Below, one piece after another: positions 1 to 64,000 of a stretch of 64,000 bases of DNA. Source of the stretch: Polynucleobacter sp. MWH-P3-07-1 (GTDB lineage: Bacteria > Pseudomonadota > Gammaproteobacteria > Burkholderiales > Burkholderiaceae). The DNA lies in NCBI RefSeq assembly GCF_018687555.1, contig NZ_CP061296.1:1178001-1242000 (forward strand). Direction: 5' to 3'. Positions within the stretch are counted from its first letter, which is position 1. Every line of letters begins with the position of its first letter. The position numbers and the translations under genes were made by a program. The notes beneath the pieces were generated by a model, which did no database searches, was not told the DNA's origin, and saw only the letters and a list, made by a program, of their open reading frames with translations.

Positions 1-233
1 TAGAGGATCCCGACGAGCTGGAGTACGGCGTCAGTCAGGAACCCAATCTTTGGCTACCCACCCTAGATGCCTTCATCGAACGTTGGAAAGAGGATCCTAG
101 CAGCTATGCTTTGATGGTGCCTGAGCAATACTTGCAATTACAGCAGCAAGGGCTAGCAATGCAAGAAGTAGACCGTGACTCTCGCCGAGTGGTAGTGAAA
201 CATCCTGATAGGCCACAATCTCTGCAACAATAA
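1..233 (+). CDS. arnT: 4-amino-4-deoxy-L-arabinose transferase ArnT, C-terminal fragment
   Basis: The window opens inside this gene; the readable frame starts at base 3 and ends at a TAA at 231-233, giving about 76 residues. They resemble the periplasmic C-terminal tail of ArnT, with a segment of the type ELEYGVSQEPNLWLPTLDAF and a final DRDSRRVVVKHP. ArnT is an inner-membrane glycosyltransferase that moves L-Ara4N from undecaprenyl phosphate onto lipid A, lowering its negative charge and giving polymyxin tolerance. The call rests on this tail plus the arnBCAD genes that follow directly; the catalytic and membrane part is outside the window. Confidence 0.8.
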   Translation, partial: EDPDELEYGVSQEPNLWLPTLDAFIERWKEDPSSYALMVPEQYLQLQQQGLAMQEVDRDSRRVVVKHPDRPQSLQQ

Positions 234-239
234 GACACC

Positions 240-1397
240 ATGGCTCATACCCCTTTTATTCCCTTTACGCGCCCCAGCTTTGATGAGGCGACGATTGATG
301 CCGTGGGTGAAGTATTGCGCTCAGGCTGGGTGACCTCAGGCCCTAAGTTAGCTGAATTCGAGGCAGCCCTCAGCGACTATTTTGGAGGTCTTCCTGTGCG
401 TTGTTTTGCCAACGGCACGGCAACCATGAAGATTGCGCTCCAAGTGGCTGGCATTGGCGAAGGCGATGAAGTCATCACCACCCCCATCTCTTGGGTTGCT
501 ACTTCTAATGTGATTTTGGGTGTTGGGGCTAAACCGGTGTTTGTGGATATTGACCCAGTTACTCGTAATCTCGATCTATCCAAAGTAGCTGCTGCAATCA
601 GCCACAAAACCCGCGCCATCATGCCGGTCTATCTAGCTGGCTTACCTGTCGATATGGATAAGTTGTACGACTTAGCTCAGCAACACCAATTGCGCGTGAT
701 TGAAGATGCTGCGCAAGCCTTTGGCTCATCTTGGAAAGGTCAAAAGATCGGCAGTATCGGTGATCTCGTGAGTTTTAGTTTTCAAGCGAATAAGAATCTG
801 TCTACTGTAGAAGGTGGCTGCTTGGTTTTTAACAATCTGGATGAGGTAAAACTCGCTGAGAAACTGCGCTTACAAGGCGTGACTCGGCAAGGCATGGATG
901 GCATGGATGTCGATGTATTGGGCGGAAAAGATAACCTCACCGATGTCAATGCCGTGATCGGTCTTCATCAACTCAAACAACTACCCCAATTTCAGGCCAA
1001 GCGAACCGAGTTAGCGCGTCACTACTTTGCAAGTCTTCGTCAAGAAATCCAATCAGCAGGTCTGGAGAGTTTGCACTTAGAGCTGCCTCCAGAAAATTTC
1101 ACAGATAGTAATTGGCATATGTTCCAAGTGGTTTTGCCTTTAAACCAACTCCAGGTCGATCGCGCACAAGTCATGACAGAACTAAAAGGGCTGGGCATTG
1201 GCACAGGCTTACATTACCCAGCAATCACCGGCTTTAGCCTTTACACAAAACTGGGTTACCAGGTCAGCGATACACCGATCGCCGAGCGTATTGGCCGATC
1301 CATTCTGACTCTGCCATTATTTCCGGGCCTCAATCAATCCGATGTGGAGCGTATCTGCAAAAGCCTGGTTGCCATCCTCAAAAAGCACGCTAAATAG
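240..1397 (+). CDS. arnB: UDP-4-amino-4-deoxy-L-arabinose aminotransferase ArnB
   Basis: PLP-dependent aminotransferase of the DegT/DnrJ/EryC1 fold, 385 aa, the usual length. It converts UDP-4-keto-pentose to UDP-L-Ara4N using glutamate in the cytoplasm. The predicted PLP lysine is K185 in the segment SFQANKNLSTVEGG, and the cofactor-pyridine aspartate is D156 in EDAAQAFGS. The start lies 6 bp after the arnT stop with no clear Shine-Dalgarno, so translation is probably coupled. Membership of the arn pathway follows from the neighbours; alone, other sugar aminotransferases of this family would be hard to exclude. Confidence 0.93.
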   Translation: MAHTPFIPFTRPSFDEATIDAVGEVLRSGWVTSGPKLAEFEAALSDYFGGLPVRCFANGTATMKIALQVAGIGEGDEVITTPISWVATSNVILGVGAKPVFVDIDPVTRNLDLSKVAAAISHKTRAIMPVYLAGLPVDMDKLYDLAQQHQLRVIEDAAQAFGSSWKGQKIGSIGDLVSFSFQANKNLSTVEGGCLVFNNLDEVKLAEKLRLQGVTRQGMDGMDVDVLGGKDNLTDVNAVIGLHQLKQLPQFQAKRTELARHYFASLRQEIQSAGLESLHLELPPENFTDSNWHMFQVVLPLNQLQVDRAQVMTELKGLGIGTGLHYPAITGFSLYTKLGYQVSDTPIAERIGRSILTLPLFPGLNQSDVERICKSLVAILKKHAK

Positions 1398-1460
1398 TCC
1401 TTTGACGACCCCCATTGGCCATAATCGGGGCCACATGCCAAGATCAGGCAAAATTGAGGG

Positions 1461-2432
1461 ATGACTGCGAATATAGCCACCCCAGCTAATCAGCCTCAAC
1501 TGAGCATCGTTATCCCCGTTTATAACGAGGAAGATGGCCTGCAAGCCCTCTTTGATCGCCTCTACCCCGCAATGGATCGTGTGGCGGCCAAGCACCAACT
1601 TGCCTATGAAATCATTTTCGTGAACGATGGCAGTAAAGATCGCTCTGCTGGCATGCTGAGCAAGCAATTTGAGCTTCGCCCAGACCAAACCCGTGTTCTC
1701 TTATTTCACAGCAACTTTGGTCAGCATATGGCCATCATGGCTGGCTTTGAATACGCCCAAGGGAATTACATCATTACCTTGGATGCCGACCTGCAAAATC
1801 CTCCTGAGGAGATTGATGCCCTAGTTGTCGAGTTACTCAAAGGACATGACTATGTTGGCACGATTCGCGCTGATCGTCGCGATAGTTTCTTCCGAAAATT
1901 TGCTTCACGAATGATGAATCGTCTGCGCCACAGCATTACCCACATCACCATGACAGATCAAGGCTGCATGCTCCGTGGCTATAGCCGTCGAATTGTGGAC
2001 TTAGTTCGTCAATGCGATGAGAGTAATACTTTCATTCCTGCTCTTGCTTATACCTTCGCTGCTGATCCAGTAGAGATTGTCGTCAAGCATGAAGAGCGTT
2101 TTGCTGGCGAATCCAAATATAGTCTCTATCAATTGATTCGCTTGAACTTTGATTTAGTGACCGGTTTCTCTGTCATGCCACTCCAGATCTTTTCGATCCT
2201 AGGCATGCTCCTGGCTCTGGCTTCCGGTATTTTGTTTATCTATCTGCTAGTACGCCGCTTCTTGCTGGGGGCTGAAGTTGAGGGTGTATTTACCCTCTTT
2301 GCACTCACCTTCTGCTTGATCGGTGTAATGCTCTTTGGCCTGGGCTTAGTCGGTGAATACATCGGGCGTATCTATCAACAGGTTAGACAACGTCCTCGCT
2401 ATGTTGTTAAAACTGTTCTCGAGAAAAAATAA
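1461..2432 (+). CDS. arnC: undecaprenyl-phosphate 4-deoxy-4-formamido-L-arabinose transferase ArnC
   Basis: Family 2 glycosyltransferase, 323 aa. The N-terminal GT-A domain shows VIPVYNEEDG near residue 20, VNDGSKD and the metal/nucleotide motif DADLQNPPEE. Two hydrophobic segments follow near residues 235-260 and 275-300, typical of the ArnC/DPM1 type. It transfers formylated Ara4N from UDP to undecaprenyl phosphate at the inner membrane. A GAGGG stretch abuts the ATG without a spacer, which is poor as a ribosome site. The 63-bp gap before it is the largest in the operon. The stop is followed immediately by the TTG of the next gene. Confidence 0.93.
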   Translation: MTANIATPANQPQLSIVIPVYNEEDGLQALFDRLYPAMDRVAAKHQLAYEIIFVNDGSKDRSAGMLSKQFELRPDQTRVLLFHSNFGQHMAIMAGFEYAQGNYIITLDADLQNPPEEIDALVVELLKGHDYVGTIRADRRDSFFRKFASRMMNRLRHSITHITMTDQGCMLRGYSRRIVDLVRQCDESNTFIPALAYTFAADPVEIVVKHEERFAGESKYSLYQLIRLNFDLVTGFSVMPLQIFSILGMLLALASGILFIYLLVRRFLLGAEVEGVFTLFALTFCLIGVMLFGLGLVGEYIGRIYQQVRQRPRYVVKTVLEKK

Positions 2433-3308
2433 TTGCGTGCAGTCGTCTTTGCCTATCACGATGTAGGCGTCAATTGCTTACAGGCATTGCTGGATGCAGG
2501 CATTCAAGTGGATCTAGTGCTCACTCATCATGATGATCCACATGAAAATATTTGGTTTGGCAGTGTGGCTAGACTCTGTGAAGAAAAGCAGATACCTTAC
2601 ATTCAGCCTAGCGCTAGCGAATTGTTAAGCCTTACTCCAAAACTCCAAGCGCTTGCACCAGACTACCTCTTTTCTTTTTACTATCGCTACATGATTCCGG
2701 CAGATATTCTGAGTTGCGCCAGAATCGCGGCTCTGAATATGCATGGCTCGTTACTACCAAAGTACCGCGGTAGAGCACCGGTGAATTGGGCAATTCTGCA
2801 TGGCGAATCTGAAACGGGTGCGAGCTTACACATCATGGAAGCCAAACCCGATGCGGGCGATATTGTTGGTCAAGTAGCAGTAACAATTGGTCCCGATGAA
2901 ACCGCAACAGATGTATTTGCCAAAGTGAGCAAGGCCGCAGTAGCGGTTCTCAAAAGCGTACTCCCCCAACTGATTCAAGGCCAAGTTCCTCGCAAACCCA
3001 ATCTTTTGAGTGAGGGTAGTTATTTTGGTGGACGCAAGCCTGAAGATGGGCGCATACATTGGGCCCAGACCGCTCAGCAGGTCCATAACTTGGTCCGTGC
3101 GGTGGCACCCCCCTATCCTGGAGCCTTTACCGACTTTCAAGGACAGACACGGATTGTGGCAAAAACCCATTTGGGCGGGCCATTTCCTCAGGGGCTGAAT
3201 CTTCAGACTCCGGGAGTCCAAGTGGTTGATAATCGGGTATTTGGTATCTGCGGAGACCAACGGGCTCTGGAAATTCTAGAGTGGTATCCCGCAAACAAAA
3301 CTTCATGA
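2433..3308 (+). CDS. arnA: UDP-L-Ara4N formyltransferase (stand-alone ArnA N-terminal domain)
   Basis: 291 aa, equivalent to only the N-terminal formyltransferase half of enterobacterial ArnA. It N-formylates UDP-L-Ara4N with 10-formyl-tetrahydrofolate. The catalytic Asn-His pair lies in LNMHGSLLPKYRGRAP and the aspartate in PDAGDIVGQ, as in methionyl-tRNA formyltransferase relatives. The start is TTG directly after the arnC stop; the first residues RAVVFAYHDVG align with the ArnA N-terminus, so this unusual start is very likely real. The oxidative decarboxylase half is a separate gene 18 bp downstream. Confidence 0.9.
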   Translation: MRAVVFAYHDVGVNCLQALLDAGIQVDLVLTHHDDPHENIWFGSVARLCEEKQIPYIQPSASELLSLTPKLQALAPDYLFSFYYRYMIPADILSCARIAALNMHGSLLPKYRGRAPVNWAILHGESETGASLHIMEAKPDAGDIVGQVAVTIGPDETATDVFAKVSKAAVAVLKSVLPQLIQGQVPRKPNLLSEGSYFGGRKPEDGRIHWAQTAQQVHNLVRAVAPPYPGAFTDFQGQTRIVAKTHLGGPFPQGLNLQTPGVQVVDNRVFGICGDQRALEILEWYPANKTS

Positions 3309-3326
3309 AAACGGGGCAGTAGAAAG

Positions 3327-4373
3327 ATGAAAAAAGTACTCATTCTGGGTGTTAATGGCTTTATCGGCCACCACCTCTCCAAGCGGATACTGGAGACAAC
3401 TGATTGGGATGTCTATGGCATGGACATGCAAAACGATCGCTTAGGTGATTTGATCAATCATCCACGGATGCATTTCTTTGAGGGTGACATCACCATCAAT
3501 AAAGAATGGGTTGAGTACCATATTCGCAAATGCGATGTGATCCTCCCACTTGTAGCGATTGCAACTCCAGCAACTTACGTCCAACAGCCGTTGAAAGTTT
3601 TTGAGCTCGACTTTGAGGCTAATTTGCCCATCGTGCGCTCTGCCATGAAATACAAAAAGCATTTGGTCTTCCCTTCAACCTCAGAAGTCTATGGCATGTG
3701 CGAAGACGGCGAGTTTGATCCCGGCACATCCAATCTAGTCTATGGCCCAATCAATAAACCCCGTTGGATTTATGCCTGCTCAAAGCAACTGATGGATCGC
3801 GTGATCTGGGGTTACGGCATGGAAGGCTTGCGCTTTACCCTGTTCCGTCCATTCAACTGGATTGGCCCTGGTCTAGACAGCATCTACACCCCAAAAGAGG
3901 GATCCTCACGGGTGGTAACTCAGTTCTTAGGCCATATCGTGCGCGGTGAGCCCATCAATTTAGTTGATGGTGGTGCTCAAAAAAGAGCCTTCACATATAT
4001 TGACGACGGCATCGATGCCTTGATGCACATCATCGCCAACCAGAACGATATTGCCAATGGCAAGATTTATAACATCGGCAATCCAAAAAACAATCACTCT
4101 GTACGCGACCTCGCTAATCAGATGCTTGAGATTGCCAGAAGTATTCCTGAATACGCGAAGAGCGCCAAAGAAGTGAAGATTGTCGAAACTACCTCAGGCG
4201 CTTATTACGGCGAGGGCTACCAAGATGTGCAGAACCGAGTTCCCGCAATCGATAACACCATGGCTGAATTGGGCTGGAAGCCCACCACCACCATGACTGA
4301 TGCGCTCAAGAATATTTTTGAAGCCTATCGTCAGGATGTGGATAAAGCCCGTCAACTCGTCGACTCAGACTAA
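3327..4373 (+). CDS. arnA: UDP-glucuronate decarboxylase (stand-alone ArnA C-terminal domain)
   Basis: Short-chain dehydrogenase/epimerase, 348 aa, matching the C-terminal half of bifunctional ArnA. It oxidises UDP-glucuronate and decarboxylates it to UDP-4-keto-pentose, the substrate of ArnB. Visible are the NAD-binding GVNGFIGHHL at the N-terminus, FPSTSEVYG with the catalytic serine/threonine region, and the YACSK active-site Tyr-Lys pair near residue 149. It has its own start and the preceding gene its own stop, so this is a true two-gene arrangement and not a frameshift: the two frames are joined by an 18-bp spacer. Confidence 0.92.
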   Translation: MKKVLILGVNGFIGHHLSKRILETTDWDVYGMDMQNDRLGDLINHPRMHFFEGDITINKEWVEYHIRKCDVILPLVAIATPATYVQQPLKVFELDFEANLPIVRSAMKYKKHLVFPSTSEVYGMCEDGEFDPGTSNLVYGPINKPRWIYACSKQLMDRVIWGYGMEGLRFTLFRPFNWIGPGLDSIYTPKEGSSRVVTQFLGHIVRGEPINLVDGGAQKRAFTYIDDGIDALMHIIANQNDIANGKIYNIGNPKNNHSVRDLANQMLEIARSIPEYAKSAKEVKIVETTSGAYYGEGYQDVQNRVPAIDNTMAELGWKPTTTMTDALKNIFEAYRQDVDKARQLVDSD

Positions 4374-4385
4374 TTCTCGAGGTCC

Positions 4386-5303
4386 ATGGCAAAAATTGCT
4401 CTCAAGGTTGATGTTGATACCTTACGCGGCACGAAAGAAGGTGCCCCAAATCTAGCGCGTCTTTTTCAGCACTACGATCTTAAGGCTACCTTTTTATTTA
4501 GCTTAGGGCCTGACCATACCGGCTGGGCCTTGAAGCGCGTCTTTCGTCCGGGCTTTCTGAAAAAAGTCAGCCGCACCTCAGTCTTAGAGCACTACGGTCT
4601 CAAAACATTGCTGTACGGGGTATTGCTTCCGGGCCCTGATATTGGCAAGCAAGCGCCTGATCAAATGCGCGCAATTGATCAGGCGGGTCATGAGACTGGG
4701 ATCCATACTTGGGACCACGTTGCTTGGCAGGACGCCGTTCGTAATCGCGACCCCCAGTGGACTCATGCACAAATGCAAAAGAGTTGGGATCGTTTTGTGG
4801 AGATCTTCGGCCATCCTCCAGTCACTTACGGTGCAGCTGGCTGGCAAATGAATGAAGCTGCGTTTGAGCAACTCGACCAATGGGGTATTCACTACTCTTC
4901 TGACGGAAGATCTGAGCCCAACTTAATACCCTACCGTTTGGCACTCTCATCCGGCAAAGCGAAGCATGTACAGTACCCCACTACGCTTCCAACTTTTGAT
5001 GAACTGATCGGGGTGGATGATGCCTCCGAACTGGATGCCGTTAAACAAATCCTGGCTATAACCCAAAGCAATCCCAACGATCAAGTCTTTACCTTGCATG
5101 CTGAGCTCGAGGGCCAAAAACTGCTCCCCGCTTTTGAAGCCCTGATTCGGGGCTGGCTAGAGCAGGGTCACGATTTAGTCACCATGGGAGAGTTACATCA
5201 ATCATGGGTAGCGACAAAACAGCTTGATAAGATAGCGGTAATGCCCCTGGTTTGGAGTGAGATCCCCAATCGGAGTGGTGAACTCATCGTACAAACCCAT
5301 TGA
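4386..5303 (+). CDS. arnD: 4-deoxy-4-formamido-L-arabinose-phosphoundecaprenol deformylase ArnD
   Basis: Polysaccharide-deacetylase (NodB-like) fold, 305 aa. It removes the formyl group from lipid-linked Ara4N, making transfer irreversible. The metal site is recognisable as D9-V-D11 and H107-x3-H111 (HTWDH), and the central YGAAGWQMN loop is typical of ArnD. Twelve bp separate it from the decarboxylase. It is the last arn gene in view; no arnE/arnF flippase genes follow, so they must lie upstream of the window or elsewhere. Confidence 0.93.
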   Translation: MAKIALKVDVDTLRGTKEGAPNLARLFQHYDLKATFLFSLGPDHTGWALKRVFRPGFLKKVSRTSVLEHYGLKTLLYGVLLPGPDIGKQAPDQMRAIDQAGHETGIHTWDHVAWQDAVRNRDPQWTHAQMQKSWDRFVEIFGHPPVTYGAAGWQMNEAAFEQLDQWGIHYSSDGRSEPNLIPYRLALSSGKAKHVQYPTTLPTFDELIGVDDASELDAVKQILAITQSNPNDQVFTLHAELEGQKLLPAFEALIRGWLEQGHDLVTMGELHQSWVATKQLDKIAVMPLVWSEIPNRSGELIVQTH

Positions 5304-5321
5304 TAATTAAGAGAGACTAAT

Positions 5322-5789
5322 ATGACTGTAAGCATCGGCCAAACCATTCCTAACTGTGCCATTCCTGCTACTTCAGGCCTGACCTTTACCCCAGAATCTG
5401 CCCAAGGCAAAAAATTGGTGCTCTACTTCTATCCGAAAGATATGACTCCAGGTTGTACCGCTGAGTCTGGTGAGTTTAGAGATCATATTGAGGCCTTTAG
5501 CAAAGCCAATACCTTGGTTGTTGGCGTCTCCCGCGATAGCCTCAAATCACACGATAATTTCCGCAGTAAATTAGGCTTGCCGTTTGAATTGGTTGCCGAT
5601 ACTGAAGAGCAGCTTTGCCAGATCTTTGGTGTCATGAAGATGAAAAACATGTATGGCAAACAAGTCCGTGGCGTAGAGCGCAGCACCTTTCTTTTTGACG
5701 CTTCAGGCAAGCTCGTTAAAGAGTGGCGTGGCCTCAAAGTTCCAGGTCATGTGACAGAAGTATTACAGGCTGCTCAGGCAATTAAATAA
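5322..5789 (+). CDS. bcp: thiol peroxidase of the BCP/PrxQ family
   Basis: AhpC/TSA-fold peroxiredoxin, 155 aa, that reduces hydroperoxides in the cytoplasm. The peroxidatic cysteine is C45 in DMTPGCTAESGEF. Position 50, a resolving cysteine in E. coli Bcp, is glycine here, and the alternative PrxQ resolving position (near residue 81-84) is arginine/leucine. The only other cysteines are C12 and C99, so this looks like a 1-Cys or atypical enzyme. A GAGAG ribosome site precedes the ATG. It begins 18 bp after arnD and may be read from the arn transcript. Confidence 0.93.
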   Translation: MTVSIGQTIPNCAIPATSGLTFTPESAQGKKLVLYFYPKDMTPGCTAESGEFRDHIEAFSKANTLVVGVSRDSLKSHDNFRSKLGLPFELVADTEEQLCQIFGVMKMKNMYGKQVRGVERSTFLFDASGKLVKEWRGLKVPGHVTEVLQAAQAIK

Positions 5790-5804
5790 ATTTGCTGCAG
5801 GCGC

Positions 5805-5832
5805 TTGCAAAGCTCTGAATTTGGGGTAAAGT
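5805..5832 (+). promoter_or_regulatory. candidate sigma70 promoter of the phoH leader
   Basis: TTGCAA at 5805-5810 and TAAAGT at 5827-5832 with a 16-bp spacer, placing the transcription start near 5839. It lies just after the bcp stop and would give phoH a leader of about 160 nt. Each hexamer matches consensus at four positions. Confidence 0.5.
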
Positions 5833-5838
5833 ATTTAC

Positions 5839-5949
5839 ATGCACCGTAAACGACGGGAAAGTCTGACAATCCGTTTGAATCATCAGCCTGAAGACTCTAG
5901 AGCAGGCGCGGTAAATAACCCCCTCTTTTTTGTATCCAGTTTCATCACA
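5839..5949 (+). promoter_or_regulatory. structured 5' leader of phoH (candidate cis-regulatory RNA)
   Basis: By eye this RNA can form a three-way-junction-like fold: ACCG 5843-5846 with CGGT 5909-5912; AAACG 5848-5852 with CGTTT 5872-5876; GCCTG 5886-5890 with CAGGC 5903-5907. It is followed by a hairpin with a T-run directly before the phoH ribosome site. GACGG at 5852-5856 can instead pair with CCGTC at 5952-5956 in the left arm of that terminator, an anti-terminator arrangement. I do not recognise it as a known riboswitch class. No ligand can be proposed. Confidence 0.4.
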
Positions 5950-5986
5950 AACCGTCAATGCAAATCGCTTGGCGGTTTTTTCTTTT
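5950..5986 (+). terminator. intrinsic terminator/attenuator in front of phoH
   Basis: AACCGTCAA (5950-5958) pairs with TTGGCGGTT (5969-5977) through nine pairs including one G-U, with a 10-nt loop, followed by a T-rich run to 5986. The Shine-Dalgarno AGGAGAG starts at 5987, so phoH mRNA must pass through this hairpin. That makes it an attenuator unless phoH has a promoter inside it. Confidence 0.7.
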
Positions 5987-5997
5987 AGGAGAGCTGC

Positions 5998-7662
5998 ATG
6001 CCATTGCCACCCATCCCAACTCAAATTGCTGGTCAAGTGAAGTTGAGCGCTAAAGACACACCAGATTTAAAGAAACGTCCTGCTCCAGCAAAACCGGTTG
6101 TGATGGAAAATCATGCACCCGATTGGGCTCATGATGATGAGGTTGATTTATCTGCTGCTGAGGAAGCCCTGGAGAAGATTAAAAGCGATCATCGTCCAGC
6201 ACAAATTCAACGTACTGAAGCAAAAGCGCCAGCCCCCGAAAAGCCAAAGCGGATCATTCGCACTGGCCCTCCTAGCTTATTCGTGCTCGATACCAATGTC
6301 TTGATGCATGATCCAAGCTCGCTGTTCCGCTTCGATGAGCACGATCTGTTTTTGCCAATGACTACCTTAGAGGAATTGGATAATCACAAAAAGGGAATGA
6401 CGGAAGTAGCACGCAATGCCCGTACCGTCAGTCGCTCACTCGATCAACTGGTCGCCGGCACTAATGGTTCACTGGATGAAGGTATTCCGCTGAACAAACT
6501 GGGTAATCAAGATGTATCCGGTCGTCTCTATTTCCAGACCAAGTTATCTACCCAAGCTTTGCCAGAAGGTCTACCTGAAGGTAAAGGTGACAACATGATT
6601 CTGGCGGTCGTGAGTGAGTTGCAAAAAACTCGCCAGGGCCAAGAGGTGGTGTTGGTTTCTAAAGATATCAATATGCGCATCAAGGCTCGCGCCTTGGGAT
6701 TACCAGCAGAAGATTATTTCAATGACCAAGTCTTAGAAGACCGTGACCTGATGTACTCCGGCGTGATGACATTGGCTGCCGATTTTTGGCCCAAGCATGG
6801 CAAGTCGATGGAGAGCTGGGCAGACTCCAAGTCAGGTACGATGTTCTATCGCGTGACCGGCCCAGCTGTCCCAAGCATGCTGGTGAATCAGTTTGTCTAT
6901 CAAGAAAATCCTGACGGCTCCACACCGTTCTACGCCCAAGTCCGCGAGATCAACGGCAAGACCGCCCTACTACAAACATTGAGAGATTTTTCTCATCAGA
7001 AAAATAATGTTTGGAGTGTGACTGCCCGCAATCGTGAGCAAAACTTTGCGATGAACCTACTCATGAATCCTGAGATCGATTTTGTAACGCTCTTAGGTCA
7101 AGCGGGTACAGGTAAAACCTTGTTGGCTTTGGCTGCTGGACTGGAGCAAGTGCTAGATAGCAAGCGTTATAACGAAATCATCATCACCCGCGCTACCGTT
7201 CCAGTAGGTGAGGATATCGGCTTTTTACCAGGTACCGAAGAGGAGAAAATGCAGCCATGGATGGGTGCCTTTGACGATAACCTTGAAGTGTTGCATCGCA
7301 ATGATGACAATGCTGGTGAATGGGGTCGCGCTGCTACTCAAGAGCTCATTCGCTCACGCATCAAAGTCAAGAGCATGAACTTCATGCGTGGCAGAACCTT
7401 TGTGAGTAAGTTTGTCATTATTGATGAAGCGCAAAACTTAACTCCCAAACAAATGAAAACCTTGGTTACCCGCGCAGGCCCAGGAACTAAGATTATTTGC
7501 TTGGGCAATATTGCCCAGATTGATACGCCTTACTTAACTGAAGGATCTTCGGGTCTGACCTATGTTGTCGATCGCTTTAAGGGTTGGCGTCATGGTGGCC
7601 ACATTACCTTGGCTCGGGGCGAGCGCTCCCGTCTTGCGGATCATGCTGCAGACGCACTCTAA
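5998..7662 (+). CDS. PIN-domain PhoH-family ATPase
   Basis: 554 aa. A disordered, Lys/Pro-rich N-terminus (1-90) precedes a PIN nuclease domain starting at LFVLDTNVLMHD (D98) and running to about residue 245. The C-terminal PhoH ATPase carries Walker A GQAGTGKT (367-374) and Walker B IIDEAQN (474-480). Proteins of this PhoH2-like architecture are RNA helicase/ribonucleases in other bacteria; the cellular role here is not known. The start is supported by AGGAGAG six bp upstream. The gene sits behind a leader with an attenuator-like hairpin and ends in its own terminator at 7677-7709. Confidence 0.93.
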   Translation: MPLPPIPTQIAGQVKLSAKDTPDLKKRPAPAKPVVMENHAPDWAHDDEVDLSAAEEALEKIKSDHRPAQIQRTEAKAPAPEKPKRIIRTGPPSLFVLDTNVLMHDPSSLFRFDEHDLFLPMTTLEELDNHKKGMTEVARNARTVSRSLDQLVAGTNGSLDEGIPLNKLGNQDVSGRLYFQTKLSTQALPEGLPEGKGDNMILAVVSELQKTRQGQEVVLVSKDINMRIKARALGLPAEDYFNDQVLEDRDLMYSGVMTLAADFWPKHGKSMESWADSKSGTMFYRVTGPAVPSMLVNQFVYQENPDGSTPFYAQVREINGKTALLQTLRDFSHQKNNVWSVTARNREQNFAMNLLMNPEIDFVTLLGQAGTGKTLLALAAGLEQVLDSKRYNEIIITRATVPVGEDIGFLPGTEEEKMQPWMGAFDDNLEVLHRNDDNAGEWGRAATQELIRSRIKVKSMNFMRGRTFVSKFVIIDEAQNLTPKQMKTLVTRAGPGTKIICLGNIAQIDTPYLTEGSSGLTYVVDRFKGWRHGGHITLARGERSRLADHAADAL

Positions 7663-8206
7663 GTCAAATCAATCATGCCGCATCCTTGTGGGGTGCGGCA
7701 TTTTTATTTGCACCCTACTAACGCTATCAGGCTGCAGCACTTTCTCAGGCTCCAGTACCAGCGGTAAATACTCCAATCCCAAGCTCGCTCAATTCAAAAA
7801 TGATACGAGCGTAGGTACAGAAGATATCTCGATTGCCGCCGTCGGTTTAGTGGGCGTTCCTTATCGCTGGGGCGGAAATAATCCCAATGGTGGCTTTGAT
7901 TGCAGCGGCTTAATTAACTATGTTTATCTCAAAGCTGCCAGCATTAAGTTGCCGCGTACCATCCAAGAGATGAGCAACAAAGGCCGTAGTGTTGACAATC
8001 AACCCCCTGCTCCAGGTGACTTAGTATTCTTTAATACTACTGGTGAAAAATATTCCCATGCAGGCATTTATGTAGGTCAAGGGCGTTTTGTTCATGCGCC
8101 CAGTGCCGGTGGTACGGTGCGGTTAGAGCAAATTGAGAGCCCTTACTGGGCAGCACGCTTTACAGAAGCGAGAAGGTTTACCCTCTCAAATCAGCGCACC
8201 AATTAA
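7643..8206 (+). CDS. NlpC/P60 family lipoprotein, probable peptidoglycan endopeptidase
   Basis: About 187 aa from the ATG at 7643. The N-terminus has a hydrophobic stretch and lipobox LSGC. The NlpC/P60 domain has its catalytic cysteine in GGFDCSGLINYVY and histidine in YSHAGIYVG, with a third polar residue in FVHAPS. Such enzymes cut stem-peptide crosslinks in the periplasm. The start is uncertain: 7643 gives a complete signal peptide but overlaps phoH by 20 bp, lacks a ribosome site, and places the phoH terminator inside the signal-peptide codons. An in-frame GTG at 7688 lies in the hairpin loop. The end overlaps the dnaB stop by 3 bp (convergent). Confidence 0.85.
   Translation: MLQTHSKSNQSCRILVGCGIFICTLLTLSGCSTFSGSSTSGKYSNPKLAQFKNDTSVGTEDISIAAVGLVGVPYRWGGNNPNGGFDCSGLINYVYLKAASIKLPRTIQEMSNKGRSVDNQPPAPGDLVFFNTTGEKYSHAGIYVGQGRFVHAPSAGGTVRLEQIESPYWAARFTEARRFTLSNQRTN
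7677..7709 (+). terminator. intrinsic terminator of phoH inside the nlpC-like coding region
   Basis: GCCGCATCC (7677-7685) and GGGTGCGGC (7691-7699) form a nine-pair stem with one G-U and the loop TTGTG, followed by ATTTTTATTT. It begins 15 bp after the phoH stop and lies within the predicted signal-peptide codons of the lipoprotein gene. Confidence 0.75.
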
Positions 8207-9651
8207 AACGGCTCGTAGCCACCAGAGGAATAGCCAATGGATCCTAATGCTAAGTTATCGAACTTGGTATACGGACCTTGCCAGCTCAGGCGGATTGTCC
8301 CAATTGGACCATTACGCTGTTTGCCGATGATGATCTCTGCCATACCTTTATCTGTGGTGGTATCCGGGTGATAAACCTCATCACGATAAATAAACATGAT
8401 CAAGTCAGCATCTTGCTCGATCGCTCCAGACTCTCGCAAGTCAGACATGATAGGGCGCTTGTTAGGACGTTGCTCAAGACCACGGTTTAACTGAGACAGA
8501 GCAACTACAGGGCATTGCAATTCTTTTGCAAGCGACTTTAGTGAACGGGAGATCTCAGAAATTTCAGTAGCTCGGTTTTCAGAACTGGAGCCACCACTAC
8601 CACTCATCAGTTGCAAATAGTCAATCACGACCAAACCGAGTGTGCCACCAAAGTTTCTGGCAATCCGTCTAGCGCGTGCACGCAATTCCAGACTTGATAA
8701 AGAGCCCGTTTCATCAATCAGAATTTGGGTATTACTGAGGCGGGCAATGGCATCAGTCACACGAGGCCACTCATCGTCTTGCAATTTGCCAGTTCGCATC
8801 CGGCTTTGATCTACCTTGCCTACTGAGCCAAGTAAACGAGAGGCCAATTGCTCACCCGACATCTCCATTGAGAAGACTACGACTGGCAAACCTTCAGAAA
8901 GCGCTACATTCTCAGCGATATTCAATGCAAAAGCCGTTTTCCCCATTGAGGGTCTGCCGGCCACAATCACCAAGTCACCTTTTTGCAAACCACTAGTTTG
9001 CTTATCTAAATCAATAAAGCCTGTAGCAATACCAGTAATGTCGCTACCGCCTTGACGGTTATATAACTCGTCGATGCGTGCAACAACGGATTTCAGCAAG
9101 GGCTCAATCTCGAGCCAATCGTTTTTACGATTGCCTTCTTCACCGATCTGCAAAATGCGTGACTCTGCTTCATCCAGCAAAGTTCTCACCGATCGTCCTT
9201 CAGGCACAAAAGCCGAATTCACAATCGCGTCGGAGACTTCGATTAAGCGTCGCAGAATACTACGATCACGCACGATATCAGCGTAACCCTTGATATTGGC
9301 CGAGCTAGGTGTGTTCTGCGCTAGAGAATTCAGGTAATCAATACCCACCAGATCACCACCCTGCTCTGCCTTTACGGCATCGTGCACGGTAATCACATCA
9401 GCTGGTTGATTCTCACCAATCAGACGTGCCAGCACCTTGAATACCAAGGCATGTTCAGGACGGTAGAAATCTTGATCTGTTAACACACCACCTAAGCGGT
9501 CCCAGGCGGTGTTATCGAGTAGTAGACCGCCGAGCAATGATTGCTCGGCTTCTACAGAGTGAGGCGGGACTTTTAAAGCCTGCAGGGCTGAGTCCCCAGA
9601 ACCCGTCATGCCAGGATTCAGCGTAACGGAACGTGAGCGGGATTCAGCCAT
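8203..9651 (-). CDS. dnaB: replicative DNA helicase DnaB
   Basis: 482 aa, normal length. The N-terminal DnaB domain begins at PPHSVEAEQSLLGGLL; the RecA-like helicase domain has Walker A AGRPSMGKTAFALNIA and Walker B GLVVIDYLQLM, followed by the DLRESGAIEQDADLI segment. It is the hexameric helicase at the replication fork. It is the last gene of the rpsF-priB-rpsR-rplI group, 24 bp after rplI. The ATG has no Shine-Dalgarno, and a TAAACT hexamer occupies -12 to -7, so a separate leaderless transcript is possible. Confidence 0.97.
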   Translation of the reverse strand: MAESRSRSVTLNPGMTGSGDSALQALKVPPHSVEAEQSLLGGLLLDNTAWDRLGGVLTDQDFYRPEHALVFKVLARLIGENQPADVITVHDAVKAEQGGDLVGIDYLNSLAQNTPSSANIKGYADIVRDRSILRRLIEVSDAIVNSAFVPEGRSVRTLLDEAESRILQIGEEGNRKNDWLEIEPLLKSVVARIDELYNRQGGSDITGIATGFIDLDKQTSGLQKGDLVIVAGRPSMGKTAFALNIAENVALSEGLPVVVFSMEMSGEQLASRLLGSVGKVDQSRMRTGKLQDDEWPRVTDAIARLSNTQILIDETGSLSSLELRARARRIARNFGGTLGLVVIDYLQLMSGSGGSSSENRATEISEISRSLKSLAKELQCPVVALSQLNRGLEQRPNKRPIMSDLRESGAIEQDADLIMFIYRDEVYHPDTTTDKGMAEIIIGKQRNGPIGTIRLSWQGPYTKFDNLALGSIGYSSGGYEPF

Positions 9652-9675
9652 GAGGCTAGTTTACAGTTCTAAAAC

Positions 9676-10128
9676 TTAAGCTTGCTCGCCAATGACACGA
9701 ATGGTGATATCAGCCACTACATCGGTATGAACTGCAACCGCTACTGGGTGATCACCAACCATTTTCAATGGGCCAGTAGGCATACGAATAGATGATTTTT
9801 CGATCTCAAAACCTTTGGTCTTCAAAGCATCAGCGATGTCATGGTTAGTGACTGAGCCAAACAAACGTCCATCCACACCTGCTTTTTGACCGATTTCCAA
9901 AACAAGATCTTTCATCTTGACGCCAACCGCTTCAGCAGCAGCCAATTTCTCAGCAGCTAACTTTTCCAATTCAGCACGACGTACTGCAAAGTCAGCAATC
10001 GCAGCTTCAGTAGCACGACGGGCTTTACGTTGTGGGATCAAGAAATTGCGAGCGTAGCCATCTTTAACACGAACAACGTCGCCAAGATTGCCCAAATTGG
10101 TTACTTTTTCTAAAAGAATAATTTGCAT
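9676..10128 (-). CDS. rplI: 50S ribosomal protein L9
   Basis: 150 aa. The N-terminal rRNA-binding domain contains the L9 signature ([19 protein letters not shown], then [12 protein letters not shown]), followed by the long connecting helix rich in Ala/Glu/Lys and the C-terminal domain. It binds 23S rRNA domain V at the base of the L1 stalk. It follows rpsR by 13 bp in the conserved rpsF-priB-rpsR-rplI operon. Confidence 0.97.
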
Positions 10129-10141
10129 AATGGGCTCCTAA

Positions 10142-10414
10142 TTATTTCTTGTGTTGATCTGAGAAAGGTAACAGAGCCAAGAAACGGGCACGCTTGATAG
10201 CGGTGTCCAATTGACGCTGATACTTTGCTTTTGTGCCTGTCAAACGTGCAGGGGTGATCTTTGCATTCTCAGCAATGAAGTCCTTCAAGGTGTCGACATC
10301 TTTGTAATCGATCTGCTCAACACCAGCAACGGTAAAACGGCAATAACGCTTACGCTTGAACAATGGGTTCTGAGCGGGCTTCTTTTTGAAATCGGGTTTC
10401 TTTCCAAACGCCAT
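10142..10414 (-). CDS. rpsR: 30S ribosomal protein S18
   Basis: 90 aa, basic. The core KRKRYCRFT and the [12 protein letters not shown] and [18 protein letters not shown] segments are diagnostic for S18. S18 pairs with S6 on the 30S platform. A GAGGAATC ribosome site precedes the ATG. Twelve bp separate it from priB. Confidence 0.97.
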
Positions 10415-10426
10415 GATGATTCCTCT

Positions 10427-10720
10427 TTAATCTTTCAATTGAATATGGGTAATGTGGAAAACGAGTCTTTGATTACGTAAGGTCTTGGGGGCTAAAAATC
10501 CTTCAAACACTGCCTCGATTCCTAAATCCATTTGCTCTATACCCTTTTGAATTGGGCCAATTGCAATGGCTTCGACACTCATCTGAATTTTCCGCGCTAC
10601 TCCTACTTCGTTAGCTTCACCAGCATGTTCTAGCTGGCAATGCATCACTGGTATTCCAGCGGGGGTAAATCGAATTGCGTCTTTAGCAACCAAGCGTGCA
10701 GTAAGGGTGAAATGATTCAA
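10427..10720 (-). CDS. priB: primosomal replication protein N (PriB)
   Basis: 97 aa single OB-fold protein related to SSB. It helps PriA reload DnaB at stalled forks. The N-terminal NHFTLTARLVAKDAIRFTPAGIPVMHCQLEHAG strand pattern is typical (quoted here only as the region of residues 2-34). Its place between rpsF and rpsR, as in E. coli and other proteobacteria, supports the call. Confidence 0.93.
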   Translation of the reverse strand: MNHFTLTARLVAKDAIRFTPAGIPVMHCQLEHAGEANEVGVARKIQMSVEAIAIGPIQKGIEQMDLGIEAVFEGFLAPKTLRNQRLVFHITHIQLKD

Positions 10721-10779
10721 CGCCGTTCCGCCACTCTATTTCGTTTCGTAGTCTCTGCTTTCCTCTTCAAATTTCTTAC

Positions 10780-11154
10780 TTAGACAGCCACTTCTGGCAC
10801 ATCGGTATGAGCTTGTTTGCGCGCTTCTTCACGCTGCACTTCTTTCATCATGATGGAAGGCTCTGTTTCAGCTTTCTTAGTCTTGATGATGAGGTGGCGC
10901 AAAACAGCATCATTAAATTTGAACGCATGCTCAAGCTCTTCCAGAGTTTTCTGGTCGCACTCAATGTTCATGCAAACGTAATGGGCTTTAGCAAGTTTGT
11001 CGATCATGTAAGCCATCTGACGACGACCCCAATCTTCAATACGATGAACTTTGCCGCCGCTGGCAGCTAAGGTTGCCTTATAGCGATCAATCATCGCTGG
11101 CACTTGCTCGCTTTGGTCCGGATGGACGATAAAGACGATTTCATAATGACGCAT
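10780..11154 (-). CDS. rpsF: 30S ribosomal protein S6
   Basis: 124 aa. The start [18 protein letters not shown] and the strand [17 protein letters not shown] are characteristic of S6; the last 25 residues form a charged tail. S6 forms a heterodimer with S18. AAGGAG lies at good spacing upstream of the ATG. The gene heads the operon and is preceded by a long hairpin that could be the S6:S18 autoregulatory site. Confidence 0.97.
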
Positions 11155-11175
11155 CTAACACTCCTTTAGGGTAAA

Positions 11176-11232
11176 GCCACCTGGGCGTCTTGCTAAGTTC
11201 GGATGGTTGTAGAACTTAGCGACCAGTGTGGC
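11176..11232 (-). promoter_or_regulatory. hairpin leader of rpsF, candidate S6:S18 binding site
   Basis: In the rpsF leader, GCTAAGTTC (11192-11200) and GAACTTAGC (11212-11220) form a perfect nine-pair stem with an 11-nt loop. An outer helix joins GCCACCTGG (11176-11184) to CCAGTGTGGC (11223-11232) with one bulged base. Many bacteria regulate rpsF through a leader stem bound by S6:S18; the position and size fit. I could not confirm the CCG bulge element of that motif. Confidence 0.5.
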
Positions 11233-11267
11233 AAGGTAGTAACAAATTGTAGGTAAACCTAAAACTC

Positions 11268-12344
11268 TCACCTGATTTCAGGCAAGACCGCTATTCTAGC
11301 AAAAAAATCCTGCCAAGTCAGAGATTTAGCGCTCCCGCCCTGTAAATGGGCAGCATTTAAAGCCAACTGCAGTGCGATCCTTGCTTTAGGGCTTGAAAGC
11401 TTGCCGGCTGCCGCAAAGCCGGGCTCGTCCTTTTCAGGAATATTGGGATAAACCGATCCCGCACCTGTTCGAGTGGTTCGCACAATAGCAATGCCCTGCT
11501 CAGCTGCAAGCCCTAAAGCGGACTTCCAAGCATCATGAAAGCCGCCCAAGCCCGAACCTGCAATGACTAAGCCCCTGACATCGGTTTTGAGCCAATGGGC
11601 AATAGATACCTCTCTGGCACCTGCATGACTGGTCAAAATTTCTACCCAGGGCCAAGCATCAGCAGTTGGAATAGGGAAATCCTCTGGAAAGGTCGCTAGG
11701 GTTTCCCTAACCATCGATAGCCAAGAGGGATTGACTAGGTGCATGGGGCTTGAGGATGAATCCTGAATCGGTGCATGAAGAGCGCTACTGTGCCGCTTTG
11801 CGAGATCGGCAGCCAGACAAACCTGGCCTGCAAACACGCCATAAACCCCGCCCGGGGCATTATCCAAGGGGGTAGCAGCCCAGAGAATCGCAGCCATCAG
11901 ATTCTTAGGGCCATCCGCACCAGGAGCATTTGCAGGCAACATCGCACCGGTCAGAACAACCCGCTTACCCAAGGTTGATGCAAGCTTGCTGCAGGTGGCC
12001 TGGAGAAAGACTCCCGTCTCCTCAAGAGTGTCGGTACCATGGGTAATGACGATTCCTGAGACTTGGGTATTGGTAAGGGACTCCCTTACTGCATTGCCCA
12101 ACTGGGTTAGCAGATCCTCACTCAGATTCCGACTATTGATGTTGGCAAGCTGACGGGAGATCAGCTGAACTCCCTCCGGAAGACCCGGCTTGAGGTGGCT
12201 CAGCAGCACGTCTACCCCCAATTGCCCAGCCTCATACTGGAGGGGGTTTCCAGAGGGATTAGAGGCTAGCCCAGCGATGGTACCCCCCATTCCAAGAATC
12301 AGAATATGAGGAGAATTTGCGCTACCTGTGGTTTTTGTGCTCAT
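11268..12344 (-). CDS. L-asparaginase family protein
   Basis: 358 aa. Both family threonine motifs are present: GMGGTIAGL near residue 19 and [12 protein letters not shown] near residue 100, plus DGPKNL. It hydrolyses asparagine to aspartate and ammonia. There is no signal peptide, so a cytoplasmic enzyme is expected. It is divergent from lexA with 63 bp between start codons. A GATAAT hexamer sits at -11 to -6 and there is no ribosome site, suggesting a transcript that begins at or next to the ATG. Confidence 0.9.
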
Positions 12345-12372
12345 GGTTCATTATCCCGCTTCCCAAATTCTC

Positions 12373-12401
12373 TTGAATTGTCTAAAACTGCTGTATACAA
12401 T
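12373..12401 (+). promoter_or_regulatory. lexA promoter, leaderless geometry
   Basis: TTGAAT (12373-12378) and TACAAT (12396-12401) are separated by 17 bp. The -10 hexamer lies at -12 to -7 relative to the lexA ATG, so transcription should begin at or within one base of the start codon. Confidence 0.7.
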
Positions 12402-12406
12402 CACAG
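12391..12406 (+). promoter_or_regulatory. SOS box (LexA operator)
   Basis: CTGTATACAATCACAG fits the CTGT-N8-ACAG LexA consensus exactly at both half-sites. It covers the -10 hexamer and ends one base before the lexA ATG, so bound LexA would occlude both promoter and start codon: autoregulation. It is the only such box I noticed in the window. Confidence 0.9.
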
Positions 12407-12407
12407 C

Positions 12408-13127
12408 ATGGACATAAATACAGTCGATTTCCCTGAAGAGCTAGCCGCCCTCCCTAAACTCACTCCCCGCCAAAGTGAGATCTTGGATCTCATTACCAGC
12501 GCGATCGAGGAAAGTGGTTTGCCACCTACTCGTGCAGAAATTGCAACCCGTCTGGGTTTTGCCTCTGCCAATGCAGCTGAAGAACACTTACGTGCTTTAG
12601 CTCGTAAAGGTTATGTTGAGTTGAGTCCCGGCACATCTCGCGGCATTCGCATTCCACAACGCTTCAATCAGTCGCATAGTCAATCGCGTCCGCATCAAAT
12701 GTCTTTACCTTCAGGTGCATTACAACAGCTGACTCTGCCGCTCATTGGTCGCGTTGCTGCTGGCTCCCCCATCATGGCGGTTGAGCATATCGAGAAGCAC
12801 GTACCCATTGACCCTAGCCTATTTAGCAAAGGTGCTGATTACTTACTCAAAGTGAAAGGCATGAGTATGCGCGATGCCGGTATTTTGGATGGAGATTACT
12901 TAGCAGTGCGTAAAACTACCGAAGTGCGCAATGGCGATATTGTGATTGCCCGCCTCGACGATGAGGTTACTGTTAAACGTTGGCAACAAAAGAAAACTGC
13001 CGATGGCATGGTCATTGAACTCCAGGCAGAGAACCCAGATTTCAAAAATATTCTGGTGGACTCTCGGCAAGCAAACTTTGCCGTTGAAGGTCAGGCAGTA
13101 GGATTGATTAGAGCTGGCGGCCTTTAA
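12408..13127 (+). CDS. lexA: LexA repressor
   Basis: 239 aa from the ATG at 12408. The winged-helix domain begins at [12 protein letters not shown] and includes [14 protein letters not shown]. The S24 protease domain has the A118-G119 cleavage site in RVAAGSP, catalytic S153 (KGMSMRD) and K190 (EVTVKRW). It represses SOS genes until RecA-stimulated self-cleavage. The N-terminus is about 17 residues longer than E. coli LexA, with no other ATG/GTG/TTG before the DNA-binding domain. A frame extension to 12306 runs through the promoter and SOS box and is not real. Confidence 0.96.
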
Positions 13128-13149
13128 GACAAGCCTACCTTAGCAAGCA

Positions 13150-13175
13150 AAAAGGCCTCGTTAGAGGCCTTTTGT
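13150..13175 (+). terminator. intrinsic terminator of lexA
   Basis: AAAAGGCCTC (13150-13159) and GAGGCCTTTT (13164-13173) form a ten-pair stem with a GTTA loop. The arms are A- and T-flanked on both sides, so it can also end the minus-strand lipoprotein transcript. Confidence 0.85.
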
Positions 13176-13196
13176 TTCACTACTTCGCAGCTTGTA

Positions 13197-13652
13197 TTAA
13201 CGCTTAGTAGGAGAAATCACATTCGCGTTCTTCGGGGATGAAGTGATCACAATGATTGTCTTAGGCCCACTAAATGAGCCTTCAGAAACTTCGACCGTTG
13301 CCGTTCTGTCGCCTTTAGTGAATACCAAAATACTGGTCTTGGCTTTGACTGCGCTCACAGTATTCCAGCCAGCTTTGGGGTACTCGGACTGAAAGAATGC
13401 ATACACATCTGTTGCCCCTTGCAAAGCGTTAATGACAGCTCGCCCAACCCATTGATCACCACCACCGATGATGATGGACTCTGCGCCGACAATTTTGGCG
13501 CCTTGAGGCAAAGGCATATCGCCCAAGAGTTGAGTCTGCACTTCCTGAACTTCGGCGGGCGTGCCGCTGGGCGAATCACCGGTTGCGCAACCAAACAATA
13601 GGAAGGCTAATAAAACCGAGGATCCGACTTTGATCAATCTGAATACAGTCAT
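13197..13652 (-). CDS. small lipoprotein of unknown function
   Basis: 151 aa. A signal peptide with lipobox LFGC predicts lipidation at C22. The mature part has a Gly/Ser/Pro-rich linker, then a domain with IIIGGGDQWVGRAVI and a segment DVYAFFQSEYPKAGWNTVSA that suggests a small alpha/beta fold. I do not recognise the family. It has its own promoter (13710-13737) and an AAAGAG ribosome site, and ends against the lexA terminator. Confidence 0.8.
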   Translation of the reverse strand: MTVFRLIKVGSSVLLAFLLFGCATGDSPSGTPAEVQEVQTQLLGDMPLPQGAKIVGAESIIIGGGDQWVGRAVINALQGATDVYAFFQSEYPKAGWNTVSAVKAKTSILVFTKGDRTATVEVSEGSFSGPKTIIVITSSPKNANVISPTKR

Positions 13653-13709
13653 GTTTTGCTCTTTTCAGTTATTTTTACTACAGTGCCTTAACTTACAGCA
13701 ACTATAAGT

Positions 13710-13737
13710 ATTTTAGGTGAAGCCACTATTTCGTCAA
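13710..13737 (-). promoter_or_regulatory. sigma70 promoter of the small lipoprotein gene
   Basis: On the minus strand TTGACG (13737-13732) and TAAAAT (13715-13710) lie 16 bp apart, a near-consensus promoter about 60 bp upstream of the ATG and directly after the tRNA-Cys gene. Confidence 0.75.
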
Positions 13738-13747
13738 GGGAAATAGA

Positions 13748-13821
13748 TGGAGGCGCGTGAGGGAATCGAACCCCCGTACGAAGCTTTGCAGGCTCCTGCC
13801 TAACCACTCGGCCAACGCGCC
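13748..13821 (-). tRNA. tRNA-Cys (GCA)
   Basis: 74 nt including an encoded CCA. The acceptor stem is GGCGCGT paired with ACGCGCC, the anticodon loop reads CCTGCAAAG with GCA, and the T arm contains GGTTCGATTCC. It is the second tRNA after pgsA-linked tRNA-Gly on the same strand. Confidence 0.97.
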
Positions 13822-13832
13822 AAACTTGAATC

Positions 13833-13861
13833 AAAAATGGGAAGCTTTTCAGGGCTTCCCA
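13833..13861 (-). terminator. terminator-like hairpin between tRNA-Gly and tRNA-Cys
   Basis: On the minus strand TGGGAAGC (13861-13854) pairs with GCTTCCCA (13845-13838), eight pairs with an eight-nt loop, followed by TTTTT (13837-13833). It lies downstream of tRNA-Gly and upstream of tRNA-Cys, so it may end the tRNA-Gly transcript or act in processing. Confidence 0.6.
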
Positions 13862-13868
13862 TCAAAAT

Positions 13869-13944
13869 TGGAGCGGGAAAGGAGGTTCGAACTCCCGACC
13901 TATACCTTGGCAAGGTATCGCTCTACCAGCTGAGCTATTCCCGC
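13869..13944 (-). tRNA. tRNA-Gly (GCC)
   Basis: 76 nt including encoded CCA. Acceptor GCGGGAA pairs with TTCCCGC, the D arm is AGCTCAGCTGGTAGAGC, the anticodon loop CTTGCCAAG carries GCC, and the T arm is GGGAGTTCGAACCTCC. It follows pgsA on the same strand, as often seen in Burkholderiales. Confidence 0.97.
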
Positions 13945-14017
13945 ATAACAGGGCAGTAGTTTAACAAACAATCGCCAAGAGAGCATTATTTCATTTCAAA
14001 GCAGATAGTCCAGAGCT

Positions 14018-14593
14018 TTAATCAGCCCTGCCACTCAATTGCGGTAAGGCTTTCTGCAGATAATAGAACATGGACCATAAGGTTAAAAAGGCGGCGATCC
14101 AAATCAGCCAAGTTCCAAGCCGAGCGCAATTGAGCCAACCAAAAAGGGTGTCATTGAGGAGTAAAAACGGAATCGCGATTAACTGTGCAGTGGTCTTAAG
14201 CTTGCCAACCAAATGCACCGCCACACTTCTGCCAGCACCTAAGAGTGCCATCCATTCACGTAGAGCCGAGATCGTAATCTCTCGTCCAATAATGACCAGA
14301 GCCACCCAGACCTGAACACGATCCATATTCAGTAAAACCAGTAATGCTGCAGCCACGATCAACTTATCCGCGACGGGATCCAAGAATTGTCCGAAGGCCG
14401 ACTCTTGCTTCATCTTTCTGGCTAAATAACCATCCAACCAATCGGTTACTGCCGCTGCAACAAAAATAATCGTTGCAAAAAGATTTTGGTCGAATGGAGA
14501 TAGCCAAGAATTCGGTAAGTAGAAAATGGCTACCAACAATGGAATGGCGGCAACGCGCAACCAGGTTAAAGCGATTGGTAGATTAAAGGGCAT
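14018..14593 (-). CDS. pgsA: CDP-diacylglycerol--glycerol-3-phosphate 3-phosphatidyltransferase
   Basis: About 191 aa with several membrane segments. It makes phosphatidylglycerol phosphate in the inner membrane. The CDP-alcohol phosphotransferase motif is complete: DG-x2-AR-x8-G-x3-D-x3-D in DWLDGYLARKMK and GQFLDPVADK. I chose the ATG at 14593 (MPFNLPIALTWLR) because family members begin so; an in-frame TTG at 14611 would add six residues. It follows uvrC by 48 bp. Confidence 0.94.
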   Translation of the reverse strand: MPFNLPIALTWLRVAAIPLLVAIFYLPNSWLSPFDQNLFATIIFVAAAVTDWLDGYLARKMKQESAFGQFLDPVADKLIVAAALLVLLNMDRVQVWVALVIIGREITISALREWMALLGAGRSVAVHLVGKLKTTAQLIAIPFLLLNDTLFGWLNCARLGTWLIWIAAFLTLWSMFYYLQKALPQLSGRAD

Positions 14594-14641
14594 CGTGTAA
14601 GCATAAACCAATGCGAACCAGCTGTAGCAGGACCCTAGAAA

Positions 14642-16561
14642 TTAATGCAGTTGCCGATAGATTTGCTCGGCTAGGGTCATCGAGATTCCATCTACTCCAG
14701 CAATTTCTTCAATGGTAGCGCCTGCCACACCTCGCAAGCCTCCAAAGCGAGCCAAGAGTTTCTGACGACGCTTGGCTCCAATCCCTTCGATCTCCTCTAA
14801 GCGAGAGACCGTTCTGGCCTTGGCGCGCTTAGCGCGCATACCGGTAATGGCAAAGCGATGCGCTTCATCCCGAATTTGTGCCACCAGCAATAGGGCTGCG
14901 CTATCAATACCTAACTCGAGCGGCTTGCGATCATCCGCGAAGATCAGCGTTTCCAGACCCACCTTACGGCCCTCACCCTTGGCAACACCCACAATCAAAC
15001 TGATATCCATACCAAACTCTGTGAGGACTTGCCTTGCCATCTCCACTTGTCCTTTACCACCATCAATCAAAATCACTTGCGGTAATTTATCGACTGGCAA
15101 CTCTTGAAAATTAGCATAACGTCTTTGCAATACTTGTCGCATCGCTGCGTAATCATCCCCGGGGGTAATGCCATCAATATTGAAGCGACGGTATTCGCTC
15201 GATTGCATATCATTCTTGGCATACACCACACAGGATGCTTGTGTTGCTTCACCCGAGGTATGACTAATATCAAAGCACTCGATACGTAGCCGCTCCAGAT
15301 TTTCAAGATCCAAACTCAATACATCAGCTAAAGCTCGAGCGCGCGCTAGCTGTCCACCAGTCTCGACTAGGCGTTTAGTGAGAGCCAGCTTAGCATTGCC
15401 CTCTGCCATTGCTAACCAATGTCGACGCTGCCCTTGAGGTTGATGCAAGAAGGTAACTTTCTTACCCGCTTGAGTGCTTAATAGACTTTGCAAGCTCTCA
15501 ACGGATTTGTCTTCTACAGATACACCATCCTCAGAGCTAGGCTGTAAAGAGTGATTGAGAATAAAAACTGGGGGAATTAAATTCGTAGTGCTAGTTCCAC
15601 TTTCGCTTGGCTCATCCTCTAAGTAGTGTTGCTGAATAAAAGTTTCCAATATTTCAGCTGGGCTAGCCTGCTCACCCGAAGACATCCTTAGGCCTTTAGG
15701 GAAATACGGTCTGTCGCCCAAATGACGGCCACCGCGCACCATTGCTAAATTGACGCAAATCATGCCCTCCATTTGCGCTACTACAATGATGTCTACATCT
15801 CCCTCACCATCGGCGACGGTATCCATCGACTGTTGTTGCAGAACACTTGATAAGTCAGCGATACGATCCCGCATCACAGCGGCCATTTCAAACTCCATGG
15901 CTTCACTGTATGCTGCCATCTCTTTTTCCAGTTCAGATAGCACCCGACTATGGTCGCCCTCTAAGAAACGGGTAGCTTGCATTACATCTTGTCCGTATTG
16001 CTCCACGCTCAACCGTCCAACGCATGGGGCACTGCAGCGATGAATTTGATGAAGTAAACAAGGACGACTGCGATTCTTAAATACAGAGTCTTCGCAGGTG
16101 CGCAAGCGAAATACTTTCTGCAAAATCTGCACGCTATTGCGCACCGCCCATGAATTCGGAAAAGGGCCAAAGTAGCGATTGCGTTTATCCACCTTGCCTC
16201 GATAAGAGGCTAAACGAGGAAATGCATGTCCTGTGAGCATCACGTAGGGATAGGATTTATCATCCCGAAACAAAATATTGAATGGTGGAGACAACTCCTT
16301 AATCAGATTGTTTTCTAAAATTAAGGCTTCGGTCTCAGTTCGTGTTACCGTCGTCTCATAGCGAGCAATTTTGCGCACCATGTTTTCAATTCGCGGAGAT
16401 AACTGGGTGCGCTGAAAATAACTCGATACACGCTTTTTGAGGTTGCGGGCCTTACCTACATACAGAATGTGTCCCGCTTCATCAAAAAAGCGATACACCC
16501 CCGGCAATCCGGGAAGCCGTTTAACGTCCTGCTGAAGGGTTTCAAAAAGCGAATTACTCAT
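14642..16561 (-). CDS. uvrC: excinuclease ABC subunit C
   Basis: 639 aa. The N-terminal GIY-YIG nuclease starts with [18 protein letters not shown]; a UVR motif lies around residues 205-240, the RNase H-like endonuclease domain contains [19 protein letters not shown], and two helix-hairpin-helix units end the protein. It makes the dual incisions in nucleotide excision repair. Its ATG shares bases with that of the divergent earP (CATG at 16559-16562), so neither gene has private upstream sequence. No obvious ribosome site. Confidence 0.97.
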
Positions 16562-17630
16562 GCGTTGGGATATTTTCTGCCAAATCGTCGATAACTATGG
16601 TGATGCCGGTATTTGCTGGCGTCTAGCCCGAAGCTTAACAAGCCTTCATGGCCAAGAGGTCCGCATTTTCTGCGATGACCTGCCAACCCTCAATTTACTC
16701 TCCCAAGGCTGCCCCGCTGAGATTCGTGACAAGATTAAAACCGAAACTTGGGCAGCCAGCTTTGAAAATGCTCGCCACCCGGTTGAAACCCCTGATGTTG
16801 TGATCGAGGCCTTTGGCTGCCATTTACCCGAACGCTATCTGGCGGGCTTAATGGTTGCGCCAAAAAAGCCCATCATTATTAATTTGGAATACCTCAGCGC
16901 TGAACCGTGGGTACTGGACTTTCATGCTAAAGCCTCACCCCAAGCTCATGGCATGCCAAAGTATTTTTTCTTTCCAGGATTTCAAGAGGCTGCAGGTGGC
17001 ATCCTGATTGATCCTATTCCAACCGAACAAAATAGCGCTGCAAGCAATCTTCCTAAAAGCTTGATCAACACTTGGACAAAGCTACGACCTGGAGCAAAAC
17101 GGATCAGCGTCTTCTGCTACCCCGGCTTTCCGCTCCGCAAGTGGATTGAAGATCTGAGTGCGATAGATGAGCCAATCGATGTGATCCTTACGCATGGCCA
17201 TGCAGAGCTATTAAAGATGGGCTCTACAGAATCTCTTGGGCTAGCTCCCAGTATTCAGCTGCTCTCTATACCGTTTGTTTCTCAAGATGAATATGACTGG
17301 CTACTGGCTCAATGTGATCTGAATATTGTGCGAGGAGAAGATTCATTCATCCGCGCTCAATTGGTTGGTAAGCCATTGATTTGGCATATTTACCCACAGG
17401 ATGATCAAGCGCATCAAGTCAAATTGGCAGCCTTTCTGGATCTCTATCTCATCACTGCCAATCTACCTCTACAGAATGCTTGCCGAAATGCCATGAATTG
17501 GGCACTGCCCCATACCTGGTTTTCGGAACTAGATGCTTGGACCCTCCATGCCAGGGCCTGGCAAACAGATTTACTACAAAAACAAGGCGACGGAGGCCTA
17601 GCAGCGCGTTTAGTACGGTTCGTAAGCTAG
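16560..17630 (+). CDS. earP: EF-P arginine rhamnosyltransferase EarP
   Basis: 356 aa GT-B enzyme. The N-terminus [22 protein letters not shown] is family-typical (residues 3-24), and the C-terminal half has [26 protein letters not shown] (near 257-282) forming the dTDP-rhamnose site. It rhamnosylates an arginine of EF-P, activating it for polyproline translation. The start is the only M near the conserved N-terminus; it overlaps the uvrC start codon. efp follows 86 bp downstream and carries the required arginine. Confidence 0.95.
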
Positions 17631-17716
17631 ACCCCTGCAGAGTAGGTCTGCGGGCGGTTACAATGCTGTCTTTGATAAAAATTGCAGATTTTTGATCTGC
17701 CCTCAGGAATAGCAAG

Positions 17717-18277
17717 ATGAAAACAGCACAAGAACTCCGCGTTGGTAACGTAGTAATGCTCGGTACTGATCCTATGGTCGTATTGAAGGCTGAATACAGC
17801 CGCTCCGGTCGCAACTCTTCCGTTGTGAAAATGAAGTTCAAGAACCTCATTTCTGGCGCACCCAATGAGGGCGTTTATAAAGCCGATGACAAATTTGATG
17901 TCGTCATTCTTGATAAAAAAGATTGCACCTACTCCTATTTTGCCGATCCAATGTATGTCTTTATGGATACTGAATACAACCAATATGAAGTTGAAGCAGA
18001 GTTCATGGGCGACGCCCTTCATTACCTCGAAGAAGGTATGCCTTGTGAAGTAGTGTTCTACGAAGGTAAAGCACTTTCAGTTGCGATGCCTAACTCCTTG
18101 GTTCGTGAAATTATTTATACCGAGCCAGCAGTGAAAGGCGACACCAGCTCTGGCAAAGTATTAAAGAGCGCCAAGCTTGCTACCGGTTATGAATTACAAG
18201 TTCCTTTATTCTGCAACACCGGTGACAAGATTGAAATTGACACTCGGACTGGTGAATACCGCAGTCGCGCTAATTAA
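17717..18277 (+). CDS. efp: elongation factor P
   Basis: 186 aa, three-domain EF-P. The loop [10 protein letters not shown] places arginine at position 32, the residue modified by EarP; there is no lysine as in the EpmA/B type. It relieves ribosomes stalled at consecutive prolines. The leader holds TACAAT at 17659-17664 and a small hairpin GCAGAT/ATCTGC at 17684-17700, then CAGGA as ribosome site. It may be expressed both with earP and alone. The terminator at 18297-18325 follows. Confidence 0.97.
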
Positions 18278-18296
18278 TTAGCAAGCAACAGATGTT

Positions 18297-18325
18297 AAAA
18301 AGCCCGCTACTAGCGGGCTTTTTTA
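18297..18325. terminator. bidirectional terminator between efp and nagZ
   Basis: AGCCCGCT (18301-18308) and AGCGGGCT (18312-18319) form a perfect eight-pair stem with loop ACT, flanked by four A on the left and six T on the right. It suits efp rightward; leftward it is weaker and the nagZ stop codon lies in the T-run. Confidence 0.85.
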
Positions 18326-19405
18326 TTGGATCAAGTCAAACTCGTTGAGCAAACCCTTTGCATGCTGATATTCAGCTTGTTTTTGTAACTCATCCCAACT
18401 GGCTGCACTAGCTGACGGCATCAATTGATTTAAACGTAATCTGGATTCAGCTTGCTTGGCTGTTGAGACTTTGAGTTTAGCCAGCAACTCATCCGCCAGA
18501 TCTGGTCGGTTACAGATTAAGACTGCATCACAACCAGCCTCCAGGGCCAACTCGGCACCTTTCACCACTGATCCTGCCACGCTAGCACCTTCCATTGAGA
18601 GGTCATCACTAAAAATCACCCCCTGAAAGCCTAACTCTTGTCGCAGAACAGAGTGAAGCCAGATTCTTGAGAATCCAGCTGGAAGTTGATCTACCCGAGG
18701 ATAGATGACGTGAGCAGGCATCACCGCAGCCAAACTCAGATCTAGCCATTCATAAGGCTTGGCATCATCATTGAGGATTTCATCTAGAGAGCGCTCATCG
18801 ACCGGAATGGCTATGTGTGAATCGGCCTCTGCCCATCCATGCCCCGGAAAGTGTTTACCGCAATTGGCCATACCGGCCATTCGCAGGCCTTCATTCAGAC
18901 TTTTTGCTAGAGCGAAAACAATTTGGGGATCACGACCAAATGATCGATCACCAATCACGGCGCTGCGCCCGAAATCTAAATCCAGTACTGGTGTAAAGCT
19001 GAAATCTACCCCGCAAGCCCTAAGCTCGGCTGCCAATACATAGCCACAGGCAGTCGCCGCTGCCATCGCTAATGCTGCAGACTCAGCAGCATGCTTTGAT
19101 TGGTGCTTACCCATCCAAAGCTCACCCAATTTTCTCATTGCAGGTAAATGGGTGAAACCATCAGTCTTGCAGCGCTGCACACGTCCGCCTTCATGATCAA
19201 TCGAGATCAAGACATCGGGACGTAGCTTCTTAATCTCTGCAGTCAGTTTGCTCAGTTGCTTACGATTAAAAAAGTTTCTACCAAATAAAATCACTCCACC
19301 CGTAAGTGGGTGCAAAATTCGGCGGTGATCTTCAGCATTAAGCTCGTAGCCAATGACATCCAAGGTAATGGGTCCAGGACGAGCAGCTTTATTGATTAGG
19401 GTCAT
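18323..19405 (-). CDS. nagZ: beta-N-acetylhexosaminidase NagZ
   Basis: 360 aa, glycoside hydrolase family 3. The family signature CGKHFPGHGWAEADSH contains the catalytic histidine loop, and the nucleophile aspartate is in FSDDLSMEGA. It removes GlcNAc from anhydromuropeptides during cytoplasmic peptidoglycan recycling. It is the last gene of the lepA-lepB-rnc-era-recO-pdxJ-acpS block, 13 bp after acpS. Confidence 0.96.
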   Translation of the reverse strand: MTLINKAARPGPITLDVIGYELNAEDHRRILHPLTGGVILFGRNFFNRKQLSKLTAEIKKLRPDVLISIDHEGGRVQRCKTDGFTHLPAMRKLGELWMGKHQSKHAAESAALAMAAATACGYVLAAELRACGVDFSFTPVLDLDFGRSAVIGDRSFGRDPQIVFALAKSLNEGLRMAGMANCGKHFPGHGWAEADSHIAIPVDERSLDEILNDDAKPYEWLDLSLAAVMPAHVIYPRVDQLPAGFSRIWLHSVLRQELGFQGVIFSDDLSMEGASVAGSVVKGAELALEAGCDAVLICNRPDLADELLAKLKVSTAKQAESRLRLNQLMPSASAASWDELQKQAEYQHAKGLLNEFDLIQ

Positions 19406-19418
19406 TTCAATTCCTGCA

Positions 19419-19814
19419 TTAGTTTTGTTGAGTCACAAGCACAAAAGCAATCGCCATATCTACCTCATCGCTTACGGTAACTTGAGCGTGCCACTGCTTT
19501 TCTGCCATAAATATAGCCAAGGCACCTGAATAACTTGTAACTGGCTTGCCGCTGGCTTCATTCAAGGTCTGCAATGAGCGCCAGGTCATTGGCATTCTCA
19601 TCCCCAGACCGATTGCCTTTGAGAAGGCCTCTTTAGCAGCAAAACGGGTTGCCAAGAAAGCCATGCCCCGCTTGGGGTTGCGGGCTAAGCGGGCTTTGAA
19701 AATAAGCATCTCATCAGGCCCCAGAATTCTCTCTGCTAAACGCCCTTGGGTACGATCATAAGCCGCTTGTAAGCGCTCGATCTTCAAAATATCGGTACCA
19801 ATACCAACAATCAT
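19419..19814 (-). CDS. acpS: holo-[acyl-carrier-protein] synthase
   Basis: 131 aa from the ATG at 19814 ([15 protein letters not shown]). It transfers 4'-phosphopantetheine from CoA to ACP. Motifs are GIGTDI with the magnesium aspartate and [12 protein letters not shown] with the glutamate. The start overlaps the pdxJ stop as ATGA, so translation is coupled; a longer frame reading back into pdxJ is not supported by the family. Confidence 0.96.
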
Positions 19815-20557
19815 GATGCGTGCTGTCTGCCTTGGTTCATGAGGGCTTTCATATCGATAATGGCTTTTTGCCAACCCTTGAAGAGGGCCTCAGCCACAAG
19901 CGCATGACCGATATTCAGCTCAGATAATTCGGTCATGGCAGCGATAGGCAAGACATTATTTTCATTCAAGCCATGACCAGCATTAACTCTGAGACCCAAA
20001 CTTTTACCAAACTGAGCAGCTTGTTGAATACGTTCTATCTCAGCAGCCTGCTCTACTCCAGCAAGATCTGCATAACGTCCAGTATGCAGTTCAATTACTG
20101 TGGCGCCCACATCTTTAGCCGCCTGAATTTGATTTACTTCAGGATCAATAAAAAGTGAGACCCGAATATCTGCGGCTTGTAATTGCTGAGTAGCGGCTTT
20201 GACAGCAGCAAAATGGGTCACTACATCTAAACCGCCCTCAGTCGTTACCTCTTCCCGTTTTTCTGGAACTAGACATACATCATGTGGCTTTACTTGACAG
20301 GCAATTGCCAGCATCTCGGACGTAACCGCACACTCTAAATTCATGCGGGTTTTGATTAATGGACGCAAAGCCAAGAGGTCGGCATCTTTAATATGGCGAC
20401 GATCTTCACGCAAGTGCAAGGTAATCAAATCTGCGCCAGCCTCTTCAGCCAAGCGAGCTGCCCGAATGGGATCAGGATAGCGAGTACCTCGTGCATTACG
20501 CAAGGTGGCAATATGATCAATATTGACACCGAGCTCAAGGGTTGGGGAGGGGCTCAT
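19811..20557 (-). CDS. pdxJ: pyridoxine 5'-phosphate synthase
   Basis: 248 aa TIM barrel. The start [22 protein letters not shown] (residues 8-29) and [12 protein letters not shown] are diagnostic. It condenses 1-deoxyxylulose 5-phosphate with 3-amino-2-oxopropyl phosphate. It begins 30 bp after recO without a Shine-Dalgarno; TAATCT lies at -12 to -7, a weak hint of a leaderless start. It overlaps acpS by 4 bp. Confidence 0.97.
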
Positions 20558-20587
20558 AACAATAGATTACTGGAATTTATCAGGAGC

Positions 20588-21322
20588 TTAGATTTTCTTG
20601 AGATCAATCAAGATCTGACGGGTCGTCAGGACTTGATCTTGAAGATGCAACCCCAACAGAAAGCGCATCAATTGTTTACTTTCAGCAAGAGTTACCGGAT
20701 CAGAAAAATGGCCAACTGCAATATTGAGCAGAGATTGACCACTCAAAACTGGCCAGTGACCAGGGTCATCCGCCTGTACTGGTCTTACCCCTCTTTCAGG
20801 CTGGTAAACATACTGCAGGGATGGCTCAGGTTTATCTTGGGTCTCTACACAATGGTCTAGGGCTGCGGCATAACCGGTTTCTTGTAATAGCGCTAACTCA
20901 AAAGGACGCAAAATTTCTTCTAAGCCCTTAGACTCAAACTCGAGATTAGAAAGGGCTGTAATCGTTTCTGTATAGCGGTCGTAAAGTCTTTCATAGTCAT
21001 CTTCACGAGCCAGGAATTTCACTAGCAGCTCGTTCAGATAAAAACCACATAGAAGCGCATCACCAACTAAGGCAGGAGTTCCACCAACCCACTCCGATTT
21101 GGTTAAGGTACGCAGTTCTGACTTACCGCTCCAGGACACCAAGAGCGGCTGAAAACGCTGTAATACGGGGCGCAGCACGGAGTGTGGACGCTTGGCGCCT
21201 TTAGCAATCAGAGCCATACGACCATGTTGCCTGGTGAAGACATCTAGGATGAGACTAGTCTCTTTATAGGGAATACTGTGTAATACGAAAGCGGGCTCGT
21301 CAACGATCCGGATCGAAGCCAT
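20588..21322 (-). CDS. recO: DNA repair protein RecO
   Basis: 244 aa. The N-terminal OB fold begins with DEPAFVLHSIPYKETSLILDVFTRQHG (residues 7-33), followed by the helical domain with FYLNELLVKFLAREDDYERLYDRY. It loads RecA onto SSB-coated DNA in the RecFOR pathway. The ATG directly follows the era stop (TAAATG). Confidence 0.95.
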   Translation of the reverse strand: MASIRIVDEPAFVLHSIPYKETSLILDVFTRQHGRMALIAKGAKRPHSVLRPVLQRFQPLLVSWSGKSELRTLTKSEWVGGTPALVGDALLCGFYLNELLVKFLAREDDYERLYDRYTETITALSNLEFESKGLEEILRPFELALLQETGYAAALDHCVETQDKPEPSLQYVYQPERGVRPVQADDPGHWPVLSGQSLLNIAVGHFSDPVTLAESKQLMRFLLGLHLQDQVLTTRQILIDLKKI

Positions 21323-22261
21323 TTATTCCAAACCTTGCGCCCGGAGTTCAGCGCGATCATCTGCCCAGCCGCGCTTGACTTTGACCCAAGTCTCTAAGAA
21401 GACTTTGCCATCAAATAATTTTTCCATGTCGATACGCGCATCAGTTGAAATTTTCTTAAGACGCTCACCTTTTTCGCCAATAATCATTGCCTTGTGACTA
21501 TCGCGATCCACCAGAATGGTGGCCGCAATCCGACGCATCCGACCATCCATTTTGAACTGATCAATGACTACCGTGCTGGTATAGGGCAACTCATCACCAG
21601 TAAAGCGAAATACTTTTTCACGCAGAATCTCTGCCGCTAAAAAACGCTCATTGCGATCAGTTAATGTATCTGGGTCATAGACTGCTTCGGCCTCAGGCAG
21701 GTAGCCCTCCAAGGTATCCAGCAAGCGGATAATGTCAGGCGGACTTTTGGCACTCATCGGAACAATCTCAGCAAACTCGCACTGATTTTGATCCTCGTGA
21801 CCACCCAACTCACTCCAAGGACGACTCATTTCTTTCATGAAACTCAATAGCGCTTGATCTCGCTCAGAAGGGGTCTGGAAACGACTATTGAATAAATCCA
21901 GCTTATTAAGCACAAGCACTACTGGCAAATCAGCTGGTAGAAGCTTTAATACCTTCTTATCATCCTCACCCCAGTAGCCCGCTTCAATAATGAAACAAGC
22001 GACATTCACATCTTGAAGTGCAGTAGTTACTGTCCGGTTAAGCGCTTTATTGAGAGTATTCAGCAGGCGAGTCTGAAAGCCAGGTGTATCAATAAAGATG
22101 AATTGGGCATTCTCGCGCGTCTGAATCCCCAAAATACGATGGCGAGTAGTCTGCGCTTTTCGAGAAGTAATGCTGATCTTTTGTCCAACCAAAGCATTCA
22201 GCAAAGTCGATTTGCCCATATTGGGTCGGCCAACAATAGCGATAGTGCCGCATCTAAACAC
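21323..22261 (-). CDS. era: GTPase Era
   Basis: 312 aa. G1 [10 protein letters not shown]3 DTPGF and G4 NKLD are present, and the C-terminal KH domain has [13 protein letters not shown]. Era chaperones 16S rRNA 3'-end maturation in 30S assembly. The start appears to be GTG at 22261, two bp after the rnc stop; no ATG lies before G1. This suits translation coupled to rnc. Confidence 0.96.
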
Positions 22262-22263
22262 AG

Positions 22264-23055
22264 TTAGCCCTTCAGCTTAAGATTCAATTGCTCTTCACCA
22301 GCATCTTGCTTGGCCGCTTTCTTCTTGGCTGCCCTGGTCTTTTTAGGTTTACGCGATTCTTGTGGCAATGCTTTGAGTATGGCAGCAAGCGCCAATTTAG
22401 CCGCACCCTGCTCTGCCGCTCGGCGTGAGGCGCCTTCGCCCTTCACAGCAATCTTGAGATTCGGAATTAAACATTCCACTTCAAACTGCTGATTGTGAGC
22501 AGCGCCCGTGGTGCCAGTCACGTTGTAGGTTGGTAATGGTAGCTGGTAGCTTTGTAGACATTCCTGTAAAAGCGTTTTGTCATCTTTACCTAATGTTTTA
22601 GGGTCAACATGCTGCAAGATCAAGGAATACAGTTTACGTAGACAGGATTTCGCAGAATCAAATCCACCATCCAAGAAAATAGCCCCTGTAACAGCCTCTA
22701 AGGTATCGGCCAAGATTGAAGGACGTCGAAAGCCCCCGCTTTTAAGCTCGCCCTCTCCTAAGCGGAGGTAGTCTGATAAAGCAAGTGATTGTGCGATTTC
22801 ATAAAGCGCTTGTTGCTTAACCAGATTGGCGCGCACTCGAGAGAGGTCGCCCTCATCTAAATCAGAGTACCGTTCGTACAACATCTCAGCGACCACGCAA
22901 TTGAGAACGGAGTCTCCCAAGAACTCAAGGCGCTCATTATTCTTTTTACTATGACTACGATGTGTCAATGCCTGCGTCAGCAGCTCAGGTTTCTTGAAGG
23001 TATACCCCAAGCGCTCTTGCAGCGGACCAATATCGATGACGGCGCGTGCGTTCAT
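22264..23055 (-). CDS. rnc: ribonuclease III
   Basis: 263 aa. The catalytic signature [20 protein letters not shown] lies near residue 42, with the second acidic site in [16 protein letters not shown] double-stranded RNA-binding domain follows, then a Lys/Ala-rich tail of about 30 residues not found in E. coli RNase III. It processes rRNA precursors and other duplex RNA. It starts 3 bp after lepB. Confidence 0.96.
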
Positions 23056-23058
23056 GAT

Positions 23059-23865
23059 TTAGTTAAAGCCACCAATACGACCTAGTGAACCTAAATTCAG
23101 CCAAACAAAGAAGGCTTTGCCAACAATATTTTGGTCGGGCACAAAGCCCCAATAACGTGAGTCCGCACTGTTATCGCGGTTATCACCCATTGCAAAGTAG
23201 CTTCCAGGCGGGACAGTGCAAACTAAACCAGCGTTGACATAGTGACATGCCTCAAAGCCGGGAAAACGTTCGGCAGGGAACAGGCCTGCTGGACGATCAG
23301 GATCATTAATAATCTCGTGATGATTGCCGCCAAGATCAGCAGGGAATGATTCGGTAAAACGCTTGGCATAGTGCATGCTCTCCGGATCAAGATAAGGCTC
23401 ACCGTTGCTATAACTTAATGCTTGGCCATTAATTTTTAAGCGCTTATCTTGATACTCAATAACATCCCCAGGTAAGGCAACAATGCGTTTAATGTAATCA
23501 ACTGACTCGTCACGGGGATAGCGGAATACCACAACATCACCGCGTTGAGGTGAACCTAATTCAATCACTTTTTGATTGATTACAGGCAAACGAATGCCAT
23601 AGGTGAATTTATTCACCAAGATGAAATCGCCAATCTGCAAAGTCGGAATCATCGAGCCCGATGGAATCTTGAACGGCTCAACAATGAAAGAGCGCAGGAT
23701 AAATACAGCGCAAATCACAGGAAAGAAGCTAGCGGTGTACTCGAGCCAGAGTGGCATGCGCTCAACTCCAGCAGCACGACGTTGTGGTGCGAAATGTAAT
23801 TTATCAGCGACCCAGGCAATCCCGGAGATGATGACGAGGATGAAGAGAATCAGTGCGAAGTTCAT
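23059..23865 (-). CDS. lepB: signal peptidase I
   Basis: 268 aa inner-membrane serine protease. Membrane segments are near residues 1-18 and 44-62; the catalytic serine is in PSGSMIPTL and the lysine in DYIKRIVALPGD, with the late GDNRDNSADSRYWGFV box. It cleaves secretory signal peptides. Its ATG overlaps the lepA stop by one base (TAATG). Confidence 0.97.
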   Translation of the reverse strand: MNFALILFILVIISGIAWVADKLHFAPQRRAAGVERMPLWLEYTASFFPVICAVFILRSFIVEPFKIPSGSMIPTLQIGDFILVNKFTYGIRLPVINQKVIELGSPQRGDVVVFRYPRDESVDYIKRIVALPGDVIEYQDKRLKINGQALSYSNGEPYLDPESMHYAKRFTESFPADLGGNHHEIINDPDRPAGLFPAERFPGFEACHYVNAGLVCTVPPGSYFAMGDNRDNSADSRYWGFVPDQNIVGKAFFVWLNLGSLGRIGGFN

Positions 23866-25670
23866 TAATCATCCACCTGCAATATGGCAAGAAACGCCTC
23901 TTGAGGAATCTCTACGTTACCAACCTGTTTCATGCGCTTTTTACCCTCTTTCTGTTTCTCTAACAATTTCCGTTTTCGAGAAATATCACCGCCGTAACAC
24001 TTTGCTAAGACGTTCTTCCGCAGGGCCTTCACATTTTCGCGGGCCACAATATTGCTTCCAATCGCCGCCTGAATTGCAACATCAAACATTTGACGCGGAA
24101 TAATGCCGCGCATTTTGGCAACAACCTCACGGCCCCGATGTTGGCTATTACTGCGGTGAACGATGACGGATAAGGCGTCAACACGCTCACCATTAATCAA
24201 GATATCGACCTTCACTACATCGGCAGGACGGTATTCTTTGAACTCATAATCCATTGAGGCATAACCTCTTGAGATTGACTTCAGACGATCAAAGAAATCC
24301 ATCACAATCTCAGCCATCGGTAACTCATAGGTCAACTGCACCTGTCTGCCTAGGTAATTCATGCCAGTTTGAATACCGCGCTTACCGACACACAAAGTAA
24401 TAATCGAACCCACATACTCTTGTGGCATATACAGGTTGACAGTGACAATCGGTTCAAAAATCGTATCGGTCTTACTGGGCTCGGGCATCTTAGAAGGGTT
24501 ATCCACCATCACGATTTCGCCATCAGATTGCTTCACCTGATAGACCACTGTTGGCGCAGTCGTAATCAGATTCATTCCATACTGACGCTCTAAACGCTCT
24601 TGCACAATCTCCATGTGGAGCAAACCTAGGAAGCCACAGCGGAAGCCAAAACCCAGTGCTTGAGAAACTTCTGGCTCATACAGGAGTGAAGCATCGTTCA
24701 GCTTGAGTTTCTCTAAAGACTCGCGCAACTGATCGTATTCACTGGCCTCAACTGGATACAGTCCCGCAAAGACTTGTGACTTTACTTCCTTGAAACCGGG
24801 TAAGGGGTCAGGCGAAGGAGTGCGGCCCTGCTGACCGGGCGCATGAGTCACAGTGTCGCCGACCTTAGCAGCCTTCAACTCTTTAATGCCGGCGATGATG
24901 AAACCCACCTGTCCTGCGGAGAGTTCCGGGCGATCGATCGATTTAGGGCTAAATACTCCAACATGCTCAACTAAGTGCGTTGAGCCATTGGCCATCAATG
25001 TAATTTTGTCTTTAGGCTTTAGGGTGCCATTCACGACCCGCACCAACATCACGACGCCGACATAGTTATCAAACCACGAGTCGATGATTAAAGCCTGCAA
25101 GGGAGCAGATGCATCCCCTTTCGGAGGCGGCACACGGCGGATCATTTCTTCGATCACATCAGCTACACCTAAGCCAGTTTTTGCAGAACAGGTGACCGCA
25201 TCAGTTGCATCAATTCCAATGACATCTTCAATTTCTTGTTTGGCACGTTCAGGATCTGCCTGGGGCAAATCAATCTTGTTGAGGACTGGTACCACCTCAA
25301 CACCCAGCTCAATTGCGGTGTAACAGTTAGCCACGGTTTGAGCTTCAACACCTTGACTCGCATCTACTACTAAGAGCGCACCCTCACATGCCGAAAGTGA
25401 TCGACTTACTTCATAAGAAAAGTCAACGTGTCCTGGGGTATCAATAAGATTAAGGTTGTATACCTTGCCATCTTTGGCTTTGTAGTTCAGTGCGGCTGTT
25501 TGCGCTTTGATGGTGATGCCGCGCTCTCGCTCGATATCCATCGAGTCCAGAACCTGCGCTTCCATCTCACGATCTGAAAGTCCACCGCACAACTGAATAA
25601 TACGATCAGCCAAGGTGGATTTGCCGTGATCAATATGGGCGATGATAGAAAAATTGCGGATTAAATCCAT
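23865..25670 (-). CDS. lepA: elongation factor 4 (LepA)
   Basis: 601 aa translational GTPase. G1 [13 protein letters not shown] and G3 DTPGHVDF are seen near residues 11 and 78, with [14 protein letters not shown] as G4 and the unique C-terminal domain ending in [19 protein letters not shown] (residues 573-591). It acts on ribosomes in translation/biogenesis. A 136-bp gap separates it from degP and may hold its promoter. Confidence 0.97.
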
Positions 25671-25806
25671 GGCGTCTTGTTAGCTCAATCAAAAAACGCC
25701 TTGTCAGAACGCACCACAATGATGCGCTGCAAAAAGCCGTCTTATTGGAATTGTAATGGGTGAACCTAAACCCAGCCCGAAGCTGGATTTAGAGGTCAAA
25801 AAAGGG

Positions 25807-27261
25807 CTATTTTGGCCTTACAGGGATCACTAGGGTGCTATCAGCTCGGCGGACAAAAACTGGCACAGCCCTATTAGAATCAAGCCCCTTGACCAGGGAC
25901 TCAAACTGCTTGACCCCGGTAATATCGCTATCGGCAACTCTCACAATAATGTCTCCAGGCCGAATACCCGCACGTGCCAAGGGGCCATCCACCAGACTGG
26001 TCACCTCAACCCCAGATCTCAGGCCCATATCTTTTTTCTTGGTATCAGACAATTCGGTAACAGCAACCCCAAAGCCATTATTGCTTGCACTTGAGTTATT
26101 GCTAGGACTTTCTGATTTCTTGAGAGCGCCTGAGTTATTTTCAGTGTCCGACACTGTAATACTCAATTCACGGGAGGCTCCTTTACGCCACACCTGAACG
26201 CTAGCTACAGTGCCAGGACGTGTGTCCCCTACCACTCTGGGTAAATCGCTGGCTTTATTGATGTCACGCCCATTGAAGCTCAAAATGACATCGCCCGCCT
26301 CCATGCCACCAATTGCTGCAGGACCACCAGCTTCTACATTGCGGACATATGCTCCACGAGGCTTACCCAGACCCAAACTCTCGGCCACTTCTTTAGTCAT
26401 ATCACCTAAAGCCACACCAATTCGACCTCGAACTAATTTGCCATTGGTCCGCAGCTGATCGGCAACACGCATCGCTTCATCAATCGGAATCGCAAAAGAG
26501 ATTCCCATATAACCACCAGAGCGACTAAAGATTTGGGAATTAATGCCGATGACTTGACCCGCGGTATTGAGCAAAGGTCCGCCTGAGTTACCGGGATTAA
26601 CCGCTACGTCAGTTTGAATAAACGGCAAGTAATCACCAGTATCTCGACTCTTTGCCGAGACAATGCCAGCAGTAACGGTGTTCTCCAAGCCAAAGGGTGA
26701 GCCAATCGCCAAGACCCACTCGCCTACACGCACTTTAGATGAGTCACCCAATGGAAGTCGGGGCAAATCATGGGCATCGATTCGAACCACAGCAACATCA
26801 GTGCGCTTATCCATTCCCAATAATTTGGCTTTGAATTCGCGCTTGTCTGTGAGGGTCACGTAAATAGTTGTGGCACCCTCTACGACGTGGGCATTCGTCA
26901 AAATCAAACCGTTTGAATCAATGACAAATCCCGATCCTACGCCACGCTCAGCCTCTTGTGGCTTTCCCGAGTTAGGTTGCTGGGGTTTTGGTGCATTTGG
27001 AATTCCTGGGATGGGCACCCCAAAGAAGCGGCGAAAGAATTCAGCCTGATCTTCAGGCATGCCTGGAATACCACCTTGTGCTTGTTGCACTACGACATTT
27101 TCAGTTGTCCGAATGTTCACTACTGCAGGACTGGCGCGCTCAACCAAATCAGCAAAGTCAGGAATAGTGACGCGGGGATTTTGCGCCAAGACGCTAGGAG
27201 AGAAAAATGCCTGTCCCAAGACAAGAGCAGCTAAAAATGCGATTGAAAACTTTTTCATCAT
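25807..27261 (-). CDS. periplasmic serine protease of the DegP/MucD family
   Basis: 484 aa. A signal peptide with a likely ALA-type site near residue 26 is followed by the trypsin-like domain with H125 (TNAHVV), D155 (TDVAVVR) and S226 (GNSGGPL), and two PDZ domains. It degrades misfolded envelope proteins. The start could be either of two adjacent ATGs; AGGG supports the region. In related genera it sits in an rpoE-rseA-rseB-mucD cluster; here it follows fabF directly. Confidence 0.94.
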   Translation of the reverse strand: MMKKFSIAFLAALVLGQAFFSPSVLAQNPRVTIPDFADLVERASPAVVNIRTTENVVVQQAQGGIPGMPEDQAEFFRRFFGVPIPGIPNAPKPQQPNSGKPQEAERGVGSGFVIDSNGLILTNAHVVEGATTIYVTLTDKREFKAKLLGMDKRTDVAVVRIDAHDLPRLPLGDSSKVRVGEWVLAIGSPFGLENTVTAGIVSAKSRDTGDYLPFIQTDVAVNPGNSGGPLLNTAGQVIGINSQIFSRSGGYMGISFAIPIDEAMRVADQLRTNGKLVRGRIGVALGDMTKEVAESLGLGKPRGAYVRNVEAGGPAAIGGMEAGDVILSFNGRDINKASDLPRVVGDTRPGTVASVQVWRKGASRELSITVSDTENNSGALKKSESPSNNSSASNNGFGVAVTELSDTKKKDMGLRSGVEVTSLVDGPLARAGIRPGDIIVRVADSDITGVKQFESLVKGLDSNRAVPVFVRRADSTLVIPVRPK

Positions 27262-27310
27262 GCCCTAAACCTACTGAGTTAATGCCAATGCAGCCAATAT
27301 CAATTGAATA

Positions 27311-28558
27311 TTAGTTTACTTTGCCAAAAACCAGTGAGCCGTTAGTACCCCCAAAGCCAAAATTGTTTTTCAGGGCGTAATTAATCTTCATATCCCGCGC
27401 TGTGTTGGCACAGTAGTCCAAATCACATTCAGGATCTTGATTAAAGATATTAATGGTGGGGGGAGATTTTTGATGATGCAAAGCGAGGATCGTAAATACA
27501 GACTCTAAGCCGCCAGCACCGCCTAAGAGGTGGCCAGTCATCGACTTGGTAGAGTTAATGACCGCTTTCTTAGCATGATCACCTAAAGCCGCTTTGATCG
27601 CTTCAGTCTCATTCTTATCACCTAGCGGCGTTGAAGTACCGTGGGCATTGAGATACTGAATCTGATCGGTATTTAAACCTGCATCACGAATCGCATTGAT
27701 CATGCAGCGACGGGGGCCATCCATATTGGGCGCAGTCATATGATATGCGTCGCCACTCATACCGAAGCCAACGAGCTCACAGTAAATCTTGGCGCCACGC
27801 GCTTTTGCGTGTTCGTATTCCTCAAGAACAACAACGCCAGCACCTTCTCCCAATACAAAACCATCGCGGTCTTTATCCCATGGACGCGAAGCAGTTGCAG
27901 GATCATCGTTCCGGGTTGAAAGTGCGCGGGCAGCAGCAAAACCACCAACACCCAATGGTGAAATCGTTGACTCTGCTCCGCCAGCAACCATAACATCGGC
28001 ATCACCGTACTGAATTAAGCGTGCTGCTAAACCAATACTATGAAGACCAGTGGTGCAAGCAGTCACTGCAGCAACGTTGGGACCTTTGAGACCAAATAAG
28101 ATACTCAAATGGCCGGAGATCATATTAATGATCGAGCCAGGCACAAAGAAAGGTGAAATGCGACGGGGTCCGCGAGACAAGTACTCTGCATCTGTCTCTT
28201 CAATTAACGGTAAACCACCGATACCGGAGCCGACCATCACGCCTACTCTCTCGGCATTAGCGTCATTAATCTCTAAACCGCTGTCTCGAATAGCCTGTGT
28301 ACCGGCAGCAATCCCGTAATGGATAAAGGTATCCATATGGCGTGCCTCTTTGGCAGAGACGTACTCTTCTACATTGAAGTCTTTGACCTCGCCAGCAAAA
28401 TGCACTCCCAGAGCTGCGTGATCAAATTTCGTGATGGTAGCAATGCCCGACTTGCCTGCAAGCAAGTTAGACCAAGCTACATCGACTGAATTACCGACAG
28501 GTGAAATAAGACCTAAGCCGGTAACTACTACCCGGCGTCGGCCATTTGATGCTGACAC
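27311..28558 (-). CDS. fabF: 3-oxoacyl-ACP synthase II (FabF)
   Basis: 415 aa thiolase-fold condensing enzyme. The nucleophilic cysteine is in [14 protein letters not shown], with histidines in [15 protein letters not shown] and [14 protein letters not shown], the Cys-His-His triad. It elongates acyl-ACP with malonyl-ACP. The start is GTG with a CAGG stretch upstream, 21 bp after acpP, the usual pairing. Confidence 0.97.
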
Positions 28559-28579
28559 GAAAATACCTGAACTCGGGAA

Positions 28580-28819
28580 TTAACCCTGAGCTTTAGATTT
28601 AGCGAAGTCGATCGCGAGCTGAACGGTGGTGATTTTTTCGGCTTCCTCATCAGGAATTTCAATACCGAATTCATCTTCCAAAGCCATTACTAACTCAACA
28701 GTGTCAAGAGAGTCAGCGCCTAGGTCATTCACAAAAGAAGATTCATTCTTGATATCTCCTTCAGCGACGCCCAATTGCTCAGCGACGATTTTCTTAACGC
28801 GTTGTTCGATGTTATCCAT
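28580..28819 (-). CDS. acpP: acyl carrier protein
   Basis: 79 aa, acidic, with the phosphopantetheine serine S37 in [11 protein letters not shown]. It carries growing acyl chains as a thioester. GGGGGA lies just upstream of the ATG at 28819, which decides against an upstream TTG start. The 105-bp gap before it contains a promoter-like element, in keeping with the high expression expected of ACP. Confidence 0.98.
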
Positions 28820-28855
28820 TAAGTCCCCCAAGGGTTGTAAAAAAACGATTTGAGG

Positions 28856-28861
28856 ATTTTA
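28856..28861 (-). promoter_or_regulatory. candidate -10 element of acpP
   Basis: TAAAAT on the minus strand in the fabG-acpP gap, about 37 bp upstream of the ATG, leaving room for a normal leader with ribosome site. The -35 is weak (TTGCTG with 19-bp spacing). Confidence 0.4.
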
Positions 28862-28924
28862 TCAGCTTGTTGGACTAAATCAGCAAATCCGCTAAAACCC
28901 AATAAAATCCATAGCTTAGCGAGA

Positions 28925-29668
28925 TCAGGCTAAATAGAGCCCGCCATTGACGTGAAGCGTATTTCCAGTGATGTAAGCTGCCGCGGGCGAAGCCAGGAAT
29001 ACAACTGCTTGCGCAACATCCTCTGGAGTCCCCAAACGGGCCAAAGGAATATTGGCTTTCAGTGCATTTTGTTGCTCTTCGCTCAGAGCGCGAGTCATAT
29101 CCGTATCGATAAAGCCGGGCGCGACACAATTCACCGTAATGTTACGGCTGCCAATTTCTCTAGCAAGGGCGCGGGTCATGCCGGAGACCCCTGCCTTAGC
29201 AGCAGCATAGTTTGCCTGGCCTGGGTTACCCATATGCCCCACGATCGAGGTGATATTGATAATTCGGCCAGCACGAGCCTTCATCATCGGACGCAAAACC
29301 GCTTGTGACAATCTGAAAACTGCGCTCAGATTGGTATCAATCACATCTGTCCATTCCTCGGACTTCATGCGCATCGCTAATTGGTCTTTGGTAATGCCAG
29401 CGTTGTTAACCAATATATCGATCCCACCAAATTCTTTAACAATCAAATCGATGATCTCTTCACAAGCCTTTGAATCAGTCACATTTAGAGCCATGCCCTT
29501 ACCACCATTCGACTTCAGACGGGCATCAATCGCCTGAGCTCCCGCCTCAGTCGTAGCTGTACCGATCACCTTGGCACCAGACTGCATTAAGGCATCCGCA
29601 ATCGCTTGGCCAATACCACGCGACGCTCCAGTTACTAAAGCAATTTTTCCGTTGAGATCAAGATTCAT
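28925..29668 (-). CDS. fabG: 3-oxoacyl-ACP reductase (FabG)
   Basis: 247 aa short-chain dehydrogenase. NADPH-binding TGASRGIG, then NNAG, the catalytic serine in NITSIVGHMG and YAAAKAG (Tyr-x3-Lys) are all visible. It reduces beta-ketoacyl-ACP. It lies between fabD and acpP, 38 bp after fabD. Confidence 0.97.
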   Translation of the reverse strand: MNLDLNGKIALVTGASRGIGQAIADALMQSGAKVIGTATTEAGAQAIDARLKSNGGKGMALNVTDSKACEEIIDLIVKEFGGIDILVNNAGITKDQLAMRMKSEEWTDVIDTNLSAVFRLSQAVLRPMMKARAGRIINITSIVGHMGNPGQANYAAAKAGVSGMTRALAREIGSRNITVNCVAPGFIDTDMTRALSEEQQNALKANIPLARLGTPEDVAQAVVFLASPAAAYITGNTLHVNGGLYLA

Positions 29669-29706
29669 ATTCTTTTATATTCCGCAATCAATGGTCCACT
29701 AGTAGT

Positions 29707-30642
29707 TTATTTCACAATCTTTAATGCTTCTTGCAAGCTGTCTTCATCAAACATCGGCAGACCGGTGACTTGATCATTAATCCGTTTGGCCAAACCAGCC
29801 AATACTTTTCCAGGGCCACATTCAATTACCTGAGTGATGCCCTGATTGGCCATCAGATTGATGGTTTCGTGCCAGCGAACCGGTCGAGCCGCCTGGCGCA
29901 CCAAGGCATCTTTAATGGCGACAGGATCGTTTAAGACTTGGACATCTACGTTATTCACAACAGAGATGCTTGGGGTATTGAAAACAACACCACTCAAATA
30001 GGTCTGTAATTTTTCGGAGGCTGGTTGCAGTAGTGAAGAATGAAACGGCGCAGAAACAGGCAATGGCAAGGCACGCTTAGCACCAGCCGCCTTCAAGAGC
30101 TCACAGGCCTTCGTTACCGCGTTGCTTGAACCTGCAATCACCACTTGCCCAGGGGCATTGAAATTCACAGCCTCGACTATCTGGCCAGAGACTTTACTAG
30201 CCTCGACACAAACCTGCTTTACGATCTCATCATCCAGACCCAAAATTGCCGCCATACCACCGGTACCTACTGGTACCGCAGTCTGCATTGCTTCAGCACG
30301 GAAGCGCACCAAGGGCACTGCATCTTTGAATGCAATGACGCCAGCAGCAACTAAGGCAGAGTACTCACCCAAGCTGTGACCCGCCATGATGGTGGGCGCA
30401 GAGCCGCCCTCTGCTAACCAAGCGCGATAGAACGCTACCCCAGCCGTCAACATAACGGGTTGGGTATTGGTGGTTAAAGACAATTCCGGCGCAGGACCTT
30501 CAGCAATCAGTTGAGCCACATCCTCACCTAAAGCATCTGAGGCCTCTTGCAAAAGGGCCTTCACCTCAGGGCGATGCGCAATGGTGTTTAACATACCGAC
30601 CGATTGAGAACCTTGGCCAGGGAAAATGAATGCAAAAGTCAT
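29707..30642 (-). CDS. fabD: malonyl-CoA:ACP transacylase (FabD)
   Basis: 311 aa. The FPGQGSQSVGM N-terminus, the nucleophile serine in GHSLGEYSAL and the histidine in SAPFHSSLLQPA are diagnostic. It loads malonyl groups onto ACP. It is 23 bp downstream of fabH. Confidence 0.97.
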   Translation of the reverse strand: MTFAFIFPGQGSQSVGMLNTIAHRPEVKALLQEASDALGEDVAQLIAEGPAPELSLTTNTQPVMLTAGVAFYRAWLAEGGSAPTIMAGHSLGEYSALVAAGVIAFKDAVPLVRFRAEAMQTAVPVGTGGMAAILGLDDEIVKQVCVEASKVSGQIVEAVNFNAPGQVVIAGSSNAVTKACELLKAAGAKRALPLPVSAPFHSSLLQPASEKLQTYLSGVVFNTPSISVVNNVDVQVLNDPVAIKDALVRQAARPVRWHETINLMANQGITQVIECGPGKVLAGLAKRINDQVTGLPMFDEDSLQEALKIVK

Positions 30643-30665
30643 TTGATCAATCGATGTATGGAAAT

Positions 30666-31652
30666 TTAGTATTTAAGAACGACTGCGCCCCAAGCGAAAC
30701 CGCCGCCGACACCCTCTAATAATAAATGTTGGCCTCGCTGTATTTGACCAGAACGTACACCTGCATCTAATGCAAGCGGTATGGAGGCAGCAGAAGTATT
30801 ACCGTGCTCATGCACTGTGACAATCACTTTATCCATCGACATACCCATCTTGCGGGCTGTGCCTTCCATGATCCGAATGTTGGCTTGATGTGGTACCAAC
30901 CAGTCGATTTGCTCTGGCTTGAGCCCTGCTTTGTCGATAGCCTCGATGGCGACTTGCTCAAGCACCTTAACGGCCAATTTGAATACCGCCTGACCATCCA
31001 TAGTCATAAAGGCTGAACCCTCAACCCCACCTCGAACCGCTCTGCCTGGTACGCACAGAATGTCACGTTGACTACCGTCTGCATGTAAAGCACTCGATAG
31101 AATTCCTGGCTCTGGAGAAGCTTCAAGTACTACTGCACCAGCACCATCGCCAAAGAGCACACAAGTCGTGCGATCGTTAAAATCCAAAATACGAGAGAAG
31201 GTTTCTGCACCGATGACTAACACTTTTTTGTAAGTGCCCGTCCGAATAAAAGCATCAGCTATCGCCAATGCATAAGAAAAACCTGCACACACTGCTTGCA
31301 CATCGAAAGCAGCGCATTGGTTGTGTGCACCTAGCTTATCCTGAACCACGCAAGCCGTGCTTGGGAAACCACCCAGATGATCAGGAGTAGATGTAGCCAA
31401 AATAATGAGATTGATTTCTTGAGCAGAGCTCTTAGCACTTTCTAAAGCAGCCTGCGCTGCTTTGACTGCAAGATCACTAGTGAGTTCATTTTCAGCAGCA
31501 AAATGACGCGCAGAAATTCCACTACGGGTAAAAATCCATTCATCACTCGTTTCTACTCCGCTCTTTGCCAAGCGTTCAACCAGATCTTGATTGGTCAGGC
31601 GTTGTGCTGGCAGATAACTGCCGGTTCCTGCCACCCGAGAATACATACTCAT
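30666..31652 (-). CDS. fabH: 3-oxoacyl-ACP synthase III (FabH)
   Basis: 328 aa. The active-site cysteine lies in [14 protein letters not shown], with the histidine in [10 protein letters not shown] and asparagine in [11 protein letters not shown]. It starts fatty-acid synthesis from acetyl-CoA and malonyl-ACP. Its ATG overlaps the plsX stop by 4 bp (ATGA). Confidence 0.97.
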
Positions 31653-32662
31653 GCTTTAGTCTCCGCCACAAAGTCCTGTGCAATTCTTGCTACCATCTTA
31701 TTCTTCGCTGCTTCATATGCACGATCTAAAGCAAAACCAAAGGCAAACCGGTCGGCTGAGCCATGACTTTTGATCACGCAACCGCGCAAACCTAACAATA
31801 CAGCACCGTTATAGCGTCGATGATCTACGCGCTTACGGACTCTCAGCAAGGGCACCATGGCACAGATCGCCATGATTTTGGTCATGAGTGAGCGATTAAA
31901 CTCTTCACGAATCAAGCCGCTCATCATCTTGGCCAAGCCTTCACTCGCCTTCAAAACCACATTACCAACAAAGCCATCACATACTACGATGTCGGTTGTG
32001 CCTTTAAAGATGTCGTTACCTTCAACGTTGCCGTAGAAATTCAGCTTGCTTGCACGCAAAAGTTCAGCGGTTTGTTTAACTACCTCATTACCTTTAATGA
32101 CTTCTTCGCCAATATTCAGCAGTCCAATGGAAGGACGATCTTTACCGTCAACCACTTGAACCATCACGCTCGCCATTTGCGCGAACTGCAATAAATGCAT
32201 AGGCTCACAATCAGCGTTCGCACCTAAATCCAGCATCGTCGTACCGCGCCCCAACTCATTAGGAATTGCAGTAGCGATAGCAGGACGGTCTACTCCATCG
32301 AGCGTTTTCAGTACATAACGAGAGATCGCCATCAAAGCGCCCGTGTTTCCAGATGAAATCACAGCGTCGGCCAAACCTTCCTTCACTTGCTCGATTGCGA
32401 CACGCATCGAAGAATCTTTTTTACGGCGCAAGGCTACCTCGATTGGGTCGTCCATCAAAACAACTTCGCTTGCAGGAACAATTTGAATCTGCTCTAAAAG
32501 CGTTTTGGAATAGGGTTTTAAGGCGAGCTTCAGCTGCTCAGGGTCTCCAACTAAGGAGATTCTGACATCAGGGTGTTTTTCAAGGAAATCGCAGCAAGCG
32601 GGAACGGTAACCACGACCCCATGGTCTCCGCCCATGGCATCAATAGCGAGAGTGACACTCAT
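31649..32662 (-). CDS. plsX: phosphate acyltransferase PlsX
   Basis: 337 aa. [10 protein letters not shown] at the N-terminus and [10 protein letters not shown] near residue 102 are hallmarks. It converts acyl-ACP to acyl-phosphate for phospholipid synthesis. It is 36 bp from the terminator that ends rpmF, has no ribosome site, and has TTGAAC-N16-TTCAAT with the -10 at -12 to -7, so a separate leaderless transcript is plausible. Confidence 0.97.
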
Positions 32663-32668
32663 AAGCTG

Positions 32669-32696
32669 ATTGAATACTGCAATTGAGTATGTTCAA
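32669..32696 (-). promoter_or_regulatory. candidate plsX promoter
   Basis: TTGAAC (32696-32691) and TTCAAT (32674-32669) on the minus strand with a 16-bp spacer. The -10 lies at -12 to -7 of the plsX ATG and the -35 abuts the T-run of the rpmF terminator. Confidence 0.5.
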
Positions 32697-32697
32697 G

Positions 32698-32725
32698 AAA
32701 AAAGCGGCTTTAAAGTGAGCCGCTT
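32698..32725 (-). terminator. intrinsic terminator of rpmF
   Basis: AAGCGGCT (32702-32709) and AGCCGCTT (32718-32725) form a perfect eight-pair stem with an 8-nt loop; on the minus strand it is followed by TTTTTT. It separates rpmF from plsX. Confidence 0.8.
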
Positions 32726-32746
32726 CGATCTTTTTAGACTAAAAAA

Positions 32747-32926
32747 TTAGTCGTTTTTAGTTTTAACAACCTTACGACCACGGTAGTAGCCATTTGGCGA
32801 AATGTGGTGACGTAAATGCGCCTCGCCTGTGGTGGCTTCTACAGCCGTAGCAGGTGCGGACAGGAAATCGTGTGCACGGTGCATGCCACGTTTGGAAGGT
32901 GATTTTTTATTCTGTTGGACGGCCAT
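32747..32926 (-). CDS. rpmF: 50S ribosomal protein L32
   Basis: 59 aa: begins [19 protein letters not shown] and ends [17 protein letters not shown]-type and [14 protein letters not shown] segments identify L32. There are no zinc cysteines, as in other L32 of the non-zinc type. It lies between yceD and plsX, the conserved context. A GGAG ribosome site precedes the ATG. Confidence 0.97.
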
Positions 32927-33028
32927 ATTGAACTCCTAAGCAAGGCAATATTCTAGCATAGAAAACCCCCTAAATGCTTGATTTATTGGCAATTTGCCAT
33001 CAAGACACCCTTCACTCCATGGTCCTCC

Positions 33029-33610
33029 TTAGGAACTTTTCTTCATATTTTTCAATATGTTAAAGGGATTTTCTCGCTTTTCAGCAGGGCCTCCCTCTGT
33101 CTCATTGGCGTCACCATAGGACAGATGAGCCTGACAAACTCCCTCGGAATGCTTTGGAATTAAAGGCAAGGAAAGCAGAATTTCATCCTCAATGGTTTCG
33201 AGTAAGTCAAAGTGCTGGGAGGCTACCAAGGGCTCTAGCTCATCATCCTCAATCGGATAGGCATCTGCGTCTGCCTCGCTTGCTAGCAGCAGAAATTGGC
33301 GCTTTTCAACTAGATCCACAGCAAAAGGCCTAAGACAACGCTGACAGATCAAATGCAACTTCCCATTCAGGCTTAAATCCAAAATCGGGTTAGGCTCGCT
33401 TCCGGGCGAATGGGTAAAGCGACTCTGAACTGACCAAGTAAAACCATCCCCTTCAGCAATCTCAGAAACCTCCTTAGCCACTCGGGCTAGGGCTTTGATT
33501 GGTAAAAATCCTGACCCTTGATAGGTCTGAGGGGCGCAAAAATCGATTTTGCGCAACGCATTGGGTTCGCCAGATAAGACCACTTGAGGTAAAACTTGAT
33601 TACGATTCAT
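33029..33610 (-). CDS. yceD: DUF177 / YceD family protein
   Basis: 193 aa. The conserved C-x2-C pair appears as LICQRCLRPFAVDL, followed by the acidic EADADAYPIEDDELEPL region and DEILLSLPLIPKH. YceD is linked to 23S rRNA accumulation/ribosome assembly in other organisms and regularly precedes rpmF, as here. It starts divergently from maf. No ribosome site; TAGACT occupies -12 to -7, so leaderless initiation is possible. Confidence 0.93.
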   Translation of the reverse strand: MNRNQVLPQVVLSGEPNALRKIDFCAPQTYQGSGFLPIKALARVAKEVSEIAEGDGFTWSVQSRFTHSPGSEPNPILDLSLNGKLHLICQRCLRPFAVDLVEKRQFLLLASEADADAYPIEDDELEPLVASQHFDLLETIEDEILLSLPLIPKHSEGVCQAHLSYGDANETEGGPAEKRENPFNILKNMKKSS

Positions 33611-33641
33611 GACATCAGTCTAAATGAAGGCAAGTTTCAGT

Positions 33642-34250
33642 ATGAGCAATTCCACTAATCCCAAGTTGATCCTGGCATCGACTTCGGTGTATCGCAAGGA
33701 GCTTTTGAGCCGTTTCGGCATTCCCTTTGAGGTGGTATCACCTCAAGTGGATGAAACACCTTTTGCAGGAGAAAGCACCCAGGCCCTCGCCCTACGTCTT
33801 GCAAAAGCCAAAGCAGCAGCGGTTGCCAAAATCCATCCCGAGGCTTGGGTGATTGGTTCAGACCAAGTGGCAGACCTATGTGGCGCAGCTATTGGGAAGC
33901 CGGGAAACTTTGAGCGTGCGTTTGCACAACTTCAACTCATGCGCGGCTCAATCGTCACTTTTTATACAGCCCTGTGTTTGATGAATGGCGGAAGTGAAAC
34001 GAGCCTTTGTATTCCGACTGAAGTGAAATTCCGCAATCTCAAAGATGATTTACTGGAGGCTTATTTGCATGCCGAAGAACCCTACGATTGTGCCGGCAGT
34101 GCTAAGTCTGAAGGCATGGGGATTACCTTCTTGGAGTACATTCGTAGCGATGACCCAACTGCGTTGATTGGTTTACCTTTGATTGCACTCAGTGGTTTGT
34201 TGCGCGATGCAGGGTTCACCATCCCAGCCACAAAGAGCAGCTCCCAATGA
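33642..34250 (+). CDS. Maf-family nucleotide pyrophosphatase
   Basis: About 202 aa from the ATG at 33642; an ATG at 33624 would add six residues and cannot be excluded. The family start KLILASTSVYRKELLSRFGIPF (residues 8-29) is followed by VSPQVDETPF and GSDQVADLCG with the general-base aspartate. It hydrolyses non-canonical or modified nucleoside triphosphates; this variant resembles the YceF group. It overlaps the next gene by ATGA. Confidence 0.92.
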   Translation: MSNSTNPKLILASTSVYRKELLSRFGIPFEVVSPQVDETPFAGESTQALALRLAKAKAAAVAKIHPEAWVIGSDQVADLCGAAIGKPGNFERAFAQLQLMRGSIVTFYTALCLMNGGSETSLCIPTEVKFRNLKDDLLEAYLHAEEPYDCAGSAKSEGMGITFLEYIRSDDPTALIGLPLIALSGLLRDAGFTIPATKSSSQ

Positions 34251-35020
34251 GCTCTGCGCCAGGAACCCTCTATCTCGTTCCCAATACTTTGGGTGACCAT
34301 GCTCGTCAGGAACAATTAGCATCAGTGCTACCATCTGAAACGATTAGTCAAGCGGCCAAACTTCAATATTGGATTGTGGAAGAAGCAAAAACAGCGCGGG
34401 CCTTACTAAAAGCGATTGAAACTGTGACGCCTTTGATTTGCCCGCTTCAAGAAATGCAAATGAGTGAATGGCGTGGTGCAGCTCGCAATGCAAAATATGG
34501 TGCAGACATTGAAGCAGCCGATCTCCTGAAGCCTTTAATTGCGGGCAAAGACATAGGACTGATGTCGGAAGCGGGTGTACCTGGTGTTGCTGACCCTGGC
34601 GCCGAATTAGTATTGGCTGCCCATCAGCTAGGGGCTAAAGTGAAACCGCTGGTTGGCCCGAGCTCCCTCTTGTTGGGCTTGATGGCGAGCGGTCTAAATG
34701 GGCAACGCTTTGCATTTCAAGGTTATTTACCGCATGACAATCAAGAGCGCAGTAGCAAGCTGAAGCAACTCGAACTAGAGTCCAGAAAATTACAGCAAAC
34801 CCAATTGTGGATTGAAACGCCCTATCGCAATACTGCAATGGTTTTGGCCTGCTTGAGCAACTTATCACCCCAGACAAAGCTGTGCATTGGAGTTGATCTC
34901 ACTTTGCCTACTGAATCTATTGGGACGCTGAGTGTTTCTGAATGGCGCAAGCGTTATCCCAATGAGGCCGCTTGCGCATCGCTACAAAACCGACCAGCCG
35001 TCTTTTTACTGCTAGCCTAG
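34247..35020 (+). CDS. SAM-dependent methyltransferase of the RsmI/tetrapyrrole methylase family
   Basis: 257 aa. It has the family strand GTLYLVPNTLGD, the SAM loop GLMSEAGVPGVADPGAELVLAAH (near residues 104-126), FQGYLPHDN and WIETPYRN. It resembles RsmI (16S rRNA C1402 ribose methyltransferase) but the N-terminus diverges and the ESPHR-type box reads ETPYR, so it is likely a second paralogue; its substrate is unknown. Translation is coupled to maf. It meets the S49 peptidase gene tail to tail with a 4-bp overlap. Confidence 0.85.
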   Translation: MSSAPGTLYLVPNTLGDHARQEQLASVLPSETISQAAKLQYWIVEEAKTARALLKAIETVTPLICPLQEMQMSEWRGAARNAKYGADIEAADLLKPLIAGKDIGLMSEAGVPGVADPGAELVLAAHQLGAKVKPLVGPSSLLLGLMASGLNGQRFAFQGYLPHDNQERSSKLKQLELESRKLQQTQLWIETPYRNTAMVLACLSNLSPQTKLCIGVDLTLPTESIGTLSVSEWRKRYPNEAACASLQNRPAVFLLLA

Positions 35021-35970
35021 TGAAGGTCTGAAGCCTTCACGATTGCCTTACCCGCAGCGGTTCCTGCCTCTGCACCAAAACGCTTTGCTACGCGCTCGGC
35101 AAAGTTTTCTTTTACAGTGTAATCCAAGATATCCGGTGCCTTAAAGGTATCGCGTGCAACAGAATTGACAGTGCCATAGCCATCAGCTAAGCCAAGCTTG
35201 ACTGCCTGTTCGCCATTCCAGACACGACCAGAAAAAAGATCTGGCGCATCTTTTAGGCGATCGCCACGCCCCTCTTTCACCACGTTAATGAACTGTTGAT
35301 GAATCTCATTAATCATGGTTTGAACCATCTCAACTTGTTTTGGATTTTCCTTGGTGAAGGGATCCATCATTCCCTTGTTAGAGCCAGAAGTAATCATGCG
35401 ACGAGTCACGCCCAACTTATCCATTAAGCCCGTAAAACCAAAGCCTTCCATGATGACGCCGATTGAGCCAACCAAGCTGGCTTTATCAACCAAGATCTGA
35501 TCACCTGCGACTGCGACGTAATAACCACCTGAGGCGCAAATATCCTCTACGACGACTACAAAAGGCTTATTGGGGTAGAGCTTACGCAAGCGGTGAATCT
35601 CATCATTCATCATGCCCGCTTGAACAGGCGAACCGCCAGGACTATTAATTCGCAGAATGACGCCAGCACTATGCTCATTCTCAAAGGCAGCATCTAATGA
35701 TGCATTGATGTCCTCAGCATTGGCCATTGAGTGCGCAGAAATTTCGCCCTCTAAAGAGACTAAGGCAGTGTGTTTCTCAACCCCCATGCCGTGACCCGGC
35801 AACTGAAAATCAAATAAAGATACAGCGATGCCAATCAAGATCAGCAATGTAACGATCCGAAAGACAACACGCCAGCGACGGCCTCTGCGACTCTCTTTGA
35901 GATTTTCTAAGAGTAAATGCTCGAGTGCTTGACGCTCCCAGTTGGTGTTTGGATTCTGATTGTTTTCCAT
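35017..35970 (-). CDS. sppA: S49 family signal peptide peptidase (SppA, short form)
   Basis: About 317 aa from the ATG at 35970, which has GAGAAAG as ribosome site; a frame to 36018 runs into gph. A membrane anchor lies near residues 36-55. The S49 catalytic serine is in EDICASGGYYVA and the lysine probably in SGSNKGMMDPFTKE. It degrades cleaved signal peptides in the inner membrane. Seventeen bp separate it from gph. Confidence 0.92.
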   Translation of the reverse strand: MENNQNPNTNWERQALEHLLLENLKESRRGRRWRVVFRIVTLLILIGIAVSLFDFQLPGHGMGVEKHTALVSLEGEISAHSMANAEDINASLDAAFENEHSAGVILRINSPGGSPVQAGMMNDEIHRLRKLYPNKPFVVVVEDICASGGYYVAVAGDQILVDKASLVGSIGVIMEGFGFTGLMDKLGVTRRMITSGSNKGMMDPFTKENPKQVEMVQTMINEIHQQFINVVKEGRGDRLKDAPDLFSGRVWNGEQAVKLGLADGYGTVNSVARDTFKAPDILDYTVKENFAERVAKRFGAEAGTAAGKAIVKASDLH

Positions 35971-35987
35971 GATTACTTTCTCAGACT

Positions 35988-36683
35988 TTATTGTTCTATT
36001 AAGTTCAGTTTCAGCCACTGTGATAGTTGGGAAACATTATCCACATGGCTCAAAGACTTTGCTTCTCGCAGAGTGTCTGGAGGATGCGCCCCATAAGTGA
36101 CTGCAATGGCATCAACTCCTGCGTTATTAGCCATATCCAAATCATGTGTAGTGTCGCCAATCATTAGCATCCGACGAGTAGGTACTTGCATTACATCGGA
36201 AAGTTCTAAGAGCATACCGGGGTGGGGCTTAGAAAAAGATTCGTCTGCGGTGCGCGTCTCGTGAAACACATGACCCAATTGATGAAACTCTAAAGAGCGA
36301 TCCAAGCCCGCGCGTGACTTTCCAGTTGCAACACCCAACAAGTAGCCCTCATTGCGTAAATCCTCGAGTAGCTCGCGGATACCCTCAAACAAATGAAGCT
36401 CATGATCTTTAGCTAAATAGTGATAACGAAAACGATCTGTGAGCTTAGGAAAATGCATTGGCTCAATCCAGGGTACGGCGCGTCGTAGCGAATCCTGAAT
36501 GCCCAAACCGATCACTGAGCTTGCCAAAGTATCATCCGGCTCCTTGAATCCCAAGTCACGACAGGCTTGCTGAATACAGTTCACAATCGTGGGGGTAGAG
36601 TCCATGATCGTGCCGTCCCAATCCCAAACAATCAGGTCATAGCGTCGCTTAGATTGCGCAGATTTGGTCATGCTATTGCTCAA
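35988..36683 (-). CDS. HAD-superfamily phosphatase, phosphoglycolate phosphatase-like
   Basis: 231 aa. HAD motif I is VWDWDGTIMDS, motif II lies in GVATGKSRAGL, and motif IV GDTTHDLDMANNAG. It resembles Gph-type phosphatases that remove phosphate from 2-phosphoglycolate, but substrate cannot be fixed from sequence. It overlaps the rluC end by 11 bp, indicating one transcript. Confidence 0.88.
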   Translation of the reverse strand: MSNSMTKSAQSKRRYDLIVWDWDGTIMDSTPTIVNCIQQACRDLGFKEPDDTLASSVIGLGIQDSLRRAVPWIEPMHFPKLTDRFRYHYLAKDHELHLFEGIRELLEDLRNEGYLLGVATGKSRAGLDRSLEFHQLGHVFHETRTADESFSKPHPGMLLELSDVMQVPTRRMLMIGDTTHDLDMANNAGVDAIAVTYGAHPPDTLREAKSLSHVDNVSQLSQWLKLNLIEQ

Positions 36684-37716
36684 AGCTTTGCATCATGGCT
36701 GCAAACTCAGCAGGAAGTGGGGATTCAATCCGCATTTTTTCTCCGGTACGAGGATGGGTAAATCCTGCTAAATGAGCGTGCAAATAGAGTCGCTTGGATC
36801 TCATCCGCTTATCCGCATCCTCAAAGCCGTACTTATCATCACCCAAAATCGCATGCCCTAATTTTTGTAAATGCACCCGAATTTGGTGAGTGCGACCTGT
36901 CTTTAATTGCGCTTCAGCCAAACTGATTGCAACATCTCCTTGTTGCAACTTTTTGACAACCCTGAGCGCGGTATGGCTCGGCAATCCATCAGGATCGACT
37001 TTGACCCGACGCTCACCATTTGGGAGGAGGTATTTATGTAAGGGGAACTTGAGCTGCATCGTTCCTGGACCGGCATCAATTGCGCCATGCGCCAAAAGGT
37101 AATACCGTTTATCAGTGTGACCTTCTCGTATTTGGCGATGCATCTCTACTAGGGCGCTACGCTTTTTTGCCAGCATCAAAACGCCCGAGGTATCTCGATC
37201 TAAGCGATGTACTAATTCCAGAAAATTCAACTCGGGTCTTGTAATTCGTAGAGTCTCGATCACGCCCAGGGCAATTCCCGAACCGCCATGAACGGCAAGA
37301 CCGGCTGGCTTATCAACAATCAGCAAAGCTTCATCTTCAAACAAAATGGGCATTTTGTCGGAAAAGCCTTGAGCGCGGGATTTGGTTTGAGCAGAATTTG
37401 CAGCCGCAATTTGGGCGGGTTCCGCAATTCTGACAGGGGGCACTCGAACCACATCGCCCTCAACAAGACGGGTCGTAGGCTCAGCTCTTTTTTTATTGAC
37501 CCGCACCTCGCCAGAACGAATAATCCGATAAACGTGGCTTTTGGGGACACCCTTGGCCCAGCGCAAGAGATAGTTATCTAAGCGCTGTCCAGCCTCTTCT
37601 GGCCCGATTGTCTCCAAACGCACCGCCGGAGCGACTGGGACTTTGGTCTTAGCAGCTTTGATGGTGGGCTGGCTGAGAGGCTTGGCTGAGGGCTTGGGAA
37701 AGGGGTTCGATTTCAT
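36673..37716 (-). CDS. rluC: 23S rRNA pseudouridine synthase RluC
   Basis: 347 aa. An S4 domain (GQRLDNYLLRWAKGVPKSHVYRII, near residues 42-65) precedes the RluA-type domain with the catalytic aspartate in LVHRLDRDTSGVLML. RluC modifies 23S positions 955, 2504 and 2580 in E. coli. A GAGAGA ribosome site precedes the ATG. Divergent pairing with rne is also found in E. coli and supports RluC over other RluA paralogues. Confidence 0.93.
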   Translation of the reverse strand: MKSNPFPKPSAKPLSQPTIKAAKTKVPVAPAVRLETIGPEEAGQRLDNYLLRWAKGVPKSHVYRIIRSGEVRVNKKRAEPTTRLVEGDVVRVPPVRIAEPAQIAAANSAQTKSRAQGFSDKMPILFEDEALLIVDKPAGLAVHGGSGIALGVIETLRITRPELNFLELVHRLDRDTSGVLMLAKKRSALVEMHRQIREGHTDKRYYLLAHGAIDAGPGTMQLKFPLHKYLLPNGERRVKVDPDGLPSHTALRVVKKLQQGDVAISLAEAQLKTGRTHQIRVHLQKLGHAILGDDKYGFEDADKRMRSKRLYLHAHLAGFTHPRTGEKMRIESPLPAEFAAMMQSFEQ

Positions 37717-38163
37717 ACTGTTATCTCTCGCCAGACTGGCAAGGGACTCAACAATACCCCATTCTCATTCAACTTGTGCCGTATAATCAATGCTCTAGCC
37801 AATTTATTGGCCCGAGACCGGTCTGAGTTAGACTGGAATTGTGGAGCTTGGAGTCGCCCTTAAAGACTCCCAGGGTTGCCCCTCCCCTGTTTAATGAGGC
37901 GCAGGGTTGGTGTGCCGTATGCCGCGACCCGCGATTAGAAGACAGTTTTCAGGCGCGCGCCTGCATTGATGACCTAAAGGAGGTCTCTGCGGCGATCGTC
38001 AGGTGTGGCACCGAATCACAGAACAGTGAATTCAGTGAGCCAAGTGAAATTCACTGGCAATAGTTTGATCCACACTTTTACGCCAATGGGCTTTGCCCGC
38101 ACTTGGTACAAATCTGTCCCCTAACGCAGCGCGCAACGACGCCCTCCCCCTAAGGAGAGTGTT
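37717..38163 (+). promoter_or_regulatory. rluC-rne intergenic region with the long structured rne leader
   Basis: 447 bp without a convincing gene. TATAAT at 37782-37787 (weak -35) would start an RNA of about 370 nt before rne. Stems visible: GGAGTC/GACTCC (37850-37855 with 37865-37870), a 14-bp palindrome CAGGCGCGCGCCTG (37950-37963), GGTG/CACC near 38003-38012, and CAGTGAATT/AATTCACTG (38024-38032 with 38048-38056). E. coli RNase E autoregulates through stems in a similarly long leader, so an analogous function is likely. A 74-codon frame at 37839-38063 shows no family features. Confidence 0.65.
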
Positions 38164-40773
38164 ATGAAACGCATGTTATTTAATGCAACTCAACAAGAAG
38201 AGTTGCGAGTTGCCATCGTCGATGGTCAAAAACTCATTGATATTGATATTGAAGCTGCCGGTCGTGAACAACGCAAAGGCAATATTTACAAAGGGGTTAT
38301 CACCCGCATTGAACCTTCCCTCGAAGCTTGCTTCGTCAATTATGGTGAAGAGCGTCATGGCTTTCTACCATTCAAAGAAGTGGCTCGCACCTATTTCAAA
38401 GAAGGTATCGATGTCCGTAGTGCTTCTATTAAGGATGCGCTGCGCGAAGGGCAAGAAATCATTGTCCAGGTTGAAAAAGAGGAGCGGGGCCAAAAAGGCG
38501 CCGCCCTAACCTCTTTTATCTCTCTGGCAGGTCGTTACTTGGTATTAATGCCCAATAATCCTCGCGGGGGTGGTGTATCTCGTCGGATTGAGGGTGAAGA
38601 TCGCCAAGAACTCCGTGATGCCATGGCCCAATTGGATATTCCGGATGGGATGAGCATCATTGCACGTACCGCTGGTATTGGCCGCGATGCTACTGAATTG
38701 CAATGGGATCTAAGCTATCTCATGCAGTTATGGAAAGCCATTGATGAGGCTGCCAAAGGTAATTCCGGACCACTGCTGATTTATTTAGAGTCAAGCCTCG
38801 TCATTCGGGCGATTCGTGATTATTTCCAGCCTGATATTGGCGAGATTCTCATTGATACCGATGACATCTTTGAACAAGCGCAAGCATTTATGTCGGTAGT
38901 GATGCCAGACAACTTGCCACGGGTTAAGCGCTATCAAGATGATGTACCCCTCTTCTCACGTTTCCAAATTGAGCACCAAATTGAAACGGCTTACTCACGT
39001 ACCGTGCCTTTGCCATCTGGCGGCGCAATTGTGATCGACCATACCGAAGCATTGGTATCGGTTGACGTGAACTCTGCTCGTGCCACCCGTGGCTCGGATA
39101 TTGAAGAAACTGCCGCACGCACCAATCTTGAGGCTGCCGATGAAATCGCTCGTCAAGCGCGTTTACGCGACCTAGGCGGTTTGATTGTGATCGACTTCAT
39201 TGATATGGATTCGAGCAAAGCGCAAAAGGATGTTGAGAATCGCTTACGAGATGCTTTGCGTCATGACCGCGCTCGCGTTCAGATGGGCAAGATCTCCAAG
39301 TTTGGTCTGATGGAAATGTCGCGTCAGCGTTTACGCCCTGCTCTTTCTGAGGGTAGCCATGTGACTTGCCCACGTTGTAATGGCACCGGTCATATTCGCG
39401 ATACCGAATCCTCTGCACTGCAAGTCTTGCGCATCATTCAAGAAGAGGCAATGAAAGAAAATACGGCTGCAATTCATACGCAGGTTCCAGTCGAAGTGGC
39501 TGCCTTCCTGCTCAATGAGAAACGCGCTGAAGTGATCAAGATCGAGAGCCGCTTTAAGGTGAATGTTTTGATGGTGCCTAATAAACACTTGGAGACACCG
39601 CATTACAAGCTTGAGCGTTTGCGTCACGACGATCCACGCTTAGATGACCAAAAAGCCAGCTATGTGATGGCAGAAGAAGCTGCTCGTGAATTAGAAGCAG
39701 ATACCATCGTGAGTCGTAAAGACGCCGATGTAAAGGTTCGTCCTGAGGCTGCTGTTAAAGGCATTACACCTAATCAGCCTGCGCCAGTCAGTCAGCCACG
39801 TCCACAGCGTGAGCCAGCCAAGAAGGTGGAAAGTGCCGGCGGCTTGTTTGGCTTTATTAAGAAGCTATTCTCATCGGCTGAGCCTGAAGTAAAGCCCGAA
39901 GAAAATCGCGGTCGTGGTCGTCATCCAAATCAACGCAACGGCAACAATAGTGGTGGCAATAACCGCAACCGTGGCCGCCGCGGTGATCGGAACGATCGCA
40001 ATGGTGAACGCGCTGAACGACCTGCCGTAGATGCTGCTGCCGGTGAGAATAAACCGCGTCCAGAAGGACAAGGTCAGGGTCAGGGACGTAACCGCAATAA
40101 CAACCGTAACCAGAATGGACCAAAGCCAGAGCGTCAGCAAAACAATGCCAATGCAGCCACTCCTGTCAGCAGTGGTGAGGTGGCACCTCAAGCTGATGCA
40201 ACTCAAAATGCCGATGGTGAAGAGCGTCGTGGTCGCGGACGTAATCGTCGTGGTCGTGGTCGCGGTCAACGCGAGCGTGGCGAACGCAATGCTGGTGATG
40301 AAACTACAAGCATCGCTTCAGCCGCTCCAGTCTCAGCTCCAGCATCTGCTCCAGCTTTCTCAGGACCACCGGTTGGTATGGCTGGAACATCCGCTTCAAT
40401 GCCTACTCAGAACTTGGCACAGAGCTTTGGTAATCACAAGCCTACACCGGTTGCACCTGAGCGTCCTCAAAGAAGCCATAGCAATCCAAAACCATCAAGC
40501 CCCGCTCCTGCAATTGAAGTGATTGCCAAACCTGTTGCTGAACTTCCTAAGGTGGCCTTTAAAGCCCTAGAGGAAACTCCTCTGCAAAATGTGGTGGAGT
40601 CCGCCGGAATGATTTGGGTTGCAACTGATTCAAGCAAGCACTCGGAAGTGCAGTCACAAATTCAGACAGAACCTATTTCTGTTAATTTGGGTAGAACTCC
40701 GAAGCCAGCCGCAACGCTTCCAGATGGCCCCATGGTTCTGGTTGAAACCGGCGGTCAAGAAAAAACGGTTTAA
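38164..40773 (+). CDS. rne: ribonuclease E
   Basis: 869 aa. The N-terminal catalytic half has the S1 domain (GNIYKGVITRIEPSLEACFV, residues 39-58), the catalytic aspartate regions in VSVDVNSARATRG and GLIVIDFIDMDS, and the zinc link CPRCNGTGHI. From about residue 530 it is disordered, with Arg/Gly/Asn-rich blocks (GRGRHPNQRNGNN; RRGRGRNRRGRGRGQRERG) that would bind RNA and scaffold a degradosome. It starts mRNA decay and matures rRNA. AAGGAGAG is the ribosome site. Confidence 0.97.
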   Translation: MKRMLFNATQQEELRVAIVDGQKLIDIDIEAAGREQRKGNIYKGVITRIEPSLEACFVNYGEERHGFLPFKEVARTYFKEGIDVRSASIKDALREGQEIIVQVEKEERGQKGAALTSFISLAGRYLVLMPNNPRGGGVSRRIEGEDRQELRDAMAQLDIPDGMSIIARTAGIGRDATELQWDLSYLMQLWKAIDEAAKGNSGPLLIYLESSLVIRAIRDYFQPDIGEILIDTDDIFEQAQAFMSVVMPDNLPRVKRYQDDVPLFSRFQIEHQIETAYSRTVPLPSGGAIVIDHTEALVSVDVNSARATRGSDIEETAARTNLEAADEIARQARLRDLGGLIVIDFIDMDSSKAQKDVENRLRDALRHDRARVQMGKISKFGLMEMSRQRLRPALSEGSHVTCPRCNGTGHIRDTESSALQVLRIIQEEAMKENTAAIHTQVPVEVAAFLLNEKRAEVIKIESRFKVNVLMVPNKHLETPHYKLERLRHDDPRLDDQKASYVMAEEAARELEADTIVSRKDADVKVRPEAAVKGITPNQPAPVSQPRPQREPAKKVESAGGLFGFIKKLFSSAEPEVKPEENRGRGRHPNQRNGNNSGGNNRNRGRRGDRNDRNGERAERPAVDAAAGENKPRPEGQGQGQGRNRNNNRNQNGPKPERQQNNANAATPVSSGEVAPQADATQNADGEERRGRGRNRRGRGRGQRERGERNAGDETTSIASAAPVSAPASAPAFSGPPVGMAGTSASMPTQNLAQSFGNHKPTPVAPERPQRSHSNPKPSSPAPAIEVIAKPVAELPKVAFKALEETPLQNVVESAGMIWVATDSSKHSEVQSQIQTEPISVNLGRTPKPAATLPDGPMVLVETGGQEKTV

Positions 40774-40792
40774 AACGAATTTCTCCAGACTA

Positions 40793-40838
40793 CTCAATAT
40801 CCCAACGGGGTATTGAGCGGTTTGGCAGAAACCCCGTT
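40793..40838 (+). terminator. two mutually exclusive hairpins after rne
   Basis: CTCAATATCCC (40793-40803) pairs with GGGGTATTGAG (40807-40817), 11 pairs with one G-U and loop AAC. Alternatively AACGGGGT (40804-40811) pairs with ACCCCGTT (40831-40838). There is no strong T-run, so termination is uncertain; the loop of the second hairpin contains the moaA -35. Confidence 0.4.
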
Positions 40839-40851
40839 TCACAGCCATAAT
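40822..40851 (+). promoter_or_regulatory. moaA promoter, leaderless geometry
   Basis: TTGGCA (40822-40827) and CATAAT (40846-40851), each 5/6 to consensus, with an 18-bp spacer. The -10 sits at -12 to -7 of the moaA ATG. Confidence 0.7.
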
Positions 40852-40857
40852 TGAACG

Positions 40858-41973
40858 ATGGTTGAAAAAGTCATCCCCATTCGAATTGATGAAGGAAAGG
40901 GCCTTGTTGCCCCTATCCCTTCTCATCTACATTCGCCCAGCATGTCGACTCTAGACACTCGTGGTCGACTATTAAGAGATCTGCGAATTTCTGTTACCGA
41001 TCGTTGCAATTTCCGCTGTACCTACTGCATGCCAAAGGAAGTCTTTAATCAAGACTATCCTTATTTGGCTCATGATGAACTGCTCAGCTTTGAAGAAATC
41101 ACTCGACTTGCAAACATCTTTGCTACGCTCGGCGTAGAAAAAATCCGCCTAACGGGAGGCGAGCCTCTTCTTCGTAAAAATCTAGAGATTCTGATTGGGA
41201 TGCTCGCAAAGATTCAAACCCCTCAGGGTGAGCCACTGGATCTCACCTTAACGACGAACGGCAGCGTTTTGCGCAAAAAAGCTGCGGCTCTCAAGGCAGC
41301 TGGCCTCAAACGCATTACCGTTAGCCTCGATGGCTTGGATGATGCCGTCTTCAAAAAGATGAATGATGTAGATTTTCCTGTTGAAGATGTGCTCGATGGT
41401 ATTACTGCTGCTCAAGAGGCAGGGTTTGAATCCATCAAAGTGAACATGGTTGTTCAAAAAGGAAGCAACGAGCACGAAATTATTTCCATGGCAGAACGCT
41501 TCAAAGGGACTGGCATTGTTTTGCGTTTTATCGAGTATATGGATGTGGGGAGTTCCAATGGTTGGAATATGGCGGAAGTACTTCCCTCTCAGGAGGTGAT
41601 TGCGCTGATTCATTCAGTACATCCTTTAGAGGCCATCTCCGCCAACTATGCTGGTGAAGTCGCTAAACGCTGGCGCTATCAAGATGGCTCCGGTGAAATC
41701 GGCGTGATCTCTAGTGTGACCCAAGCCTTCTGTAGTGATTGCTCACGGGCGCGCATCTCAACAGATGGTCAGCTTTATCTCTGTCTCTTTGCGAATAAAG
41801 GTTTTGATTTCAAATCCATGCTGCGTTCAGGTAAAAGTGATTTAGAGATTGCTAATGCCATCATGTCGGTCTGGTCTAAACGCGATGATCGTTATTCTGA
41901 GATCCGAGGCTCGATTAGCGAGCAAGTAAAGTCACTAGGTCCAAAAGTTGAAATGTCCTACATTGGCGGCTAA
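40858..41973 (+). CDS. moaA: GTP 3',8-cyclase MoaA
   Basis: 371 aa radical SAM enzyme. The first [4Fe-4S] motif is CNFRCTYC and the second cluster cysteines lie in [21 protein letters not shown]; the chain ends in the conserved Gly-Gly. With MoaC it makes cyclic pyranopterin monophosphate, the first step of molybdenum cofactor synthesis. About 48 residues precede the radical SAM motif, including an N-terminal extension of the sort seen in relatives. It heads moaA-mobA-moeA. No ribosome site; the promoter implies a leaderless mRNA. Confidence 0.96.
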
Positions 41974-42578
41974 TGATCTCTCGAACAGAAATTACCGGAC
42001 TCATCCTTGCTGGCGGTCGCGCCCAAAGAATGGGTGGCGTTGATAAGGGCCTGATTCCTTTTCATCATCGCCCACTCATCGAATCGGCCATTCATCGGCT
42101 GCGCCCTCAAGTCGGTTCAATATTGATTAATGCTAATCGCAATCTTGAACACTACTCAAGCTATGGATTCCCAGTGCTTAGTGACGATGATCTGAGTTTC
42201 TCAGGCCCTCTGGCTGGCTTTGCTGCTGGCCTGAAAGCCTGTCCCACCAAATATTTGGTCACCGCCCCTTGCGACTCTCCTTTACTGCCGACAAACCTGG
42301 TTGAACTCCTAGCGGCCAAGATGAGTGAGGAATCTTTTGATCTTGTCTATGCATCCAGCAAGGATCTCGCAGGTAAAGCTTGGGCTCAGCCAGTCTTTTG
42401 CCTGATGCGCACCGCTGTCCTGGAGTCGCTTCAGGAATTTATCAGCTTGGGAGATTTCAAAATTGATCGCTGGTTTAAACAGTTAAATGCCAGTACAGTA
42501 ATCTTTGATTCAGAATCTGCATTTGCCAATGTAAATACTCCCGAAGAACTCCTTGCTCTGGAAAAAGTATCAGCATGA
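41973..42578 (+). CDS. mobA: molybdenum cofactor guanylyltransferase MobA
   Basis: 201 aa nucleotidyltransferase. The signature LAGGRAQRMGGVDKGLIPF carries the GTP-binding residues, and APCDSPLLP the metal site. It attaches GMP to Mo-molybdopterin for DMSO-reductase family enzymes. Its ATG overlaps the moaA stop by one base (TAATG). Confidence 0.95.
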   Translation: MISRTEITGLILAGGRAQRMGGVDKGLIPFHHRPLIESAIHRLRPQVGSILINANRNLEHYSSYGFPVLSDDDLSFSGPLAGFAAGLKACPTKYLVTAPCDSPLLPTNLVELLAAKMSEESFDLVYASSKDLAGKAWAQPVFCLMRTAVLESLQEFISLGDFKIDRWFKQLNASTVIFDSESAFANVNTPEELLALEKVSA

Positions 42579-43873
42579 AGTATTCTCCTAACAACCCCAT
42601 CCTCTTGAGCTCATCTTTACGTGTTGATCAAGCGCATGAGTCGATTACTGGTTTAGTAAACGAGGTCTTACGAGAATCACCACTCGACTCCGAGCTAGTG
42701 CCCCTGAATGATTCGCTCAATCGCGTTCTAGCCGAAGATCTCCTCTCGCCGATTGATGTGCCCTCAGCTGATAACTCTGCAATGGATGGTTATGCTTTTG
42801 ATGGTACTTGCCTAAAGAGTGGGAGCGGAAAAACTCAGTTAAAAATCGTCGGTACCGCCTATGCGGGTAAACCGTTTATTGGTGAAATTGCAGCAGGTGA
42901 ATGCATCAAGATCATGACAGGTGCCTTGATGCCAAACACCTGCGACACCGTCATCCCTCAAGAATTGGTTAGCGCTACTGAACATGACATGATCTTTGAC
43001 CCATCAGCCTTGAAAGCTGGCGATAACCGCCGCCTCAAAGGGGAGGATTTACAAAAGAATAAGCCAGCAATTCTTGCCGGCAGAATCTTACGACCTGCTG
43101 ATCTCGGCTTAGCAGCTTCATTGGGAATCGCTTCATTAAAGGTCAAACGTAAATTACGAGTAGCTATTCTGTCATCAGGTGACGAACTAACCCCCTTAGG
43201 AGAAACGCTTCAGGAAGGCGGCATCTACGATAGCAATCGCTATAGCTTGACTGGCATGCTCAAGCGCTTAGGTTTAGAAGTAGTCGATTGTGGCATTGTG
43301 CAAGATGATCCAGATTCATTAAAGGCAGCCTTTTGTGAGGCAGCAAAAAAGGCAGATGTACTGATATCCAGTGGCGGGGTATCCGTCGGGGAGGCGGACT
43401 TCACTAAACAAGTGCTGCAAGAGCTTGGAGATGTTGGCTTCTGGAAAATTGCTATGCGGCCAGGTCGGCCAATGGCATTTGGCACACTAAAAGCTGTTCC
43501 AGGAAAATCTCCAAGCCACAAGACCTTATTCTTCGGACTACCAGGCAACCCTGTGGCAGTGATGGTCACCTTTTATCAATTTGTGCGCTCCGCCCTTTTA
43601 CAACTCAATGGCGCCAAAGACATAAGGCCACCCCTAACTCAAGCAATGGCAGAGCAACCCATTCGTAAAAAGCCTGGGCGGACTGAATTTCAACGGGCAA
43701 TCCTGAGCCGCGACCCACTTGGTCGACCTGTGGTTCGGATCACTGGAAGTCAGGGTGCGGGGATCTTGCGCTCGATGAGTGAAGCGAACTGCTTTGTTAT
43801 TCTTGGCCACGATCAAGAAAATATTGCTGCAGGTGACTGGGTTGATGTAGCGCTTTTCGAAGGACTGCTTTAA
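42575..43873 (+). CDS. moeA: molybdopterin molybdenumtransferase MoeA
   Basis: 432 aa. DVPSADNSAMDGYAF and the molybdopterin-binding SSGGVSVGEADFTKQVL region identify MoeA, followed by PGRPMAFG and FGLPGNPVAVMVTFYQF. It inserts molybdenum into adenylylated molybdopterin. It overlaps mobA by ATGA. The partner Mog lies 5.6 kb downstream. Confidence 0.96.
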   Translation: MKYSPNNPILLSSSLRVDQAHESITGLVNEVLRESPLDSELVPLNDSLNRVLAEDLLSPIDVPSADNSAMDGYAFDGTCLKSGSGKTQLKIVGTAYAGKPFIGEIAAGECIKIMTGALMPNTCDTVIPQELVSATEHDMIFDPSALKAGDNRRLKGEDLQKNKPAILAGRILRPADLGLAASLGIASLKVKRKLRVAILSSGDELTPLGETLQEGGIYDSNRYSLTGMLKRLGLEVVDCGIVQDDPDSLKAAFCEAAKKADVLISSGGVSVGEADFTKQVLQELGDVGFWKIAMRPGRPMAFGTLKAVPGKSPSHKTLFFGLPGNPVAVMVTFYQFVRSALLQLNGAKDIRPPLTQAMAEQPIRKKPGRTEFQRAILSRDPLGRPVVRITGSQGAGILRSMSEANCFVILGHDQENIAAGDWVDVALFEGLL

Positions 43874-43885
43874 GATTGCAGCATT

Positions 43886-44179
43886 ATGAAACTCACTAAA
43901 AAAGAAGTTGTCTTCCTCGATCCGTCGCACACCGCCAAAACCCTCGTTTTGGTTTACCTCTGCTTCTCGGTACCGATTGTTCTCCTAGCCCTGTTTGTTG
44001 CATTTATTCGGGATGGTGCAATACCAGGATTTACCGTAATCTCTGCATTGATTCTGAATGCATTACTCGGTTTTGCATTGCTATGGATTGCATGCAAAGT
44101 CTACAACTGGGTTGCCAGCAAGTTCGGTGGTATTGAATTAGCTCTGCGCGAACTCCCAGACGAAATCGAAACAGAGTAA
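43886..44179 (+). CDS. small membrane protein of unknown function
   Basis: 97 aa. Two hydrophobic stretches (about residues 20-42 and 48-72) flank a short polar turn, and the C-terminal 20 residues are acidic (LRELPDEIETE). I do not recognise the family. It starts 12 bp after moeA and may be cotranscribed. No clear ribosome site. Confidence 0.7.
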   Translation: MKLTKKEVVFLDPSHTAKTLVLVYLCFSVPIVLLALFVAFIRDGAIPGFTVISALILNALLGFALLWIACKVYNWVASKFGGIELALRELPDEIETE

Positions 44180-44218
44180 TTACCCTGTTTCGATCGCTGA
44201 ATAATCAGTTCTGAACTT

Positions 44219-45220
44219 TTAGCTCGGCTTTAACTCTGCATTAATTAAGTTTGGTGGTCTTTGACCTGCGAGTCCTGCGCGCAGATTTTTGATTGCCAGA
44301 TTCATCATCGCTCTACGGGTTTGTTCTGTTGAGCTACCCACATGCGGCGCAAGCACTACATTGCTACATGCCAGCAACTCTGGAATCACCTTTGGCTCAC
44401 CTTCAAATACATCTAGACCGGCACCAAAGATCTTGCCTGCCTTCAAGGCTTGCGCCAGCGCCAGGTCATCGACAATACCGCCACGCGCAATATTGGTGAT
44501 CGTTGCAGTAGGCTTCATTAATGACAGCTCTTTTGCGCCAATGGTGTGATGACTCTCAGCGCTGTAAGGGAGAACCAAAACTACGTGGTCTGCTGTTTTC
44601 AGTAACTCTTCTTTTGAGACATGAGTTGCACCGAGCTCTTTTTCAATATCTTCTGGCAAGCGTTTGCGATTGCAATAGATCACTTTCATACCGAAGCCTA
44701 AACCACGCTTAGCGATTGCTTGACCTATACGGCCCATACCAATGATGCCCAATGTGCTGTGATGAATATCGACGCCCAATGGGTTATTGAACAAGGCCCA
44801 CTTTTCCCATTTTCCGGCTCTTAGCCAATGCTCTGATTCAGTCACTCGACGCGCCGCAGCCATCATTAAGGCAAAACCAAAGTCAGCAGTGGTATCCGTC
44901 AATACGTCAGGGGTATTTGTTCCCATTACGCCTGCTGCAGTCATGGCTGGGATATCTAGGTTGTTATAGCCCACTGCAATATTGGCAACGATTTTGAGAT
45001 CCTTTGCAGTTGCTAGGACCTTGGCGTCAATTCGGTCGCCGCCCGAAACTAAGGCGCCATCCATCCCGACGAGGGCTTTTTGCAATTCATCGGGAGTTAA
45101 TACCTCATCGGACTGATTTGAGGTGACCTCAAAAGACTCCTCCAATAGGGGAAGTGCGTCCTGAAATATCGCTCTGGCGATGAAGATTTTAGGTTTTTTA
45201 GCTGTATTTTGTGTACTCAT
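44219..45220 (-). CDS. D-isomer 2-hydroxyacid dehydrogenase (glyoxylate/hydroxypyruvate reductase-like)
   Basis: 333 aa. The NAD(P) loop GMGRIGQAIAKRGLGFGM lies near residue 160; NCR-type basic residue NRKR after it suggests NADPH; the catalytic Arg is in NIARGGIVDD, with Glu in EGEPKVIPEL and His in APHVGSSTEQTR. It reduces glyoxylate or hydroxypyruvate. AAGGAG precedes the ATG. Exact substrate is inferred from resemblance to GhrB. Confidence 0.88.
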   Translation of the reverse strand: MSTQNTAKKPKIFIARAIFQDALPLLEESFEVTSNQSDEVLTPDELQKALVGMDGALVSGGDRIDAKVLATAKDLKIVANIAVGYNNLDIPAMTAAGVMGTNTPDVLTDTTADFGFALMMAAARRVTESEHWLRAGKWEKWALFNNPLGVDIHHSTLGIIGMGRIGQAIAKRGLGFGMKVIYCNRKRLPEDIEKELGATHVSKEELLKTADHVVLVLPYSAESHHTIGAKELSLMKPTATITNIARGGIVDDLALAQALKAGKIFGAGLDVFEGEPKVIPELLACSNVVLAPHVGSSTEQTRRAMMNLAIKNLRAGLAGQRPPNLINAELKPS

Positions 45221-45291
45221 TTAGATCTCCTTAGAAGAGACTTTACCTCAACTGAATTAGGAAGTTTCTCAAGAAAAAGGGTGAATTCAGC

Positions 45292-45315
45292 TAAAATCAG
45301 TTTTTACCCCCCCCC
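45292..45315 (+). promoter_or_regulatory. candidate fdxA -10 and C9 tract
   Basis: TAAAAT (45292-45297) places the transcription start near 45303, directly before a run of nine C (45307-45315). The -35 (TCAAGA) is weak. The C tract would be within the first bases of the transcript. Confidence 0.45.
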
Positions 45316-45358
45316 ACGGCAAGCCTTGGGCTACCGAATAGAAAATTGAGCAATTACC

Positions 45359-45682
45359 ATGACTTACGTTGTTACTGAATCCTGCATCCGTTGTAAATAT
45401 ACCGACTGTGTGGACGTGTGCCCAGTGGACTGCTTCCGCGAAGGCCCCAACTTTTTGGTAATCGATCCCGATGAGTGTATCGATTGCGCCGTATGCGTAC
45501 CAGAATGCCCAGTCAATGCGATCTATGCGGAAGATGATGTCCCCGGAGATCAACAAGAATTTATCAAGATCAATGCTGAGCTCGCATCCTCTTGGACTTC
45601 TATTACCAAATCCAAAGGCGCCTTGCCAGATGCTGATGAGTGGAAAGACGTCAAAAACAAATTGGCTGCACTGGTCAAGTAA
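45359..45682 (+). CDS. fdxA: seven-iron ferredoxin FdxA
   Basis: 107 aa. The first half has [19 protein letters not shown] and the second [13 protein letters not shown], the cysteine layout of [3Fe-4S][4Fe-4S] ferredoxins. It transfers electrons, probably with the reductase encoded next. A GAG lies upstream of the ATG. Confidence 0.96.
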
Positions 45683-45713
45683 TTTTTACTTACCTATCCT
45701 CTAGGGCAATCAC

Positions 45714-46751
45714 TTGTCATCCCCCATTGAAACCGATGCAGTCATCATTGGCGCCGGTCCGGTGGGACTCTTTCAGGTATTTGAACTCGGTCTTCTAGAG
45801 ATTAAAGCGCATGTCATCGATGCATTGCCCATCATTGGTGGTCAATGCATGGAGCTCTATCCCGATAAACCGATTTACGATATCCCTGCCCTGCCTGTTT
45901 GCACCGGTAAAGAATTAACTGACAATCTTCTCAAACAGATCGAACCTTTTGGGGCCCAATTTCATTTGGGGCAAGAGGTCAGCATGGTGAGCCAGCGACA
46001 AGATGGTCGCTTTGATATTCAGACTTCAGCAGATCAACATTTCATCAGCAAAACCGTTTTTATCGCTGCAGGTGTCGGCGCATTCCAGCCGCGCCTAGTC
46101 CCCCTCGATGGGATTGAGGTATTTAATGGCAGCCAAGTGTTCTATCGCGTAAAAGATCCTGAGCAATATCTTGGTAAAAATATGGTGATCTGTGGCGGCG
46201 GTGACTCAGCGCTCGACTGGGCTTTATATTTTGCTGACAAGGTCAGTAAGCTGACGCTGATTCATCGGCGTGATGACTTTAAAGCGGCTCCAAAATCCGT
46301 TTCCAAAATGCGTGAGCTCTGTGATGCCGGAAAAATCCATCTGCAAATTGGACAGCTGGCTGGCTTTGAAGTGAAAGATGGCAAACTCAGTGAACTCCTC
46401 ATCACTGGCATTGATGGTACTAGTAGCAAGGTTCCCTGTGACGTGATGTTGGCATTCTTTGGTCTGTCTCCTAAATTAGGCCCCATCGCTGACTGGGGCT
46501 TGAATATTGATCGCAAACAAATTACGGTGGATACCGAAAAGTTCCAAACCAGCACCCCAGGAATATTCGCGGTAGGCGATATCAATATCTACCCTGGTAA
46601 GAAGAAACTCATTCTGTCGGGCTTTCATGAAGCAGCCTTGGCAGCCTTTGCTGCTGCAGCCTATCTCAGCCCAGAAAAAACCATTCAGCTCCAATACACC
46701 ACCACCTCAACCAAGCTCCACAAAGTCCTTGGGGTAGGGAATACAGAGTAA
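45714..46751 (+). CDS. ferredoxin--NADP reductase, thioredoxin-reductase-like type
   Basis: 345 aa flavoprotein. FAD loop [39 protein letters not shown] loop [12 protein letters not shown], and the late [23 protein letters not shown] (residues 285-307). No CxxC redox pair, which separates it from thioredoxin reductase. It starts at TTG 45714 after AGGGC. Pairing with fdxA suggests it reduces that ferredoxin from NADPH. Confidence 0.93.
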
Positions 46752-46779
46752 AGCCCTTTTACATTACACTTTATCAATC

Positions 46780-47574
46780 ATGCGCCAATATCACGACCTG
46801 ATGAAAGAAGTTCTCGCTAAGGGGACCCCCAAATCTGACAGAACAGGCACCGGCACACTCTCAGTTTTTGGCCACCAGATGCGCTTTAATTTGGCCGATG
46901 GCTTTCCGATGGTGACAACTAAAAAACTCCATCTCAAATCCATCATCTATGAATTACTCTGGTTTCTCAAAGGTAGCACTGATAACAATTGGCTAAAAGA
47001 GCGCGGTGTTTCAATTTGGAATGAGTGGGCTGCGCCAGACGGTGATCTTGGTCCAATCTATGGCTATCAATGGCGTTCCTGGCCTGCACCCAATGGCCAA
47101 CATATCGATCAGATCTCTGAAGTGCTTGAGACCATTCAAAAGAATCCTGACTCACGACGCATCATCGTCTCCGCCTGGAACGTAGCAGACATTCCTAAAA
47201 TGGCGCTAGCACCATGTCATGCTTTCTTTCAGTTCTACGTTGCCGATGGAAAGCTGTCATGCCAGCTCTATCAACGCAGTGCAGATATCTTCTTAGGCGT
47301 TCCCTTCAATATCGCTAGCTATGCTTTACTAACCCATATGGTTGCCCAGCAATGTAATTTAGAGGTGGGTGACTTTATTTGGACGGGTGGCGACTGCCAC
47401 TTGTATAGCAATCATCTTGAGCAAGTTGAACTGCAATTGTCGAGAGACTTCTTCCCGCTACCTAAGCTCAATATTTTGCGCAAGCCAGACTCTCTGTTCG
47501 ATTATGAATTCGAAGACTTTGAGATCGTTGGCTATGAATCTCACCCCCATATCAAAGCGCCGGTAGCGATCTAA
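46780..47574 (+). CDS. thyA: thymidylate synthase ThyA
   Basis: 264 aa, the E. coli length. The nucleophile is C146 in [21 protein letters not shown]-type and [13 protein letters not shown] motifs bind dUMP. It methylates dUMP with methylene-tetrahydrofolate, producing dihydrofolate for FolA. TACACT lies at -15 to -10 and no ribosome site is seen. Confidence 0.98.
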
Positions 47575-47576
47575 TC

Positions 47577-48065
47577 ATGGCGCGACCTGCAATTTCAATG
47601 ATTGTTGCCCGTTCACAGAATCATGTGATTGGGCGAGACAATCAAATGCCTTGGAAAATTTCAGCTGATCTGCAATTCTTCAAACGTGTCACCATGGGTC
47701 ATCCCGTCATCATGGGCCGCAAGACTTGGGAATCGATTGGCCGCCCACTTCCGGGTCGTCGCAATATTGTTGTGACACGCAATCATGACCTACAACTTCA
47801 TGGTGGTGAAGTCGTTCACTCTTTAGAAGAAGCGCTGGCTAGTCTTGCAGAATTCCCGCGTGTATTTGTAATCGGTGGCGAGCAATTATTTACACAAGCC
47901 TTTCCTTTAGCGGATCGTCTTTACCTTACTGAGATTAAACTCGACATACAGGGCGGAGATACCTTCTTTGAGATTCCCGATCCTGCTCATTGGCATGAAT
48001 TAGAACGTCTACCGAATGTCGAGGGTGACATTCACTTTGACTTCGTTACTCTAGAGCGCAAATAA
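47577..48065 (+). CDS. folA: dihydrofolate reductase
   Basis: 162 aa. ISMIVARSQNHVIGRDNQMPW, the substrate aspartate equivalent in ISADLQFFKRVTMGHP, and MGRKTWESIGRPLPGR are typical (first segment residues 6-26). It regenerates tetrahydrofolate consumed by ThyA, whose stop lies 2 bp upstream. The end is 3 bp from the convergent pmbA stop, with no terminator between. Confidence 0.97.
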   Translation: MARPAISMIVARSQNHVIGRDNQMPWKISADLQFFKRVTMGHPVIMGRKTWESIGRPLPGRRNIVVTRNHDLQLHGGEVVHSLEEALASLAEFPRVFVIGGEQLFTQAFPLADRLYLTEIKLDIQGGDTFFEIPDPAHWHELERLPNVEGDIHFDFVTLERK

Positions 48066-48068
48066 AAA

Positions 48069-49415
48069 TTATTTTCCGCCCACGGTCATTGAGCCAATCA
48101 AGATCGAACCGGTTTCTTTGCTGCCCCGAACTAAAGTATCACTGCCAATCATGGCAATGTCCATGAGCATGTCACGTAGATTGCCAGCAATTGTGACTTC
48201 CTCAACGGGATATTGAATTTCACCGTTCTCTACCCAGTAACCAAAAGCGCCTCGAGAGTAATCGCCAGTAACGTAATTCACACCCTGGCCCATTAGCTCA
48301 GTCACTAATAAACCGGTGCCCATCTCTTTTAACAGCGCAGGCAATCCACCTTTGCGAGTTCTTTTACTTTGGAATGTGAGATGGTGTGAGCCGCCCGCAT
48401 TACCAGTAGTTTTCATGCCTAACTTGCGCGCAGAGTACGTCGACAGAAAATAGCCCTGCAAAATTCCTTGATCAACCACAGTACGTGCATGGGTTTTTAC
48501 ACCCTCCTCATCAAAAGGCGCGCTACCCATTGTGGCAGGATGATGAGGCTCTTCAATCAGACTGACATGCTTGGGTAATACCGCCTTACCCAGGCTATCT
48601 AGTAAGAAGCTGGATTTACGATATAAAGCCCCGCCTGAAACAGCCTGAACCAAGCCACCCATTAGACCTGCAGCCAGAGGAGCTTCAAAGATTACCGGAC
48701 AACGTCGAGTACTAATCGACCTCGCATTTAGCCGAGAGAGTGCTCGCTCAGCCGCGTACTTTCCGATTGCAGCAGGTTCAGCAAGCTCTGCAGGCACTCG
48801 AGAGCTGGAATACCAGTCATCACGTTGCATGCCCGATTTTTTCGTCAAGCCGTTCGCAATTGGCGCACATGAAATGTAATGGCGAGAAAAAGGATAGCCC
48901 CCCATAAAGCCATTCGTAGTCCCCATCATGAAATGGCCGTGATGGGCGGATACAGAAGCGCCATCACTATTGCGAATTTGTCTACTCACCCCAAAGGCAG
49001 CAGCCTCAGCAGCACGTGCAATCTCAACCGCCTCAATCGAATCGATGTTCCAAGGATAAAACAAATCTAAGTCTTTTGGTTTTTTCTCTAAGAGCTCAGG
49101 CTCGGCCGGACCTGCACAGTCATCCTCTGCGGTATGTTGAGCAATATGGTACGCAGCCTCTACAGTTGCCCGCAAAGATGCTTGTGAAAAATCACTAGTA
49201 CTAGCATTACCCCGGCGATGCCCCAGAAAGACGGTGACCCCAACTTGTTTATCAAGGCTTTGCTCAATCGTTTCCACTTCACCCTTACGGACGGTAACCG
49301 CCAAGCCTTGACCCTCAGAGACTTCAGCGATGGCATCAGAAGCGCCTCTACGCCCAGCCTCTGCCAGCATAAACTCGATGATTTCTTGAAACTGATGGGA
49401 TGAATAAGTGAACAT
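48069..49415 (-). CDS. pmbA: metalloprotease-related protein PmbA/TldE
   Basis: 448 aa. Typical blocks are VTVRKGEVETIEQS, IRNSDGASVSAHHG, and the C-terminal NYVTGDYSRGAFGYWVENGEI with IAGNLRDML. With TldD it forms a protease acting on peptides such as microcin precursors and CcdA. The ATG has TATTAT at -12 to -7 and no ribosome site. It is divergent from mog with 26 bp between the start codons. Confidence 0.95.
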   Translation of the reverse strand: MFTYSSHQFQEIIEFMLAEAGRRGASDAIAEVSEGQGLAVTVRKGEVETIEQSLDKQVGVTVFLGHRRGNASTSDFSQASLRATVEAAYHIAQHTAEDDCAGPAEPELLEKKPKDLDLFYPWNIDSIEAVEIARAAEAAAFGVSRQIRNSDGASVSAHHGHFMMGTTNGFMGGYPFSRHYISCAPIANGLTKKSGMQRDDWYSSSRVPAELAEPAAIGKYAAERALSRLNARSISTRRCPVIFEAPLAAGLMGGLVQAVSGGALYRKSSFLLDSLGKAVLPKHVSLIEEPHHPATMGSAPFDEEGVKTHARTVVDQGILQGYFLSTYSARKLGMKTTGNAGGSHHLTFQSKRTRKGGLPALLKEMGTGLLVTELMGQGVNYVTGDYSRGAFGYWVENGEIQYPVEEVTIAGNLRDMLMDIAMIGSDTLVRGSKETGSILIGSMTVGGK

Positions 49416-49421
49416 GTCTCA

Positions 49422-49435
49422 ATAATAGCTAGAAT
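49422..49435. promoter_or_regulatory. back-to-back leaderless promoters of pmbA and mog
   Basis: TATTAT for pmbA (minus, 49427-49422) and TAGAAT for mog (plus, 49430-49435), each exactly at -12 to -7 of its ATG. A mog -35 candidate, GTGAAC, lies at 49408-49413 within the pmbA start. Confidence 0.6.
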
Positions 49436-49441
49436 AGAAAC

Positions 49442-50053
49442 ATGAAGCATACAGAAGCCGCCCCAGATCCGATCAAAATCGGGTTAATCTCGATCTCTGA
49501 CCGTGCCAGCAAGGGTGTCTACACCGATGAAGGCTTGCCCGCTCTCAAGAATTGGCTAGAAAAAGCCATGCTCAATCCCTGCACTTTCTCAGAACGTCTG
49601 ATAGCCGATGAGGCTCAGGAAATCACAAAGAACATTATTGAATTGGTTGATGAGATTGGCTGTGACTTAGTTCTAACTACTGGTGGCACAGGGCCATCAC
49701 GCCGGGATGTCACACCTGAAGCAACCGTTGCTGCTGGCACTCGCGAGATGCCAGGCTTTGGAGAGCAGATGCGACAAATCAGTTTGCGCTTTGTACCCAC
49801 TGCAATTCTGTCGCGTCAAACTGCCGTCTTGCGCGAGATTGAGAATCACGCTGCCTTAATTATGAATTTACCAGGACAACCTAAGTCAATTCAAGAAACT
49901 CTAGAGGGCCTAAAAGATGCCGAAGGTAAATCCATCGTTCCCGGTATCTTCGCCGCTATACCCTACTGTATCGACCTGATTGGCGGACCTTATATTGAGA
50001 CCCAAGACAGTGTCGTCAAGGCATTTAGGCCTAAAAGCGCTATCAAGAAATAG
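49442..50053 (+). CDS. mog: molybdopterin adenylyltransferase Mog
   Basis: 203 aa. The MPT-binding motif TTGGTGPSRRDVTPEA and the MNLPGQPKSIQETL segment identify the MogA family. It adenylylates molybdopterin before MoeA inserts molybdenum. It is physically apart from the moaA-mobA-moeA operon and has its own promoter, apparently leaderless. Confidence 0.94.
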   Translation: MKHTEAAPDPIKIGLISISDRASKGVYTDEGLPALKNWLEKAMLNPCTFSERLIADEAQEITKNIIELVDEIGCDLVLTTGGTGPSRRDVTPEATVAAGTREMPGFGEQMRQISLRFVPTAILSRQTAVLREIENHAALIMNLPGQPKSIQETLEGLKDAEGKSIVPGIFAAIPYCIDLIGGPYIETQDSVVKAFRPKSAIKK

Positions 50054-50061
50054 TTATCCCG

Positions 50062-50661
50062 CTATTGCGGTAGTGGCACGATAAACTTTTCGCGGTAATA
50101 CTTTAACTCTTCGATAGATTCCTCGATATCAGCTAATGCTGTATGTGCCTGCTGCTTGGTAAAGCCCTTAAGCAGTTCAGGGTGCCAACGCTTACAGAGT
50201 TCTTTGAGCGTTGAAACATCGATATTTCGATAATGAAAGTAAGCCTCTAGTTTAGGCATATAGCGTGCCAAGAAACGACGGTCTTGTCCAACGGTATTTC
50301 CGCACATTGGTGCAATACCTGCTTTGATATATTGCTTGAGAAAGGCAATACATTGCGCCTCAACGGTCGCTTCATCCAGCGTGGATGCTTTCACTTTATC
50401 AATCAAACCCGATCGGCCGTGAGTACCCTTATTCCATGCGTCCATTGCATCTAATACTGCATCTTCCTGATGCACCACCCAAACTGGAGCGGTCGCAATC
50501 GTATTTAAGTGGGCATCGGTAACAATGATGGCGATCTCCAGAATGCGCTCAGTCTCTGGATTTAAGCCTGACATCTCCATATCAATCCAAATCAGGTTCT
50601 CACTGGCTGGGGCGGTGCTAGAGACAGTTTTAGGGGCTTGGGGCTGGTTTTGTTCACTCAT
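50062..50661 (-). CDS. orn: oligoribonuclease Orn
   Basis: About 199 aa from the ATG at 50661; an ATG at 50673 would add four residues. DEDDh exonuclease with [27 protein letters not shown], and the late [14 protein letters not shown]. It digests 2-5 nt RNA remnants and pGpG. A short Ser/Thr/Pro-rich N-terminal extension precedes the domain. It is divergent from the M48 peptidase gene. Confidence 0.95.
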
Positions 50662-50664
50662 ATC

Positions 50665-50670
50665 TATAAT
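50665..50670 (+). promoter_or_regulatory. consensus -10 of the M48 peptidase gene, leaderless geometry
   Basis: A perfect TATAAT at -12 to -7 relative to the ATG at 50677. No good -35 was found at 16-18 bp. Confidence 0.6.
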
Positions 50671-50676
50671 CATCTC

Positions 50677-51933
50677 ATGACATTCACAATTGTTTTTTTA
50701 ATCGCCTTTGTTGCTAGTTTCGGCCTACGCTACTGGTTATCCCAACGTCAAATTCGCTATGTTGCAAAACACCGCACTCAGGTACCCGCTGAATTTGCCC
50801 AAAAGATTTCTTTAGCAGAGCACCAAAAAGCGGCTGACTATACGATTGCCAAATTGCGTCTAAGTATTTTAGAGAATAGTGTCAGCGCGATTGTTCTGAT
50901 TGGCTTTACCCTTTTAGGCGGCCTCCAGATTCTCAATCTCATCTTGATTGCCAGCCTTGGCCAGGGCATCATCCAACAGATCGCCTTGCTCGTTTCGATT
51001 GTGCTGATCTCCGGCGCAATCGATCTTCCATTTTCTTGGTACAAGCAGTTCTATCTCGAGGAGCGTTTTGGCTTTAATCGCATGTCGAAGAAACTCTTCT
51101 TTGTCGACCTCGTTAAAGGCTTACTCATCGGCGGGGTAATTGGTATTCCTTTACTGTGGATTATCTTAAGCTTGATGGCGCAAGCTGGAAGCTTATGGTG
51201 GCTTTGGGCATGGGCCGTCCTGACGGTATTCAGTTTGTTAATGCAGTGGATTTTCCCGAGCGTGATTGCACCTCTATTTAATCAATTCCAAGCTCTAGAA
51301 GATGGCGCACTCAAAACACAAATTGAAGCACTACTAAAGCGTTGTGATTTTGCTAGCCAAGGTCTTTTTGTAATGGACGGCAGCAAACGCAGCGCCCACG
51401 GTAATGCTTTCTTTGCCGGGATGGGCAAGGCCAAGCGGATTGTTTTCTTCGATACCTTGATTGAAAAACTCAACCCCAATGAAGTAGAGGCTGTGCTGGC
51501 ACATGAGCTCGGTCACTTTAAGTGCAATCACATTCGCAAACGTTTAATCATCTCTTTCGCCTTGAGTTTTGGCATCTTTGCCTTGCTAGGCTGGATTAGT
51601 ACGCAAGTCTGGTTCTACGAAGATCTCGGCGTGATGCCAAGCATGGATGGTTACAACGGAGGCTTAGCCCTAGCACTGTTTATGCTGGTCTCGCCTGTAT
51701 TTACCTTCTTCTTTACACCACTAGGCAGCCTCGCTTCTCGCAAACATGAGTACGAGGCCGATAATTTTGCCGCTAGCAAATCATCAGCGAGTGACCTGAT
51801 CGCAGCCTTAGTCAAGCTGTATCAAGACAATGCTTCAACGCTTACACCTGACCCAATCTATACTGCTTTCTACAGCTCGCATCCACCCGCCCCGTTGCGT
51901 ATCGCCAATTTACAAAAGAGTTCAGCGAGCTAA
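50677..51933 (+). CDS. M48 family metallopeptidase (Ste24/CAAX-protease type)
   Basis: 418 aa from the ATG at 50677; an upstream TTG frame has no family support. Several membrane segments surround the zinc motif [13 protein letters not shown], with the third ligand in HEYEADNFA. The N-terminal YRYWL-like, [14 protein letters not shown]-type segment ([17 protein letters not shown]) matches Ste24. Bacterial members act in membrane protein quality control. The stop overlaps the rsgA ATG (TAATG). Confidence 0.93.
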
Positions 51934-52946
51934 TGGAGCAATTTCGTGCGCTACTGACGGCTTCTTATGGTCGACATTATTTAGCGCAGCGTTTATCGGT
52001 TGATACCTCCGGCAATGAGTCGCCTGAGGGGCCTTTAATTCAAGTCAGCACCCCTGCTAAGCAGCACATTGGCGCCGTGGGAGATCGCATGTTGCTTGAG
52101 AGCACATCAGCAGATCAAGCTCGCCTAGTTGAGATCGAGCCACGCCGCAATTTACTTTATCGCTCGGATGCTTTCAAGAGCAAATTAATTGCCTCTAATG
52201 TGGATCAAATTTTGGTAGTGCTCGCCACCCAACCGGCCTTCTCGCCTGATCTTTTAGGTAGAGCAGTGGTTGCCGCTGAAGCCAATCAAATTGATTTACA
52301 TATCCTACTCAATAAGTCTGATCTGCCCGCAAACTTAGCTCATGCCCGCAAACTGATTGAGCCCTATGCACGCATGGGCTACCCCGTGAGCGAAGTCTCA
52401 GCCAAGTTTGATAGCGCCTCAATTGAGGCTCTGCGCCCTGCTCTTCAAGGGAAGGTCTCTGTCTTTGTGGGTCAGTCGGGCATGGGTAAATCTAGCTTAC
52501 TGAATGCTTGGGTACCCAATGCTGCAGCGATTACCCAAGAGTATTCCGTTAGGCTAGACACTGGCAAACATACGACGACAGCCTGTCGCTACTTTGAACT
52601 CCCTGAGTCTTGGGGCAAGAATGCAACAGGCAAGCTCGGTGCATTAATTGATTCCCCAGGCTTTCAGGAGTTTGGGCTTGCCCACATGTCGGTTAGCGAG
52701 TTGCAACACGCCTTTAGAGAATTCCAGCCCTTATTAGGAAAGTGCCACTTTCATAACTGCGCCCATCAATCCGAGCCAGGTTGTGTAATTCGGGAGGCAG
52801 TCGAGAAGAATGAGATCGCACCAGAAAGACTGGCACTATTTAGACAATTACACTCGGATTCGAAAACGGCAGATACGCAGCTACAGGGAATCACCCAAGC
52901 CAAAGAGCGATGGTCAGCATTAACAACAAAGCCAACCAAACGATAA
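51933..52946 (+). CDS. rsgA: ribosome small subunit-dependent GTPase RsgA
   Basis: 337 aa circularly permuted GTPase. After an OB-fold domain, G4 LLNKSDL precedes G1 GQSGMGKSSLLNA and G3 IDSPGFQEFG; the zinc domain contains CHFHNCAHQSEPGC. It acts in late 30S maturation. The last 56 bp overlap the 3' end of the convergent CobD-like gene, both being coding. Confidence 0.95.
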   Translation: MEQFRALLTASYGRHYLAQRLSVDTSGNESPEGPLIQVSTPAKQHIGAVGDRMLLESTSADQARLVEIEPRRNLLYRSDAFKSKLIASNVDQILVVLATQPAFSPDLLGRAVVAAEANQIDLHILLNKSDLPANLAHARKLIEPYARMGYPVSEVSAKFDSASIEALRPALQGKVSVFVGQSGMGKSSLLNAWVPNAAAITQEYSVRLDTGKHTTTACRYFELPESWGKNATGKLGALIDSPGFQEFGLAHMSVSELQHAFREFQPLLGKCHFHNCAHQSEPGCVIREAVEKNEIAPERLALFRQLHSDSKTADTQLQGITQAKERWSALTTKPTKR

Positions 52947-53850
52947 CTAAGCGCCAAACCAAACCCACTGCTGAACGCATAGTTCTCTCGCTAGGCTCAA
53001 TACCAATCTCATAAATCTGAGGCTCACCTGCTTCAGCCATCAGCAAAGCTTGATCGCTATCAGGCTCAGTTAAGGGCTCACCCAGACGAACTCCAAGCGC
53101 ACCGCTACCAGCCGACAGAATCACGGCATTAATAGAGTCAGACCATTTATGCGTTAAATGTCGCCATGCATAGGCGGCGTCTTCAAAATTACCAACGATA
53201 GCAAAGCCCATTGCTGTGATGCGTGACGGAATCCAATCAATCACATAGAAGAAGTAGCGAGCGGCTTCACTGAGGTTGAAATCACCCTTAGCAGTCCAAC
53301 GAGTAATAGCGGTATCTGCTAAGCGATACATCACAATTCCGGCGGGGCCAAGCGGCATCAAGAACCAAAACAGCACCCCAAAGACGTGGCGATGTGCGCC
53401 CACAATGGCTCGTTCGAGGGCTAAAGAGATGACTTCAGTTTCATTCAGGTTGCTCACATCTAAATCTGGGCCATACCACTCTGCCAAAGCTGCACGAGCC
53501 GCAGGCAGATCATGAATTTCAATGGCTTCATGAACTTTGGTATAGGAGTGACTAAATTGGCGAAACCCAAAAAAGAGGTAGGCAATGATGACGTTCCAGA
53601 TGAAACCCAGAATCTTGTACTTGAGCATGCAAGCGACATAGATCGCAAAAACAATCACTGTTGGGAGAATAAAAGCAATTGTGCAAGCAATCCGAGCACC
53701 CACAGGTGTCGCGCCCGTTTGGTTCTTGCCGCCGAACTCTTTGGCAATCCAATCTAACCAACGATCACTCATCCGCCGAATCCAATGATTAGCGTTGACT
53801 GGGCGATATTGCTCAGCAATCAGGGCGATGAGGATAGAGAAGAAAGTCAT
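52891..53850 (-). CDS. CobD/CbiB-family inner membrane protein of unknown role
   Basis: 319 aa with membrane segments near residues 1-14, 52-95, 155-180 and the last 25 residues. The N-terminal SILIALIAEQYRPV and central FWFLMPLGPAGIVMYRLADTAI match the CobD/CbiB/AmpE fold, whose cobalamin members join aminopropanol to adenosylcobyric acid. No other cobalamin gene is near, and relatives of this type occur next to NUDIX genes, so a role in cobalamin synthesis is doubtful. ATGA overlap with the NUDIX gene. Confidence 0.75.
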   Translation of the reverse strand: MTFFSILIALIAEQYRPVNANHWIRRMSDRWLDWIAKEFGGKNQTGATPVGARIACTIAFILPTVIVFAIYVACMLKYKILGFIWNVIIAYLFFGFRQFSHSYTKVHEAIEIHDLPAARAALAEWYGPDLDVSNLNETEVISLALERAIVGAHRHVFGVLFWFLMPLGPAGIVMYRLADTAITRWTAKGDFNLSEAARYFFYVIDWIPSRITAMGFAIVGNFEDAAYAWRHLTHKWSDSINAVILSAGSGALGVRLGEPLTEPDSDQALLMAEAGEPQIYEIGIEPSERTMRSAVGLVWRLVIVWLALLLMLTIALWLG

Positions 53851-54593
53851 ACTTTTAATAAATGATACAGGTTACGCAACATACCAGCAGTAGCTCCCCA
53901 GATAAACCGATTCCCATAGGGCATGGCATAAAACCGACGCATTCCTTGCTCACTTTGCCAGATGCGAACTTGATGATTGGCGGGATCCATCAGAAAACTC
54001 AGAGGCACCTCGAAGATGTCTGCTACTTCAAACTCGTCATGAACATATTCTGCCTGAGCCTGAACCAGCCCTACAACCGGGGTGACGCTGTATCCAGATA
54101 CTGTTAGATACTCGGGTAAATGTCCAATGATTTCGACATTAGCAGGATTGAGGCCAATCTCTTCCTGACTCTCACGCAAGGCGGTCCTTTCAGGGGTGAG
54201 GTCCTCGGGATCCATGCGCCCCCCTGGAAAGCTAATTTGCCCAGCATGATCATGAAGATGCTGCGTTCTCTGAGTAAGCAATACCGATAATCCGCCCTCA
54301 TGTAATAACAGAGGAATGAGCACCGCTGCCTGAGTGATTTTTCCAGCAGCTTGGCGCCTGGCAATAATGTCAGCCGCAATAACGTGGCGGTTCTCATCTG
54401 TGATCTCAGGCTGCCATTGCGGAGGATGTTGAAGACGGTGCCGCAATTGATCTGGATCCAAGACTCGAGGAGATACCTTGGGGTCTTGACTGCACTGCAT
54501 ATGAATCGGAATTGCCTCTGCATCAAACCCCAGAGGGGCTGCAACATTCAGCTTCGAATGTTCCGCAGGGGTAGGAGAAGATGCTTTAGACAT
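53847..54593 (-). CDS. NUDIX hydrolase, probable CoA pyrophosphatase
   Basis: 248 aa. The Nudix box is complete: G-x5-E-x7-REUxEExGU in GRMDPEDLTPERTALRESQEEIG spanning residues about 123-145, and the preceding QISFPGG matches the NuCoA motif of CoA diphosphatases. An N-terminal 80-residue extension precedes it. The ATG lacks a ribosome site and has TAAAAT at -12 to -7. Confidence 0.9.
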   Translation of the reverse strand: MSKASSPTPAEHSKLNVAAPLGFDAEAIPIHMQCSQDPKVSPRVLDPDQLRHRLQHPPQWQPEITDENRHVIAADIIARRQAAGKITQAAVLIPLLLHEGGLSVLLTQRTQHLHDHAGQISFPGGRMDPEDLTPERTALRESQEEIGLNPANVEIIGHLPEYLTVSGYSVTPVVGLVQAQAEYVHDEFEVADIFEVPLSFLMDPANHQVRIWQSEQGMRRFYAMPYGNRFIWGATAGMLRNLYHLLKV

Positions 54594-54599
54594 TCGTTT

Positions 54600-54605
54600 A
54601 TTTTA
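54600..54605 (-). promoter_or_regulatory. candidate -10 of the NUDIX gene, leaderless geometry
   Basis: TAAAAT at -12 to -7 of the ATG. A 17-bp spacer places its -35 inside the rplS terminator hairpin. Confidence 0.5.
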
Positions 54606-54612
54606 GGGCAAT

Positions 54613-54638
54613 AAAAAGGCGACCGAAGTCGCCTTTTT
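54613..54638. terminator. intrinsic terminator of rplS
   Basis: AAAAAGGCGAC (54613-54623) and GTCGCCTTTTT (54628-54638) form a perfect 11-pair stem with loop CGAA; the minus-strand transcript ends in five T. Confidence 0.88.
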
Positions 54639-54659
54639 GTAACAAGCCAAGGGCTCGAA

Positions 54660-55055
54660 TTATTCCGCAGCTGGAGCAGCCACTGCTTTAACGCGAGCTT
54701 GAAGCTTTTCTTTAATACGTGCAGACTTACCAGAGCGATCACGCAGGTAGTAGAGCTTAGCGCGACGAACATCGCCACGACGCTTCACTTCAATACTAGC
54801 GATCAATGGTGAGTAAGTTTGGAATGTACGCTCAACACCTTCACCAGAAGAGATCTTGCGCACAATGAAATTGGAGTTCAGACCGCGATTGCGTTTCGCA
54901 ATCACAACACCCTCAAAAGCCTGGGTACGTTTACGAGTACCTTCAACAACGTTAACGCTAACAACAATCGTATCGCCAGGAGCAAAACTTGGAAGAGTTT
55001 TGTTGGCAGTGAGGCGAGCAATTTCTTCTTGCTCAATTTTTTCAATTAAGTTCAT
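54660..55055 (-). CDS. rplS: 50S ribosomal protein L19
   Basis: 131 aa. [26 protein letters not shown] (residues 24-49) and [24 protein letters not shown] are diagnostic. L19 lies at the subunit interface. It closes the rpsP-rimM-trmD-rplS operon, 76 bp after trmD, and is followed by a strong terminator. Confidence 0.97.
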
Positions 55056-55131
55056 TTTAAATCCTTAAACATCTTGTCAGAGTTCAATCCCGAGACTTTC
55101 ATCAACGGACCTGATAGAGGATGTAGTTAAA

Positions 55132-55884
55132 TCATTTCACCAAATCTTGAAGGAACCGCTCATCTTCTCGACTTAGTAACCCATTGGTTCTGGCCAATTC
55201 AATCAGATCTGGCCTGATCCTGAACGTCAGCTCAAGAGACTTGTGCCGACGCCAATCCGCTATTTTAGCGTGATGTCCGCCTAAAAGCACGTCCGGCACT
55301 GATAAATTTTCATAGATCTCAGGTCGGGTGTAGTGCGGATAGTCCAAAAGACCGTTCATAAAGCTATCCTGGAGGGCCGAGTCCTCATCCCCCAAAACCC
55401 CTGGAATGAGCCTCATCAGGGCATCCATGATGGCCATAGCAGGGATTTCACCCCCGGAAAGGACAAAGTCTCCTAAGGAGATCTGAAGATCGACATTGCG
55501 ATCTACAAAACGTTGGTCAATTGCCTCATATCTGCCACAAATCAGGGTCAAATTGCCCTGAGTCAGCAGCTCAGAGGCCATTTTTTGAGAAAACCGCTCT
55601 CCCTGAGGTGCCAATAAACAAACCGGACCACTGGAGATACCTTGGGATTGATGCTCTGCCTTGATCGCATTTACGGTGTCCTCTAATGGTTTAACCATCA
55701 TCACCATGCCAGGGCCACCGCCATAAGCACGATCGTCGACAGTTTTACGGGGGTCACTTGAATAGTCTCTGGGATTCCAGAGTTTGACTTGGGCTAAATT
55801 GTGTTCGCATGCACGGCCAGTAATACCCCATTGCGTTAATGCAGTGAACATTTCTGGAAAGATAGTCAGGACATCAAAGCGCAT
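55132..55884 (-). CDS. trmD: tRNA (guanine-37-N1)-methyltransferase TrmD
   Basis: 250 aa from the ATG at 55884 (MRFDVLTIFPEMF); a frame extending ten residues back into rimM is not needed. SAM trefoil-knot motifs are CGRYEAIDQRFVDRNVD and LGDFVLSGGEIPAMAIMDA. It methylates G37 of tRNAs to prevent +1 frameshifting. Confidence 0.97.
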   Translation of the reverse strand: MRFDVLTIFPEMFTALTQWGITGRACEHNLAQVKLWNPRDYSSDPRKTVDDRAYGGGPGMVMMVKPLEDTVNAIKAEHQSQGISSGPVCLLAPQGERFSQKMASELLTQGNLTLICGRYEAIDQRFVDRNVDLQISLGDFVLSGGEIPAMAIMDALMRLIPGVLGDEDSALQDSFMNGLLDYPHYTRPEIYENLSVPDVLLGGHHAKIADWRRHKSLELTFRIRPDLIELARTNGLLSREDERFLQDLVK

Positions 55885-55895
55885 ATTGATCTGCT

Positions 55896-56456
55896 TTACC
55901 AATCCGCTTGCCAATCAAGCGTAATGCATTTTTTAGATAGGTCTACGTTTTGTACGACGTCTTTGACGAAAGGAATTAACTGCTTAGTCATGCCATCGGC
56001 AAGATTACCCAAAGCAATCACACCATGGGCACCATTCTCGGTCACATCTAAAACTTGACCCAAATGGATGCCTTCTAAATTAATCACATCGCAACCCATT
56101 AAATCAACCCAGTAATAACTGTCCGCTTCTGCTTTTGGGAAAGTATCGCGCGCGACAAGAATGCGCGCACCTTTTAAGGCTAGGGCTTGATCACGATCCG
56201 TCACACCATCTAGAGCAATAACAACAGTACCGCTATGCATCTTAGCTTGCTTGAGCTCGTACAACTCTAATGTTGGCTTGGTCGCAGCTTGTGCGACAAG
56301 TACTCCACGCGGCAACAGAGATAGCCAAATAGCTTTGCTAGAAAGTAATGCTACGGGATCAGATGAATGTGGACGAACCTTGAGTTGGCCTCGCAGGCCT
56401 TGGGCATCTTGAATAGAACCCAGCTCAATTAAATCTTCTAGGGAAGGCGTGCTCAT
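55896..56456 (-). CDS. rimM: 16S rRNA processing protein RimM
   Basis: 186 aa. The N-terminal RimM domain starts with ELGSIQDAQGLRGQLKVRPHS (residues 11-31), and the PRC-barrel domain has YYWVDLMGCDVI and DFVLS-like LIPFVKDVVQNVDL. It binds S19 during 30S assembly. It lies 80 bp after rpsP and 11 bp before trmD. Confidence 0.95.
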   Translation of the reverse strand: MSTPSLEDLIELGSIQDAQGLRGQLKVRPHSSDPVALLSSKAIWLSLLPRGVLVAQAATKPTLELYELKQAKMHSGTVVIALDGVTDRDQALALKGARILVARDTFPKAEADSYYWVDLMGCDVINLEGIHLGQVLDVTENGAHGVIALGNLADGMTKQLIPFVKDVVQNVDLSKKCITLDWQADW

Positions 56457-56536
56457 TTACAAGTTACCCCATCACCCCTAAATAGTCCTGCTACTAAGAG
56501 CCCGATCATGATGACCAAGCCCTTAGCAAAACAGTT

Positions 56537-56782
56537 TTAGACTGCAGGATGATCTTTGATCAAACGCTTAACGGTTGGAGAAATCTGCGCTCCAACGCCA
56601 GTCCAATAGCTCAAACGATCTTGAGCAACGCGCATGGCTTGCTCAGTCTCTGCTGCTTTTGGATTGAAATAGCCAATGCGCTCGATAAAGTTCGAGTCAC
56701 GGCGGTTGCGCTTATCAGTAGCAACGATGCTGTAAAAAGGGCGCTTCTTAGAACCGCCGCGTGCCAGTCGAATGACGACCAT
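56537..56782 (-). CDS. rpsP: 30S ribosomal protein S16
   Basis: 81 aa. [20 protein letters not shown] and [14 protein letters not shown] identify S16. It is first in rpsP-rimM-trmD-rplS. AAGGAA is the ribosome site. The upstream 236-bp gap contains its promoter. Confidence 0.97.
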
Positions 56783-56910
56783 ATTTATTCCTTAAAATCT
56801 AAAATGAAAACGGGTTGAATACAAGCCAAAGTAATTTCTTTCGAAACCTCAGACTCCAACAATGAAGGCAAATGCTGAAAACAGATGCAATGCAAAGCGG
56901 AAAACCTCAT

Positions 56911-56916
56911 ATTCTA
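56911..56916 (-). promoter_or_regulatory. candidate -10 of the rpsP operon
   Basis: TAGAAT on the minus strand about 128 bp upstream of the rpsP ATG, with a weak -35 (TGGAAC, 18 bp). The rest of the 56783-57018 gap is AT-rich and shows no other clear element. Confidence 0.4.
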
Positions 56917-57018
56917 GACGAAAAGCCCTATTTGTTCCACCTATTTAAGCACTTTAGTCATTAGAATAGACACGCCCTCACAATAAAAAATACATTAAAA
57001 ACAATAACTTAACTATTT

Positions 57019-57564
57019 ATGACCACCCAAAAGTGCCCCTTAAACACCTGCCAAGCGCTTAGCAGATGGCTCCGAAGTGTTGTTTATGGCATCGGATTAG
57101 GTTTGTTAACAGCCTGTTCTGGAGTCATTCCACCCTGTGGCGCAAAAATCAGTCCGCCGAGTAGCGAGTTACGCAATACCAAATGGGAATTGATTCGCTG
57201 GAATCTGACTCCTAACGCAAATGGTGAAGTACGCGGTCGACAAATTCCGATGGGTGAAAACAGTAACCCGGTTCAGCTGGCTTTTGATGCGAGCGGTGAA
57301 CGCGTCAGTGGTTTTACAGGATGCAATCGTTTTACCGCCACGCTCAGTGAAGATTCACGAGGTTTTACCTTTGAGAAAATCACGACCACCAAAATGGCAT
57401 GCAATCCTCAGCGCACTGAATTAGAAAACGATTTTCTGTACGAGCTCAATGACTATCGCAATATTGTGAGGGATGGTGATCGCCTGCTCTTCATTGGCCG
57501 CGATCGTGAAGTACTCACTTTTGCACAACGCGACATTCCCCAAAGTAAATCGACATTCAAATGA
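57019..57564 (+). CDS. META-domain lipoprotein
   Basis: 181 aa. A signal peptide ends in lipobox LTAC near residue 33. The META/HslJ domain is seen in ELRNTKWELIRWN, FDASGERVSGFTGCNRFTA and FEKITTTKMAC. HslJ-type proteins are linked to novobiocin resistance and heat shock in E. coli, but function is unclear. It overlaps the next gene by ATGA. Confidence 0.85.
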   Translation: MTTQKCPLNTCQALSRWLRSVVYGIGLGLLTACSGVIPPCGAKISPPSSELRNTKWELIRWNLTPNANGEVRGRQIPMGENSNPVQLAFDASGERVSGFTGCNRFTATLSEDSRGFTFEKITTTKMACNPQRTELENDFLYELNDYRNIVRDGDRLLFIGRDREVLTFAQRDIPQSKSTFK

Positions 57565-58007
57565 AAAAATATAAATTCTTATTTTGTGCATTAGGCTTAT
57601 TACTGCCCGGCACAGGTCTCAATGGTTTTTATCTCAAAGGACCAAAATTCTTTTGGTCCTGGATACAGTTGCTTGCTCTGATCGGCGGCATAGCGGGTTG
57701 GTTCCTATTAAAAGAGTATCGTTTTCAATCTGCGCCGGGCTGGGTCTTAATTACGCTAGGGTTTATTGCAATGGAGGCCAGTTGGCTTACCACCATTACC
57801 TTTGGCTTACGTCCAGATGAAAAATGGGATGCGCAATTTAATCCAAAGATGGATATAAGCCAAGCAACTCAATCACGTTGGCCGACGATATTGACCGTGA
57901 TCTTCTCGCTGATTCTTGGTGCAGGCGTGATGATGACCTTCTTAGCGATTTCATTTGAGCAATACTTCGTGTCCCAAATTACCGAGGCGAGAAAAATCTC
58001 TCAGTAA
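57561..58007 (+). CDS. small membrane protein with a TM2-like N-terminus
   Basis: 148 aa with about four membrane segments (residues 5-20, 30-47, 57-75, 105-130). The N-terminal LLPGTGLNGFYLKGPKFFW resembles the TM2 pattern G-x-G-x-FYLG. Function unknown. Translation is coupled to the META lipoprotein, so the two may work together in the envelope. It ends 12 bp before the convergent etfA. Confidence 0.65.
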   Translation: MKKYKFLFCALGLLLPGTGLNGFYLKGPKFFWSWIQLLALIGGIAGWFLLKEYRFQSAPGWVLITLGFIAMEASWLTTITFGLRPDEKWDAQFNPKMDISQATQSRWPTILTVIFSLILGAGVMMTFLAISFEQYFVSQITEARKISQ

Positions 58008-58019
58008 GACATGGGGGGA

Positions 58020-58955
58020 CTAGGTGATTGCTTTGGTAAGCTCAGGGACGGCAGTAAAGAGATCGGCTACTAGGCCATAGTCAGCAACGCTAAATATCGG
58101 CGCATCAGGATCCTTGTTGATTGCCACAATGACTTTCGAGCCCTTCATCCCTGCCAAGTGCTGAATCGCCCCTGAAATTCCGATTGCGATATACAAATCT
58201 GGTGCAACGATCTTGCCAGTTTGGCCAACTTGATAATCATTCGGTACATAACCCGCATCTACTGCAGCGCGTGATGCACCTAATGCCGCCCCCAGTTTAT
58301 CGGCCAAAGGAAGCACCAGTTCTTGATAGGCTTCACCAGATCCTAAGCCGCGCCCACCCGACACAATGATCTTTGCACCGGCCAACTCTGGGCGCTCAGA
58401 CTGATTCAGATCACGGCTAATAAAATCTGATTTCCCAGGACTACTTACAGGAGCTAACTTTGTAATCTCAGCTGACCCGCCACTGACTCGGACAGGATCA
58501 AAGCTAGTGGTACGAACCGTGATAACTTTGATGGGGTCGATCGATTGAACTGTTGCAATTGCATTACCGGCGTAGATTGGTCGTTCAAACGTATCGCTAC
58601 TAACTATCTTGGTGATGTCTGATATCTGAGCCACGTCTAACTTAGCCGCAACACGCGGCATGACATTTTTACCACTAGCAGTTGCTGGAGCAAGAATATG
58701 GCTATATTGATTTGCAATCGCAAGTATCTGCGCAGCCAATGGTTCCGCCAATTGGTCGCCTAAATCAGACGCATCAATGTGAATCACTTTGCGCACTCCA
58801 ATAATTTTGGATGCCTCAATTGCCACTGCATCTGCGGCATTTCCGGCAACCAACACATCCACATCACCGCCACACTGCACCGCAGCGGTAATGGTATGTA
58901 AAGTCGCCGCGTTTAAAAATAGATTGTTGTGTTCAGCAATAACAAGCGCGCTCAT
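58020..58955 (-). CDS. etfA: electron transfer flavoprotein subunit alpha
   Basis: 311 aa. The C-terminal FAD-binding domain shows [37 protein letters not shown] and [16 protein letters not shown] with [11 protein letters not shown]. It receives electrons from acyl-CoA dehydrogenases. It directly follows etfB. Confidence 0.97.
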
Positions 58956-59705
58956 TTAAATCACCTTCGCTTCATTCTTGAGCTTCTCAACTAGCTCTGC
59001 TACGTTGGCCACCATGATCCCAGCCGCACGCTTGGGGGGCTCATCCACGCGAAGCGTTTTAAGGCGAGGGGCAATATCCACCCCCAATTCTTCTGGCTTC
59101 AGAATCTCAAGGGGCTTCTTCTTGGCCTTCATGATGTTGGGCAAGGTGACGTAACGAGGCTCATTCAAGCGTAAGTCAGTAGTAATCACAGCAGGCAAGG
59201 TGAGAGCAATGGTTTCAAGACCGCCATCCACTTCACGGGTCACATTGACTTTGCCATTCTCTACCAGCACTTTTGATGCAAAGGTGCCTTGTGGAATATC
59301 CATGAGACTTGCCAACATTTGGCCAGTCTGATTGCTATCATCATCAATCGCTTGTTTACCCAATAAAATTAATTGGGCTTGCTCTTTATCGCAAATCGCT
59401 TTAAGTAATTTGGCAACCGCTAAAGGCTGTAGTTCAATATCGGTCTCAACTAGGATGGCTTTATCAGCGCCAATCGCCAAAGCAGTACGTAAGGTTTCTT
59501 GACATGGGGTTGGTCCCGCAGAAACGACTACGATCTCGCTCGCCACACCTGCCTCTTTTAATCGTACCGCTTCTTCAATTGCAATCTCGTCAAAAGGATT
59601 CATACTCATTTTGACGTTGGCAATATCAATTCCAGAGTGATCGGATTTGACGCGAACTTTGACGTTGTAATCTACAACCCGCTTTACTGCTACCAAGATC
59701 TTCAT
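58956..59705 (-). CDS. etfB: electron transfer flavoprotein subunit beta
   Basis: 249 aa. [37 protein letters not shown] and [19 protein letters not shown] are diagnostic (first block residues 1-20). It binds AMP and docks dehydrogenases. GAAAG serves as ribosome site. The 85-bp upstream gap holds a TAAAAT candidate -10. Confidence 0.97.
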
Positions 59706-59790
59706 GCTGCTTTCACAATCTATCTAAAACGATGTAAATAAGAATAAGACCCTTATTTTATCTTTATCCCTACAAAGCTCTGGAGATTGA

Positions 59791-60711
59791 CTAAAGATCG
59801 GCTAACGCCTTCACATGAGCTACAACACTACGCCCCAAGGCAGAAAGGTTGTATCCCCCTTCTAGGCAACTAACAATGCGGCCACCGGCGTATTGATCAG
59901 CAATTTCTTTAAGCTTTTTCGTCATCCAGACATAGTCATCCTCTACTAGGCCCATCTGCCCCAAATCATCTTCGCGATGCGCATCAAAACCTGCAGAAAT
60001 AATGATGAGCTCAGGCTCAAAAGCGCGTAGACGAGGTAACCACTCCTGTTCTACGATCGAGCGCACCACATCCCCACGGGTAGTCGCTGGCAGAGGAATA
60101 TTGACCATATTCTTCGCGTGATCTAGGCCGCTATATGGATAAAAAGGATGTTGGAAAAAACTACACATCAACACATGAGGGTCGTTGATAAAAGCCGCTT
60201 CCGTTCCATTACCATGGTGGACATCAAAATCAATTAATGCGACACGTTCGATGCCATACTGCTCAATGGCATAACGGGCAGCAATCGCGACATTATCAAA
60301 TACACAAAAACCCATTGAACGAGTGGGCTCTGCATGGTGCCCGGGTGGACGTACGGCACAAAAGACATTCTCCACTTCACCCTTCATAACAGCATCAACG
60401 CCTGCAATAGCGGCACCAGCTGCACGCAAAGATGTCTGCCAAGTATGGGGGTTCATGATCGTGTCGCCATCCAACATAAAATAACCACTCGCAGGGGCGC
60501 TCTCCTTTACAAAAGCAACATGATCAGGGCTATGCACTAACTCCAATTGATCTTCAGAAGCCAAAGGCGCTTCAAGATGGGTCAAGAATTGATCAACTCC
60601 GCTTCGAATCAACTGATCATTAATTGCCTGAATGCGTTCCGGGCACTCGGGATGATGACTTCCCATTTCATGTTTCAGAAAATCGGGATGCGTAATATAT
60701 CCTGTAGTCAT
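59791..60711 (-). CDS. histone-deacetylase-family amidohydrolase
   Basis: 306 aa arginase/deacetylase fold. Zinc ligands lie in DFDVHHGNGTE and SAGFDAHREDDLG; the charge relay His pair is in RPPGHHAEPTRSMGFC. Bacterial members deacetylate proteins, polyamines or acetoin-related substrates; this one resembles class II type enzymes. Same strand as etfBA, 85 bp upstream; it may be coexpressed. Confidence 0.9.
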   Translation of the reverse strand: MTTGYITHPDFLKHEMGSHHPECPERIQAINDQLIRSGVDQFLTHLEAPLASEDQLELVHSPDHVAFVKESAPASGYFMLDGDTIMNPHTWQTSLRAAGAAIAGVDAVMKGEVENVFCAVRPPGHHAEPTRSMGFCVFDNVAIAARYAIEQYGIERVALIDFDVHHGNGTEAAFINDPHVLMCSFFQHPFYPYSGLDHAKNMVNIPLPATTRGDVVRSIVEQEWLPRLRAFEPELIIISAGFDAHREDDLGQMGLVEDDYVWMTKKLKEIADQYAGGRIVSCLEGGYNLSALGRSVVAHVKALADL

Positions 60712-60794
60712 TAAGAGTAATCCTTCATAGCCAAATAATCTTTTTTGTAATCTAATGCATTGTGCTCACAAATCGAGAAACTCTCCACCTCAGA

Positions 60795-62057
60795 ATGAAG
60801 TTATTCCCAAACTGTTTTCTTAAGCCATTCCTGCTTACTTTAACTTTTTTATTGGCAGCTTGCTCTACGCCATCCCCTCGGGTGAACGATTCAGCAGATG
60901 CCGCGAGTCCAGACATGATTTCCCAAGCGGTTCTGGCCCAAAATCTCCAGCTTTTGATTGGACAAGTGAGCGAATCTCAAGCTATCCCCCCAGCCTTCGT
61001 AGAATCGGGTTTTTCTGACACCAAGACTATTCCCTCTATCCGTAAATTGGTATTACCGCCATCCGGGACTTTTAAGAAAAATTGGGCGGTCTATCGACAA
61101 CGCTTTTTGGAGCCTATTAGGCTCAAGGCTGGAAAAACCTTCTGGGAGCAGAATCAAGCCTACTTAAGCCAGATTGAACAGGATTCTGGAGTACCAGCAG
61201 AGGTCATCGTGGCCATTATTGGTATTGAAACCATCTATGGTCGCCAAACTGGAAACTTCAGGGTCAAGGACGTTTTATCGACCCTTGCGTTTAATTATCC
61301 CGACACGCCCAATAAAGCGGTCCGAGAGCAGTTATTTAAGGATGAGATCAAATCCCTAATTTTGCTTTGCTGGACTCAAGCCGGTGGAAAGTTGCCTGCC
61401 AATAACGCCTCTCAAAATGTCAATCCAGAGCTTTTTAAGCAGTGTGTTAATCAAAATAGCTCATATGCAGGCGCAATAGGTTTGCCTCAATTTATGCCCA
61501 GCAGTATTCGCGCTTATGCAGTGGATGGCGATGGCGATGGGCAAATTGATCTGAGACAAAGTTCACGAGACGCTATTGCAAGTGTTGCCAATTTTTTGAA
61601 ACAGCAAGGCTGGCAACCCGGCATGCCCATCTACTTTGCAATTCCACAGAGTACTTTTGCACAAGCAAGTGCTTTAGCTGATGGGGAGCCTCAACTGAAA
61701 TATTCGGTTCAAGAGTTAATCGAGAAAGGGATTTTGACGCCACAACAGGGCGACCTCCAAGCCGGCGGCGTCTCACCTCAAAGCAAGGCATTGATCGTTG
61801 ACTTACCTTATGCAGATCAAGATGGGACAGATAAGGTTCGATATGTGGTTGGTCTCAATAACTTTTTAACCATCGTGCAATACAACCGCAGTTATTTTTA
61901 TGCTCAGAGTGTCGCTGAATTTGCAGAAGCCCTAGGCTATAAGAACCAGAGTGTGATAACCGCTAACTTACCTGCTCTGCCGTCCGCCAAGCAAAGTACA
62001 AACTCTAAAAAGAAGAAAGCACTTCACAAAAAAGCGACTAAAGCTTCAGTTAATTAA
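60795..62057 (+). CDS. mltB: membrane-bound lytic murein transglycosylase B
   Basis: About 420 aa from the ATG at 60795; an in-frame GTG at 60762 is less likely. Lipobox LLAAC gives an outer-membrane lipoprotein. The SLT catalytic glutamate is in AIIGIETIYGRQTG, followed by GAIGLPQFMPSSIRAYAVDGDGDG (family block near residues 228-251). The tail is Lys-rich. It cleaves peptidoglycan glycan strands to anhydro-muropeptides. The stop overlaps that of cysM by 4 bp. Confidence 0.94.
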   Translation: MKLFPNCFLKPFLLTLTFLLAACSTPSPRVNDSADAASPDMISQAVLAQNLQLLIGQVSESQAIPPAFVESGFSDTKTIPSIRKLVLPPSGTFKKNWAVYRQRFLEPIRLKAGKTFWEQNQAYLSQIEQDSGVPAEVIVAIIGIETIYGRQTGNFRVKDVLSTLAFNYPDTPNKAVREQLFKDEIKSLILLCWTQAGGKLPANNASQNVNPELFKQCVNQNSSYAGAIGLPQFMPSSIRAYAVDGDGDGQIDLRQSSRDAIASVANFLKQQGWQPGMPIYFAIPQSTFAQASALADGEPQLKYSVQELIEKGILTPQQGDLQAGGVSPQSKALIVDLPYADQDGTDKVRYVVGLNNFLTIVQYNRSYFYAQSVAEFAEALGYKNQSVITANLPALPSAKQSTNSKKKKALHKKATKASVN

Positions 62058-62965
62058 GCTGGGAATACACCCGTTGAGAGATAGCGGTCGCCACGATCGC
62101 AAACAATAAAGACTATCGTGGCATTTTCAAGCTGTCGGGCAATTCGGAGTGCTACAACCAAAGCACCACCAGCAGAGATGCCACAAAAGATGCCCTCCTC
62201 TGCAGCTAAGCGTCTAGCCATTTCTTCTGCATCAGCTTGACTGACATACTCAATGCGATCAACTCGATTGCCTTCATAAATCTTTGGCAAATACTCTGGA
62301 GCCCATTTACGAATACCGGGAATTTGAGAGCCCTCTTCAGGTTGAGCGCCAATGATCACGATATTGGGATTCTTAGATTTGAGGTAAGTAGATACACCGG
62401 TGATGGTTCCCGTTGTTCCCATCGAGGAGACAAAATGCGTAACTTGACCATCGGTATCGCGCCAGATTTCAGGGCCAGTAGTTTCAATATGGGCACGTGG
62501 GTTATCGGGATTGGCAAACTGATCAAGTAATTTGCCACGCCCTTCTTTTTGTAACTGTAGCGCGTAATCTCGCGCGAACTCCATACCACCTGAAGCTGCA
62601 GTCAGAATGAGTTCTGCGCCGTAAGCAGCCATGCTCTGCCGGCGCTCAATACTTTGATTTTCTGGCATCACCAAAACCATCTTGTAGCCCAACATGGCGG
62701 CAGCCATTGCTAAGGCAATACCAGTATTGCCACTGGTTGCCTCTACCAGCGTATCGCCTGGCTTGATTTCACCACGCTCTTGTGCACGCAGGATCATCGA
62801 CAGCGCGGGCCGATCTTTGACCGACCCGGCTGGATTATTACCTTCCAACTTACCCAAAATTACATTATTACGAGCAGCATTTTCAGCGCCTGGAATACGT
62901 TGCAATCGAACTAAAGGGGTATTGCCAATAGTCTGCGAAATCGTGAGGTAGTTAGTAGTAGCCAT
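62054..62965 (-). CDS. cysM: cysteine synthase B
   Basis: 303 aa PLP enzyme. The lysine is in NNPAGSVKDRPALSM, with TSGNTGIALA binding substrate and GTTGTITGVSTYL the phosphate. CysM can use thiosulfate or sulfide with O-acetylserine. The ATG has no ribosome site; TAAAAT is at -12 to -7, and the start lies in one copy of a 14-bp direct repeat. Confidence 0.95.
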   Translation of the reverse strand: MATTNYLTISQTIGNTPLVRLQRIPGAENAARNNVILGKLEGNNPAGSVKDRPALSMILRAQERGEIKPGDTLVEATSGNTGIALAMAAAMLGYKMVLVMPENQSIERRQSMAAYGAELILTAASGGMEFARDYALQLQKEGRGKLLDQFANPDNPRAHIETTGPEIWRDTDGQVTHFVSSMGTTGTITGVSTYLKSKNPNIVIIGAQPEEGSQIPGIRKWAPEYLPKIYEGNRVDRIEYVSQADAEEMARRLAAEEGIFCGISAGGALVVALRIARQLENATIVFIVCDRGDRYLSTGVFPA

Positions 62966-62989
62966 AAGACCATTTTAGCCATAAGACCA
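62959..62989. repeat. 14-bp direct repeat spanning the cysM start
   Basis: On the plus strand TAGCCATAAGACCA occurs at 62959-62972 and 62976-62989, period 17 bp. On the coding strand the upstream copy supplies a decoy ATG 17 bases upstream and out of frame. Confidence 0.9.
62972..62977 (-). promoter_or_regulatory. candidate -10 of cysM, leaderless geometry
   Basis: TAAAAT at -12 to -7 of the cysM ATG. It is formed mainly by the spacer of the direct repeat. Confidence 0.5.
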
Positions 62990-63006
62990 CTTAAGCACGG
63001 AAAGGC

Positions 63007-63435
63007 TTAATTTCTCCGAGTGTTGCTTGGGCGATCCTGATGATTGCGAGTATTGCCTTGATTGCGGGAACTACGACGGCTGGATACTGAGCCCTCTTTT
63101 TTCGTGCGCCCATTAGGCTCCCGAAAAGAACTAGGGCTTTCAATCGTCAAGCCGTTGTCCACCATCTTTTCAACGGACTTCATCCCAATCCCCCGCACCC
63201 GCTTTTGTAAATCATTGGCATCCTGAAAATGGCCACCATCCTCACGCTCAGCAATGATGGTTCTCGCTTTTGCGGGACCAATCCCTTTAATCGTCTCCAA
63301 CTCAGACTGTGAAGCGGTATTGACATTAACCGGTGATGCTTGCGCATGACCCGCTCCTGACAATACAAGCCAAGCTGATAACAGTACTGCAGCAGCGGGC
63401 ACTACTAATTTATTGAAAGCAAAATGTTTAATCAT
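63007..63435 (-). CDS. ComEA-family helix-hairpin-helix DNA-binding protein
   Basis: About 142 aa from the ATG at 63435, supported by CTGGAG upstream; a GTG/ATG frame to 63465 lies in the terminator. A signal peptide (residues 1-32) is followed by two HhH units, VNVNTASQSELETIKGIGPAKARTII and LQKRVRGIGMKSVEKM (HhH region about residues 36-95), then a Ser/Arg/Asn-rich tail. It probably binds incoming DNA in the periplasm during natural transformation. Confidence 0.85.
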   Translation of the reverse strand: MIKHFAFNKLVVPAAAVLLSAWLVLSGAGHAQASPVNVNTASQSELETIKGIGPAKARTIIAEREDGGHFQDANDLQKRVRGIGMKSVEKMVDNGLTIESPSSFREPNGRTKKEGSVSSRRSSRNQGNTRNHQDRPSNTRRN

Positions 63436-63450
63436 CTTTTCTCCAGAAGT

Positions 63451-63482
63451 AAATAAAAAATCCATGCCGAAAGGACATGGAT
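63451..63482 (-). terminator. intrinsic terminator of hldD, next to the comEA ribosome site
   Basis: On the minus strand ATCCATG (63482-63476) and CATGGAT (63466-63460) enclose CC/GG with a four-base loop and one bulge, followed by TTTTTTATTT (63460-63451). It ends 15 bp before the comEA ATG. Confidence 0.75.
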
Positions 63483-63551
63483 CATTTACAACGGGGATAA
63501 AGATGCTCGGTTGACTTCTATACCGACAACTACAAAGAGATCAATTAATTC

Positions 63552-64000
63552 TTACAAGGGATTGGTTAAGAAATCCGCATTGGCCGTTAACCAGTCGATA
63601 TAACGACTGACACCTTGCTCAACATTGAGGAAGGGCTCGCTGTAACCAGCAGCTCTGAGCTTAGTGAGGTCTGCCTGAGTAAAGCATTGGTATTTACCTT
63701 TAAGCGCCTCTGGAAATGGAATGTACTCAATCGCCTTCATCTTGACGAGTTGCTCTAGAGGTTCTGAATTAGCACCATCTAGCTTTCTGAGTGAATTGAC
63801 TACCGCATGGGCTACATCATTAAAGGGTTGCGCGCGACCACTGCCCAAATTAAAGATCCCGCTGATTTCAGGGTGGTCAAAGAAGAAGAGGTTGACCTTC
63901 ACTACATCTTCGACTGATACAAAGTCACGGCTTTGCTGCCCTTGTGCGTAGCCTCCATATTCACCAAAAAGCTTAACTAGTCCATCCTTCTTATATTGGT
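63552..64000 (-). CDS. hldD: ADP-L-glycero-D-manno-heptose 6-epimerase, C-terminal part
   Basis: The frame enters from the right edge and runs to the stop at 63552, giving about 149 residues. [23 protein letters not shown] and [18 protein letters not shown] (two blocks about 15 residues apart) match HldD/RfaD, as does the C-terminal [27 protein letters not shown] (residues about 94-120). It converts ADP-D-heptose to the L form for the LPS inner core. The NAD-binding domain lies outside the window. Confidence 0.9.

Follow-up and report, generated by a model that had tools for sequence, protein, structure and literature searches.

Genes of Polynucleobacter sp. MWH-P3-07-1 carry a −10 promoter hexamer exactly at −12 to −7 of the start codon far more often than expected, and leaderless mRNA from sigma70 promoters is the best fit, which we hold with high confidence on sequence evidence from which both the site of transcription initiation and the way ribosomes load are inferred. 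RNA polymerase typically initiates some 7 bases downstream of the −10 element. Where exactly 6 bp separate the −10 box of a sigma70-type promoter from the ATG, the first transcribed base would be the A of the start codon, and ribosomes would load directly on the leaderless mRNA, without Shine-Dalgarno pairing. We estimate that 50–130 genes (3–8%) of this genome are of this type.

The −10 box at −12 to −7

Starts were called with a home-made, motif-blind caller over 464 kb of a genome of 1.71 Mb, which gave 426 starts: 68 in the window (the whole 64-kb stretch analyzed here) and 358 in twenty other 20-kb stretches, unseen in the sequence-only reading that had proposed the motif. Boxes were scored as at least 5/6 matches to TATAAT, and the looser pattern TANNNT was counted as well. 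A box lies exactly at −12 to −7 at 28 of the 426 starts, where about 3 were expected (p = 2.5e-18); counts at −13, −12 and −11 are 2, 28 and 4 over a background of 3.0 per position, a peak one base wide, and those for TANNNT are 6, 40 and 4 over 7.4. The genome-wide peak on which the sequence-only reading had staked its proposal is thus present. That reading's further claim, that seven box-bearing starts are far above chance, holds for the window alone (7 of 68 motif-blind starts; 0.48 expected, p = 6e-7), and the excess recurs outside it (21/358, p = 4e-13), the rate in the window not being significantly higher than in the rest of the genome (p = 0.18). All seven hexamers (lexA, mog, pmbA, M48, moaA, NUDIX, cysM) are where it had placed them, as are the weaker ones of dnaB, yceD and plsX and the displaced one of the asparaginase gene (Table 1). 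The CTGT-N8-ACAG element upstream of lexA we take to be the LexA/SOS box.

Table 1. Elements upstream of start codons in the window (gene names checked by HMM)
Element	Positions	Strand	Remarks
lexA −10 TACAAT	12396..12401	+	ATG 12408; box at −12..−7
lexA −35-like TTGAAT	12373..12378	+	17-bp spacer; read from sequence
CTGT-N8-ACAG	12391..12406	+	overlaps lexA −10; ends 1 base before ATG
moaA −10 CATAAT	40846..40851	+	ATG 40858; HMM-checked
pmbA −10 TATTAT	49422..49427	-	ATG at 49415
mog −10 TAGAAT	49430..49435	+	ATG 49442
pmbA//mog 26-bp spacer between start codons	49416..49441	.	back-to-back −10 boxes
M48 peptidase gene −10 TATAAT	50665..50670	+	ATG 50677
NUDIX gene (CoA pyrophosphatase) −10 TAAAAT	54600..54605	-	ATG at 54593
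cysM −10 TAAAAT	62972..62977	-	ATG at 62965
dnaB weaker −10 TAAACT	9658..9663	-	ATG at 9651
yceD weaker −10 TAGACT	33617..33622	-	ATG at 33610
plsX weak TTCAAT	32669..32674	-	ATG at 32662; under analysis threshold
asparaginase gene GATAAT	12350..12355	-	ATG at 12344; −11..−6, register off by one base

An artefact of start-codon choice or base composition might be suspected with a home-made caller, whose starts are less certain in GC-rich genomes, and single genes could still be misassigned. As an account of the peak it is most improbable: besides the motif-blind calling, the excess appears without any gene calls (whole-genome counts of TANAAT-N5/N6/N7-ATG are 22/67/31), ATGs other than called starts carry the box at −12 in just 36 of 16,325 cases (0.22%), similar to the 36, 45 and 34 at −14, −13 and −11, and homology-anchored starts agree with the motif-blind ones for pmbA, mog and M48. 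None of 43 annotated E. coli starts has the box at −12, a sample too small to exclude a low rate.

A candidate set of 41 starts, including those of ffh, gpmA, purL, birA, gshA and cysM, was compared with the remaining 385. The Shine-Dalgarno core, present at 22% of all 426 starts, is found at 0/41 candidates versus 92/385 others, in line with the original observation that these genes are poor in it; 39/41 versus 318/385 start with AUG (p = 0.04), and 21/41 versus 87/385 are divergent (p = 2e-4), which bears out the proposed concentration at divergent units. Enrichment of −35 elements across the 41 candidates was sought and was absent (mean best TTGACA match 2.49, against 2.45 for other first genes), and the set does not show the −35 at 16–18 bp of a sigma70 promoter. 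The unenriched −35 boxes, together with the many genes that lack a Shine-Dalgarno core and so want another signal, would suit a hexamer that is no promoter at all, but an AU-rich translation element (a ribosome standby or S1 site) within a longer leader. We regard this as improbable, as the signal sits at a single base position instead of being spread, and is commoner at the first genes of transcription units (21/207) than at operon-inner starts (7/219). The seven inner genes may sit on longer mRNAs too.

A third account, compatible with leaderless transcription from the −12 box, is that this box gives a leaderless form while much of the mRNA comes from another promoter upstream. Several candidates lie inside same-strand gene runs (hisG, hisA and hisE in L004), many Cupriavidus metallidurans mRNAs are reported to have several starts (PMC7563307), and lysE of M. 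tuberculosis is described as having a second start at its first coding base, seen only with lysine. Against this stands the lack of enrichment of boxes at −20 to −13, which would give leaders of 1–8 bases (2.75 per position, against 3.07 farther upstream). Such mixed use is possible, if clearly the less expected state of affairs.

Conservation within the genus

The box is found exactly at −12 in 77/78 orthologues of pmbA, 76/77 of mog and 69/71 of the M48 gene (the other 2 at −13), and in 30/44 of the NUDIX gene with homology-picked starts, which rises to 44/44 when an in-frame ATG up to five codons away may be taken as the start. In reading lexA, as in comparing hexamer variants and twin pairs (below), the motif-bearing start was preferred among nearby ATGs, a bias toward the result; so read, 26 of 28 genus loci, our own included, have the box at −12 (spacer exceptions L300 and L301), and the spacing holds although the N-terminal coding segment differs in length among loci. 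Six control genes give 5/320 together (orn 0/35, rsgA 2/67, cobD 0/63, rplS 0/58, thyA 3/50, fdxA 0/47). Among these, cobD has an at least 5/6 box at −17 in 61/63 orthologues, which may be coding conservation because the cobD start overlaps the NUDIX coding end; a constant box position alone therefore proves little.

With one mismatch permitted anywhere, variation in the hexamers of pmbA (TATTAT/TATCAT/TATGAT), M48 and NUDIX is confined to base 3 or base 4, and T1, A2 and T6, the bases conserved in sigma70 −10 elements, are constant in all three orthologue columns, which argues against a translation element; the mog hexamer is invariant, and hence uninformative here. The 6-base spacer is largely retained in the genus while flanking sequence and length change.

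Predicted twin leaderless divergent pairs

Four divergent pairs, gpmA//rhodanese, ffh//ccsA, pmbA//mog and birA//VanZ, are predicted to be leaderless on both sides, with 20–37 bp from ATG to ATG. In each, two −10 boxes overlap or lie near one another, and 6 bp lead to the AUG on either side: the opposite boxes share 2 bp in gpmA//rhodanese and 4 bp in ffh//ccsA, whereas they do not overlap in pmbA//mog, where they are 2 bp apart and each 6 bp from its own ATG, or in birA//VanZ, where they lie farther apart. A signal that faces both directions is hard to square with a translation element, and where the ATGs are 20–26 bp apart any further promoter, as mixed use supposes, would need to sit inside the neighbor's coding sequence. 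One extra twin, 375 bp apart, emerges in this genome with alternative starts and was left out of the count.

With motif-bearing starts again preferred, twin geometry is kept in 29/29 genus loci for gpmA//rhodanese, 30/30 for ffh//ccsA and 26/30 for birA//VanZ (spacer exceptions L405 and L415–L417). The birA//VanZ gap is 37, 46 or 26 bp, and both −10-to-ATG spacers stay at 6. In a second Polynucleobacter genome, G288, three of our pairs were looked up and keep the geometry, and its 48 sampled divergent pairs contain no twin. As these include five gaps of 0–44 bp and two overlapping calls, the rule that a short divergent gap means a twin leaderless pair failed in this genome.

Outside the genus, a comparison of three gene pairs finds the leaderless form mostly genus-confined for 5 of 6 genes. 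Of 16 gpmA//rhodanese pairs that could be read in other genera, 10 have the overlapping decamer ATTATANAAT, at a greater distance from both ATGs; such changing distances are unlike a start-codon element, and this pair therefore appears to have lost both its leaders in the lineage leading to Polynucleobacter. G058, from another family, has the rhodanese box at −12 and that of gpmA at −13, and may have reached this near-twin state independently. We think it probable that in this lineage the sequence between divergent genes shrank about a shared bidirectional −10 to the point where transcription starts at both start codons; promoter, spacers and start codons would then be a single unit in which the two 6-bp spacers withstand changes in length.

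Other genomes and known systems

The sequence-only reading had also suggested that a compact genome may drop leaders. The mostly genus-confined leaderless form in those three pairs is in its favor; small genome size as a sufficient cause was dropped, since N6 is in no excess over N5 and N7 in six other genomes of 1.2–1.4 Mb, of which four belong to family f25, one to f15 and one to the same family as our strain. Some of the genomes of 1.5–1.8 Mb tested show the excess (G001, G016, G199) and others do not. These spacing controls cover 70 of the 300 genomes searched; a reversed-pattern control proved misleading, AT-rich genomes seeming positive until N5 and N7 served as controls. In some large GC-rich genomes of the same family N7 exceeds N6 (N5/N6/N7 9/19/40 in G116, 6/25/29 in G237). 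By called starts, G288 has a weaker peak (14/342 at −12, 7 more at −13), two sampled same-family genomes have little or none (0/144, 1/155), and family f25 has raised TANNNT at −12 (14 versus 5.3), but not the at least 5/6 box (1/185). For lexA, 1 of 13 loci read outside the genus fits (L305, a weak TACAGT).

Gain and loss of mRNA leaders have so far mostly been inferred from per-phylum counts. In this genus and its relatives, orthologous pairs with and without leaders are built around a −10 decamer of one kind, so that the loss of leaders can be tested gene by gene, along with what it does to expression and how far it depends on exact spacing. Start-site annotation in this common freshwater genus is affected too, because Shine-Dalgarno-seeking methods get no signal at such starts.

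The leaderless class itself is already known; the twin arrangement looks new. Zheng et al. 2011 (PMC3160421) describe TA-like leaderless genes, in which TANNNT about 12 bp before the start replaces the Shine-Dalgarno, and our candidates are alike in the position of TANNNT, the absence of Shine-Dalgarno and the AUG start; their main text names neither Polynucleobacter nor Burkholderia nor Ralstonia, and we found in it neither the gene-level conservation nor the twin pairs described here. The belief that leaderless genes are not common in Betaproteobacteria is not supported: of 71 beta-proteobacterial genomes, 9 are predicted to have them (mean 6.8%, 2.8–10.6; PMC3160421), and they are mapped in Burkholderia cenocepacia, where 72 primary starts coincide with the annotated start and a further 42 lie within 10 nt of it, tRNAs accounting for 24 of the transcripts (PMC4603805), and in C. 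metallidurans, where they make up 4.67% of primary start sites (PMC7563307). Our literature search found no mapped 5′ ends for Polynucleobacter. The leaderless sets of these two species are reported as regulator-enriched (PMC4603805, PMC7563307), whereas ours includes ffh, gpmA and the other genes named above. In Deinococcus-Thermus, likewise, the −10 adjoins the ORF of leaderless mRNAs and an added −35 only enhances expression (PMC12340547), but there, in a different phylum, the form is far commoner, at about 40% of genes (PMC3160421).

Bidirectional promoters with pseudo-symmetric −10 elements were reportedly described by Warman in 2021. Common distances between divergent start points in E. 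coli are given as 18, 10 and 23 (NAR 2026, PMC12825309); the start points implied for gpmA//rhodanese are 23 bp apart, and those for the other twin pairs, at 21, 27 and 38 bp, differ from the common E. coli ones. At such bidirectional promoters one −10 region drives divergent transcripts, as is predicted for the twin pairs. In the twin pairs both transcripts would begin at the AUG, and the start codons would therefore be locked to the promoter, a difference from the known bidirectional promoters.

The -10 hexamer at -12 across the genome

Genes were called in 464 kb of the complete 1.71 Mb genome, comprising the window (positions 1178001-1242000) and 20 spread 20-kb stretches, using dicodon score alone and thus blind to upstream motifs; 451 genes were obtained, of which 426 were usable (enough flank, known neighbour). 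At -12, that is, with the hexamer at -12 to -7 and a 6-bp spacer to the ATG, the geometry predicted to give a leaderless mRNA, 28 of these 426 starts carry at least a 5/6 match to TATAAT, where positions further upstream average 3.0 each (binomial p=2.5e-18), with 2 matches at -13 and 4 at -11, and TANNNT counts are 40 against a background of 7.4 (binomial p=1.4e-17). The sequence-only reading had named seven such genes, lexA, mog, pmbA, M48 peptidase, moaA, NUDIX and cysM, and the motif-blind calls return exactly these (7/68 in the window). The genome-wide excess it predicted is found as well in the stretches it had not seen (21/358), and the peak is therefore not due to its choice of examples; mononucleotide shuffles of the upstream sequences, the control it proposed, gave a mean of 4.4 and a maximum of 12 in 300 trials, versus 28 observed. 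Without gene calls, the 464 kb contain 21 copies of TANAAT-N6-ATG and one to seven copies at every other spacing from 0 to 15, while whole-genome counts are 67 for N6 versus 22 for N5 and 31 for N7. ATGs other than called starts show no -12 signal (36/16,325). The gene calls yield an excess of 25-33 of 426 (6-8%), the whole-genome TANAAT excess is about 40, below the roughly 63 predicted from the sample, and 50-130 such genes is a fair range for this genome. A second Polynucleobacter genome has 14 versus 2.3 expected at -12 (342 starts).

The candidate set comprises 41 starts with at least a 5/6 box, or TANNNT with 4/6. As had been proposed from the window, these lack a Shine-Dalgarno core (0/41 versus 92/385 other starts) and are concentrated at divergent units (21/41 versus 87/385); 39/41 start with ATG. 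Families include ffh, gpmA, birA, NAD kinase, purL, gshA, glnE, hisG, hisA, hisE, cysM and lexA. Enrichment of a -35 box was sought across the candidates and none was found. Boxes that would give leaders of one to eight bases are not enriched among called starts; the geometry thus looks like an all-or-nothing one, which would be expected if leaderless translation depends on an AUG at the very 5' end. Shine-Dalgarno cores are rare overall (22% of the 426 starts versus 24/43 in E. coli), and most genes therefore have neither such a core nor the leaderless geometry. The three his genes lie within a longer run of same-strand genes (see table), as if leaderless internal restarts occurred among them.

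Twin pairs and other located features (X//Y, divergent pair)
Feature	Coordinates	Gap (bp)	Arrangement
ffh//ccsA-like		20	twin, both boxes at -12
gpmA//rhodanese		22	twin, both boxes at -12
pmbA//mog		26	twin, both boxes at -12
VanZ-like//birA		37	twin, both boxes at -12
CTGT-N8-ACAG palindrome	window 12391-12406		overlaps lexA -10, ends 1 base before ATG
Terminator-like hairpin and T run	window 54606-54641		abuts NUDIX -10
hisG, hisA, hisE	locus L004, 2012, 6467, 8443		same strand, each with -10 at -12

Conservation within the genus

Orthologues were counted, where the start was readable, in 80 named loci around pmbA from close relatives, mostly Polynucleobacter. The -10 lies at exactly -12 in 77/78 for pmbA, 76/77 for mog and 69/71 for M48, the remaining two being at -13, and the M48 box stays while the sequence upstream is replaced in several species. 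For NUDIX the count is 30/44, or 44/44 allowing an ATG within five codons. Six neighbouring control genes gave 0/35 (orn), 2/67 (rsgA), 0/63 (cobD), 0/58 (rplS), 3/50 (thyA) and 0/47 (fdxA) at -12; the cobD box is at -17 in 61/63, and the cobD start overlaps the NUDIX coding end. The hairpin before NUDIX probably belongs to the gene upstream, and a comparable one is visible by eye among the orthologues. For lexA, 26/28 genus loci read, our own counted and two further loci with distant matches only left out, have the -12 geometry (misfits L300 and L301); the N-terminal coding segment varies in length and the 6-bp spacer is constant. From their positions, lexA autoregulation through the palindrome, which we take to be SOS-box-like, and a leaderless start would share the same bases.

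Predicted twin leaderless pairs and a probable loss of leaders

The 464 kb hold 54 divergent pairs. Gaps are shorter than 45 bp in six, of which four have a -12 box on both sides (the twins in the table) and two on one side; the 48 longer gaps have none on both sides and 11 on one. None of 48 divergent pairs sampled in the second Polynucleobacter genome is a twin. Conservation was scored in 30 genus genomes, our own counted, by a script biased towards a nearby fitting ATG: gpmA//rhodanese has both boxes at -12 in 29/29 readable loci (one at a contig end was left out), always with 22 bp, the 6-bp flanks varying around the core ATTATAGAAT; ffh//ccsA in 30/30, always with 20 bp; and birA//VanZ in 26/30, with gaps of 37 (16), 46 (5) and 26 bp (5), the length change falling between the two boxes. 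Four loci depart from this. In L405 the birA box is at -13, so one indel did hit a spacer; L415 and L416 have no box at -12 on either side, and L417 has only that of birA.

The outgroup search covered 30 genomes of 29 genera, one being Polynucleobacter. For pmbA, gpmA and ffh, a box of at least 5/6 at -12 occurs only in the Polynucleobacter genome; among the other genomes in which a start could be read the counts are 0/27, 0/20 and 0/29, with some of the pmbA starts uncertain. Under the wider criterion (TANNNT, 4/6) gpmA of L147 also fits, with TAACAT. Including the Polynucleobacter genome, mog fits in 1/24 and rhodanese in 2/16, the second in G058, where the gpmA box is at -13. A rhodanese relative shares the locus in 16 of the 20 outgroup gpmA loci, and ATTATANAAT lies between the two genes in 10/16, or 11 counting ATTTTAGAAT of L137; most of these decamers are ATTATAAAAT, and L138 and L152 have the ATTATAGAAT of the genus. 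In 9/11 the distance from the decamer to codon 1 is 24-66 bp on the rhodanese side and 79-147 bp on the gpmA side (in the same order, L142, 444/29; L150, 394/42). It is present in 6/6 same-family genomes, all with long spacers, and one of these genomes (L138, G149) measures only 1.2 Mb. Longer spacers outside the genus, set against 6 + 6 in Polynucleobacter, indicate in this comparison that the promoter was already in place when the leaders on its two sides were lost. Between mog and pmbA, at least 537 bp separate the aligned ends in 22/23 pairs outside the genus. In L107, the one of these inspected, yjgA/darP, a ribosome-biogenesis gene, lies in that interval (734-1453) and is absent there in the window, so a gene was probably lost too at this pair.

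The ccsA gene adjoining ffh (L164-L193) has its -10 at exactly -12 in 11/26 genomes of the order, with 0-1 at each other offset, and therefore looks like an older leaderless gene; with 10/25 outside the genus, in five families, this cytochrome c assembly gene is a candidate for a conserved one. Six sampled genomes of other genera have a weak -12 peak at most (0/144, 1/155, 1/185, 2/165, 3/152 and 0/156 by gene calls). In two large genomes of the same family, G116 and G237, N7 exceeds N6 (N5/N6/N7 of 9/19/40 and 6/25/29 for TANAAT-ATG), perhaps reflecting a start point one base later.

Mechanism and known systems

Most likely, sigma70 RNA polymerase would use the -10 and start on the A of AUG, the ribosome would take this 5'-terminal AUG directly, and at twin pairs one polymerase site would face either way. 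No paper on leaderless genes in Polynucleobacter was found in the open-licence literature. Among the matches listed, no open-licence title or abstract opening describes two leaderless genes on one promoter; given this scope, the lack of a prior description is weak evidence of novelty. The class of leaderless genes is itself known: such genes are predicted in 9/71 beta-proteobacterial genomes (PMC3160421), and mapped leaderless transcripts are reported in the relatives Burkholderia cenocepacia (PMC4603805) and Cupriavidus metallidurans (PMC7563307). Beyond titles and abstracts, the search for twin pairs covered passages of PMC3160421, PMC12825309 and PMC5648196. The nearest arrangement seen comes from M. 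tuberculosis, where one start within the 108-bp spacer of a gene pair is leaderless, and the 23 bp implied from start to start at gpmA//rhodanese is one common distance for E. coli bidirectional promoters (PMC12825309).
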